NCBI RefSeq assembly: GCF_041381155.1 | Contig: NC_091143.1 | Span: 28,583,331-28,647,330 of the forward strand | Length of the DNA: 64,000 bases | DNA from: Argopecten irradians | Taxonomy: Eukaryota > Mollusca > Bivalvia > Pectinida > Pectinidae | Direction: 5' to 3' | Part shown: positions 1 through 64,000 of the stretch, piece by piece | Layout: each line of letters starts with the position of its first letter | How positions within the stretch are numbered: position 1 is the first letter of the stretch | Notes under the pieces: generated by a model | What the model was told of the DNA's origin: nothing | Seen by the model: the letters and a program-made list of their open reading frames with translations, nothing else | The model's database searches: none | Program-made: the position numbers and the translations under genes

Positions 1-757
1 AGGATGCCACCTGAATGATTAATTTGAGTGGTTTTTATTGACAGATTTGACTATCTGTATCTGTTTTGCCTCCTGTATGATTACCTTGAGGCCCTGGATG
101 GTCTTTAAAGACAGGTTTGACAGAGGTGTCACATGTATGATTACCTCAAGTGGTCTTTTTTGACAGGGTTGACTATTTTTGATAGGGTGCCACCTGCATG
201 ATTGCCTTGAATGGTCATTATAGACAGGTTTGACTGTCTTTGACAGGGTGCCACCTGTATGATTACCTTGAGTGGTCTGTATAGACAGGTTTGACTGTCT
301 TTGACAGCATGCCACTTGTATGATTATCCTGAGGCCTTGGGTGGTTTTCATAGACAGGTTTGACTGTTTTTGACAAGGTGCCACCTGTAAAATTACCTTG
401 AGTGGTCTTTATTGACAGGTTTGACTTTCTTTAACAGGGTGCCATTTATTACCATGAGGCCCTGGGTGGTCTTTATAAACAGGTTTTTCTGTCTTTAACA
501 GAATGCCACTTGTATGATTACCTTAAGGCCTTGGGTGGTCTTTTTAGACAGGTTTGACTGTCTTTGATGGGGTGAACCTGTATGATGACCTCGAATGGTT
601 TTTATTGACAGGTTTGACTTTCTTGACAGGGTGTCACCTATATGAAAACCTTGAAGCCTTGGGTGGTCTTTATAGACAGGATTGTCAGGGTGCCACCTGT
701 GCGATTACCTTGAGGCCTTTGGTGGTCTTTATAGACAGGTCTGACTATCTTTGACAG
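1..757. repeat. 60-68 bp minisatellite derived from the LigB exon acceptor
   Basis: About 11-12 imperfect head-to-tail copies run from the left window edge up to the LigB-like exon. Each unit has a pyrimidine-rich stretch ending in TTTGACAG, then GGTGCCACCTGTATGATTAC, CTTGAGGCC and a piece resembling GGTCTTTATAGACAGGTTTG. The last of these pieces also occurs dispersed elsewhere (about 27850 and 45330). The junction with the gene is seamless: the genuine exon begins with the same GGTGCCACCTGTACGATTAC, so every unit carries a copy of the 3' splice site and the first 30 or so exon bases. Short and long units differ by presence of GGCCTTGG. Small ORFs here are by-products of the repeat. Confidence 0.85.
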
Positions 758-1498
758 GGTGCCACCTGTACGATTACCTCGAGGCCTTGGAGCAGTCTGT
801 GGTGGTGATGGTCAGTGCCGATCTGGCCCACACTCATGATAAAGATGGACCATATGGCTACTCAGATGCAGCTGAACCATTTGATAAGGTAAAATATTTT
901 TAATTACATGTAGCTAATCAGAAATTGTCATAGAGAGTAAAAAAAGTGTGTAGACGATTTAATTAAGTGTTCTGTCATATGTTGTGTGTCCTTTGTACAT
1001 AAAGATACTGTTATTGTAAAGCTTACAAACAGTATTGTTTGTAATACAGGTCAGTTTTTTCTTGTATCTTTATTTTTTATCTGGGAATTATTTTCTTATG
1101 TACATGTACATAATTAATATTTTCAGTTGAAAACTATGTTATCATTCTCTGATGATCTCTTCCAAACAAATGATGAAAAAATATATGGATTACAAGATCA
1201 GACAACTCTTCAATATTGAAAGATTGAAACTATCTATCAATAGAAATCTTCATCCTCTATTTTTTTCCAGGCGTGTGGCCAGTGGGCAGAGACACTAGAC
1301 TATACCAGTCTGTTGGTCACTGCAGCAAACTATGTGGACAAAGCCCTGTCCTGTGGCTACACCGGAATGGTCATGTTGCATGGGATGTTAGAGGCTGGGA
1401 AGCTATCGTCATGGATACCAACACTGCATGCAAATTACCATCCAAGTTATTACGGAATGATGTTAGCATCTTTCTTACGTCATAATTTGTTATCCTGA
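758..1498 (+). CDS. LigB-like class III extradiol dioxygenase family protein, last two exons (5' partial)
   Basis: Two exons are visible: 758-888 (acceptor TTTGACAG, donor AAG|GTAAAA) and 1271-1498 (acceptor TTTTTTCCAG, stop TGA). They join in phase 0. The joined peptide of about 118 residues contains SADLAHTHDKDGPYGYS, AEPFD, ALSCGYTGMVMLHGML and ends ANYHPSYYGMMLA plus a short tail. This pattern (a histidine-containing DLAHTH segment, then GPYGY...FD, then a glycine-rich LHGML strand) is that of the C-terminal half of LigB-type extradiol dioxygenase-fold proteins, whose bacterial members cleave catechol rings using Fe(II). The substrate of the animal relatives is unknown to me. The N-terminal half, with the other metal ligands, lies left of the window. 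The upstream exon must end in phase 1. Family assignment is from motif memory. Confidence 0.7.
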
Positions 1499-1650
1499 TC
1501 TCTTTATATCTTTAATATAATATCGCTTCCAAACATACAGTTTGTAGCATAGTTCTGATTTTGTCTTTACATCTTACAAAGTTACCTCCCTTGTAAGTAG
1601 GTATCCATTGTGAAATAATTATTTTGTAAGTGAAATTTACATTGTTTTTT
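1499..1650. other. Downstream region of the LigB-like gene
   Basis: AT-rich sequence with no ORF. It presumably holds the 3' UTR of the LigB-like gene. I see no convincing AATAAA before the foldback repeat starts. Confidence 0.4.
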
Positions 1651-2126
1651 CCGAAGGGTCAGGATGACCTATTGTCATCAAGCACCGTCCGTCATTGTGC
1701 GCCGTGCGCTGTGCGTAAACTTTTCATTCAAACAACATCTTCTCAATAACTGAAGGACCCAGGGTACTGATATTTGGCCTGTAGCATGCTTGGACAAAGG
1801 GCTACCAAGTTTGTTCAAATGAATGACCTTGACCTTCATTCAAGGAAGGCTCATGGCGGACGCTGCACGACGGACGTGCAAGGTCATTCATTTTAACAAA
1901 CTTAGTAGCCCTTTATCCCAGCATGCTACAGGCCAAAATATCAGTGCTCTGGGCCTTTCGGTTCTTGAGAAGAAGTACTAGTTGTTTGAATGAAAAGTTT
2001 ACGCATGGCGGAAGGCTCACGGCAGACGGCGCACGACGGACGGTGCATGATGACAATAGGTCATCCTGACGACGGTCGGTGCATGATGACAATAGGTCAT
2101 CCTGACCCGAAGGGTCAGATGACCTA
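1651..2126. repeat. Large foldback element with GACCCGAAGGGTC hairpin ends
   Basis: The left arm (about 1651-1830) and right arm (about 1895-2126) are inverted copies. Both hold CAGCATGCTACAGGCC or its complement, a run of GTCCGTC/GACGGAC words, and an outer hairpin, CCGAAGGGTCAGGATGACCT on the left and TGACCCGAAGGGTCAGATGA on the right. The same hairpin caps the elements near 22700 and 35440, so this is a foldback of one end of that family. A 40-bp piece ending in CAATAGGTCATCCTGAC is duplicated in the right arm. The ORF on the minus strand here is repeat-derived. Confidence 0.75.
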
Positions 2127-2140
2127 AAAAGTTTATTTTC

Positions 2141-3861
2141 AACAAGAGGCCCAGAGGGCCTGTATCGCTCACCTGGTTTTTTGTTAGTAATTATCACAAG
2201 ACTCAGACAATTAGAAAAATAAGCAAAATTGACTCCCAAAGTTTAATTTTGAATCACAACCATACAATGATGCTATTGATACCATACAAATATGCTATCC
2301 AATACATAGGTTCAGAGACAAAGTAATTTATATGAAAATAGTAGCCTAATTTGACCTTTTGACCTCGTATCTATTGCCGTCTAAGGCCCCGGGGGTCAGC
2401 CCTATCATTTGTACAATTTCAAATCCCAACCCTATAAGGATGCTACCATTGCATTATAAGTGCTCTTCCATTCTTAGTTGCAGAGAAGAAGTCGTTTATA
2501 TGGAAATAGCTAAATTGACCCCTTTTGACCCCACCCTTCAGGCCCCCGGGGGGTCAGCCCCATCATTTGCAAAATTTTGAATCCAAACCCTATAAGGATG
2601 TAACCATTGCATTATGAGCGTAATCCCATGTTAAGTTGCAGAGAAAAAGTCATTTATATGGAAATTGACCATTTTTGACCCCTGGGGGTCAGCCCCATCA
2701 TTTGCACAATTTTGAATCCCCACCCTATAAAGATGCTACCATTGCATTATGGGTGCTATACCATGCTGAGTTTCAGAGAAGAAGTCGTTTATATGGAAAT
2801 AGCCAAATTGGCCCCTTTTGACCCCGCCCCTCAGGCCCCCCGGGGGTCAGCCACATCATTTGTACAATTTTGAATCCCCAACCTATAAAGATACTACCAT
2901 TGCATTATGAGTGCTATCTCATGCTTAGTTTCAGAGAAGAAGTCGTTTATATGGAAATAGCCAAATTGACCCCATTTGACCCCGCCCCTCAGGCCCCCGG
3001 GGGTCAGCCCCATCATTTGTACAATTTTGAATCCCCACCCTATAAGGATGCTACCATTGCATTATGGGTGCTATCCCATGCTTGGTTTCAGAGAAGAAGT
3101 CGTTTATATGGAAATAGCCAAATTGACCCCTTTTGACCCCGCCCCTCAGGCCCCCGGGGGGTCAGCCACATCATTTGTACAATTTTTAATCCCTACCCTA
3201 TAACGATACTACCATTGCATTATGAGTGCTATCTCATGCTTAGTTTCAGAGAAGAAGTCGTTTATATGGAAATAGCCAAATTAACTCCATTTGACCCCGC
3301 CCCTCAGGCCCCCGGGGGGTCAGCCCCATCATTTGTAACAATTTTGAATCCCCACCCTATAAGGATGCTACCATTGCATTATGGGTGCTATCCCATGCTT
3401 GGTTTCAGAGAAGAAGTCGTTTATATGGAAATAGCCAAATGGACCCCTTTTGACCCCGCCCCTCAGGCCCCCGGGGGGTCAGCCCCATCATTTGTACAAT
3501 TTTGAATCCCCACCCTATAAGGATGCTTCCATTGCATTATGGGTGCTATCCCATGCTTGGTTTCAGAGAAGAAGTCGTTTATATGGAAATAGCCAAATTG
3601 ACCCCTTTTGGCCCCGCCCCTCAGGCCCCTGGGGGGTCAGCCCCATCATTTGTACAATTTTCAGTTAGTAGCCCATAAGGATGCTACCAGCCAAATTTTG
3701 TTGAAATCCGACCAGCGGTTATGGAGAAGAAGTCGATTGTTGACGGACGGACGGACGGACGGGACGGACGACGGACGACGGACGACGGACGACGGACGAC
3801 GGACGCCAGACGCCACGGTATGGCATAAGCTCACCTTGGTCCTTCGGACCAGGTGAGCTAA
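2141..3861. repeat. Hairpin-capped composite element with about eight ~158-bp monomers
   Basis: It starts CAAGAGGCCCAGAGGGCCTG followed by TATCGCTCACCTGG and ends GGTCCTTCGGACCAGGTGAG. The terminal CTCACCTGG and CCAGGTGAG are inverted with respect to each other. The interior (about 2400-3660) is a tandem array of roughly 158-bp monomers, each with GGATGCTACCATTGCATTAT, AGAGAAGAAGTCGTTTATAT and a GACCCCGCCCCTCAGGCCCC stretch. The spacing of GGATGCT at 3046, 3363 and 3521 sets the period. A GGACGGAC/GACGACGG simple repeat occupies about 3741-3806, just inside the right end. No transposase is present, so it is non-autonomous. Peptides such as MEIAKLTPFDP are repeat ORFs, not genes. Confidence 0.8.
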
Positions 3862-5863
3862 CAATGGAATTAATACATTCAGCTTGAAATTCTGAATATT
3901 GTCAATATTGTCTATGAATGATATACATGTATGTACGTTATTCAAGACACAAAATATGTATTTCTTATAAAAGTGTTTTGAAACTCTTGTGTAATTTCTT
4001 TTGCCTTGACACATCGAGCTGTGCTCAGGATATACCTAACTGGTTTATAAGTGACTCACTGTCCTAAAAATGATCACATATAAAAAAGGCAGCGGTCAAA
4101 AATCTTAATATAAACCAGCCACAGGTCACTTATAGACCAGTTATGGGTACATCCTGGACACTCCATGAAATATAACACAAAAAGAAACAAAAGGATTTAC
4201 GCTAAATGTGTTTTAAATATAGATTGAAGCAGGTAAATGTCGAGACCATTCTATTTTTAGAAATTTAAATTGTCTTGACTAGATACTATTTTAAGTGGTC
4301 CGGGGACTTTCATGGAATCCATATAAATATGTTTTGAACATTGTTCATTTGAAACCTGATAAAACCTAATTAGCCATTGGGCATGGGACAATCTGGAGTC
4401 TAAAACCACAGGGACCTGGCACAATTTTCACAAACAGTATATATATATGTACATGTATATATATATGATGCTATAATATGTATCAATACTGTTGGTTAGA
4501 AATTTGTGCCAGGTGCCTGTGTCTAAACCCAGCTTCCTACCTCTTAAATGTAGGTTCCAAACCCACATGAAGCAGTTGCCAGATGGCAGATACTGACCAC
4601 AGATCGGTGGTTTCTTCCTGTAAACTCTTGGGCATCCTTACTAAATGATCATCGTTCTTACACTTGTAATACAAATAAGAGTATGATCCATACATTACAT
4701 GGTGTCAAAATTATCCTTTATCCTTCATATATCTTTACATTTAACTCCCCCCCCCCCCCACCACCGAAATTTCATGATGGACTTCTAAAACCTGGCATGT
4801 TCTTAAATGATGTTAAACCTTAAATACAGATTCAAGTAAAGTGTTCTTTAATTATTATGCCAAGAAACATGCAAGAAATGCTTGAAACTTCAAGTACAGT
4901 AAAACAAGTTTATAATGAACATGCTTACAACAAATTCGTGGTTATATCATAGTGTTTTGTATTCCCCTTTTACTATGATGAGAAAGTTACAATGATATTT
5001 TAATAACAGCACCATAAAATGTGAAACTGTCCAGTTAAAATGGAATCCTAAAGATAACTTGGACTAAATGCTACCATTTGAACCATTGTTTTATTAAAAA
5101 ATATCTTTAATATCATGTATGTATACATATAATTCTTTTACATAACATTGTAAAAATCTCTATTACATAACAAACAATTATACTAGACTTTTGTTAATTC
5201 TGACAGTAAGTTCTTGTTCAGAAATAAGACAAATTACATTTCTATCCTATAAATTTGACTTCCAGCAGACAAGTGAACTCACCTCATTATCTTCTATGAG
5301 GACAAAAAAACAGTATAAAAGTACATCATTTGAACATTTTATCTAGACTAGTAAATGTAAAGTCATAAGATCAATACTGAACAAAATATATGCTCTTCTA
5401 TACAATATCAAAATAAAAGGCATATTGGGCCTGCAATGCTCAAATTAGATTGATTTTTCTATGTCTTAGTAAGAGCTAATCAAAACATTAATTCTCTGTT
5501 TCAAAAAGAATGACACCTTAGAAGACCATTTCCTTCTGTTCACTTCGTGAGACATCGCAGTAGATATAATAAATTATAATATCATGTTCAAATCAATCAA
5601 TATCATGATATCTTAATGATTTAAGAAAATTGGCCTGATATAATTAGTTGCAGCTTTGAATTCAGCTTTGAATTCATGTCAAGGTAATTCATTTTTTCTG
5701 AACTACCTCCCAGGAGCTACATGTATAATTCACGTATATTTGAATATCCAGTTTTAAAAGTAGTATTTGAAAATGAAAATAAAGCCATGGACAGAAGGAT
5801 GCCTAAATATGCTCAAAGAGCAGTAGATAATGCCTATCACATTCAGTGATATTCCTTTAATAT
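3862..5863. other. Gene-free AT-rich interval
   Basis: No coding exon is recognised on either strand. It contains a TA-rich simple repeat near 4435-4470 and a poly-C run near 4747. It may include the far 3' flank of MALT1, which is transcribed towards it. Confidence 0.5.
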
Positions 5864-6182
5864 GAATAGTTGGGCAAAGGAAGGCTAGAGTCAGTAAAAA
5901 TGGTGTTAATATATTCGATATGATTTCTTATGAAATAGAAAAATAAAATTTACTGTCAAATAGCTCTGCATGCGAAGAAATTAATTTATGATATAGGAAT
6001 CCCGGCTCAGCCTTGCTTTCAAAGAATTTATTTTAGCACTGTGCTAAATTTACATGGGGTTTCCCAAAATTTCAATGGTCGAACTGGAAAACGTAAGCAG
6101 AAATCGACTATCAATTTGATATGTAGGGACATTTGAAAGGCCAGTAAACGCATTTAGACTGGTTTTCTTTGCCCGACTATTC
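5864..6182. mobile_element. ~320-bp MITE-like element
   Basis: Terminal inverted repeats are visible: GAATAGTTGGGCAAAGG at the left and CTTTGCCCGACTATTC at the right, with one mismatch over the matched part. There is no ORF. It abuts the next element directly. Confidence 0.6.
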
Positions 6183-6185
6183 ACT

Positions 6186-7198
6186 TTAAGGATGTACTCC
6201 TCTGAGAAGTCAAATTTTTCTTGTATTAAACTTTTTTTCTCATACAGATTTTTGGAAATAGGAGTTCATGCCATAAAAGAAAATAGAAGAAAAAACATAT
6301 GTCCGTGTGCTCTTTTTTGAGCTATTGTCACTCAAAGATACCTAATTGACAAAATATTGGATTTTATGGGAATTTTGCTGTTTTGACCATATACACAATA
6401 GATTAAAGCCATAATTTCCGAATGAGGTGTTTGATATGTATAAATGTTTGTAGAATTTATTTTCCAGTAGTCTTCTTTAAAAATATATCAGTTTTCATCA
6501 ATAAGACTACATTTTTTTCTCAGAATAACAACATATGCTACCCCTACCCCTTAATTTTGAGCTTCAAAATGCACCATTTTCAGCAATTTTTGCCAAATTT
6601 AGCCCTTTATAGAAAAAGTTCTGGTATTAAACTTTTGTTAATATTTTGCATATCAACAGGGAAAGGGTTGTTCTTTCTAAATCAGGCAGAAAAATGGGGG
6701 GTCCGTGTGCTTACTTTTTTGCCCCATTTCAATATTTGTTATTTTTCAGTATTTTCGAGTAAAAAATAATTGTGCTCAAATCACCATTCAATGTAAAAAT
6801 AAAGAGACAAAAGTGTATCATATCACACATTAATGCTCAATATTTTAATTACCACGAACCCAGTAAAGATTTACAGCAAAAATTATCTCGATACAGCTAA
6901 AAATACTGGCGCAGTGATGATTTAAGTAAAAACTATTTCAGTAAAAAATGGTAAAACTGTGGCTCTACTCAAAGCGAAAAAAGACACAATTTCAAAATGG
7001 CCGCCAAATGGGCCATTTCTTAAAATCCCCATATAAAAAAATCTGCTAAAGCTAGAAATGTAATTTTTTGACAAAATTTGCAACTGGTAACTTCCTACAG
7101 ATATTAATAGATTTTATTTGAAAATCTCATATCTTCTTTGATCTATGTCAAAACGAGACTTTAACGGGACTGAAACCTCAGAAGAATACAACCTTAAG
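6186..7198. mobile_element. ~1-kb non-autonomous terminal-inverted-repeat element
   Basis: The left end TTAAGGATGTACTCCTCTGA is an imperfect inverted copy of the right end TCAGAAGAATACAACCTTAA. The interior has no transposase-like ORF; the 115-aa ORF at 6422-6769 is AT-rich and hydrophobic with no recognisable family. Confidence 0.5.
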
Positions 7199-7310
7199 TT
7201 GTAAACAAAGGATGATTATTAATCTCCTTACTTGACAGTTACTGCCTTTTTCAGCGTGAAGGGAAAGTTAAGACAGCTCACATGTGATGAACAATAAACA
7301 CGACATCAAT

Positions 7311-7478
7311 ACATTTGTACAATAGGTAGTGTACATTGTTGATGATGTCATCAATTTCAACACAGCAACATTCTTGTGATAATAGCACATTTGTACACTA
7401 GCTAGTGTGTGTGCATTGTTGATGATGTCATCAATTTTGAAACACACCTACATTCTTATGATAATAGCACATTGTAAA
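7311..7478. repeat. Direct duplication of ~80 bp
   Basis: Two copies, offset by about 76-80 bp, share ACATTTGTAC, CATTGTTGATGATGTCATCA and GATAATAGCACAT. The repeat lies just downstream of the MALT1 stop codon, so it may fall in its 3' UTR. Confidence 0.6.
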
Positions 7479-7629
7479 ATGTTTCTACACAAGTGAAATT
7501 TCATTTTTTTCCTTTCGGTAAATAGGAGAAATATAATCAAACATGAGTCCGATAGCCTTTTGCTGACCAGTCAAAACACTCAGGTTTTGATACTGTATCC
7601 CTGTCCACCTGATCAGTCCGCCAACGGGC

Positions 7630-10600
7630 CTAGGATTCATCGATATGCTCTATTGGTTCTGTGACCCTGTTGTAAAGGTGAAGGTTGGCAATGAGTGGGA
7701 GACCAAGGTTGATTTTGTCCGTCATGTAATGTTTCTCTACTCCATCCTTCAGACAATACTTGATAACAATTTTCAGCTCCATATTGTCCTATAAGTAGAA
7801 AATATATTACCTAAGTCAACATATAATGATTTTCTTGTAATTAAGATTAATTACGAACACTTAGTGTGGTGTGTTGTGTATTTTCTTTTTCCTAAGATGT
7901 CAAAATGTTCAGTTTTCCACCTTGTTTAATCATTTTAAAATAATGCGTACAATCAGTGTTTACAATATTTTCATCTTAGTTTAACAAAAATTCACTTTCC
8001 ATAAAAGTTATTCCTTATCAATTACAGGTACGTTTATGTGTTGAATTTTGTATCTTTAAACCAAGGACTATAGGTTTTTAAAAAGAAAAATCTTCAATTT
8101 GGCAAGTATTTAAAATGCAATTAGCAACACCAAAAATTACATATTGTTTTAGGGAATGCACATGCAAAGTTCTTTTATGTAAAAACTAAAGAATTATTGC
8201 ATTTGTAAAAATAAAGGGAAAACTCAAAGTCACCAAATTTACAAATTTGTTGCAAAGACGATGCGTGCAATATAACAGATTTGATTATCTTAAATTGTTA
8301 ACTTTTTCTAAATGCCTTACCCGTAATTTCTGAAGGTCCTGGAAAGTCGACTTGGTTATGGCCCTTGGAATCGGACTTTCAGATGTACTGCGAGTGAGAG
8401 GAGTCTCTGTCACATTTTTTATGTCTCCCATCATGGATATGCTCTAAAAGGAATACAAATTCATCATTTAGTTTTCAAGCATTTGAACTGTCAGAGTTAC
8501 TTCCCTTGAGTTACTTCATGTCATTTAACTCCATCACTGACAGAGTAAAATGAAGGGAAGTAACTCGAGGGATGTAACTCTCATGTATAAGAATGGGTTT
8601 TAAATTGTACATGAGTTGGAATCATGATTTCTGTACATTTGCTGATGCTTTCAGGTGTACGCAATTTACCTATATGTAAAGATAATTTTAGACGGTTGAA
8701 TTGTATATTCTTACATGAATCTCCAATACAGATTTACTTATTGACAACAGATCAACAAATATGTTATAATTTTGAAAAGGAAAATTTATTCAACTTGTCT
8801 TGTTCCATCTCATTTTTCTCTTTTTTGCTCTGAGGTGCCCCACACGGGATCCGGCCTAGCAATCCAGAGGTAGAGGGCTCGTGGTAATATGTCAGGGCAA
8901 CTTAACACTTGGCTACCGTGGCCTTCACTGAATATGAATGATTATGAAGTCTTAATATTAACAGTTCTAAAACATACCTTTGGCCAGTCATAAGGAAATG
9001 CTATAGACCGGTAGGTGTTGCCAGGGTTCTTGATGGCAGTGTATAAATGAATGACATTTGAGAACTCCATCTGGAATGAGAGCTCCACTGTCAAGTGTCC
9101 CAGCTCCGGTATTTTGATTTCCTGAGGTTTTGGTGTTTCTGGAAATTCAAAGTTTAGATTTAAGACAGTATGCAGCAGATCCATGTATATCAAATATTAC
9201 AAGTGCTTTTACACCTAAAAACTAGTTTAAAATCTCCTAAAACTAAAGCTGGAACAGTTCATTATAAAATTTAAGGATTAAATGAATATAAATTTTATTA
9301 TTTTTTATCAGGAGCTTTTCTCCACATCTGTGTCCGAGCAGGATAGGCCTGTGTGTGACCAGTGGTCAATATTCTATCCCTAAATAAGAGATTTACCATG
9401 AGCTTTTCTCCACATCTGTGTCCGAGCGTGATAAGCCTGTGTGTGACCAGTGGTCAGTATTCTATCTGACAGTGATCGCCTCCAGTCCAGCAAGGTTGAT
9501 TTGATCTCTGGAATCTGTATCTTACAGTGCTGGGGATCCTGTTTCCATGCTTTTGTAAACATAGAGAAATACAATAAACTGAATACATATCCTGGTACAT
9601 GTTGAAACAGTTCTGTCTTAGAAAGGCTTCCCATTGTTCTAATAATTCTTGTTAGATTTTATTTAAATTTTTAGGTTTTGTATTCAAAACAATATAATGT
9701 TTATTTGAAGCAATTAAGTCATCAAAGCTAGGTGATAAGTTAAGGAATCAAAATGTATTAAGATGTTGTGTAAACCTGTTTTATATCTAATGCATATGTC
9801 ATGTAAAACGTTAGCCTGAGATATTCTGGCCCTGACACCAGACTGTCCCTGACACCAGACTTAGGGGTCTTACTGGTCTAGGGCCAGAGTGCACTACTAC
9901 ATGAAAAGGTGGAACTCGCTGATACCTTTTGGTACTGGGCCAGGTCATCTTTTCAGACTGCTTACAAAATATTACCACACCATTAGGTGTCAATGAGTTC
10001 CACCTTTTCATGTAGTAGTGCGTTCTGGCCCTAGATCAGACATCTATCTGTCATAATGTCCAAGTCTGTTATCTTGGGCTAATAAACCGTTAACCTGCTA
10101 TATATCTAATGTACATGTATAGCAATCATACATTTTATTCTTTACAGAAGGAAAGGTTTTTTTGAAACTGGTCCTTTTGCATTTGTTAGTACCAGGTACC
10201 TTAAAGAACCTACCATCAATAACATCATTGAAGAAATAACTAACTGGCTTGTTTTGATAGATAAATTTCTGTAAATATTTCACTAATATTCCATTCTCAC
10301 GATCCTCAAAAGCAAACATTCCTTCACTCCTGCAAAAAGATTAAAAAAATATATTTTAATTACAATACAAATGAAAAACGTAAATGAGTGCATACAGGTA
10401 CTTTAATAAAGTTTGACATCCAGTAAGAAATGAAACAAAAGAGTACACCGCATGCAAATGTAAGATGGAAGAATCACCATACTCTGTGTATTTAGTGTAC
10501 GGTAGTTTAGTTTTATGAATTTCCATAGAATATCATCTAACTGCTACACAATTATTATAGAACGACTCTCTGTTTAAGCATATATGAAGTACAAATCTTG

Positions 10601-13600
10601 CTTGTTGTCAGATGTGCAACCATAGCACTGATGCTTAGTACAGTTACATACGCCTAAAAAGTACGCTGTAGTCTCCCCTTCTGATGTCGTATTCAAGCCT
10701 ATAAATAGAGATTTCTTTATTCATCTTGGCTATATAAGCAAACATCATTTAAATAAAGAATCAGATAATAAATCATGTGTTTCTTCTTCGGAAATAGTTA
10801 AACATTGACTGTTTTAAGTTTAAACATTGACTGTTTTAAGTAGTAGGGAAGTTCTAGGAACAGTTGCACTCGGCCTTCTGCCTCGAGCAATTGTTCCCTA
10901 GGCCTTCCCTGTTACCATGGTTCAATGATTGGACTGTTCCCTTAGTACCAATGAAACAATTTTATTTTGTCATGGACAAGATACATACGTGGCATAGATG
11001 GACACACAGTTGCCTTTAGGCTCGGGCATGCCTGGACTCTCCCGACCGGTCACTCCACTCGTATTTGAAGGAGGTTTGCTTGGTATTTTGTTTCTGTAAT
11101 TAATTTTCAAACACAAGACATGAACAGAGATACTCAAATCAACTCTCATCTAAGAATTTGGCTAAGGGCTGTTCTGAAAGTATTCATATGAGAGGGGCAG
11201 GAAGCAAGAGACCCCTGCCGCCATCCATGAAAATATCAAAACATTTTATTACAAGAAATACTAGTTAAATGGGACTTTAATTACTCCCACAACTCATTAA
11301 ATTTTGGGAATTGTGAATGTTAATCTTTGAGAACTTGTTTTGAAATGGAAATCATAAAATTGAACAGATGCGAAAAAAAGTTGGTTTACAGTCCAAGATG
11401 GAAACTTACTTGATTCTGCAAATATCTAGAATAAGAGTAACTAAGGCTGGATCAGCCTTTTGCATGGCCCGGAGAACGTCCTTTGAGGATATACAGTCTT
11501 CAATCGTGTAACCACTTCTAGCGTCAGGAGGCACAAAATAACTTTGTCCATTCTCCTCAAAGCCATGACCACAAAAATAGAACACACCATACACGCCCTT
11601 TCCGAGCAAATTACAAAACTCGTGAATTGCTGCGTTCATTTCCTGTTTCGTTAAGTTTAGCAATGACACAACCTTGAAATCCAGACTCCTGAAAGCTTCG
11701 GACATCTTGGCCACATCATTGCTGGGAGCCTTCAGAGTTGTTTCATTCATGTAGTCATAATTTCCTATTAATAACGCAACTTTGTCTGTGGCTGCAATAA
11801 AACATAGGTCATTTCATTAACTTATATAATCATTAATAAATCAAAGGTCCTCTTTAATTTGAAATATTAATTTGGTTCTGACATATTCTTGAACTCTAAT
11901 TATCTATATTTACAGTTTGCACTGACATGGACTCAATAACCATGCTTACTAGTATTATCATTATCAGTGCATAATGATAGTACAATATGTGCAGCTTTTC
12001 TATTGTTACAGGAATAGTCGCTGGCGTAGCAACGTTGGGTCATGACCTCACTTTTGGTGGGAACATATGAATGACTCGATTCCAATTAGCTGTTCAATCG
12101 AATTCGTTGACGATGACGGGAGGGAGAAAAAATGGGTATTTTGTTAAAAAATATGCAACTGTCGCGAGAATAAATAATTTTCATTTACATGAAAAACTGT
12201 AAATATAAGGAATAGATTTTTATTTTGTTGAGGTTATGAGGTTATAATGATAATGGAGCACGCGTAAATTATGTAACCCCGGCGAATCTTTTCTATCTAA
12301 TAATTGGTGTTTATTTACAAGACATTAATTTTGTTACTTCCTCATTGTACATTACAGAGTTACTGCTCTTGTGAGCAAATTGTTGTTACGTTTATAACCA
12401 AATGACATCACAATCAATACCTATCCACAAAAGCAGATATTTCAATAGATATACAAAGATGAAGTATATTTCATCTTTCTGTATAAACAAATTTTTTGTT
12501 GTTGAGTGTAGGTATATTACATATACATGTACATATCATCTTTTTCTTACCTCATTCACTACTGAAGACGAATTTAGACTCTTCTAAATCAAAGACTAGA
12601 CCAGTCTATTATGAAATTTAAGGGATGAATGAGTTCACAAATATCTTCCTTTTCAGATGGGCTGAAACAGAACAATAGAAACTCGAGTACATACCTCTAT
12701 ACTCTGAATTACTGAGGCTGGATGGAGACTTGATGTGCAGGCAGGCAGGATGAGAAAGGACAGACTGGCCAGTTTTTGGACATGACACAACACACTGATA
12801 AGTTCCTTGTAAATTATGGTCCTGGAGGTTGTAAAACTTGAGATCTTTCTCGTCACACGCTGTACAAAGTAAAACAAGAAAGGTTTCAAATTAAATCTGT
12901 AACAGGAGAGGAGAAAATGTATCACTAAGCTAATACCAGGGTTCGACCCAGTATCTTCGAACACCATAGCTGCATGAATCAAGCTCTAATGATTAAGCTA
13001 CCTGGTTGCTGATGATCAACCCAGTACAGTTCAGATATATTCCTTTCTTCAAGTCTTTGTCTCCAAAAAAACCACAACAACAATGTACTCCCACGTTCTT
13101 ACATATTCTTTCTATAAGTGTTCTCCCACTACTTATAGCTTGAATCACAGGTTGGCAAGATAACCAATTTTGTGACTAGAGGAGAAAATGAAGTGGCCAA
13201 ACTGGGTTTAAACCCAGGACCTCAGAACACTAAGCTGGATGCTCTTACTAACAATTGAGCTGTCTGAGATCATTGCTGACAAATAAATAGTTTTTTCGTT
13301 ATAATTAATTTTCTCTTTGTTACAGGCTTTCTAATTGGTCCATTCATTTTTTTCATTCCACGATGAAAAAAATCCAAGAATGGCGCGGAATTCCCAATGT
13401 TATCATGACGTCACAATAGAAACATTGACGTTGTGTATTGATTTGGAAAAAATAATCCCTTGGAAAAAATCAATGGAATCGTACGTGTAAATGTATTTCA
13501 TTTTATAAAGTAGCCTGGGAAATTAATTATAAGTATTGAAGTCACTATTTTTTAATTTCATTGGGGTATGAAATAAATTGTGTTTGCAAACTTTTGTGAG

Positions 13601-16600
13601 AATCCGCTACGCGGATTCACACAGTTTGACTTCAATGCTTAAGTATATCATCCTAATGTGATTCATGCATGATTTTAATTCTTGGTGACCACAAATCTAA
13701 ATTCAAAATATTTCTGGGCAAAAGTAAAAAAAAAAGAATTTAATGAGATACTAGCAGAACAAAGTCATATAGAGATTAAACAGATAAGTGTTTTTCACTT
13801 TCAAAAGAATAAGAAGCATGTAGCATAATCTTGACATTCCGACTACTATGTATATGAGTCACAATTACCCCACGGTTGTTGGTCTTTGTACCACTTATAG
13901 GTGAGAGGATATCGACATCTCGCCTCCACAGAAAATAAACAGCTGCCTCCCACTTCCACGCTTGATGTCTTTGGGTTCAGTATAATATCAATGCCTTTGA
14001 AAGTTAAAAAAGTATTTCATCGACATGTACCGGTACAAACTTTCAGGCACATACAATAGAATTGAAGAACATGTATGTACAGGTAAATTTGTGCTTGTTT
14101 TTTTATTCTTTTGTGTGGGTGTGGTTTTTATCAATGAAATTTTAATAACAAAATAAAGAATCATTTTTAATAGCAATTTTTTTTTTTTTGAATAACAAAA
14201 TAAAGAATGATTTTTGATAACAAAAAAAAATGAAAATAAAAATGAATATATGTATGTGTTAAAGTAATTCATCAAGTGATTTAATCAAATGTAATGTTAA
14301 GCAAAAGTCACAACTAATTGTGGCAGACATTTAACTTTATTTAGGAATGCATGGAAGACAGATTTACTTAGTTAGATATCAACCATTATCATAAAAGCAA
14401 CGGATACATATATAACTTTATTAACAAAATTAATACATTTAGATATTTCCTATTTAAAGACTTACCTTCACTATGGTAAGCTGCAATAAAAACAATAAAT
14501 TTGTCATAACAATTACATAGCAATTTCTTATAATATAGTGAAGTACTAAAGATTATAATTTAGGTACAAACAACTTCTATATTTACTAGAGAAGTGATGA
14601 AATACTAGTATTACAAGAGGCCCAGAGGGCCTGTATCGCTCACCTGGTTTGTAATGCCAAGTAATGTTCTGAATACAGGTTCATTGTTTCTTTTCTGAAG
14701 GAATTTTAATATTAAAAACCTCTAAATCCCCTATTGGGCCCCACCCCTCCCGCCCCCAGGGGTCAGAGCCAAAATTTATACAAGTTCTGTTCCCTTCCCC
14801 AAGGATGTTTATGGCCAAATTTGGTCACAATCCAAGCAAAACTCTAGGACAAGAAGTGATTTATAGGATTTACCTCTATTTCCCCTATTGGGCCCCACCC
14901 AGGTGGCCAGAGTCAAAATTTATACAAGTTCTGTTCCCCTTCCCCCAAAGATGTTTGTGGCCAAATTTGGTTACAATCTATGCCGAACTCTATGACTAGT
15001 AGCGATTTAAAGGATTTACCTCTATTTCCCCTATTGGGCCCCGCCCCTCCTGCCCCGGGGGTCAGAGCCAAAATTTATACAAGTTCTGTTCCCCTCCCCC
15101 AAGGATGTTTGTGGCCAAATTTGGTTACAATCCATTCAGAAATGACTAGTACGATTTGTTCCCCTCCTGCCCGGGGACCAGACAAAATTTATTTTGATGT
15201 TTGTGGCCAAATTGTTCTTCATTCACTCAGAATAGGATTAAGATTTCCTCTATTTCCCCTATTCCCCTCTGCCCCTGGGGATCAGAGCCAAATATACAAG
15301 CGTTCCCTTCCCAGGTTTTTTACAATCATGTAGAGCTCTAGACATAGAGATTTAAAGGATTTACCTCTATTTCCCCTACAGAGTCCAAAATTTATACAGC
15401 TAATTTTGGTTACAATCCATGCAGAACTCTAGGACAAGTAAAGATTGACCTCTATTACCCCATGGCCCCGCCCTCCTGCCCTGGGGACAAGCCAAATTAT
15501 ACAAGTCTTTTCCCCCCCCAAGGATGTTTGTGGTCAATTGTTACAATGAACTCTAGGACAATAGCGTTTATAGGATTTACCCTATTTCCCCTATTGGGCC
15601 GCCCCTCTGCCCCGGGGGGACGAGCCAAATTTAACCTGTCCCCCCCCAAGAGGTTTGACCTATGACTATTCGTTTAGTACAGACGACAACGACGAGACGA
15701 CGCCCGCGCCATGACATACACCGGTATATCCGGAGTACCCGTAAAAATTCAGATATTCGGAGTACCCGAAGAAAAATCACCAACAAACATTCAGATTCTG
15801 GCAGCTGCCCCACATGGAATTCAAACTTGCGGCCCAGAGGTGGAGGGCTTGTTTGATTACCATTATGGCCTTCATATCAATCAAGTTATCGAAAGTAAGA
15901 CTATTCTTACCATTCTTACCACATTAAATGAATACATGTACATTGATCAAAGCTTTATTTCCCATAAATCTAGTGCTGCAATATTGATAACACAGAGAGG
16001 CACATTGTTATAATAATTATTCTTACAGGAATACTGTAGAATCATTTTTACTATGATTATAGATATTACCATATATAAAAAGAGCAACAAATCCTTGGCA
16101 TCGTGATTGATATTCTCTCTCTCCATGTTACGAAGTAATCAGCCCTTGCAAGATGGTGCTGATTACATCAGTTTTTCAGCAAAATAAGACACAACATTTG
16201 CTCACAAACTACAAATGTCATCATTGATACCTCCCTGCAAGGGCAGATAACTCTATTGCAAGGGCAGATAACTCTAAAATATGCAAAGACAGAATAGATG
16301 TACAGTGAAACATATCTAAGTGACCACCTCTGTATGAAGACAACCTGTTGATTAAGACCACTTTCTTGTGGTTACAATAATTGATCATTTAAAACACAAT
16401 TTGACCTGTGTATATAGACTACTTTACTATGAAGATCACTTTTCTCTTGTCCCTTTGGTGGTCTTTATATCTATGTTTGACCACAGTCAGTACAAATCAG
16501 CTACGTATAAATAAACATATACATCATAATATGTGCAGGTAGAATAGTGACGTAGCAGTATAAATTGCTACATCATCATTATCCTCTAGTGTGTCGTCCG

Positions 16601-19600
16601 CTATGGCAGAACCCCAAAAGGCTGCGAAGGAACTGTTTATTTCACATATATTGGTTATTTGTTACTGACGTAAGTTGTACATAAACTGCACATAACAGAG
16701 CATGTTGTACTTACCTCGGATAGTCGCCTCTGGGTTCACTTCCACTGTAACGTCTCTACTGTGAACTTTACCAAACTGGTTCCTGATCACACAGGTATAT
16801 GTCCCCTGGTGCTTCAAGGTGACATCAGGAAACTAGACAAAGAGAAATCAAAGTACTAAAAGTACTGAAGGAGGTGTTAGTCTCTGTGATCAGGAAACTA
16901 GACAAAGAGAAATCAAAGGACTGAAAGCACTGCAGGAGGTGTAATCTTAGTGCATCAGGAAAACAGGCAACGAGAGAAAATGGTTACATAAAAAATTGCT
17001 ATGTTTTAAGTTGGAGATAAGACTCAAACTGTACAATATAATAAATTCCTCCACTAATTCAAAATATATATTTGTATTGACAAGTTGGATCTTTAGGATC
17101 TTTGTGTATTGATACTAAATCTGCAAGACGTAAATACATGTATACCTCTGCCACCATATAAAATCAGGACAAGACAGAACAGGACATGTCATGCATGAGT
17201 AAAAATACATGATTATATGCAACCATCTTTGTTGTTGGAGCATAAAATTGAAGAATGGTGCATGGTTGTTGCATATAATCCTGTGTTCTGAATGATAAAA
17301 TATTCACATTTTTATATCAAGATATAAAGCACATATTTCAATTGGTTTCCTCTTATTTTATACTTTCCACTTACTACTAAATTTCCTGAATCCTTGTTGC
17401 TAGCAATCACTTCTCCATTCTTTAGCCATTCGTATGTGAGAGGTTTATGACCAATTCCGGCACAAGAGAGTTCTACTCTGTCCTGTACGTTAACACTTAC
17501 ATCATCTGGCTGGGTCAAAACTTGTGGCAACACAGCTGTTACACAAATAAATAACTGTAATACAATTCTTATATTGGTAATCATTTTCATTTCAATACCT
17601 TCATGAATCTATTAATCTTGTTTTTATGTACTTCTTCCCATAAAATGAAGGAGATTAAGAGCATTACACATGAGCTGTGGCTATGAAAAATGAAAATCAT
17701 AAAACAAATTCAATAATTTACACCTACACTGCCATGCCTTTAGGTGAACTGATTGAAATAGCATTTTTTATGATTAGTAATTTTTATCGTATGAATACAA
17801 GCCAAAAATTATATTAATTTTGTTTATTGCCATGACCCTGTGCCAGAGCACTGGGTTTAAATATAACACTGAACACTCACGTTTACTTGGCTCACGTTCG
17901 TAAAAAGCTTCCTTGGAAGGATTTTTAGTTTCTGTGGCTGTCAAAGGTCTGTAGTGAATTTTGACTGTGGATGGCTCAGTGAACTTACAGTGATCACTGC
18001 TTCCTCCATTGCATAAACGACAACAATATGTACCACAGTCTCCTGGACTGTAAATAGATAATAGCAAAAGATATTTTTTTTTACATAAACTATTCTGTCT
18101 TTACACATAATTATATATAAATATTGCGGAGTAATCTGCCCATGTTGACAAAAATTGTGTTATTTTCTCGAAGAAAAATACAAATGCATGATGTACCAAT
18201 CATAAAAATCAATATCTACCTGCAAGGGTAGTTAACTAGCAAGGGCAGATAACTCTACAACACACAAATTCAAAATTGTCATCTTTGTGAACAAAATTTC
18301 TTTTACTTCATACCAATCATCCAAACATTTCCTTTAAAATTTTACTAATTAAAATGAATTATTAAACACCAGGGTAACATCATTTCAAATCATGTTCCCT
18401 AAAACTACAGTAAACTTTCACTTTTTTTAACTTGTGTATAATAAGCTCCATCATATATTAGTACACATTTTTAGCATCAAAAGTGCTAGATTTAAAATTA
18501 GAGGACCGCTAAAACATTAGCATTTATTGTAAGTATACAGATAAAACAAACCAGGTTTGACTGATCCTAAGGGTGGAATGAATAGCTCCTTCAATCTCGT
18601 CGTATTCTGAGCCGTGGAGTTTAAACCACTGATATCGAGGGTAAGGAAATCCTACCGCCTCCACATGTAGTTCTAATTGGTCCCCCTCATCCAGTTCTTT
18701 CATCTCTGCAGGCTGACGGATAATGTGAATTTCCTCTGAGTTCACATGGAAAAAATACAACGTTATTGCATATGTGTTCTTATTTTAAGATGTACAAAGC
18801 ATAACTTAAAATGTTTTAAACCAAAGGACTCTTGTCAATATGGAAGATCGTGAATAAACTCAGACTACACAGTTATTTATATGTGAGACAAGGGAGTATA
18901 TAGCTGTCCATCAATTAAATTTGTCTCTAGCTAATTAGTGGGGCTATGTTGTTAATTACTGCAGGTATTATTGCCAATACATAAGATTTAAAATAAATCT
19001 AATGTAATATAAATGCTTAAAACATGGTTTTATAAATGTATATCATTTACATTAATTAATTGATAGGTTTGCCTGTTCTACAAAATTCAGTGGTTTTTTA
19101 ATAGATGCATAAAGACTTTTCAAGGAAATGGTTTCAGTTATGAAGACATGCGTATAGGAAATAGGTTTTTGACATTTCAGATTAAAAGTATTCTTTTAAA
19201 TTAACAGGATTTGTTTCTATGAGATAAAACCTCTTAAATGTTTTTCTAGATAATTTCTGAAATATTTGGAAGATATTTGTTAATATATCTGTAATTAATA
19301 CATGCTTCATTAAGACAATGAAAATAACCAAATAGTTTTTCATGTATTTTTATGGAGAAACTACAGGATTATCTCCCCTGGCCTTTTTGAAACCTTATCA
19401 ATTACCTAAAGATGCTATTTGACTAGTACATTTTCTTGTCCTGACTTGATATAAAATCACTAACTAGATATTTTATTGATATTTACCATAGGGTTTCAAA
19501 TCTATCAGAAGGTTTTCCAATCGGAGTTGATCCAATACATAAATAAGTTCTTGAACAATCATGCCACGAGCTCCAAGTTCTGAGATCAGTCTGTTGGTAG

Positions 19601-20321
19601 GACTGCCTTTTCCAAACACAGAGCATCCAAATTTGCTCTCAATTTCAGACTGACTGCAAAACAAAACAAAACTTATACTTTAAGTAACTAATAAACTTTT
19701 ATTTCAAAATAAAAAGAATTCAAATTATATTTCAATAATAAGACTTAGTGTAATTAGTCACTGGTAATTTTTAGAATGGTTAATTAGAATCACTTCTTAA
19801 TTAATAATACTTACTAAATTTTCCTTTTAAACATATTATAAAAAAGATCTAAGAAGAATTTTTTTAAATGTATATTCTGTTCAAGATTGAAGGCTGGGGA
19901 AGTGTAAAACCTGTGATCTGCAATGAACTTTAAGAATTTGATGGTGACCACTTGCAAGTCATTGTCTTTTCTGATCAGTATTAAAATTCAATTTAGACCA
20001 TGAGAAACCTTAAAATTTCTGAATGCCTAAGATCTTTCATGATATTGAATCATTAAGCTAAAGAATATTGAAGAAACTGGAACCTGATCATGACATATTA
20101 GTACACTTGTAAGGAATTCATGAATATATATGTACATATAAAACCAACCTGAATTCATAATCATCCCTCAGACTTGATGCAATTTTCAAAAAGGCACGCC
20201 AACCACATGTCTCTGGATTGTAGTCCAAACTTTTTTCAATTTCTTGTGTAATCTTCGCTGGTAGTTGTGATATATTTCTCCGGTTCATTGAAACACCAGT
20301 CCCTCTTTGCAAGTGATCCAT
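7630..20321 (-). CDS. MALT1: MALT1-type paracaspase, 17 coding exons, 839 aa
   Basis: Paracaspase: a cytosolic signalling protease and scaffold that acts with BCL10-like partners upstream of NF-kB in animals. Exons, 5' to 3' on the minus strand: 20149-20321, 19487-19653, 18552-18735, 17881-18047, 17375-17535, 16715-16832, 14466-14480, 13869-13994, 12695-12859, 11410-11791, 10989-11093, 10654-10698, 10214-10329, 9397-9549, 8978-9138, 8321-8443, 7630-7788. Phases agree throughout and sum to 840 codons including TAG. An in-frame TAA lies just upstream of the start ATG. Domains: death domain about 1-113, Ig-like 114-225, Ig-like 231-323, a 5-residue microexon insert, Ig-like 329-425, caspase-like 426-641, then a C-terminal Ig-like region. 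The catalytic dyad is His501 (FCGHGF) and Cys550 (LDICR), 49 residues apart as in human MALT1 (His415/Cys464). The tail PIEHID (832-837) fits the TRAF6-binding pattern PxExx(acidic/aromatic). Vertebrate MALT1 has two Ig domains before the protease; here there are three. Exon 12 needs a GC donor. Confidence 0.92.
8493..8582. repeat. Short foldback in the last MALT1 introns
   Basis: AGAGTTACTTCCCTTGAG and its near complement CTCGAGGGATGTAACTCT, with GGAAGTAACT inside, form an imperfect hairpin. It is intronic, between exons 15 and 16 of MALT1. Confidence 0.5.
8836..8932 (-). mobile_element. tRNA-derived SINE fragment, family B
   Basis: Read on the minus strand it has TAGCCAAGTGTTAAG (A-box-like, as in serine or leucine tRNAs) and ends GATCCCGTGTGGGGCAC. 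Related copies lie at 15795-15875 and 58593-58690. It sits in a MALT1 intron. Confidence 0.45.
9312..9379 (-). repeat. Intronic copy of the 3' part of MALT1 exon 14
   Basis: About 68 bp match exon bases 9400-9467 with few differences, offset 88 bp downstream in the transcript. Shared words include GACCACTGGTCACACACAGG and GGACACAGATGTGGAG (minus strand). The copy stays open through ATG-TGG-AGA-AAA before reaching a stop, but has lost the CATG|GTAAAT donor, so it should not be spliced as an exon. It is a two-copy tandem duplication spanning the donor junction. Confidence 0.8.
9878..10034. mobile_element. 157-bp MITE with ~40-bp inverted repeats
   Basis: The left end CTAGGGCCAGAGTGCACTAC and the right end GTAGTAGTGCGTTCTGGCCC plus TAG are inverted copies over about 40 bp with two mismatches. 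A central spacer of some 75 bp lacks any ORF of note. It lies in the MALT1 intron between exons 13 and 14. Confidence 0.75.
12899..13022 (-). mobile_element. tRNA-derived SINE, family A (degenerate)
   Basis: Starts AACAGGAGAGGAGAAAATG on the plus strand. The complement has a tRNA-like head with GGTAGCTTAATCATTAGAGC (A box) and GGGTCGAACCC (B box). Same architecture as 27239-27489. Intronic in MALT1, between exons 8 and 9. Confidence 0.55.
13171..13285 (-). mobile_element. tRNA-derived SINE, family A (degenerate)
   Basis: Contains GAGGAGAAAATGAAGTGGCC followed by AAACTGGGTTTAAACCCAGG and, on the complement, an AGCTCAATTGTTAGTAAGAG A-box relic. The B box has lost its GTTCGA core, so it is older than the copy at 27239. 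Confidence 0.5.
14614..15660. repeat. Hairpin-headed composite element with ~150-bp monomers (decayed)
   Basis: It starts CAAGAGGCCCAGAGGGCCTG then TATCGCTCACCTGG, the same end as the element at 2141. Tandem monomers of about 147-153 bp follow, with AAGGATGTTTGTGGCCAAAT and TCAGAGCCAAAATTTATACA and a C-rich segment. Successive copies become shorter and more decayed to the right, and the opposite hairpin end is missing. It lies in the MALT1 intron between exons 6 and 7. Confidence 0.75.
15795..15875 (-). mobile_element. tRNA-derived SINE fragment, family B
   Basis: On the minus strand it reads CCCTCCACCTCTGGGCCGCA then AGTTTGAATTCCATGTGGGG, a B-box-like segment with the same end as the copy at 8836. 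Intronic in MALT1. Confidence 0.4.
16823..16985 (-). repeat. 65-bp tandem triplication across the MALT1 exon 6 acceptor
   Basis: ATCAGGAAACTAGACAAAGA (plus strand) starts at 16824, recurs at 16889 and, diverged, at 16954, a regular 65-bp spacing. The first copy contains the genuine exon 6 acceptor (minus strand CTTTGTCTAG|TTTCCTGAT). The others repeat the acceptor and first ten exon bases inside the intron, giving decoy 3' splice sites. Confidence 0.8.
17211..17280. repeat. Short foldback
   Basis: GATTATATGCAACCAT at the left and ATGGTTGTTGCATATAATC at the right are inverted copies, giving a strong hairpin in a MALT1 intron. Confidence 0.5.
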
Positions 20322-20446
20322 ATTTCTTTATCTAGACATGAGAATATACATGATATATATACAATGTACTTAAGAAACATGTTTCAGTCTCACTGTAGTA
20401 CATACACATATTACTTTTTTGTAAAATTTTCAGAAGATACAGAAAA

Positions 20447-20580
20447 TATCTTAGATATAAAGTGGGAGAGATATTGGAATAGGTTTAGTTTTTTTGTGTT
20501 TTCATTCAACAACTTAAGGACTGCCTCCATGTGTATGCAATTTTTGAACATGTTGAACATGTGCGATACAACAGTCAAGA
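20447..20580. repeat. 133-bp unique flank, duplicated at 23098-23236
   Basis: This segment (AAGTGGGAGAGATATTGGAA through ATGTTGAACATGTGCGATAC) recurs almost unchanged at about 23098-23236, each time running straight into the 28-bp satellite. It marks a segmental duplication of flank plus satellite about 2.65 kb apart, upstream of the MALT1 start codon. Confidence 0.8.
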
Positions 20581-20960
20581 GGTCTGATATGTGATACAAT
20601 AGCCAAGATGTCTGATATGTGATACAATAGCCAAGAGGTCTGATATGTGATACAACAGCCAAGAGATCTGATATGTGATACAATAGCCAAGAGATCTGAT
20701 ATGTGATACAATAGCCAAGAGGTCTGATATGTGATACAATAGCCAAGAGGTCTGATATGTGATATAAATAGCCAAGAGGTCTGATATGTGATAAATATCC
20801 AAAAGATCTGATATGTGATACAATAGCCAAGAGATCTGATATGTGATACAATAGCCAAGAGATCTGATATGTGATACAATAGCCAAGAGATCTGATATGT
20901 GATACAATAGCCAAGAGATCTGATATGTAATACAACAGTCAAGAGATCTGATATATAATA
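20563..20960. repeat. 28-bp satellite, left block
   Basis: About 14 head-to-tail copies of a 28-bp unit containing GATATGTGATACAATAGCCA and AGAGATCT. 28 is not divisible by 3 and the minus strand is open in all three frames, so long ORFs rich in HISDLLAIVS appear in every frame; they are by-products. The block starts about 240 bp upstream of the MALT1 ATG. Confidence 0.9.
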
Positions 20961-22724
20961 TACAAGAGGCCCAAGGGCCTTAACGGTCATCTGACTACCT
21001 TGGCAATAGCTGTATAGGAAATTAATTAGATATGGTGTCATGGTTAAAAAATAAAAACACTTGGTCATGACCATGTAAGGATCATTTCATGTAAATTTCA
21101 GTCAAACTGCATGGGTAGAACTTTCGAAGAAGTTCAAAATGTGTTTTCAAGAATGGCAGCTTTGGTGGCCATCTTGGGTTTTCGGGTCAAACCCGTCAAA
21201 CAACAACACTTTGTTGGGACAATGTCAGTATCCTTAAAATTATTCAGACAAGTTCCAGCAAAATCGCACTGGAAGAACTTAAGAATAAGTTAAAAATATA
21301 TTTTCAAGATGGCGGGAGTGGTGGCCATCTTGGATTTCAGATCAACATAAAATATAAAAACACTTGGTCAGGACCATGACAAGGATCATTTCATATGCAA
21401 GTATCAGCTAAATCACACAGGCAGAATTTGAGAAGAAGTTCAAAATTCAAGATATTAGCCTAATTGACCCCTGACCTTGAAAGAAAGTCAAGGTCATTTA
21501 TTTCAATAACTTTGGTAACCCTTCATCCCAGCATGCCACAGGCCAAATATGAGTACTCTATACCTTTTGGTTAGTTACAAGAAGTCATTCAAAGAATTGA
21601 GCCTATTTGACCCCTGTGACCTAGAAAATAAGTCAAGGTAATCCATCTTCACACCTTGTGACCTTGACAGCAGGTCAAAGTCATTCATCTTCATAACTTT
21701 GGTAACTCTTTATCCCAGCATGCTACAGGCCAAATATAAGTACTCTGAGCCTTACAGTTATTGAGAAGTCGTTCAAAGATTTGAAACTATTTAACCCCTG
21801 TGACCTTGAAAGTAGGTCAAGGTCATAAATTTTCACAACTTTGGTAGCCCTTCATCCCCGCATACTACAGGCCAAATATGAGTACTCTGAGCCTCATGGT
21901 TATTGAGAAGAAGTCGTTCAAAGATTTTAGTCTTTTTGACCCCTTTGACCTTGAAAGTAGGTCAAGGTCATTCCTTTTCACAACTTTTGTAGCTCTTCAT
22001 CCCAGCATGCTACGGGCCAAATATGAGTACTCTGGGCCTTACAGTTATTGAGAAGAAGTCGTTCAAAGATTTGAGCCTATTTGACCCCTGTGACCTTGAA
22101 AGTAGGTCTAGGTCATTAATTTTCACAACTTTGGTAGTCCTTAATCCCAGCATACTACGGGCCAAATATGAGTACTCTGGGCCTTAGGTTATTGAGAAGA
22201 AGTTTCAAAGATTTCAGCCTTTTTGGTACCCTGTGACCTTGAAAGTAGGTCAAGGTCATTAATTTTCACAACTGTTGTAGCCCTTCATCCCAGCATGCTA
22301 CAGACCAAATATGAGTACTCTGGGCCTTATGGTTATTGAGAAGAAGTCGTTCAAAGATTTCAGCCTTTTTAACCCCTGTGCCATTAATTTTCACAACTTT
22401 GGTAGTCCTTAATCCCAGCGATGCTACAGGCAAAAATATGAGAGTACTCTGGGCCTCATGATTATTGAGAAGAAGTCGTTCAAAGATTTGAGCCTATTTG
22501 ACCCCTGTGACCTTGAAAGTAGGTCTAGGTCATTAATTTTCACAACTTCGGTAGCCCTTCATCCCAGCATGCTACAGGCCAAATATGAGTACTTTAGGCC
22601 TTACGGTTATTGAGAAGAAGTCGTTTGAATGAAAAGTTTACGCACGGCGGACGGCGGACGCCGACGGACGGTGCATGATGACTATAGGTCATCCTGACCC
22701 TTCGGGTCAGATGACACTAAAAAG
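20961..22724. mobile_element. 1.8-kb hairpin-capped composite element inserted in the satellite
   Basis: The left end is ACAAGAGGCCCAAGGGCCTT then AACGGTCATCTGAC. The right end is GGTCATCCTGACCCTTCGGG preceded by GACGGACGGTGCATGATGAC. Two monomer classes occupy the interior. One is related to the 146-bp units of 35600-37000 (GGTCATGACCATGTAAGGAT). The other is about 146 bp with CAGCATGCTACAGGCCAAAT and TGACCTTGAAAGTAGGTCAA. The same 28-bp satellite flanks both ends, so it inserted into an existing array. No transposase or reverse transcriptase ORF. Confidence 0.75.
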
Positions 22725-24455
22725 CCAAGAGATCTGATATGTACTACAACAGCCAAGAGATCTGATATGTAATACAACAGCCAAGAGATCTGATATCTAA
22801 TACAACAGCAAAAAGGTCTGATAAGTGATACAATAGCCAAGAGGTCTGATATGTGAAAAAATAGCCAAGATGTCTGATATTTTAATACAACAGCCAAGAG
22901 GTCTGATATGTGATACAATAGCCAAGATGTCTGATATGTGAATCAATAGCCAAGATGTCTGATATGTGAAACAATAGCCAAGATGTCTGATATTTGATAC
23001 AATAGCCAAGAGGTCAGATATGTGATACAATAGCCAAGATGTCTGATATGTGAAACAATAGCCAAGAGGTTTGATATGTGATAAATAGCCAAGAGGTCAA
23101 ATATCTTAGATATAAAGTGGGAGAGATATTGGAATAGGTTTAGTTTTTTTGTGTTTTTTCATTCAATTCAAACTTAAGGACTGCCTCCATGTGTATGCAA
23201 TTTTTGAACATGTTGAACATGTGCGATACAACAGTCAAGAGGTCTGATATGTGATACAATAGCCAGAGATGTCTGATATGTGATACAATAGCCAAGATGT
23301 CTGATATGTGATACAATAGCCAAGAGGTCTGATATGTGATACAATAGCCAAGAGATCTGATATGTGATACAATAGCCAAGAGATCTGATATGTGATACAA
23401 TAGCCATCTGAGGTCTGATATGTGATACAACAGCCAAGAGGTCTGATATATGATATAATAGCCAAGAGGTCTGATATGTGATAAATATCCAAAAGATCTG
23501 ATATGTGATACAATAGCCAAGAGATCTGATATGTGATACAATAGCCAAGAGATCTGATATGTGATACAATAGCCAAGAGATCTGATATGTGATACAATAG
23601 CCAAGAGGTCTGATATGTGATACAACAGCCAAGAGATCTGATATGTGATATAATAGCCAAGAGGTCTGATATATGATACAAGAGCCCAGAGGTCTGATAT
23701 GTGATAAATAGCCAAAAGATCTTATATGTTATAAATAGTCAAGAGATATGATATGTGATACAATATCCGAGAGATCTGATATATGAAACAATAGCCAAAA
23801 GATCTAATATGAAATAAATAGCCAAGAGATCTGATATGTGATACAATAGCCAAGAGGTCTGATATGTGATACAACAGCCAAGAGGTCTGATATATGATAT
23901 AATAGCCAAGAGGTCTGATATGTAATAAATAGCCAAGAGATCTGATATGTGATACAATAGCCAAGAGATCTGATATGTGATACAATAGCCAAGAGATCTG
24001 ATATGTGATATAATAGCCAAGAGGTCTGATATATGATACAATAGCCAAGAGGTCTGATATATGATACAAGAGCCCAGAGGTCTGATATGTGATAAATAGC
24101 CAAAAGATCTTATATGTTATAAATAGTCAAGAGATATGATATGTGATACAATAGCCGAGAGTCTGATATATGAAACAATAGCCAAAAGATCTAATATGTA
24201 ATAAATAGCCAAGAGATCTGATATGTGATACAATAGCCAAGAGGTCTGATATGTTATACAGCCAATAGATCTGAAATGTGATACAACAGCCAAGAGATCT
24301 GAAATGTGATACAACAGTCAAGAGATCGCTGATATGTGATCTGATATGTGATACAATAGCCAAGAGATCTGATATGTGATACAATAGCCAAGAGATCTGA
24401 TATGTGATGCAACAGTCAAGAGGTCAGATATGTGATTAATAGCCAAAAAATCTGA
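22725..24455. repeat. 28-bp satellite, right block, with higher-order repeats
   Basis: Continues the 28-bp satellite with diverged units. It contains the duplicated flank at 23098-23236. A higher-order structure is also visible: the variant string starting AGAGCCCAGAGGTCTGATAT at 23681 recurs at 24069 with the same succession of variant units (TTATATGTTATAAATAGTCA and so on), a super-period of about 388 bp. Long minus-strand ORFs here are repeat by-products. Confidence 0.88.
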
Positions 24456-25090
24456 TATGTTTAAGTAAGTAAACAAGAGCTTTAAAAAACATCTATATTT
24501 TATATCTGTATATGTATGACATGTGATACAGCTAGTGGGCAGATGATATATAATATGATATCTTGTTCTTATTTTCATGTTGTAGAGAAAAGATCTGATA
24601 TTATATGATAAAGTAATCAAGACAAATTTAATTTAGAATGTTCTGATTGGCTTAACTTAATCACATGATATTGAATAAGTTAGGAATCACCCCGAAATTG
24701 GGAGGCGCAAAAAAAAACCCAGGGAAACAACCCCAGGGAAATAACCCCTTGGAAGCTCTGCGCTTGATGGGAAGTGGACATCGTCTGCAACGTCAACCAA
24801 CAATGGCAACATGGTTGCTTATTTTTTGCAGACTTTTATATAAATGGATTCTTTATCAAAATATGACTTTTGAATATTTTAATTAGTGCCTCTCTGCTTA
24901 TGAAAATAACACAACATCTTATTTGCATATAATAAAGTATCAACAATGGCAAAAAAAAGAAAGAAAAGAAAAATCAAAAGAGAGAAAAAAATTTGAGCAT
25001 ATTTCGATCAATGCTAAGGTTACAATGTATCTGTCTTAGTGGTTCGTAGCACGTTTTAATTGTACACAGTAATACGATCACCTTCTAGCT
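24456..25090. other. Gene-free spacer between MALT1 and the arrestin gene
   Basis: AT-rich, no exon recognised. It includes an A-rich run around 24954-24990 (AAGAAAGAAAAGAAAAATC). A 5' UTR exon or promoter of MALT1 could lie here or further right; none can be called. Confidence 0.35.
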
Positions 25091-25099
25091 TCGCCCTTG

Positions 25100-25200
25100 G
25101 GGAAATTTCCCTTTAACTCAGTTTGTAGAGAGGCAGACCAGTAAGTCTGGGGATGCTGGTTCGAGCCGGGCTGGCAGCACACTGCTCTTGCCCTGTTACA
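25100..25200 (+). mobile_element. tRNA-derived SINE head
   Basis: TTTAACTCAGTTTGTAGAGA is an A-box-like segment and CTGGTTCGAGCCGGGC a B box, spaced as in a tRNA, followed by a short non-tRNA tail. The acceptor stem does not pair as a working tRNA should, so it is read as a SINE. Confidence 0.5.
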
Positions 25201-26450
25201 TATTTATATTTTAAGATACAATGTACTGTATTCTAAGATACTCGATCTGTCCCTGTATGGTATGGGACTAGCTAGCTTACTAACAGAGCTTTGTAAATGT
25301 ACCAAACAGGATATGTCATATACCGCATGGCATGACATAAGCTTGTAAAGGTAAGGGTCTGTATGTAATAAATGACAGGAACGCACACAATGACACATTT
25401 AAAAAATACATTTTGTATGTTGTTGACTTTTGGCATCAGTTAATATAAGTTGTCTAGTCTATATTGTCTACGCATTATCTCTACAGGTCTTCAATCAAAG
25501 GGTCAAATCTCGTAAAAAAATACACCAAGGTCTACATGGTTGCCCTAATCAGAACATGCACTCTACTGTCAGCAACAGTTTCAGGGAATCCCCTGTCCTC
25601 TTCGGCCCTCACATGCACATGCTCCTGTCGTTCAGTTTTTAATAAATCACTAAAAAGACTCATAAACAATTAAATATCTAAAACATTACCATTCAGCTTA
25701 CCTTAATGAAATAAAATTCATATTCCTCTAAATCTTGAAGTTGATACCTTGTTCATCATCTGACAACTTTCCTCAACTGTTTACAAGTCTAACCCGGAAG
25801 TTCCACAAAATACGTCGTATGATGTTTTATCCAATCAGATTTACGGATATTTTTAGAATAATGACAAGGGAATTCCCCCTCACATTGCCAAACAAGAAAA
25901 TATAAACATTAGGCACGTCTTTCAGGTCCTCTTTATATGAAATACCAAATCATTCTACAATACTATTATAATTTGTTCCTTTAACACAGATAAGGAGCCA
26001 CAGCTATGATTGGAGAACACAAAAATAAAATCATAAACGAGACGGTGTAAGGGAGGTAACTCTTTGACTAAAATATGTGGATAGAGTTAATTAAAATTGA
26101 TGATAATTACGAAACCTCATTAAAATACGTTCCCTTCCAATTCACAGTTATTTTTCTTGTTGTCCGAAAAAATCGGTATGTCATTAACATAGATGTACAA
26201 AAAAAAATCTTCATAAATTCCTCTAATGAAGACATTTCCTCATCTAATAATATCAATGTTTTTCGGGAGCTTTCTAGGGTTTACATTCAATATGCACTCC
26301 TAGACAATTTTCCGCGAAAATCCCAATGCGCAAACGTTGAAGATGCTGAAATTGGTACTTCCGGAAAGATGGTTGTTGATTTTTTTTGGACGAGAGCAAA
26401 ATGATTTGTAACGGTTTTAGGAAGCCGCGAACCCTTCTTTAACCCTCAAA
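25201..26450. other. Upstream region of the arrestin gene
   Basis: No coding exon identified. The 109-aa ORF at 26075-26404 has no recognisable family and ends just before the arrestin start, so it probably covers promoter or 5' UTR sequence. No clear TATA box seen. Confidence 0.35.
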
Positions 26451-29400
26451 ATGGGCAAATTGAAATGTTTTGAGATAATTATGTCGGAAAACAAGACAGT
26501 TTTCCATCCTGGCGAAAAGGTTGTCGGGAAAGTTGTGGTCGAGTTAAAAGGAGATATGAAGATGAGATCTTTGCGAATTTTTATGCGAGGTGTCGCCAAA
26601 GTGCACTGGACTGAGAGCCGGAGTACAGGCAGTCGGCTTGGCTCCTACACGGAGCATTATAATGCAGAAGTAGAATACTTTTTCAAAAGACAGGTGCTTT
26701 TCGGTGGAGGTAGGTTATATCATTATCACGTCTGCAACCAGTTGATAATGTACATGTAACCATTAAACTTTGTTGTTTACCTGTCATACTGATATCACTT
26801 CTGCTAATGTAGGCCTTAATTATGAGAGATCTGTTATATCTTGGTAAGGTTCAAGATTCACTGATCATGAGTTGAAGCACAAAATGCTTATATAGTCTAG
26901 TAATATTATCAAAATCCATGAACGAAAAGTTGCAATTTCTTCATAGTATACATGCACTAAGGGGCAGGCTCATTACTGTACATGTACTAAGGGCCAGACT
27001 CATTTCATTATGATGGAGTGCAATTTACATTACCCATGTTAAAGTTGAAACAATTTAAAAATTATCATTATTAAAAGTGATCGAAGTACATTCAGTTGAA
27101 TAATGAATACAACATTGTATTGGACCTTGCATGTACTTAATGTATCAAATTACATCTAGGTGGAGTACAGGGTCTTTAATCATAAGTTTAAAGATATTTT
27201 AATACATGTGTTCAAATAAGTACACTACATTTATATGTAACAGGAGATGAGAAAATGTAGCGGCCAGACTGGGATTCGAACCCAGGACCCTCCGAACACT
27301 AGCTATAGCCGTAGCTATAGCCGGATGCTCTACTGACTGAGCTAACTGGTCACTGATGATTGACCTTGCAGTTCAATCCTGCTACACTCCTCCCTCCTTT
27401 CTCGAAGTCTTCGCCCTCGAACACATACGAGACCCTTCCAAACACCACCACCGTGGGTTATTTAGTTGGGTGCCAATTTTGTTACAGGAAAGGAGAAAAT
27501 GACCGTCCCCAAAACCTTTTTAAGTGTAGAAAATGAAAAGAACTCCACTTTTTTTCTGAAAGTCAATTCCATTTACATATGGGGACCTTATAGCTGGCCC
27601 ATTTGATCTGAGAAGGACTACCCAGTGCAAACCCTACCAATCATACTTATATTGAGTTTTCATTAGTTTAACAAGTTTTTTTAATCCATATGCTCATTTT
27701 CAATGGAGCTCAGAAAACTTTCCAGAAGTTTATTAAATCCATAAAAAGCTAATTATTGGTAGCTATTTATGGTATAGTATGAATTAACAAATAATATTTG
27801 GTGGTTTTAGGCATTTGTACAAAATTACAGTACACCAGTACAGATAAACCTGTCTATAAAGACCACCTGTTGAAGGGACAATGGTCTGTATAGCCAAGTG
27901 GTCTTTATACACAGGTTGAAATGTGTTGAAATCTATCATTTGGTGCTCAAAGAGAGTGGACTTTAATTACCTAACACTGAAACAGGTTGTCTTTATACAG
28001 ATGTTGTCGCTAAAAAAGGCAGGTTCGACTATAGGTATTTATCACATAATCTGTGTGATATCCAGTGATTTCGCCTGTGTAATATTTTTGCATATGTCAC
28101 TAGCTATATAGTGTAATATGACCTGGAGCGATGTTCATTGGCTTGAAATTCATTTTGACGTCAGACAGAAACAATAAAATGATGTCAGGAAAAATGACGT
28201 GACGTCAGGATTACGAGGACGGTGGGACGAAATGGCGGCCTCTGCATGGATTTTCAGAATACATTTTGACATGAAATATTTTGTTATACATGTATAGGTA
28301 TTTGTAGATATGTTATTAAAAGTATCTTAAATTTGTGTTCATTTCATGTAAGATCCTGTATATATATAACACTTTACTACCGGTATATTATGTATTTAGT
28401 TGCATTACTGCAGTCTCCCATATGGTAAATATTTCCTTGACAAGCTTAAGTGAAAACTTCATTCTGTTTTCTTTGCTGCAGAGGTGTCAGAAGGCAGGGA
28501 CACACTATTAGAAGGTCGCCATGAATTTAACTTCAACTTTGAACTGCCAATGGGGTAAGTTACGCATGTTTATATTACTTACAAAAAAATCTTACTGTTT
28601 TTATCGTTAGGTTTTTTAAGGGCTTATGATTTTAAGGCCATACTAAATAGACAAATCACAACCTTCTGATTTCATTTTTTACCATTGAATGTAGTCAGCG
28701 CAAGTATAATCACTGATTTTTCTTGTTTTGTGGTGAATGTGTTTATTGTGACTGTTTTACAGAGGGATTTCCACCTCTTTTGAGGGTAAACATGGAAGCA
28801 TTAGATACTGGCTCAAGGCTGAGATGGATAAACCTTGGTCGTTCAATCACAAAACAAAGAAAGCCTTCACTGTTATCAGTCCCATAGACATCAATAAACC
28901 AGAGTATCAGGTATGTGGCTTTAGTCTGTCGTTAATTCATTAGAGCATAATTATTTTCACTTATTTTTACAGATTTATGTTTAGATAATTATCTCCCCTT
29001 AGTTTGACAAAATTTTGTTTAGAGAATTATCTCCCCTTCTTTGATAGACTTGTGATTAGAGCATTACCCCCTTAATATTTTTTGGACATGTGGTCAGAAC
29101 ATTCTCCCCTTTTAAGTTTTCAGATGTGTTTTGAGCATTATCTCCCCTTCTTTGGTAGACATGTGTTCAGAACATTATCTCCCCTTCCTTGGTAGACATG
29201 TGTTCAGAGCATTATCTCCCCTTCTTTGGTAGACTAGACATGTGTTCAGAGCATTATCTCCCCTTCTTTGGTAGACATGTTCAGAGCATTATCTCCCCTT
29301 CTTTGGTAGACATGTGTTCAGAGTATTATTTCTCCTATTTTTGCAGATTGGTTTGATCATGACCTCTTTAAATTTTTCAGACATGTGTTCAGAGCAGTGC

Positions 29401-32400
29401 AGAAACAACCTTATGTTGTTGGTTGTGTACATCGGGGCCAATTTCCATTACTGCCAGGTCAGATCGCCGTGGCTACTGTGCTGGTATGTACTCATCAACC
29501 AAAGCAAATTATCAAACAAAAAGTTGGACTTCTACGTGTTTGATGTTGTATTTGTTATAAAAAAACCAGATGCAAAATGTCTAAGTAATCAAGATGTTTT
29601 GTCTTGTATTAGAATTTGTCAAATTGTTTCTAATGGAATTGAACATGAAAAAGTCTTTGGCAAATTTCCTCCATACAATTATTAAGCTAGCCTATCTCTT
29701 TAAAAACCACTAGATTCTTTCCTTTATGAAAAATGAGTAATGCCACATTTTGCTATATGTTTGTCAATATTTGACGAGCACCCAGCTGACATTTCCTTTT
29801 AGAATACAGGAAGACAAGAGAGGTGACACAATCAATATGGTCAGGGATTACTGACAAAATACTGGAAACCACTTTATTTTGTGAGATACAACTTACATAA
29901 TTTTTTGAAAGAGCTCGAGCATGAATTTCATATTCTTATGTTTGAATTTCCAGGAGAATCCATAGCAGTGTCTGCTGAGTTTGATAACCATTCGTCAAGG
30001 ACAGTAATACCTTACGCTACTCTCTACCAAACCCAGGCCTTCTTTGCTAGCGGCAAAACAAGAGTCAGGAGAACCAAATTTACTGTCCTCACAGGTACAT
30101 ACTGTCATGGGTACCAAACGCAGACCTTCTTTCTTGATGCATTTGTGGTAGATAACCTTTAATAGATCCTTTTTGGTTGGCTGATAGAGTGAGTTGAGCC
30201 TTTACGTCGTATTGATGTATTGGAGATATTCGTTATTAATGACATTATTTTTTTCTGATTAAAATGACTTACTTCAATTGGCCTAGAAATTATAGTAATA
30301 CAATTTTATTTACTAGGTATATGGTACTGTAAAAATCTGTTTAGGTTTACCTGTAACCTTGGTGTTGAGGGAGCAGAGTTTAGGTACTGGTAATGAAACT
30401 GCCCCTTATAGACTAGACCAGGCCTAAACAATCTTAAATTTAGACTTAGCCAATCACAGATGGCGTTAGCCAATCACAGATGGTGTTACAAGAAATTACC
30501 TCATTTTTGATTAGCTAAGCAAACACTTAAGTCTGAGACTGTTTCCTGGTCCTGGAGCCTGGTGTCCTATAATGGTAATGTGTTGTAGGTTTACCTGTTG
30601 CTCCTGGAACCCGAGGGAACTGGGAATCCCAGCTGCTCAAGATCCCAGCAGTATCTCCATCCATCATGAACTGTTGTGTTATGAAAGTAGATTATTACAT
30701 CAAAGTAAGTAAACACTAAGTAATACAGATTAGTTATATTGCAGCTAAAATGATGCTTCAGCTAAAGTTAAGATTAGCTTAAATACAAGATAGAGGTCTT
30801 TTTTAGATATTTGATATCTATCATATCTGCAAAACATAGGTATCATGACCATTCCTGATTTAGAATTGCAAGTTGATATACATATATGGTGATTGAATAG
30901 GGAATTCTAGAATAAAGATCATACTGAATTTTGCAATTACCTCATTATTTCAGTAAGTTTAACATCTGATATCTGTTCACAGTGTGTTATCTATAGGATC
31001 AGCAGGACCCATCGTTAGTGTTTTATTGATCTAAATTCTAAATATTAATTCAGGTGATCAATATTCTGTTATTAGTCTAAAGGACATACACAATAGAGCA
31101 GGGTCCTGTGTTTTCAATAATACAAGATGGCAGAAAAAGATTTCATAAAATTGCATACATCTGGCATTTAGAGGAATTATTTTTCTCAGATTACTCTTTT
31201 GAGCCCACCATCATCAGATGGTGGGCTATTCAAATCGCAATTTGTCCATGGTCTATGGTCTGTCCTTCTGTCCTGCCGTTCCTCCGTCCGTTAGCGCCTT
31301 AGTTGTGCAAATTGCATTTTGGGACCAATCGGTCAACAAGATGGCCATCAGGCAGCCATCTTGAATTTTGATAGTTAAAATTTGTTATCACTATTTCTCA
31401 GATAGCACAGAAAAGATTATTCTCAAATTTTATATGTAGGCTCTCCCATGGCCCTTGATATGCATATTGCATTTTGGGACCGATCGGTCGACAAGATGGC
31501 CACGAGGCAGCCATCTTGGATTTTAGAATTTGTTAACGCTATTTCTAAGAAAGTACTTAAGGAATCTGTCTCAAATTTCATATGTAGGTTACCCTAGGGC
31601 CATAGTTGTGCATATTGCGTTTTGGGACCGATCAGTCAAAAAGATGCAAGGCAGCTATCTTGGATTTTGATAGTTAAAGTTTGTTATCGCTATTTCTCAG
31701 AAAGCAATGAATGGATCATTCTCAAATTTCATATCTAGGTTCCCTAGGGTCCTAGTTATGCATATTGCAATCTGGATACGATTGAACAACAAGATGGCCG
31801 CCAAGGAGCCATCTTGGATTTTGATAGTTGAAGTTTGTTACTACTATTTCTCAGAAAGTACTGAAGCGATCTGTCTCAAATTTTATATGTACAGTCGGGA
31901 CTGTCTAATCGACCCCCAGTATTTAGCGAATCCCTGTCTTATGTGACCTTACTCGAGACCCCCAAACTTAGTTTACTATATAATGGGTCTGTTTTCAGCA
32001 ACTCCCTGTCTTACGTGACAAGCGACCATGTTTGTACAACCCACAAATTATAAAAGTTTGTCTTGAGCGACTTTTCATTCACCTGAGGCCTTAATTAGGA
32101 TCGAGAGAGAGGTGTGAACAACGAACTAAACATTGACCATTGACAAGCGTACATTCAGGTGTAACCAGTTTTGATGGATCATGAAAGATCGTTTTACTCA
32201 CAACATTTGGCTTTTAAATAGACAATGCTAGGCATCATCCAGATATTTCTCCTTAATAAACAATGGTAAACATTGACAATAAATAACAGGACATGTTAAA
32301 TAAATCGGAATGTTTTATTTTGCCTACCGTGTCTCCTATGGCTTGGCTTGGGTTAGTCTCTATTCATTTTGTATATGGCATTCACGACCAAACATAATTT

Positions 32401-35400
32401 CATTCCTTGATATGAGTAAACAGTCATTTCAACTGCCATCCTCAAGTTAGCAACCCAATATTTCCTTCAAACATTTTTCATAACACCAGACAGTCTTGTA
32501 AAAACAAATTCACGACTTGGGCTTCTGTAGTGACCGCCATTTGGTAGCAGTGAACAGTAGATTTCAAAAATTCAGCAAAATAAAGCCCAGGCTTTAAAAT
32601 ATTACCAATAGAATCTACAAAAGTAATAGGTTTTTTTTATCACCCGCCAACTTCGTTGGCGGGGATATACATATGGGTTCCGTCCGTCCGTCCGTCCGTC
32701 TGTCCGTCCATCCGTACGAATGGTTTCCGGAGCATAACTCTAAAACCAGTAGAAATATTTCCACGAAACTTCATACACACATTTTGTCTTATGGTCTAGT
32801 AGTGCCTTTTGCTATTTTAAGGTTTTCACTATTTGTACTTTTTTCTGTAACCATGGAAACATTGCTGAAAATGGCAGATTTTTGTGCAAGAATCGTTTCC
32901 GGAGCACAACTCTAAAACCAGCAGAGATATTTCCATGAAACATCATAGACACAATGTTCTTATGGTCTAGTAGTGCCTTTTGCTATTTTTAGGTTTTCAT
33001 TTTTTGCACTTTTTCCATAACCATGGAAACATTGCTGAAAATATCATATTTTTGTACCAGGTTTGTTTCCGCAGCATAACTGGAAAACCAGTTGAGATAT
33101 ATGCACGGAACTCCATAGATACATTAGTCTTATGGTCTAGTTGTGCCTTTTGCTATTTTTAGGTTTTCACTTTTTGTACTTTTTTCTGTAACCATGGAAA
33201 CATTGCTGAAAATGGCAGATTTTTGCATAAGAATCGTTTCCGGAGCACAACTCTAAAACCAGCAGAGATATTTCCATGAAACTTCATAGATACATTATTC
33301 TTATGGTCTAGTAGTGCCTTTTGCTATTTTTAGGTTTTCACTTTTCGTGCTTTTTTCTGTAACCATAGAAACATTGCTGAAAATATCATATTTTTGTAGC
33401 AGGTTCATTTCCGGAGCATAACTCTAAAACCAGCAGAGATATTTCCACGAAACTTCATAGACACATTCTTTTTATGGTCTAGTTGTACCTTTTGCTATTT
33501 TTAGGTTTTCATTTTTTGCACTTTTTCCGTTACCATGGAAACATTGCTGAAAATATCATGGTAAATGGTAAATGTTACTTTGCAAAACTCCACCCATCTT
33601 TGTGTATATAGTCTAATATAAATGTCAAGGCTGTATACCTGATTCAACAATTGCAGCCCCGGTCTTCTTGAATTATACACCATCTTTCTTTAGCTCAACT
33701 TCCTTTTTCCTGGTTTTTTTCATACACATAAGTCTCCACAATCAAACTTACTTCAGCTTTGATATCTCCATTGGCGGGGGATCTGAATGACTATGTCCTT
33801 GTTAAATTTACACAACATCTGCAATTGTTTTGCAGTGGTCATTTTAGTACAAGTTTCTTGGTTTTAAGCTTGAAAAAAACATGATATAAAATAATTTTTT
33901 TAATTGCAAAAAATAGATTTCAACCAAAAATTACAACCCCTCCAGATAGAACAAAGTTTAAAACCAAACAACAATGTATGTCTACTTGTAATTTATTACT
34001 AAATGATTTTTGAATTTGAAAAAAAAATTATTATTTTCCAGGCGTTTTTTTTTATTGTTATTATTATTTTTTTTATTTATTACAAGCTAACCGATACTTA
34101 CATCATATATATCATTGGCTTCTTAGGTAAAATATGTGTTTTCGTTTAAATATCACATACAGTGTATATAACAATAATGACCAAAAAAAGCTAACCAAAT
34201 TTTATAACATATATATGTATAACTCCTTTTTCACAAAAAATAATACCGGCAGCCACTTGAAACGTCATGATATACACGTGCATATCAAAAGGTCTCCAAT
34301 ACTTTTAAATGACATACGTATCAAACTACTAGTAAACGTTTCTGTCATAATTTGCATGCCCCTGTGTTTTGGCTGATGCGACCAAGATTGCATTCTACGG
34401 TCTAGGAATAGCAGTGGAAACTGCTTGTTTTACACATGTTCATCGAAATATAACTGTCGAAAACAGATATATCTAGATTTAATATCCCATGAAAAGTTAC
34501 ATAATATTAAAACCACGATCCAGAGCATCATGGGTAGCGATAGGCCAAGGATATGCAAATTATTTAGTCTAGATGAAATAAATGATTATTCTAATTACTG
34601 GTTTATGTAAATAATGAATGTACGTGCAATATTTCCAACTTTTTTTATTTTGCTATAATTAATATTGATGCTGCTATCGTTTGTGCGATGAGATGAGATA
34701 AGGAGGTTTTGCCGAGTCATCTCAGTTTTCCCTGTCGACACCAAAGTAAAACTTGTATTGTAAGACAGTGACCGTGTATTCTGTTTATCCTGCAACTTTT
34801 TCATTATACATACAGAAGATCGTATTCAAAACGAAGGCAAATTGCCTGTTATTTACACGATTTCTCTCAAAGCGAAACGCTTCTTTGATGATCAAGAAAA
34901 GATGCATTCACTAAACCGAATAAGTGTATACTCCTTTTTCCTACCGTGGGAAATATGTAAGCGACGTCATTCCGATGATTGTGACGTCACCGTTTGGCGG
35001 GGCTGACTGCCGTTTCATTCTCTCCTACTAAAAATGACGTCACTGGAATGTTCGGAATGAAGTCATCAAATTTAGAAATTGAAACAAACGAAAGAAATTA
35101 TCGAGTTTTGTGTCTGACTTATGTCGATAATAGAGCTGAAAATGCATTGTTTCTTGATATTGTTCCGCTTCTTTTGTGGACTTTAAATTCGTAAAATGAA
35201 CTTAACCCGCGAAGGGCGTCAGAACGCTTGTTTTCAACGGGAATAAACACCCTAGTGATAAAGACCTTCCAAGAATGGCAACAGTGAATATTTGCTTCAG
35301 GGAAATAGGGACACAAAAAGAGGATTTCCTCCAAAAGTAAGATCGTAACACTACATTAATTTTGCTGGAACACTTAAAAAATCGTTCTGATTTCAGAACA

Positions 35401-38400
35401 ATTGGAATTATGAAGATATCTCTTACAGTATTTTTAGGTCATCTGACCCGAAGGGTCAGGATGACCTATAGTCATCATGTTTCGTCCGTCGTCGTGCGCC
35501 GTGCGCCGTGCGCCGTGCGCCGTCAGCCGTGCGTTAACTTTTCACATTTTGAACTTCTTCTCAAGTTCTACCAGTACGATTAGGCTGAAACTTGCGTGAA
35601 ATGATCCTGACATGGTCCCGACAAAGTGTTGTTATTTTTCGGGTCGATCCGAAATCCAAGATGGCCGCCACAGCCGCCATCTTGAAAACACATTTTGAAC
35701 TTCTTCTCAAGTTCTACCGGTGCGATTTGGCTGAAACTTGCGTGAAATGATCCTGACATGGTCCCGACAAAGTGTTGTTATTTTTCGGGTCGATCCGAAA
35801 TCCAAGATGGCCGCCACAGCCGCCATCTTGAAAACACATTTTGAAGTTCTTCTCAAGTTCTACCAGTGCGATTAGGCTGAAACTTGCGTGAAATGATCCT
35901 GACATGGTCCCGACAAAGTGTTGTTATTTTTTGGGTCGATCCGAAATCCAAGATGGCCGCCACAGCCGCCATCTTGAAAAACACATTTTGAACTTCTTCT
36001 CAAGTTCTACCGGTGCGATTTGGCTGAAACTTGCGTGAAATGATCCTGACATGGTCCCGACAAAGTGTTGTTATTTTTCGGGTCGATCCGAAATCCAAGA
36101 TGGCCGCCACAGCCGCCATCTTGAAAACACATTTTGAACTTCTTCTCAAGTTCTACCAGTGCGATTAGGCTGAAACTTGCGTGAAATGATCCTGACATGG
36201 TCCCGACAAAGTGTTGTTATTTTTTGGGTCGATCCGAAATCCAAGATGGCCACCACAGCCGCCATCTTGAAAACACATTTTGAACTTCTTCTCAAGTTCT
36301 ACCGGTGCGATTTGGCTGAAACTTGCGTGAAATGATCCTGACATGGTCCCGACAAAGTGTTGTTATTTTTCGGGTCGATCCGAAATCCAAGATGGCTGCC
36401 ACAGCCGCCATCTTGAAAACACATTTTGAACTTCTTCTCAAGTTCTGTCGGTGCGATTTGGCTGAAACTTGCATGAAATGATCCTGACATGGTCCCGACA
36501 AAGTGTTGTTATTTTTTGGGTCGATCCGAAATCAAAGATGGCCGCCACAGCCGCCATCTTGAAAACACATTTTGAACTTCTTCTCAAGTTCTACCGGTGC
36601 GATTTAGCTGAAACTTGGGTGAAATGATCCTGACATGGTCCCGACAAAGTGTTGTTATTTTTTGGGTCAATCTAAAATTCAAGATGGCCACCACAGCCGC
36701 CATCTTGAAAACACATTTTGAACTTCTTCTCAAGTTCTACCGGTTCGATTAGGCTGAAACTTGCGTGAAATGATCCTGACATGGTCCCGACAAAGTGTTG
36801 TTATTTTTCAGGTCGATCCGAAATCCAAGATGGCTGCCACATCCGCCATCTTGAAAACACATTTTGAAGTTCTTCTCAAGTTCTACCGGTGCGATTTGGC
36901 TGAAACTTGCATGAAATGATCCTGACATGGTCCCGACAAAGTGTTGTTATTTTTTGGGTCGATCTAAAATTCAAGATGGCCTCCACAGCCTCCATCTTGA
37001 AAATACATTTTGGGATTAATTTTGCGAAAAAATTATACGACACTCGTGTTGGTTTATGATGCGGGCGCATTCAAAATCGGCCGAGCCAACAACCTTAAGG
37101 CCCTTGGGCCTCTTGTTTGAAATAAAATTTGTTGAAAGAAATTGAAAATGATCCTGACATGGTCCTGAAAAAGTGACACCATATATAATTAATTTTACTA
37201 TTGCCAAGGTAGTCAGATGACCGTTAAGGCCCTTTGGGCCTCTTGTTATTATTATTATTATATATAATATAAGTTAATTATTTTTTGGTTTATTGATTTA
37301 TTTATCATGAAGAATATATTTAAAGGCAATTAAAGACAGATTTTCTAACAGTGATTTAGTGGATGAACTTGGACTGTCTTCAGTGACTCCCCGTCTTCGG
37401 TGACTTATTTGTAACGGTCCCTTGAAAAGTCACATAAGACAGTCTTAACTGTAGTATGTTTAAAAAAGTTAAAAAAGCAGAGAAAATATTCATCTTTCCA
37501 TTGTCAGACATAGATCATTCTCTGATGGAGGCGAAGATCCCTCTGGGATTTCTTGTTAAAAACACTTAATATCTACAAATTTTTGCGTAATGTTGTGAGT
37601 TTTAGCTTGAAATAGTGAATATTTGTATAAAAATTAGAGGGGTTATTTGTATCGCAGCTACATTATTTGGGAATCAGTATATGTATCAAAAACTTATAAC
37701 AGTTGTGATTAAATCTGATCAAACTTATCAGAGTGATCTTTGTGTTTTCTAACCACAGGTCGCCTTACACATACCCGGGGCTTACAACTTGACCATGCAT
37801 TTACCCATTGTCATCGGAACAGTTCCATTTAGACGTGGAACATTCAGATTTCCAGAGCCACACTTTTTTAGAGAGAACCAAAGACATTTTGATTGTGTGG
37901 AATATCTACCCATACCACCCCCGTATCGGGAGACCATCACCCCACCTCCACCATTTGATGGTAAGTATTGTGTGGAATATCTACCCATACCACCCCAGTA
38001 TCGAGAGACCATCACCCCACCTCCACCATTTGATGGTAAGTATTGTGTTGAATATCTACCCATACCAACCTGTATCGAGAGGCCATCACTCCACATCCAC
38101 CATTTGATGGTAAGTATTGTGTTGAATATCTACCCATACCAACCTGTATCGAGAGGCCATCACTCCACATCCACCGTTTGATGGTAAGTAATGTGTGGAC
38201 ATACTACTTCTGTATCGAGAGACCATCACCCCACGGGTAAATATTGTGTGGACATACTACTTCTGTATCGAGAGACCATCACCCCACAGGTAAATATTGT
38301 GTGGACATACTACTTCTATATCAAGTGACCATCACCCCATCCTCCACCATTTGATTGTAAGTATTGTGTGGAATAACTACCCATACCAGCTCTGTATCGA

Positions 38401-41400
38401 GAGACCATCACCCTACGTCCACCATTTGATGGTAAGTATTGTGTTGAATATCTACCCATACCACCTCTGTATGGAGAGGCCATCACCCTACCTCCACCAT
38501 TTGATGGTAAGTATTGTGTGGAATAACTACCCATACCAGCTCTGTATCGAGAGACCATCACCCTACGTCCACCATTTGATGGTAAGTATTGTGTGGAATA
38601 ACTACCCATACCACCTCTGTATGGAGAGGCCATCACCCTACGTCCACCATTTGATGGTAAGTATTGTGTGGAATAACTACCCATACCACCTCTGTATAGA
38701 GAGACCATCATCCCCACATCCACCATTTGGTGGTAAGAATTGTGTTGAATATCTACCCATACCAGCTCTGTATCGAGAGACAATCACCCCACCTCCACCA
38801 TTTGATGGTAAGAATTGTGTTGAATATCTACCCATACCAGCTCTGTATAGAGAGACCATCACTTCCACATCCACCATTTGGTGGTAAGAATTGTGTTGAA
38901 TATCTACCCATACCAGCTTTGTATAGAGAGACCATCACCCCACCTCCACCATTTGATGGTAAGTATTGTGTGGAATATCTACCCATACCAGCTCTGTATA
39001 GAGAGACCATCACTTCCACATCCACCATTTGGTGGTAAGAATTGTGTTGAATATCTACCCATACCAGCTCTGTATAGAGAGACCATCACTTCCACATCCA
39101 CCATTTGGTGGTAAGAATTGTGTTGAATATCTACCCATACCAGCTCTGTATAGAGAGACCATCACTTCCACATCCACCATTTGATGGTAATTATTGTGTG
39201 GAATATCTACCCATACCAGCTCTGTATCGAGAGACAATCACCCCACCTCCACCATTTGATGGTAAGTATTGTGTGGAATATCTACCCATACCACCTCTAT
39301 ATCGAGAGACAATCACCCCATCTCCACCATTTGATGGTAAGAATTGTGTTGAATATCTACCCATACCAGCTCTGTATCGAGAGGCCATCACCCCACCCAC
39401 CATTGATGGAAGTATGTGTGGAATATCTCCACCCCTGATCGGAGAACACCCCTCCACCATTTGATGGTAAGTATTGTGTGGAATATCTACCCATACCACC
39501 TCTGTATCGAGAGACAATCACCCCACCTCCACCATTTGATGGTAAGTATTGTGTTGAATATCTACCCATATCACTTCTATATCGAGAGACAATCACCCCA
39601 CCTCCACCATTTGATGGTAAGAATTGTGTTGAATATCTACCCATACCACTCTCTATATAGAGAGACCATCACCCCACCTCCACCATTTGATGGTAAGAAT
39701 TGTGTTGAATATCTACCCATACCAGCTCTGTATAGAGAGACCATCACCCCACCTCCACCATTTGATGGTAAGAATTGTGTTGAATATCTACCCATACCAG
39801 CTCTGTATAGAGAGACCATCACCCCACCTCCACCATTTGATGGTAAGAATTGTGTTGAATATCTACCCATACCAGCTCTGTATAGAGAGACCATCACCCC
39901 ACCTCCACCATTTGATGGTAAGAATTGTGTTGAATATCTACCCATACCAGCTCTGTATAGAGAGACCATCACCCCACCTCCACCATTTGATGGTAAGTAT
40001 TGTGTGGAATATCTACCCATACCAGCTCTGTATCGAGAGACCATCACCCCACCTCCACCATTTGATGGTAAGTATTGTGTTGAATATCTACCCATACCAG
40101 CTCTGTATCGAGAGACCATCACCCCACCTCCACCATTTGATGGTAAGAATTGTGTTGAATATCTACCCATACCAGCTCTGTATAGAGAGACCATCACCCC
40201 CACATCCACCATTTGGTGGTAAGAATTGTGTTGAATATCTACCCATACCAGCTCTGTATCGAGAGACCATCACCCCACCTCCACCATTTGATGGTAAGAA
40301 TTGTGTTGAATATCTACCCATACCAGCTCTGTATAGAGAGACCATCACCCCCACATCCACCATTTGGTGGTAAGAATTGTGTTGAATATCTACCCATACC
40401 AGCTCTGTATCGAGAGACCATCACCCCACATCCACCATTTGATGGTAAGAATTGTGTTGAATATCTACCCATACCAGCTCTGTATCGAGAGACCATCACC
40501 CCACATCCACCATTTGATGGTAAGTATTGTGTTGAATATCTACCCATACCAGCTCTGTATCGAGAGACCATCACACCACATCCACCATTTGATGGTAAGA
40601 ATTGTGTTGAATATCTACCCATACCAGCTCTGTATGAGAGACCATCACCCCATCCACATTTGATGGTAAGATGTTGATTCTCCATCTCTGTTAGAGAGAC
40701 CATCACCCCCACATCCACCATTTGGTGTAAGAATTGTGTTGAATATCTACCCATACCAGCTCTGTAAGAGACCATCACCCCACCTCCACCATTTGATGGT
40801 AAGTACCAGTATTGTGTGGAATAACTACCCATACCAGCTCTGTATCGAGAGACCATCACCCCCACATCCACCATTTGGTGGTAAGAATTGTGTGGAATAT
40901 CTACCCATACCAGCTCTGTATCGAGAGACCATCACCCCCCTCCACCAATTGATGGTAAGTATTGTGTGGAATATCTACCCATACCAGCTCTGTATCGAGA
41001 GACCATCACCCCCCTCCACCAATTGATGGTAAGTATTGTGTGGAATATCTACCCATTACCAGCTCTGTATAGAGAGACCATCACCCCCCCTCCACCAATT
41101 GATGGTAAGTATTGTATGGAATAACTACCCATACCACCTCTGTATCGAGAGACCATCACCCCACCTCCACCATTTGATGGTAAGTATTGTGTGGAATATC
41201 TACCCATACCAGCTCTGTATAGAGAGACCATCACCCCCCCCCCCCCCTCCACCAATTGATGGTAAGTATTGTGTGGAATATCTACCCATACCAACTCTGT
41301 ATCGAGAGACCATCACCCCCCTCCACCAATTGATGGTAAGTATTGTGTGGAATATCTACCCATACCACCCCAGTATCGAGAGACCATCACCCCACCTCCA

Positions 41401-43899
41401 CCATTTGATGGTAAGTATTGTGTTGAATATCTACCCATACCAACCTGTATCGAGAGGCCATCACCCCACCTCCACCATTTGATGGTAATTGAATTACAGA
41501 TCCCAGGGGTTACAATCACTTCATACACCCCTGCAAAATTGAAAGGCTTTGTGTGCAACCACAGCTGAGAAGGTAGTTTGATGTACATCAAAAAATTGAA
41601 CAACAGTACACTGTGGTTGACTGTGTGGCTTTGAAGTTTGAAGTTTCTCTCTAACAAGTCTCTGCAGGCCTGTGATTGGTTAATTTTTTTTCCAGAACTA
41701 CCTACAATTTTGCTATGAAATATTTCAGGGGAAGATATAATGACAGTGATAGTAACAGTAGTAAGAGTAATGAAGATGAAAGTTAATACGCCACTGTCTT
41801 AATAAAGAAATTGATAATATCATTCTTATTTCAGCAATCATGACTTGATCAGTCTTTTACGATACAAAACTTCTGTACTCTGGGATTGGGAAGTGTCTGC
41901 CATCTGATATGATCCTAATGGTATATGTAATGCCTTTAGTTAGAATATGCTATTAGAGATTTTTGAATACTTAACTGTTTCCGTTTGTGAAGAAAGAGCA
42001 TTGAAATGAGAATTGAGAATTTTGTCATATTTTCCTCCAGACCCGCCAACGTACCATGAGAGTGTAGGTGGCGCTGTCAATATCTGGGATGATGAAGACG
42101 ATGACCCCAGGTACAATATGGGCGACTTGACCTACACACCTATGTACACCTACGTTTACAACTATAGACCTCCACCAGCCTATTCTGAGGTAAGCTATTC
42201 TCTCACCTGTATTAATCAGTCATCTAGCGCTGTCAGGGTTTGTATAATAATATTTAGTACCTAGTATGTAAATATGGATTTCATCACTATCATAAAACAT
42301 CTCAAAAACAATGAACATAAAAATGTTGTCACCATAAAAGTTGTTAAAACAAAACATAACAGAATGATGAGAATCACCATTCAGTGAAAACTGATTTCGT
42401 TTGAGTAGGCAGAAGTCTGCTGCAATCTAAGATAACTTTTGAAACGTTGTCGCCTACAGATAGGAAAACCATCATTGATACCATCATATTAATAACTGAT
42501 TCAAATGGTCAATGGAAACTTAATATTTACGATTTAATAGTCTCTAAATTGGATTTTGGCCACAATCTTTGTCTATTTACCTTAAGTTACTATATAATAA
42601 TCTTTAAAAGTTTTGGGTAAAGAAAAAAGAATTTAATTTAACAATATTTTTACCAACAGAGATCATTTTTGGATATATTAAAATGTAACTTGTCTAAACT
42701 TGATGTCTTCTGGAACAGCATATTTGGTCGGTATAGACAGATTTCCAGATTATACAAGTTTTAAGTATAAATTAAGAAGGAAAATGTCATATAGTTACGC
42801 TTGAATCCAAACTACACAGAGCTGGTTTTGACAAGTAATACTGTATTTTAGCATTGTCACATTCTTTAAAGGTAGGTTTCGCTCAACCAAATAAATATTT
42901 ATTTTTTAAAATCCGATAAATGGAAGAAAAGGTGAAAAAACATATTAAAATTACCTCAATTTAATTTCTTTATGCGTATGAGATTGAACAAATGTGTCTT
43001 GAATACAAAATTGAAGGAAATCCTTGATTTATTACGATCGTCAGGCTGACAGGATTTATGCAAATGAAGCTGCAATGGATTGTGTTGTCGAAGTTTCGCG
43101 TATGCGCATTGTTACGCAGTAAAAGTAAACAAAATGGCTGAACGAATGCGTGTGAGAAAAAAACATGTACATGTGTATCAGAATCGGCATCAAGGAGTAG
43201 GAAACTAGAATGGAATCTGTAGCATCCTAGGATATCTCTAGAGAACGAAACTCAGAGATGACATGTAGCAATAGAAGAAAGAGAAGCCACATCTCAAGTG
43301 GAACTTGCCCGGATTCTGTTGGGTTGTGTTGCACGTAGTGAGTTAAATTTCAACACATATGCCAGCGCACATACAGCGACAGACTAACTTCATATATGTT
43401 TGGTGTACTAAGCTAGCGAGTGTATGTCAGTAACTTGAAGTGTTATAGATTATATGACATGTAGGGTAAAAACAATCCATCATACCTCGATTTGTTGTTG
43501 TTGTTTTTTATTTGCTAAACATGCCATGGCAAGACTGTCACTTCTGTCTAACATTTTGTTGCACGCTTCCGTTTGTTGATGCGGCCTCGATTTGGAAAAA
43601 AATATGTCATGTTCAATGTAAAGCTTTACTTTGCTCTATTTTAAGGGGTGTATTTTCCTGGTCAAGCTAGGCAACTGACCACCCATATTGTTCGCTGTAT
43701 GCATTGAAAATGATCTGAAGATTATATCTATGAACACTCGTAAACTTTATATTTCATTGGGCGAAACCTACCTTTAAATGATATTGTCAGAAAGCACTCG
43801 GGATTGTGATAAGTTTGTTATGGTTGTCTGCAGGAGGATCCTAATCCAGTTCAGATCTGTGAAGTTCCCACTACAAGATCAGCAGGAGAAGATGTATGA
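26451..43899 (+). CDS. Alpha-arrestin (ARRDC2/3/4 type), 9 exons, 418 aa
   Basis: Arrestin-domain adaptor that links membrane cargo to NEDD4-family ubiquitin ligases through PPxY motifs. Exons: 26451-26709, 28482-28554, 28763-28910, 29381-29483, 29954-30094, 30589-30704, 37759-37960, 42041-42189, 43834-43899. Phases agree at every junction (total 1257 nt with TGA); human ARRDC3 is about 414 aa. Arrestin N domain: KVVVELKGDMKMRSLRIF, TSFEGKHGSIRYWLKAE. The linker TLCCWLCTSGPIS and then ESIAVSAEFDNHSSR and YQTQAFFASGK open the C domain, which ends VALHIPGAYN and LPIVIGTVPF. PPxY motifs: PPPY 333-336, PPTY 349-352, PPAY 392-395. The end PPPAYSEEDPNP closely follows vertebrate ARRDC2/3/4 tails. 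Which of the three vertebrate paralogues it matches cannot be told, so no symbol is given. Exon 7 ends in the first unit of a 3.6-kb array of copied donors, so longer isoforms are possible. Confidence 0.93.
27239..27489 (-). mobile_element. tRNA-derived SINE, family A (best-preserved copy)
   Basis: On the minus strand it has GACCAGTTAGCTCAGTCAGT then AGAGCATCCGGCT (A box) and GGGTTCGAATCCCAGTCTGG (B box), like a real tRNA. A duplicated CTATAGC stretch in the middle and a non-tRNA body ending near CAGGAAAGGAGAAAATGA show that it is a SINE. It lies in arrestin intron 1. Confidence 0.65.
27840..28035. repeat. Dispersed repeat with CTTTATAGACAGG motif
   Basis: AACCTGTCTATAAAGACCAC and later GTGGTCTTTATACACAGGTT face each other, a loose inverted pair. 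Relatives appear near 16310-16480 and 45330-45400, and part of this motif is inside the 1-757 array unit. Intronic. Confidence 0.45.
28985..29400 (+). repeat. ~37-bp minisatellite sharing the exon 4 acceptor
   Basis: About nine units of roughly 37 bp with ACATGTGTTCAGAGCATTAT and CTCCCCTTCTTTGGTAG fill the 3' part of arrestin intron 3. Exon 4 (from 29381) starts with the same ACATGTGTTCAGAGCA after TTTTTCAG, so the units carry the first 16 exon bases preceded by a TAG, that is, decoy acceptors. Left-hand units are more diverged. Confidence 0.8.
31195..31890. repeat. Hairpin-capped composite element with ~151-bp monomers
   Basis: It starts with the perfect hairpin GAGCCCACCATCATCAGATG then GTGGGCT, followed by a GTCC-rich segment (CCGTTCCTCCGTCCGTTAGC). 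About four monomers of some 151 bp then follow, with GCATATTGCATTTTGGGACC and AGATGGCCACGAGGCAGCCA. No ORF of a transposition protein. Lies in arrestin intron 6. Confidence 0.75.
31891..32640. other. Intron 6 spacer
   Basis: No coding exon is seen. A dispersed motif with CAGTCGGGACTGTCTAATCG and CCCTGTCTTATGTGAC occurs at the left; a related inverted piece is near 37370-37450 on the other side of the intron. Confidence 0.35.
32641..33780. repeat. Hairpin-capped composite element with ~170-bp monomers
   Basis: Starts CACCCGCCAACTTCGTTGGC then GGGGATATAC (hairpin), with a run of GTCC words right inside it. Five or more monomers of about 170 bp follow, marked by GTTTCCGGAGCATAACTCTA, TTATGGTCTAGTAGTGCC and AACCATGGAAACATTGCTGA. 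The right end CCATTGGCGGGGGATCTGAA echoes the left hairpin. Arrestin intron 6. Confidence 0.75.
33781..35434. other. Intron 6 spacer
   Basis: AT-rich, with T-runs around 34045-34080 and no exon. Small ORFs such as 34134-34376 have no recognisable family. Confidence 0.35.
35435..37245. repeat. Hairpin-capped composite element with about nine 146-bp monomers
   Basis: Starts AGGTCATCTGACCCGAAGGG then TCAGGATGACC (hairpin), with GTGCGCC and CGTCCGTC runs. Monomers of 146-147 bp follow (GATCCTGACATGG at 35603, 35749, 35895 and 36042), containing CCAAGATGGCCGCCACAGCC and GAACTTCTTCTCAAGTTCTA. Ends with two copies of AGGCCCTTGGGCCTCTTGTT (about 37100 and 37235). It is the same family as 20961-22724, in the opposite orientation. 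The 63-69 aa minus-strand ORFs starting MSGSFHASFS or MSGPCQDHF are monomers, not genes. Arrestin intron 6. Confidence 0.82.
37889..41488 (+). repeat. 75-bp array copied from the 3' end of arrestin exon 7, donor included
   Basis: About 45-48 units (3.6 kb divided by 75 bp) begin inside exon 7 and run into intron 7. Each unit has GTGTGGAATATCTACCCATA, a CTGTATCGAGAGACCATCAC segment and CCACCTCCACCATTTGATG|GTAAGT or |GTAAGA. The first unit is the genuine exon end. Most units are 75 bp (25 codons, with VEYLPIP, YRETIT and PPPPFD); some are 74 or 76 bp, which shifts frame. Continuous reading from exon 7 stays open for two more units, shifts in the third and stops at about 38181. PPPY and PPQY in the first two units become mostly PALY or PPLY later. 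Long ORFs on both strands here are array by-products. Confidence 0.9.
42865..43778. mobile_element. ~0.9-kb terminal-inverted-repeat element
   Basis: Left end TTTAAAGGTAGGTTTCGCTC and right end GGGCGAAACCTACCTTTAAA are inverted copies differing by one base over about 22. No transposase ORF. It fills most of arrestin intron 8. Confidence 0.75.
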
Positions 43900-46800
43900 T
43901 AATGACTTACCTGTGTCATGGTTGGTTATATATTTAACTAATGTGGATAGATGTTTGTCGCTTGGGACTGAAATATCCAACCTACAAGCATCATGCTCAG
44001 TCGTCGGAACGGTTGGTCATATTGTGGCCTTTCGCATTGCTTACAGGTGGAACCACTCTATATTGATGATGTACCTCAACTCATCTGGTTCGGGTGGTAA
44101 CACAGGAGATTTACAAAAAGGGAGGTAATCCTTGATTTGCAAATAATGGATGGTAACTCTGAAGATGGTGATCTCATTACCAGCAGCTGGCCTACTGTAT
44201 AAGGCTGTCATTGAGTTTAGTATATATTGTAAGGAAATTGTTATTTTTGAGTGTAGATATGAAAGTAGATAGCATTTGCATGGATCATTTGTACAGTGAA
44301 AAAAAATCAGCTTTTTTTCATAAATTTTGATTTTTGGTTTTATTAACTTTCTGCAACATGCATAATGATATAATTCTTCCAACACATTTTTACCAAAATT
44401 ATTTATTTTTGTTTCATAAATCACCTATTTGTTTGGAAGTACTTAAGTTTTAAGAATTTTTTAAAATGAATGAAATGTTTCAGATGAATAAGGGTTGGAG
44501 TTGTATGCCTTTTTATTTTGGATTGAAAATGTTTCATATATTTTGTTAGCAAGTTTAATGTGTGTCTGTTAGAAATGAAAAGTAAAATTTCCCTATCAAA
44601 CAGTTTTGTTGTAATTGAAATTATACTTTATTAATGTAATGTATTGTTTAGTTGCATGAACTATTTAATAGTAATCATAAAAAATACCATATCTACCAAA
44701 GAAAATGGCAAAGTGAGATATATCACAATTGATTGTAATCACATTCATTCATTAGGAATTTGTTATTTGGCCAACACACCTTCAAGTCAGCTGATTTAAT
44801 GTTTGATTTTAGAACTTGGTAGGCAGATAATTCCAATTTGACTGGAATAGATGCTTGATGATATGATGCTAAGCTTTACTTAACGATTATCGGATTAAAC
44901 ATAAAATTAACTCCTTTACCCCCTGAGGAAACATTTGGGCTCTTCTACTTCAAAGAAAGGAATAGTTCATTTGAAATTTCAGGGGTGAATGAGTTAATAT
45001 TTGCTGGTGCTATATTAGATATCAGTTGTTCTCAAAAGTGACTTTTAGTCATGTGCATATTATTTATTGTGTATTGTTTTGTTTATATATAATCATGTTA
45101 TTATGATATTTAATATTGTAGTGTTGGTCGGTGAATGTATAATAACAATTCAGGACATTTCACATTGTATGATCCATTCAACAAAAATGTATTGAAAACA
45201 AAAAATTTGTGATTCAATGATTTTCATTTTATGTTTGAAGAATATATACGTGTCCACTGTCTGCATTTAAGAGGTGTCACCTGTACACGTATATAGAGTA
45301 CTTTTATATATAACATTGGGGATTTCTCACAGTTGTCTTTATGGACAGGAGTCTGCTATACAAAGGTGTTTGTTATTACAGGTTTGACTGTATTACAGTT
45401 GAATGTACCAAATTCTAAGACAATTGGACATAGAAAGTGTGGATCTATTTTCAATGAAAATTGTAAATGTTCAAAGTCCTCCATTGTCAAAACTAATGAT
45501 AAGGGGAGCTAATTACAATTCCTGGAAAATCATGTATATGGATATTTAGTTCTGTTATAACTGATTCATGATCAAATGGATTAATTTTGTGTCAGATTTC
45601 ATGAATTGTTGATTTTTTATTGAGAAAGAAAATGGTAGAACCGGTGTAGTTTACTCATGCAATGACATAGTTTTTACAACATATTTAAAAAATAAAGGCA
45701 CATTTTGCTAGACTTTATTTCCTGAAAGACTTGCATTGAGAACATGTATTCATTTCATCCGTGATCTTTTTTTAATAAATTAAAACTTTGTCTGATTCTT
45801 TTTCAGATAACATTTTAAAGTAGAGGTTTATTAACATAGTTAAAGATGCTCCATCGCTGACCGAGCATAAATAGTACTCATCATTTGAACAATAACTGAT
45901 GTTTAATTATGTACGTATGTGTTAGGTGTATAATTAAACCATATATACATACATACAAAATAATTAATTTTGCTTTTACTGGTTGTGCAATCACTACATC
46001 ATTCTATACAGGGATTAGTGTCATAGAGCTTTTTCGGGACGCAATTAATTATTTTTGATCTTGAAGTTTCATCTTGTCTGCTCCTGTATTTGATGGCGAA
46101 AAAATTCCAATCGTCAGCGGTAGAGTATCTTTAAATTCTTGTTAATCAAAGCTAATCTGAGGTACATTGTGTTTGTTTTATATTATCAAATAAAAATTTT
46201 GAAATTTTTTAATATTGTGAAATATTGAGCATTAATGCTAGGCAGATAACAAACATAAAGAGAAATTTATTTAAAACAAAAATAACTTGTAATTACTGTA
46301 TAATATTGGGAATAACTGATCATTTTTGAATGGAAATACATAATTAAATGTTATTTCCATGAAGCCTAGCCCAGGCATATTTTTGTACATTTGTTTGTAA
46401 GATTTTGTGTGTCCTCATGATCACCTTGATTTTATCAATGTATACAGTTTATTTTTGTCAATAATTTTGTTTTGTTAAGCATTATTTTTAAAATCCTTTT
46501 GTGTAAATAGAATTTGGTGTCAATAATATAGCTTGCTGTAATTCTGATTGCCAAAATCCTACACACTTGGAAAGAAATCTCATTTTCTCTGTATATATCA
46601 TCTTGAACCATGCTGGGCACATTGCCATTAAATGGTTAGATGCAGCTCAAAAAAACGTTGAAAGATTGATTTAATACTTATTGAATAATAATTAAAATAA
46701 CATTCATTTAATAAATTGTGAAATTTAATTGACCCATAAACTCACACTATTACTGTTTTATTTTACAAATTAGAAGCATGAAGAAGGGAAATTATTTGAT

Positions 46801-47820
46801 CCAGCATAGTATTGGAAAGTACATTTGCCGTTATTTTTATCATGATTGCATTTGAAGAATTTTGTTATGAAATTATATGAAGCGAAACTTAATGGAGGCC
46901 CAAACATATTTTTCTGGATGTCATGATGGAGCTTTTCATCAAATTTTCGATTTTTTCTCTGAAAAATCATTGTACCATTGTTTTTGATTTATATTTATTT
47001 GTAACTTTGCAAGTTTTTTTTACATTATTTTGACTTATTATTTAGCAATTTAATTAATATGTTAAACCAACAAGGTGCTTTGATTATTACGTCCATTTTT
47101 CCTGTTTTTATTATTTATTTTTACATTTTATCACATTTTATTGACATACTTATCAACCATATTAGCATCACTATAAATATTTGGAATTCCATTTTGTTTT
47201 TATTTGATTTCAAATGTCTAACTTATAATTATCTTTGTATTTTTTTTTCATGAATTATTGTGACCAAGTCAACGTTATTGATTGGGAGAAAAACACCTCA
47301 TTAATATTCATGTTTTACTCAGTTCTCATTATACCCCCCATTGCCGTCATTTCAAATTCTTTTTTATTTAATTTTGATGCAGAACTTTTAAAGGTTATGA
47401 ATAACATAACACAGGTACAGTATAGTAATTGTACAGTAATTGGAAAAGTTCATGTTATTATTTATCAAATCTTAACAAAAATGGCATGCTGTAGACCTAA
47501 CATATTTTTGTGTCCACTGAAAGGTGCATACTGATATTTTGCAGACAATTAGAAATCAAAATAAAGTTACCACATAAAAGTCAACTACAGCCATTTGACT
47601 CTTAATCATGAAATTAACTTTCTGTTAGAATAGTGGAGTTGACAGTTATAATTGATACAATTTATCAATTTTATCTTTTGTTGTCTTGACTTTAAACAGC
47701 AAATGTTTGTTTATTTACATTTTTGTTACTCTCTATTTTGTTTTTCTTTCATTTCCTTCTCTCTTTTAAATTTCCCATCCAAATTACCCAATCTGATGAA
47801 TACTTTATTTCTCTATTCCC
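43900..47820. other. Arrestin 3' flank, no gene seen
   Basis: Long AT-rich tract after the arrestin stop. It should hold the arrestin 3' UTR; AATAAA words occur for instance near 45693 and 46187 but none can be singled out. A piece near 45330-45400 resembles the CTTTATAGACAGG repeat. Confidence 0.4.
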
Positions 47821-47823
47821 AGA

Positions 47824-48008
47824 ATCCATATGCAGGATCCTATGACAGATATGACATTGTTTCCTTAGCTACAGGCTCTATGGAAACAGATAGATTTGTA
47901 GATATGACATTCGTTTCCCTAGCTACAGGCTCTATGGAAACGGATAGATTTATAGATATGACATTTGTTTCCCTAGATACAGGCTTTGGAAACAGAATGG
48001 ATTTGTAG
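47824..48008 (+). other. Possible alternative last exon with 54-bp in-frame repeats
   Basis: A good acceptor (TTTCTCTATTCCCAG) precedes a frame that opens NPYAGSYDRYD and continues through three 54-bp (18-codon) repeats with SLATGSMETDRF to a stop ending at 48008. It would join arrestin exon 8 in phase 0, replacing exon 9. A fourth, frame-broken copy follows to about 48060. The repeats may equally be a plain minisatellite. I know no homologue of this tail. Confidence 0.3.
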
Positions 48009-48060
48009 AATCTGGTATGTCATTTGTTTTGTTAGCTACAAGCTCATTGGAAACGGATAA

Positions 48061-51000
48061 ATTTGTCCATAGATTTGTCAAAATCAGTCCACACTGAACA
48101 GTCAAATGTATCTTTAATTTACTGTAAATTGTGTGGATCAGATAGTACATGAAGCCTGAGGTCATTATTTAAAATTCTATAAGGGTGATATAACACCATA
48201 AGTACCAAAACCAAGGTCCTTAATTGTTATATTAGATATGTTGTTTCTTTAACAGATGTCATAAACAATCTCTAATGTGTATATTAATTACAATAAAAGC
48301 ATTCATCAAAGAACACCACCCTGAAGAATGCAGCGTTTGGGCAATGAACTTTGCAAATGAATATTAATTTGATGTTTCTAAAAATGGAAACACCAGTCAA
48401 TATGCTATATATTGAACGTCACATGACCATGTATTAGCCAACGAAAATAGTGGAAATTAGAGCATGTCTAATATATAACAGTAATTGATGTTAAATAATA
48501 TATAACAGTAATTGATGTTAAATAATATATAACAGTAATTGATGTTAAATAATCAACTATGTGAAGGTTATAAATTTTTGGTTTAATTATGTTTGCATTG
48601 CCGAAATTTACAGTGGTTATGACAAATTAGTGACACATAGAATTGAACAAATTCTGTGGTAATCTTTGAAAAAATCATATTACTTGGTGTTTTGATATTA
48701 GTAAATTTGGCAAAAGGATAAAAATAAACCATTAGAAAGAGAAGCTAGACATAATGGACACTACAAGAATATTGATTATTTGAAACCAGATTCCTGTCTT
48801 ATACAAACGAAAATCACCATTTGTGACTATGCTTACATGTATAACTTCTAGGATTTGAAAGTTGTGTTTTTTTTTCACCAAAAACTAAGTTTTATTATTT
48901 ATCGATGTATTGTCTGCAATCAAGCTAATATATATTAAAATGTATTGTAACTGTTTTCCTAGCAAGGTAATCTCTTCAAAAAATATTTATTATATTATTT
49001 TGTTCTTTTAAAAATGTGCAATAGATTTTAATATATTTACTTGTAATTCAAATTCAGTTTTGTTCCACTGGTTTTTATTGTTGCTTTTAAAGTACATGCT
49101 TGTACCAAATGTCACGTGCCAAAGTTTGTTATTTTGTATGCTTGAGCTTCTGTTGTATTTTTTTTCGCTCATTTGTTTGAAGAAAACAATTGTTACATTG
49201 TGATAGCAGAGTAGTTTTAGATAGGAAAAGGAAATATAAAGAAATCTTATAAACCTTTTTTCGAACTGTGTGGTAAGACATTTTATTATAATAGTTCTTC
49301 AAGGTATCAGTTTGATATTATTTTATACAATTATTAAAAGGCCCTGTATGAAACTTGTAAATTATAATTTGATTCAAATCAGATTTGTATTTAAGTGTTG
49401 TCTCAATAAGCTCCATTAAGTTATTGTTGTTTTATTGTCTTTCAGAATTTCATGATAAAAACAAATCTGTTCTTATGAAAAAGTACAGAAATGGTGCAAT
49501 GGATTTTCAACAAAACATTTCTATTTTTGAATGGATGAAAAAAATCAAAGAAAAAGGCCATATGAGGAAAAATTAATTCTCTTTGATTTCGAATTTTTTT
49601 TTTTGCATCATTTGCCTGATATGTCATGCTTGAATTACAGTTCTGAAATCATGCAATGTACAGAATTTTTTAGAACATCATCAGAAATAAGTCCTTACAT
49701 AAAGATCAAAATCTTTTTTACACTACTGAATCTCATAATTTAATTCATATATTAAAGCTGACAATACAAGTTAAAAAGCATGCCATTTGAAAAAAATAAA
49801 TTGATCAGAAGAAACGTGTTTTATGAATCGTTTCTGAGAACCCTCCTGGTTATAACAGTGCCATATCCTAGAAAGTGAATAGCCATTTTATTTACTTCTA
49901 TATAGGGGTGGTGTTTGTATTTAAATACTAAATCTAAAGAGACAAAAGGAATGTCCCAAACAATTCTTGAAATTCTTATTTTTTCAAAAGACCAGCTGAA
50001 TTCTTTTTAACTTACATTATCAGTTTTAACGATAAAAAAATCAATCACAGATAATCTGAAGTTCTTAAATATGTTAGTGAGAATTTATAAACTGCCATAA
50101 TTTATATATACGACTACATTATCACCTTCATATTCTCACTGTTTATCTCCCCACATCAGGATGATCCGCATGTTTTAGCTTGGTATGTATATTTTTGGGT
50201 ATATGTTTGTATGGATATTTAATACATGTTCCGTGGCAAGTTAGATGAATGGCCGTTATATATTTATTGTTGCTCTTCATTATCTCTGGCTATCATCTGG
50301 TACTGATCATCTTTCAGCATTTAAGTACTTAATACAATATAGCTGGCAATTTTTGCGGGGATATTTTCGTGATTCTCACGTTAATTGGTCCATGAGAATT
50401 TATTATCGAAATAATAAGATATTTAAAAACTACTTGCACCCTTTTAGTCAAGTCGTGAATTTTAACTAAAATTTTCTTGTTCAAACCATCATGGGGGAAA
50501 AATCATATCAATGTCAGATCTGTTTAATCTATTTCTACATTAATTCATCTTAAGCCATAAGCAGTGTTCCTAAGACCATATGATATCCAGAGCCTATGGA
50601 AAGCTTCACAGAGCAGCCAGTAGCTAGAATTACACTGTACTAAAACAAAGCCAAATATGTATTATGTTGATTAGTGCTTGTGTCTACTTGTTGTTTAGTG
50701 GTATGGATGCTTCTTTTTGGAAACGAGTGTTAATTATTATACGGTATATAATTTATTTGATGAAAAGGACCGACAAATCAAACACTTCTCACTATATCAT
50801 TCAATAACTATACAGACTATTGTCAATCTTTAATCCTCGACAATCATCAAACGACGGCGGTACTTGGGTATCTTGGGTTTTAATATTTTCGAACGACTAG
50901 ACGACACTGTTGAACAGAGGCTTGACCATTCTTATACTAAAACCAAAACATCCGACCTGTTAGATAAACGTATTATTGTTCAAATTATCTATGACTAAAA

Positions 51001-51190
51001 TTCAGTGGTACTCTCTTTCACACGAAACTTAAACCAAGGACTACTTATGGCCATCTAATACTAAAACTACAACACTAACCTACCAAAAAAGGCATCCATG
51101 ACTTATTGATATATGGTTATGACTAAACCACAATCATAAGCCGATGATTCTATTAAAACAGAAAATGGAATATCTAAGCATATATACCCT
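48061..51190. other. Gene-free AT-rich interval
   Basis: No exon recognised on either strand. Contains a triple 28-bp repeat at 48471-48553. ORFs at 49385-49743 and 50245-50469 are AT-rich with no family resemblance. Confidence 0.4.
48471..48553. repeat. 28-bp direct repeat, three copies
   Basis: ATATATAACAGTAATTGATG followed by TTAAATA is repeated three times without visible change. Confidence 0.85.
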
Positions 51191-51194
51191 CATG

Positions 51195-51260
51195 ATCAAC
51201 TTCGCTAGCTAAGTTTTGAATAAGATATCGTACTGAATACGTTTGGCTAGCGAAGTTGAT
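51195..51260. repeat. Short foldback with CTAGCGAAGTTG arms
   Basis: ATCAACTTCGCTAGC at the left is the inverse of GCTAGCGAAGTTGAT at the right, about 35 bp apart, a perfect 15-bp stem. Confidence 0.6.
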
Positions 51261-51539
51261 GTACCTTTGAATTCCATTTAAAGCACAATCATGGAATATA
51301 TTCTTTAATTTTTTCAATTAATGTTGGACATAGATGCGCTATTTTAACAACATACTTAGATGATTCTAATCTTTTTTTCTTAGGCATACATTTTACAATG
51401 TTTTCAAACAGACAACTGCAAAATCTTTGACTACAAACTCTTTGAATCACTTACTAGAATCTTGACGACTCTCTTCCTTATCTGATGATCTTTGATCCCT
51501 TTCTCTAACAGCTTACCGTAGACCTGGTAGGACGCATTT

Positions 51540-51845
51540 TAATTTCGACTTAATTGACAAGTGCAAATGATGGATTTGATTTGACGATTTTTATACCCGA
51601 CTATTATTTTAACTGACAAGTTGGACTGATGAAGTTGATGTGACGATTTTTTACCCGAACATTATTCTAACTGAAAAGTTGGGCTGATGAAGTTGATGTG
51701 ACGATTTTTATACCCGACTATTATTTTAACTGACAAGTTGGACTGACGGAGTTGATGTGGCGATTTTTATACCCGACTATTATTTTAATTTACAAGTTAG
51801 ACTGTTGAAATTGATGTAACCATTTTTATACCGTGACTATTTTTT
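51540..51845. repeat. ~62-bp tandem repeat, five copies
   Basis: Units share GTTGATGTGACGATTTTTAT, ACCCGACTATTATTTTAACT and GACAAGTTGGACTGA. Outer copies are more diverged than the middle ones. Confidence 0.8.
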
Positions 51846-53027
51846 TGTTTTAACGTTGAATTGGTTGATACGAATGACTACATATATAACACAGTAACTT
51901 GAGTTCAATGTCGTTATGTGATATAATTATAGATTCTGTCATTATATATATATAGATATTGAATTGTCTGGAAAAAAACTAAATATAAAAAATACAAATG
52001 GCGAAATAAAATTCAATGGCCTTAACTCCCTGTTTCATTGTTATTTCTTCGTCGAATTCACCATTTTAAGATTTGAAAAATGTCGTTAAATTGTGATTAC
52101 TGGTTAGCCTAATCACCATGTGAGCAACTGGACCCGGGATTTTTGTCAAGCGAGGGGAGTTTTATTTTGTTCGAATGTCGCATATCAATATACATGTACA
52201 ATACACGAAAGACAGTAATAAGAGTATTGGTATATTGCCATTGTTGACTTATGGGACACTAGCTATAGCGTATAGTTGCTTTTACACGCGGGCGATTAAA
52301 TTTCGCTGTATTCGGGTTCGAATTATTTCCCGCAAAGTAAATACAAGCGAATCAAATAGGAATGACAAATTGGCAATGTGTGCAAACAGCTCTGCCCGAA
52401 AATGATTTCTCTGGATGGAATAAATGAGTTACACTAAAGTAAATGCGTGCAACACAAATTACTTTTGAACTTTATAATATAAAGTATGTTTTCCAATTTC
52501 AATTTCAACATTTTATTTAAATAATGAATTGTAATGGGATTGAACAACAGGTACTGTCTATAGAAGTTCCCTCCAATAATTTCATTCAGCAACTGATAAA
52601 AAATATCTAGCATTATGCATTGTGCATATGATCCTGTAATGTTTTCGATGTCACAAAGTACATACATGCATCAACAATGTTATAATCATAATTACACTGT
52701 ATCATACCCATGTGATGTGGTTGAAATGATGATAAAAATTGAAATTATAACACTAAATTAATAGTGGTTATCAGGATATTTTATTACAAATATTTGAATG
52801 AATGGCGATAACTATCCCGCCATATTGGATGATTCTATTGATCTAGAGCTTTCACTCATTATCACCCGGTACAAGACATATTGAATAAGAAACTAGGAAA
52901 TGATTTTTAAACAAATAAACAAATATGTAACATACATGTACTATAGACATACGATTCTCACGATGTTCCTTGGAATGGATTTGAGAAAAGAAAGAAATGA
53001 AATGCTTTATTTTATAGAAAATAATTA
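51846..53027. other. Gene-free interval 3' of the cyclophilin gene
   Basis: No exon seen. On the minus strand an AATAAA lies at 53006-53011, only 17 nt past the cyclophilin stop, and could be its polyadenylation signal. Confidence 0.4.
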
Positions 53028-53641
53028 CTATTCGGATGTTTTAAATCTTTGCAGGTCTTTGTCGGACTTGATTTCTTCAGGTGTCAGTTCATATTTTTCA
53101 GAGATGTCATAGACTCCACAATCCTCAATGACAACTTTCTTAGTGGATGTAGCGGTGTCCTTTATTACTGGGAGGTCTCCCACTTTTCCCACGACATCCT
53201 GAATAGCAGATTTAAAACATATACATTTAAATAGGAGGAAATGTGAAAATATATTTTTAATACAAAATGGTGAAATAATTTCTACCGACGAAACAATATC
53301 ATAATTCTCAACCACGAAAGAAACTAACCATAATATGAAACATTTATTTAACACTATATGATGAAATAATTTCTACCGACGACATGTTTCCATAGTTCAA
53401 ATAAGAAAGTACTCACAAAAATTTGTTTTATTATATAACACTTTTTTTAAAGTTTATACATTGGAAATAGAATATCGACAACATTTCGAATTCTGTTGAT
53501 TCTTTGTACACCAGTGGTGATTCGAACCCAGATATTGAATTTTCATTAAAAAATATTTTATTTAATCAAAAGATTAAATTTGGATCGGACAGCAGGCAAA
53601 GCCTTTATATGGCTATACGCCCTATTCATATGATTACATGC

Positions 53642-53672
<31 letters not shown>

Positions 53673-56600
53673 ATTAAGCAGATTTTGATTTAAAGGATGC
53701 GATAAAAAACATTTGACATTTTGGCATTCAATTTGACATTCATTATTATTTTTTACGGAAAAGGAAGATAGCATGTTCATTTCTATTTTTTTAAAATCTA
53801 CACTAAAATCAGAAATAGTATTAAATTGGTTACGTCATAGTAAACATCTGTATTACTAGAAAGGATGCCTATTTCATATATATGTTTGATATCTACTTTC
53901 AAGAATAAAGGAAATCAAACATCTTAGTGAACAATTGTTTCCATTATTCCATGTTACCATAGATACAAAAGCTGTAGTAGTTGTGCACTGCCATTTTAAG
54001 CCTCTTGTTGGCTTTACTTACCATTCCACTGATAACTTTTCCGAAAACAACGTGTTTACCATCCAGCCACCTGGCCTTATTCAGAATAATGTAGAACTGA
54101 GAGCTGTTCGAGTCTGGTCCCGTATTAGCCATGGCAACGTAACCAGCAGCTTGGTGACTCAGTTCAAAATTTTCGTCCACAAACTTAGTACCATATATAC
54201 TTTCACCTGTAAAATAAATTTGATTACTTACTAACCTAAACTTAAAACTATAAAATTAGACAGTATTGCAGCAAAAATTAATTTCTTTGAATTGTGTAAT
54301 AAATATGCTGATCTGAAAATGAACTGACTTATTTTCTTCTTCCGATTTGAATGAATAAATTGAAAAGAATACTTAAACCCAATGCACTCTTTATCGATAT
54401 AAGTGTATAATTTTCCGATTTGAAGAAAGATATTATTACCAAAACTAAATCGTATACCTCGTTTTATCGATATATAGTTCAAAGCAGATTTTCCTGTAAG
54501 CCAGGCAAACGCATACTCGAGGCTCTATAGGTTACTAACAAAGTCATAACAAAACTGAAGCCAACAGAAGACACAGGAAATTTGGTACAATGATGAACAT
54601 CAAAAGAATGAAATAATGATACACTGTGGTTGACTGTGTGACTTTGGGCGTCACTCTCTCTGTAATCTTCAAATGAAGTCTCTGCATTGTTCAGTATTTT
54701 TTCCAAAACCGCCTCCAGTTTTACTATTCGCTTGGATTATTAGCAAGTTGATTGAACTTAACGTCCTATCAGCAACTAAGGTTATGGACGTTCTCTCATG
54801 TTTGAAGCTTGTATGTGATTGCATGTACGTTTCGGGAGGCTGTGGTGTAATTGTGTTGTGCCTCATGATTGTAGAGAAACTCGAATAATAAACCTATACA
54901 GACACATTACCCAGACCTGTACGTACTATGAATTTGTCTCACAGTTGACACGAATCACCAAACATCTCATAAGAATTCGATTGTCACACAGCGAGCTCGA
55001 ATTCACATTTGTTGAAAAAGAAAACAAATGCATTCATTTATCCTTGATAATTATGACGTTATGCTCACGAACATATGACGTCACAATCAATACATTTTCG
55101 TAGAAAATCCTAAGCTACTTACCGCCAGTGCCGTCTTTATGGACGACGTCACCCATCTGTATGACGAAATCTTTGACTATTCTATGAATTTTTGTTCCTT
55201 TATAATGTAGGTCTTTTCGCTGAGGGAGGGAAACATAGAATATAACCATTTTGTCAATGACGTGTTATTTTTCATATAAAAATTATGGGAAAACAGTTTA
55301 CAATATGGAGTCCGACATAATTAAAATTGTTTATGTTAACATGGATATTTTTGCATGTGTATATTTTTATCAGCACTTATGTGTTTAGGAGTTGATATAT
55401 TTGCATAATACAGAGTTAGCTCCCTTACGGGTAGGATTGTTGTACGTCATTATTTTGTGAGCACAATTCACGTCGTTTTCTGCGAAAAATATGATATTAA
55501 GCTTACAAACACATGACGGCACAATCAATACCTATATGCTTGATGCTTCAAATAAATGTACATAGGTAGTTTTAATACTTACATTTGGACGGGTTACTTT
55601 TTTGGCGAGAGAGAGGAAATTAAGGGCCGTCATTGGTACTACTTCACCGAACAGGCCGACGACAATTTTGCCACGATAATCTTCTCCATTTTCATAGTCG
55701 AAAATCTTTATATCAAACCAAACTTCGTCTGTGACAACGTGTGGTACCTAATAAAATAAACATAATTCAATTGAACTACGTGTCTTATTTTACAACATCT
55801 ATATCCTGTGACAAAATAAAGTACAATTGAACCATAATAGCGCTGTTCGGAGTACAACATGGGGAATCCAAGGAATACCACACTTCTTCTGTTCAGAGGA
55901 CAACATGGGAAATCAATATAAAAATATGAAGTAAATATAAATCTGTATATAAATCTGTATAAATATCTGTATATAAATCTGTATATATATCTGTATATAA
56001 ATCTGTATATATATCTGTATATCGTTATACATGTACAAATAAAAGAAGTGTTTCCCATTAATACTATTGTAACAGGAGTGGACCCGGGACCTCCGAACAC
56101 TGCCAAGGAGCTACATGTACCTGGTCACCAGTCCAATCCCGCCATACTATAATGATTTTCATTTTAAATTAATTGGGGTGAGGTTTTTTTTCACTGAATT
56201 TAAATGATTTCAGAACAGCAGATGTTTGGTGTCTATAAATAGTTCATGAGCATAAAATCTTTGACGAAACATTCCATTTTATGCGATATGTAAAATGGAA
56301 CAATTATGAATTGTAAGTAACTGTCTATAAACATTTTCTACAGACTGGAAAGTATGGTTTTTGTAATGGTATTGTTACTCAACAAGTGATAAATTTATGT
56401 GTGACGTTCCAAAGACTAGTATGATTTGTACCTCGTCACCTTCAATGTGTAAGGTGTAAAAGTGTACGAGTTGTCCTTTATGATAGCTATAGTCGAAGAT
56501 CGATGTTCAATGTCGATTTCGGCACCGAGTATAAAATACAATGCTAAAACATATTGTAATGGGCCAAAATGACTTAGTCACTATTCTTTGTTTAATACCT

Positions 56601-56705
56601 GATAACTCAGTGTACCCAGTTACTTACAGTTTTTTTCTCTGCTCTTTCAAATGCCACGGAGGTTGAAATTAAGACGAATAGTAAAAGGAGACATGAGGAC
56701 GCCAT
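53028..56705 (-). CDS. Secreted cyclophilin-type peptidyl-prolyl isomerase, 5 exons, 231 aa
   Basis: Catalyses cis-trans isomerisation of proline bonds, here probably in the secretory pathway or outside the cell. Exons on the minus strand: 56628-56705, 55583-55747, 55123-55219, 54022-54206, 53028-53198; phases agree and total 232 codons with TAG. The first 19 or so residues ([18 protein letters not shown]) are a signal peptide. Core motifs: [48 protein letters not shown] and [12 protein letters not shown]. Active-site Arg94, Phe99, Gln102, Trp160 and His165 are kept. The usual FMxQGG reads FVIQMG, so Met-to-Val and Gly-to-Met changes sit next to the pocket. The C terminus extends past DCG to FKTSE, with no KDEL-type retention signal, unlike some ER cyclophilins. 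Introns have GTAAGT-like donors. Confidence 0.93.
53640..53675. repeat. TA dinucleotide repeat
   Basis: About 30 bp of alternating TA (ATATATATATATATATATAT) in the last cyclophilin intron. Confidence 0.8.
55925..56025. repeat. ATAAATCTGTAT simple repeat
   Basis: Eight or so copies of a 12-14 bp unit (AAATCTGTATAT variants) in cyclophilin intron 1. They account for the [12 protein letters not shown] on the minus strand. Confidence 0.8.
56070..56150 (-). mobile_element. tRNA-derived SINE fragment, family A
   Basis: GTAACAGGAGTGGACCCGGG and ACCTCCGAACACTGCC match the 5' parts of the family A copy at 27239. Most of the A-box side is deleted. Confidence 0.45.
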
Positions 56706-56732
56706 CTTGGATCAATAATACCGGTGACACGT
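56706..56732 (-). other. Cyclophilin 5' UTR part of exon 2
   Basis: On the minus strand a pyrimidine-rich acceptor (TTATTTCTTAACAG) precedes ACGTGTCACCGG and the start ATG, so the first coding exon has a spliced 5' UTR. Confidence 0.55.
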
Positions 56733-57708
56733 CTGTTAAGAAATAAATCATTATTCATATTTAGTTAATCCTTATGTCATTGTTATAATAGAAACACATG
56801 TTACTACATCTCGTACACATGCTCAAACAGTAATATTTTCTAAAAGAAAAGCCTATCGGTCTAATTTATTCATACATTTTAGAGGCAAAACATGAAGCGA
56901 CTCTTTTTGAACAGGAGTTTTATACGATAAAGTCAACTGTTCAAACTACATTAATATAATAACAGGATACGCGTATGTCACAAAAATGTGCCTATGATGT
57001 TGTGCGTTTTCTATGGTAAATGTTACTTACAATAGGTATGGGTCAGTGGTTGTATTCCAGATAACACCGGATCGTTATAAACGAACGTCTGTAGGATACG
57101 AATTACGAAAGTAGTAGATATGAGATATAGAATTAATCCAAACAGTATGGACAAAATAATGTCGAATTTTCGAGGCGATCTGACCCTTTAACTAGATCCA
57201 AAAAGAATGAATATGTTAATATATTTTATGAGGAAATATATCATATTACGTAGGTTCTAACATTATACAAATGTACATATACCCGAACACATATTTATAC
57301 ATATCCCTTCTTCGCAACAGCATTAGAACATTATTCAATAATTGATATACATATATATCTGATAAAACTTGACACGTTACACACGTAATAAGTGTAGGAT
57401 AAATACTTTGTGTATAACAAATCGTATATGGCATGAAGACCATAGAGCATCGACATTTTATGACATTCATGGTATATGCCTTTAAACTTTATTTTAAAAA
57501 AACCCAATTATTATGACATCAGTCTTAAATCCTTATCTAATTCAGTCGAAACTATTCAAAATCACAATAAGATAATAATAATACTTTTTTTTTAAATTTT
57601 TAAAAAATTATACTATGTTTCTACGTTACTAACAATGAAACATATATTGAAAATTACAGGGAGTGTTAGTTTTACAATTACAACAGAAAAAAGGAAAATC
57701 CCTCTTAC

Positions 57709-57758
57709 CTTAGTCTTGAATGAAAAGGACTGCTCGTTAACTTGTGCAGGTTTAAATA
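57709..57758 (-). promoter_or_regulatory. Likely cyclophilin promoter with TATA-like box and 5' UTR exon
   Basis: Minus strand: TATTTAAA at 57751-57758, then about 25-30 bp to a likely start site, then a short non-coding exon ending ACTAAG|GTAAGAGG at 57709. It would splice to the acceptor at 56732. Spacing fits a TATA promoter; the start site itself is inferred. Confidence 0.45.
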
Positions 57759-57759
57759 G

Positions 57760-60700
57760 AAGTTTGATTTCGCCACGACGCTGACGGGAGGACGGGCCAA
57801 TGGGGAGACGTCCATCTGGTCAGGGTCGATACCCCATCACTATTCAGATAAGAAAGATGAGTACAACTAATTGTAACGTCATCAAGCAACGTGTAAACTC
57901 AGTCAGATAGCTGTGACACGTGGCAGGGGAAATAGCTAAAGTGACTTCGTGTAAAACTCTAAATAATTTCACATTTTACTTTTGAAAATATCAGATTTAT
58001 TTTCTAATCTTACGACTTGTAATGACCAGGGTTACAGCTATACCGTTTTGCTTTAGAATTTTTCTGTGGGATATATTTAAGTTCGTTTCATTTCATGATA
58101 AGGTCATAATTCTTTTACGAAAACGATCCTCGTAGTTACGATTTGTTTGTGGAAGCAATGTTTTATCGCATTTCATTGGTCTTCTCATATAATGGTCTTC
58201 TTTTCTATTCTACTGGTTTTAGAACCTATGTATTGTTTTTTGCTTCAGTTAGGATTCTTCAACCTTTTATGTGTGTATTTTTCTCTTACTGATAAATGAA
58301 ACCGTACGCATATTATGGTACAATGTACATGTGTTTGATATCTTTTATATCATTTCAGCAGTGACACATGTTTATACAATGATATATACTGTAAAAGAGC
58401 TTTTCGTGTACGATTACATTTCGCGTTTTTCACGGCCTGTTAAAATTCGCGAAAAAATGCCACGAAAACGTTTGATTAACAGTCAAATAAACTTTTGAAA
58501 TATGCATGGCGAAATTAAATAGCAGTGCAAAAAGGTAATGGATGAAAATTAGAAATAGATTCGCCACATATACAGTAACGAAATGAGGCTTTAGGCCGGG
58601 TGGTGAAGCTGTTGACCTCTTTTACCGCTAGTCCTCCCCCTCTGAAACGCGAGTTCGAAGCGAGAGCAGGGATATGTATAGTCCAAACGTCAGGATAATT
58701 CGCACTAAGATATATGTAGTTATCAGGTACTGCTTGTACACTTGTCTGTGTTTTTTCTCAGTGTACTCTCTTTTTTTCACTTATAAACCCCGGCAAATCA
58801 CTGACAAATGAACTCTGATTTTAAAATAACGTTGAATAAAACCAACATGTGATAGTTAATAGCCCATTTAATCAGTTTGCATTAGCGACGCTAAATGTCA
58901 TTTTAGACGATCTATTGATACCAGTAAGTGTACCTTTGTAAAGTTTATACAGTAGCCCTTACACATATCATTGACAACGATTTGTCCTTTGTGTGCCGAG
59001 AGAGTTGTAAATGTACACGTACCGTGTCACATCTGGTACATCCCCCATCAACACACAGTGAAGACCGCCTGTGTCTCGGACACAAACGTCGTCCCTGCCA
59101 CATACCCAGAAAAACAATTTAACTACAGAAATATCAATCGAGAATCACAATAATAATCGATTATCATATCTTACTCCTTATATTTAATAGAAAATATTTT
59201 TGATGTTTTTGAAGATACAGCTCAGGTTAATACATGTGGCATCGGTATAGTAATAACAGCTGGTATTGATCATGTAGATAAACACCAGTTAAACAAATGT
59301 CCAACATGTATATTATAACGACGAGGCAAAAGTCAATACATTTTTGACAAATTACCTATTGGTAGTTTCTTATAAAAAATAATTAATAATTTTAACCCTG
59401 TTTCCAACGACAAGTCAGGTATGGATAATTCATATTATATAAGTGAATACATCATTATTCTGACTAATCTGCCTAATAGTTTGTTTCGAGTTCGTAGTGT
59501 AGTTTCTACTAAGTAAGTTGGAAATAAGCCGAAAACTGTACAAATTGTGGAAGAAAGAACTGAATAAAGGCCCGCCAGGACCAAGATATGTTCTTCTTTC
59601 CGCATATTGCACAGTATGATACTTGTTTATGTATATATGTAGGATTAGGGATCAGTTTCTGTCCGGGCCTATGATGCAATCTTTCACTATTTTGCTACAT
59701 GTACATGTGTATAGTTAGTTATCGTCACAGCATTTTCCATTGCTAATTCAAAAGGATTAAATGTGTTATCAAAGTCTGTGTCTTTTATAATGATTAAATA
59801 AGATTTTTAGAAATATGTATGCAAATAATTCCTAATGTGTCAAAACACGACTCTTTAAATGAGTGACATACAGGTATTCATTTCATGTTTAACTTTGACG
59901 AAACATAAAATAAAGATTTACATATATCATAATGTAATGGAACATGAAATATTGTATAAAAGATGTGAAGTAAATATCGCAGCAAAATCCAGGTACGTGC
60001 GATAATAAATATATATATATGAATCAATAGCGTTAGGCTTACAGAATAATTATCACCTTCTTACATATATTTGTAATATACACCTGTTGACTAATGTTTC
60101 TTTAATAAGTTCAAAGTGTTGTTAACCAACTGTCTTTTTTTGATACTTTATTTCTCGTTTTCATCTTTATAACTACTTTTTCGCGCCGATAAAATTTCGC
60201 GATTTAAAGTCAGAAGGTTTTTATAATGTACCTTTGAATGAGCGTTTGTTTTCTTTTCACGAATTCTATGTATCGCGAAATTAAAAAAAAAAATAGTCGC
60301 ACGCGAATATTAATTGGTTTATAGTATTACTGACGGCCAAACTTTTTTGTTTTTGTTTGATAATGTTAATCTCTCAAAGTATTTGATCTTAATTATGTAG
60401 CTTTAGGAAAACAACGGGATTTTTGAAGACCAGTATTATTATTTCTGTATACATTTGATATTTTTTCCCTTCGATAAAGAAACCGGTCGTTTTTGGTCAT
60501 TGAATATTCTATTTGATATATTGAAACTGGACCTGGATTTCGCTAGCTGTTATGTAAAGTGAGATTCATGAAGTAAAGACGGTCTTTCTTCCTGAGCTGT
60601 TGGTCTTATTTTTCTGGTACCTTTTTTTGGTTTTTTTTGCTTTGGCTTAAATCAATGTTTTGATTTATGTTATACTAAAGAGTATACTACAGAAGCCAAA

Positions 60701-62382
60701 GCAACAATATGATATAATGAAAAAGAACTCGGCATCATCTCAGGTTTGCAATAGACATTCGATGTTGGACTTTAATTATCAAAATCATGTAAGATGTCAA
60801 TTACAATGCATCATCATTATCAGAGAACGGCACCTGCAGGAAGTGTGCATGACGTCACGACGTAACCACATGAGATGTCAATAAAGGTGGTGTTGATTGA
60901 TAATCAGATTGGCAATTATATTGTGCAGGTATGACATCATGTAAAACTTATAAGGCGATGTCGTTGTCCGATCAATCTCAGGCTATCGAGTTTCTCTTCC
61001 GTAACACCGTGACTTTAAAGTAAGCATACTCATGCAAAATCATTCACAATTGCATACATAACAAAACAACAAGTGCACACTTCACTATGCAGTCGGTTTT
61101 CAAGTATTGAATAAAGTATATTTCATCGGAAACAAATAATTAATATGTTATTGTTATTGACACTCTTTAATTTACTGTAAATTAATTTTCTTTCACGACT
61201 TTTTTACGAAGATTAACGACGGATTCAAAAGTTGAATGGAAAATCCTTCAATATATATGATGAAGATAAAATGTAAACTTTTCAGAATATCAACTTTGAT
61301 CGCGAAATGCGCGAAAAGTAACTGTTGATTTTTATTGTTATTCCTTATCGATAATGCGTTTTCTTGATTCACAATATGATGGTCTTATCATTAACTGGCG
61401 TGATTATATGGAGATCATACATGTTTGGAAACTTCGGTGATATTCAGCATAGTCTGAATTTTAACTTTTAATTTCTTTTGATGCAGAAAAAAAGTCATTA
61501 GTATAGTAAAGTCCCCCTCACACTAAAAGTAAACTTGAAGATATCAACTCTCAACTAATGAATTTTAATGTCTAAATTATCAATACTTGTGCTTGTATTA
61601 AGGACAGTAATCATTTACACGATGAATAAATTTTCAATGAATTATGTCCCTTTAGACGTGAATTGGTTTATCGAATACACTACATAGGCCTAAACATATG
61701 AGTAGCTAAGACGAGAATGGTATGGATATTATTAATAACTTATTTCATTTTGGAACCAAGTCACAACAATAACACCAACATGAAATAAAAACAGCAATGT
61801 ATTTAATATCAATAAAGCATCTGTCGATGAAGTCAAGAATCTGGTATACACACTGTAATAAATTAGTAAAATCTCACATACGTTATATACATCATAGTTC
61901 TCACAGTCAAAACAAATAATAAACAAACCGTATGTACAAATATTAGCAATGTGCTATACAACATATCAACAGATGCCAATCAGTGTTTTTTCTATATCTA
62001 GTCATAGATAATTTATAATAGAAATATTTCATTTCAGATAAAACATTGCTTTTATCAACTTCTTGGAAAATTGAACTTATCTTACAATCAATTTTAGGAT
62101 GAATCAATTATATTTTGGCACCAGTACTTCAACAGAGATAAATTTTCCCGAAATATCATAACACACATTAAATATATCATTTTAATGTACGATTTCTCAT
62201 CTCAAAAATCAGATATTTGTCAAACAAAAAAAATATATTAGAGGTAACTTTCACAAAGAACTTTCAAGAAGTAATGCAAATAATTGACATAAAATAATAT
62301 CAACATTGGAAATCAGAATAACAAAATAATACACACACATTAAACATAAAATAAATTCTGTATTTTGTTTCTTTTATTCCAG
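57760..62382. other. Intergenic region between cyclophilin and chitin synthase
   Basis: No exon recognised on either strand across 4.6 kb. It is AT-rich with short ORFs of no known family. It includes a SINE-like piece at 58593-58690 and presumably the chitin synthase 3' UTR near its right end; AATAAA on the minus strand at about 62371-62376 lies only a few bases past that stop. Confidence 0.45.
58593..58690 (+). mobile_element. tRNA-derived SINE fragment, family B
   Basis: GGCCGGGTGGTGAAGCTGTT resembles the A-box half of a class II (serine/leucine) tRNA and CGAGTTCGAAGC the B box, with a long variable-arm-like stretch of CCTCCCCCTCTGAAA between. Same family as 8836 and 15795. Confidence 0.4.
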
Positions 62383-63999
62383 TTAATTGATATCTATTTT
62401 TACAGGGACGATTGGTACCGACTCTCTGCTGTCCTTTTTGAAGCTTCTTTTATACATTTTCTGTCTCATTATATTTTCCCTATCGGAAAACCTACTGCTA
62501 TCGTGCCTTGAGATACCGTTGGTTATTCCACCACGGAAAGCAAGTGTTCCTTTTTTCCACTTTCTGTGAATATTTTCTAGTCTATCTTCGAAAATCTGTT
62601 GGAGAATAGGCACATCGTTATTCTCGAAATTTCGTTTCTGTAGAACACGTGTCTTGCGACCAAATGTCCTGACGGTACCGCGCGGACTTTGCGGTAGTGA
62701 CGGTAACTCGTCGTACTGTTCCGATCCCTGAGACATGATGTCATCGTCCCCGTCATAGTCTGGCGGAAGTTCGTCGTAATCCGGTGCAGGTTCCATGCGT
62801 TGAAGTCTTTGCGCTTCACTGACAACAAAACGCACGAAATCTTCCTCAGTCTGTACTTTTTGGAACCAGTCGATCCGGGTACTGGACATGAGATGTAGGA
62901 ATGTCCCATACCTGTGGACAAACATACTGACAAACTGGAGGGAGATAGCGATGGCAAATATGGAGAGGAACGTAAGAGACAGAGGTTCGTATTTGCTGAT
63001 AATGTAGAACTTTTTCAGCTCGTCTTCCATGGACTGAAGCTGTAATGTAATGATCGTCCACAAGAAATTGATCATGAAGTAAATAAATACTACATTGTTC
63101 TTCAAGGAAATTAAATCCTCTTTGATTTTCTGTTTATGTGATTGATCCTCGTCGAGTGGATGCAAATATTTCTTAATCATGAACCTCCAGAAGCCAGCCT
63201 CTTCTTCTGACACGTGTTTTACTACGCCATCCCCTAGATATTCTAGTCCGAGCCAGTATGGATTTTCGGGATCTGCCTCCCAACCGGTCATATCCTCAAC
63301 AGGGGGCGTAGGTACTCTTTTGACTTCAGGCTGTCGGCTTTGTTTCGACACAGAACGTTGGATGGGTTCGTCAGTTTGAATTGCCACGGAACACGTCTGT
63401 ACATTTTCCTGACCTCCAAATAACCTTTTCAATGCACTTGTTAGATCTATGATAAGAGGGGCAAGACCAAGTCTGTTGAAGAAGCTTTTCCTGTCTTTTT
63501 TCTTTCGTTTTTCCTCCTGTATCCTTTGCAATTCTTCCTGTTCTTCTTTCGATAATTTCTTTGGAGTTTCTCTGGTACCCCACGAAACGTTATTGACATT
63601 GCAAAGGTAGTATACAGTCAGAAGGATGAAGGTAGACGGTACCGTAATGAAATACAGGGCACCGTACACCAAACAAAAGAACTCCTGCGGATGCAATATT
63701 CCTGCTATCATGAAAATAGATGCCAAACCAGTCAAGAACACAACATTCGGACTGCCGAAATTCTCGGTGACAATACTTATAACGGTTCCGACCGTCGCTA
63801 CCATCATGATGAGAGAATACAGGGCGGTGATGACAGCGGCCGCGAAGATTTGTACATCGTTCTTTAGTTTTAGACAAATTCCAAGATAGATGACAACCGG
63901 TAACAGGGACAGAATATACGACTCCCAGATGCCAAGTTTCAGAACAGAGTGATATGACCCTGTTATCATCAAGATGACAGTAGAGGGCGCTAAGATCGT
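62383..63999 (-). CDS. Chitin synthase, C-terminal part (3' terminal exon, 5' cut by window edge)
   Basis: Membrane enzyme that polymerises UDP-GlcNAc into chitin; in molluscs it serves shell, radula and gut lining. The frame is open from the window edge (TILAPSTVILM before the first Met at 63972) to the TAA at 62383, about 538 residues in one exon. Numbered from that Met, several hydrophobic segments fill 1-125 (LTGLASIFMIAGILHPQEFF, ALYFITVPSTF). Next comes the conserved SWGTRE at 130-135, then a charged coiled-coil-like KEEQEELQRIQEEKRKKKDR segment. YWLGLEYLGDG and GFWRFMIKKYLHPLD follow, then two more membrane segments (VVFIYFMINFLWTIITLQL; LTFLSIFAIAISLQFVSMFV). The acidic then basic tail contains ELPPDYDGDDD, a PPxY motif. 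The catalytic domain (EDR, QRRRW) is outside the window. SWGTRE and the following layout are typical of animal chitin synthases. Confidence 0.92.
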   Translation of the reverse strand, partial: TILAPSTVILMITGSYHSVLKLGIWESYILSLLPVVIYLGICLKLKNDVQIFAAAVITALYSLIMMVATVGTVISIVTENFGSPNVVFLTGLASIFMIAGILHPQEFFCLVYGALYFITVPSTFILLTVYYLCNVNNVSWGTRETPKKLSKEEQEELQRIQEEKRKKKDRKSFFNRLGLAPLIIDLTSALKRLFGGQENVQTCSVAIQTDEPIQRSVSKQSRQPEVKRVPTPPVEDMTGWEADPENPYWLGLEYLGDGVVKHVSEEEAGFWRFMIKKYLHPLDEDQSHKQKIKEDLISLKNNVVFIYFMINFLWTIITLQLQSMEDELKKFYIISKYEPLSLTFLSIFAIAISLQFVSMFVHRYGTFLHLMSSTRIDWFQKVQTEEDFVRFVVSEAQRLQRMEPAPDYDELPPDYDGDDDIMSQGSEQYDELPSLPQSPRGTVRTFGRKTRVLQKRNFENNDVPILQQIFEDRLENIHRKWKKGTLAFRGGITNGISRHDSSRFSDRENIMRQKMYKRSFKKDSRESVPIVPVKIDIN

Positions 64000-64000
64000 G

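Follow-up and report, generated by a model that had tools for sequence, protein, structure and literature searches.

Analysis of a 64,000-nt stretch of the Argopecten irradians genome (contig NC_091143.1, positions 28,583,331 to 28,647,330, forward strand; hereafter the window) reveals that five splice edges, at 758, 9397, 16832, 29381 and 37960, are each duplicated nearby. These duplications are very probably mirage-type minisatellites, that is, products of background tandem duplication that is tolerated because the copies land in the intron. A sixth case, which lay outside the view of an earlier note on this DNA, is the donor edge at which the LigB intron begins, in an upstream stretch (L039) that includes 10 kb upstream of the window. 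We establish the anatomy of the duplications and their recurrence, and find no excess at junctions in our sample and no clear extra conservation of the splice dinucleotides within the copies.

We rebuilt four genes in the window: a LigB-like gene (last two exons), MALT1, alpha-arrestin and cyclophilin (four exons, 53028–55747). The spliced MALT1 and arrestin models are in frame throughout. A Pfam search with nine window ORFs returned cyclophilin and caspase domains and nothing else, the last LigB-like exon having no Pfam match. The duplicated edges and the exons that bear on them are as follows.

1–790, plus strand: acceptor-edge array of the LigB-like gene (TRF rows 1–783, about 61 bp, and a second row to 790).
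758–888, plus strand: LigB-like exon with duplicated start (splice sites and frame; upstream exons in L039).
9304–9466, minus strand: donor-edge duplication of MALT1 exon 13, edge 9397 (TRF, 88 bp, two copies; self-alignment 92%).
16823–16975, minus strand: acceptor-edge duplication of MALT1 exon 6, edge 16832 (TRF row 16823–16962, 65 bp; self-alignment; frame).
28947–29336, plus strand: 37–38 bp arrays of arrestin intron 3, merged (TRF row 29016–29336, 37 bp; similarity).
29381–29483, plus strand: arrestin exon 4 (first 16 bases recur in the array; gapless TXNIP alignment over the junction).
37759–37960, plus strand: arrestin exon 7 (frame; first residues align to TXNIP).
37892–41488, plus strand: donor-edge array of arrestin exon 7, edge 37960 (TRF, 74–75 bp, with a 53-bp stretch).

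The earlier note had placed these five edges and given their unit lengths, and TRF and gene rebuilding agree with it on both. Its description of the arrays as spanning junctions holds for 758, 9397, 16832 and 37960, where the edge lies inside a TRF array; at 29381 the link is one of similarity only. At 4 of the 55 window junctions, a TRF array extends 5 bases or more into both exon and intron. Copy scores range from 37 to 100 against a shuffled maximum of 27, and the existence of the copies is beyond chance. The units in the window differ from one another, and local copies also occur at 5 of 190 junctions elsewhere in the genome, in line with the claim of unrelated units and a recurrent process. 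Donors (9397, 37960, the upstream LigB edge and the myosin junction L080) and acceptors (758, 16832, 29381 and the myosin junction L066) are both duplicated.

The LigB-like gene has copies of both borders of one intron. In particular, the acceptor array extends 33 bases into the exon that starts at 758, an edge supported by frame, by consensus splice sites and by exons located further upstream in L039; the next exon is 1271–1498, and the preceding exon, in the 10 kb upstream of the window, ends ...GAATTAG/GTAAAC (slash, splice edge). The intron between them, which ends at 757, is 3,059 bases long and contains 27 donor-edge copies (L039 7661–9759) and 14 acceptor-edge copies (L039 and window), the true edge being counted in each case and one acceptor-edge copy sitting within the donor array. 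Recognised copies of the two borders make up 67% of its length. The protein encoded in 1–1498 and L039:6600–7700 is called LigB-like after the earlier note, a name that agrees with its motifs; the locus is, separately, an instance of a LigB-like protein gene in an animal.

The MALT1 gene lies on the minus strand (7630–20288) and has 16 exons, one of which is a possible microexon of 15 bases (14466–14480) with consensus splice sites; the frame is kept with or without it. Exon 13 starts in frame at 9549, with 9546 also in frame. The duplicated exonic bases at its donor edge encode 'WRKAHE', which is aligned to human MALT1, and residues 410–796 align to PDB MALT1, gapless at the exon 13/14 border; the intronic copy of this edge has lost its GT. 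The exon-6 array holds about 10 exonic bases, and the exon 5/6 border (residue 274) falls within the reported ranges of Ig-domain matches. Two other sets of repeats lie nearby: an apparent single 146–158 bp family (consensus ...CCCCTTCCCCCAAGGATGTTTGTGGCC...) is arrayed at 14755–15134 and at L039:3789–5485, and a 28-bp unit, GATACAATAGCCAAGAGATCTGATATGT, forms two arrays between MALT1 and arrestin, at 20565–20954 and 22723–24460, the latter being the larger (about 62 copies).

For alpha-arrestin, eight exons were found (26451–42189), and residues 3–301 align to TXNIP, gapless at the exon 3/4 border, which is the junction at 29381. Intron 3 is 83% filled by the 37–38 bp arrays, the units of which contain TAG/ACATGTGTTCAGAGCA, a match to the acceptor edge of exon 4 (29381). 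The TRF array ends 44 bases before that edge, and the link between them is the common stretch AG/ACATGTGTTCAGAGCA (score 37; shuffled maximum 27), detected at a threshold of 36 and missed at 40. At the donor edge of exon 7, which is supported by frame, 47 full or partial copies are present, true edge counted, and the array fills 86% of intron 7. A candidate second donor, at 38035, keeps the frame; its use would lengthen the protein by 25 residues.

An excess of arrays at junctions, as the earlier note proposed, was found neither in the window nor among the 190 junctions elsewhere at this sample size, with one null giving a marginal result. In the window, TRF spanning was scored at 55 junctions, and a copy test, in which the 50 bases surrounding a point are searched for again within 450 bases, was applied to 58. 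TRF arrays account for 21% of all window bases and 30% of intron bases, and span 4 of 55 junctions versus 31.9% of intron-interior points. Rotation of the arrays against the genes gave a mean of 11.4 spanned junctions and 4.8 junction-spanning arrays, versus 4 and 4 observed. Among nine short genic arrays, 2 span a junction versus 1.5 expected, and array coverage climbs with distance from the junction, from 7% at 0–40 bases to 9–14% at 40–300 bases. The result most favourable to the earlier note came from placing the 14 genic arrays such that none engulfs an exon, with 2.1 junction-spanning arrays expected, P(≥4) = 0.145 and P(≥5) = 0.045; under this null the window has a mild surplus. With the copy test at its loosest setting, 6 of 58 window junctions have a copy versus 7–14% of points in the window's introns. 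Points 25 and 40 bases inside window exons are copied in 2–4 of 58 cases, or 3–4 at the loosest setting, and the exons are not clean there, unlike those of the genome sample.

The genome sample comprises 190 junctions from myosin, kinase and P450 family matches in the same genome (845.8 Mb), called by hand from homology ends and GT/AG, with ambiguous or non-junction ends dropped. For myosin, 77 of the 82 matches listed were inspected and 143 of their 154 ends called; for P450, 15 of 100 matches, hand-picked off the C7 cluster, yielded 28 of 30 ends; for kinases, where many of the best matches are single-exon, 25 of 30 fetched loci (of 142 matches) were viewed and 19 ends in 13 loci called. A local copy is present at 5 of 190 junctions (2.6%; L044, L061, L062, L066 and L080), or at 6 of 190 including L050, which is counted separately as a junction that a short TRF array spans but that fails the copy test. 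The same test gives 6–11 of 182–184 points (3–6%) at 30–300 bases into the intron, and, inside exons, 1 of 190 at 25 bases and 0 of 190 at 40. Copies occur at junctions at the same low rate as in the flanking intron or a lower one, and are nearly absent within exons of the sample. The exact 95% interval for 5 of 190 is 0.9–6.0%, and therefore permits equality with the intron rate and excludes a strong excess. TRF arrays span 3 of the 190 junctions (L050, L066 and L080), and their coverage is 0.4–1.2% in the last 60 exon bases, 1.6% at 0–20 intron bases and 4.5–6.4% at 40–400. One candidate, L058, was left out of the count, its 88-bp array near a donor starting about 24 bases inside the intron. 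The window is richer in junction copies than the genome sample (6 of 58 versus 5 of 190, Fisher P = 0.022), a comparison in which the window was chosen for its arrays and has introns that are also richer in repeats.

The myosin case L080 contains a 54-bp repeat that comprises about 38 exonic bases plus the donor and recurs at least 8 times to the end of the stretch. Every complete copy carries GTGAGT and the units are in frame; the donor pattern was found 8 times, and the first, attached to the exon, was used as the junction. In both L066 and L080, the copied exonic bases lie within the myosin family match (motor-domain residues). At another myosin locus (L076, 421–1232), two adjacent exons match identical domain positions, which would fit a pair of duplicated, alternatively used exons.

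The account that we favour starts from short tandem duplications, with units ranging from tens of bp to a few hundred, that would arise throughout the introns of this genome, probably by ordinary slippage, template switching or unequal exchange. If a duplication by chance takes in an exon edge, the gene would keep one intact exon with a functional splice site, and the straddling duplication would for that reason be harmless. The extra copy, exonic bases included, would drop into the intron and be presumably nearly neutral, with splicing expected to use the exon-attached site; it could then expand or decay as any intronic minisatellite does, whereas segments duplicated wholly within an exon would break the protein and be removed. 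Such a background would be predicted to give junction copies at or below the frequency in flanking introns, hardly any inside exons, exonic overlap of no more than tens of bases, and free drift of the splice sites within copies, and these predictions match what is seen. Where direction can be judged, for instance at 9397, L066 and L080, the copies should run from exon to intron, since the copied exonic bases encode conserved protein or lie within a family match.

An extended form, in which introns of this lineage often grow from their edges, some introns owe much of their length to duplication of the donor border, the acceptor border or both, and the exon-edge rate is raised in regions such as the window, is unlikely to be right as a whole; its evidence is the share of arrays in the two arrestin introns (83% and 86%) and of border copies in the LigB intron (67%). 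We also assign a low probability to a mutation bias, in which co-transcriptional splicing, R-loops or nicks would turn exon edges into hot spots of tandem duplication. Six events in three neighbouring genes, together with the mild surplus under one null, are what such a bias would produce, but neither the window nor the 190 other junctions have a peak at the junction, and the reading is already weakened.

The reverse order of events, in which the intron already had a minisatellite when the exon edge slid into it, has very little probability. It would suit the arrestin exon-4 array, which is mostly intronic and ends 44 bases short of the exon; however, the edges at 29381 and 9397 align without gaps to distant homologues and those of the myosin cases L066 and L080 fall inside the family match; at these four edges the array should therefore be younger than the exonic part.

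Similarly improbable is the idea, raised in the earlier note, of selection for extra splice-site copies, in which redundancy would protect splicing. In its favour, GTAAGT or GTAAGA is present in 43 of 47 arrestin copies, and TTAGATGT in 25 of 25 L066 copies. However, conservation is not clearly higher at the dinucleotide columns than elsewhere in the unit, a pattern that counts against such selection: by column, the majority share is 1.00/0.98 for the arrestin GT versus a mean of 0.955, 0.50/1.00 for the LigB donor versus 0.898, 0.85/0.92 for the LigB acceptor AG versus 0.877, and 1.00 for the L066 AG versus 0.975. The dinucleotide is nearly invariant in the arrestin, L066 and L080 arrays, yet those copies are uniform throughout. 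In LigB, 11 of the 24 copies that reach the donor G keep it and 13 are without it, and GT is gone from the only copy of the MALT1 exon-13 edge. Use of an extra site would probably insert into or frameshift the coding sequence; the second arrestin donor and the L080 units are in frame.

Repeats of this kind are reported to have been first noticed, as mirages, in an earlier lancelet Adh paper. The earlier note knew of no described class with this property, but two kinds of repeat with it are on record: lancelet mirages (PMC3087553, PMC3902484) and, in human segmental duplications, internal tandem repeats at exon–intron boundaries (PMC2812944). The lancelet genes are Adh3, the globins BflGb6 and BflGb9, troponin C and PGBD5, of which PMC3902484 adds PGBD5 and cites troponin C. 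As in the lancelet reports, so far as their available parts go, either boundary can be affected, units range from tens of bp to 160 bp, and many copies keep AG/GT. Specifically, a unit spans the exon–intron boundary at 4 of 55 window junctions by TRF, at 29381 and the LigB donor by similarity, and at L050, L066 and L080 elsewhere; both 5′ and 3′ boundaries are affected, in the window and in the genome sample; and many, not all, copies keep AG/GT, L066 having AG in all 25. The lancelet Adh3 and globin mirages are said in those parts to splice normally and to vary in length, whereas our cases come from one assembly and have intact reading frames; a rate per junction, unlike in the available parts of those reports, is estimated here.

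The human boundary repeats, as the accessible text describes them, are likewise minisatellite arrays at exon–intron borders that lengthen introns, but were found via recent paralogues and are defined by copy-number variation that alters splicing, whereas the cases here are known from one assembly. The Rogers model of intron gain (PMC2891723), from its available part, also invokes tandem duplication of a segment that bears splice signals, there AG/GT. In the window cases the duplicated exonic AG/GT does not supply both ends of a new intron; unlike in that model, a unit contains a single edge of an intron already present, which becomes longer, and the other edge is a separate sequence. Minisatellites of Caenorhabditis elegans (PMC4039745), an abalone intron (PMC6905558) and earthworm metallothionein (PMC12783039) are intronic, and the available parts of these papers do not state junction spanning. 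Among the titles and abstract openings that our literature search listed, there was no mollusc report of junction-spanning repeats, and those listed under the name 'mirage' were lancelet reports only, the related human class existing alongside.

What is new here is the per-junction rate in this genome, together with introns that are built largely of border copies. Clustering of such repeats within a single window does not by itself demonstrate a junction-directed process; a comparison with intron interiors is needed. About 3% of sampled junctions carry a boundary duplication in an animal genome other than that of lancelet, and arrays with up to 47 near-identical sites offer a natural test of spliceosome choice. 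If the rate of about 3% holds, boundary duplication would commonly supply intronic sequence and place decoy splice sites beside the true ones.
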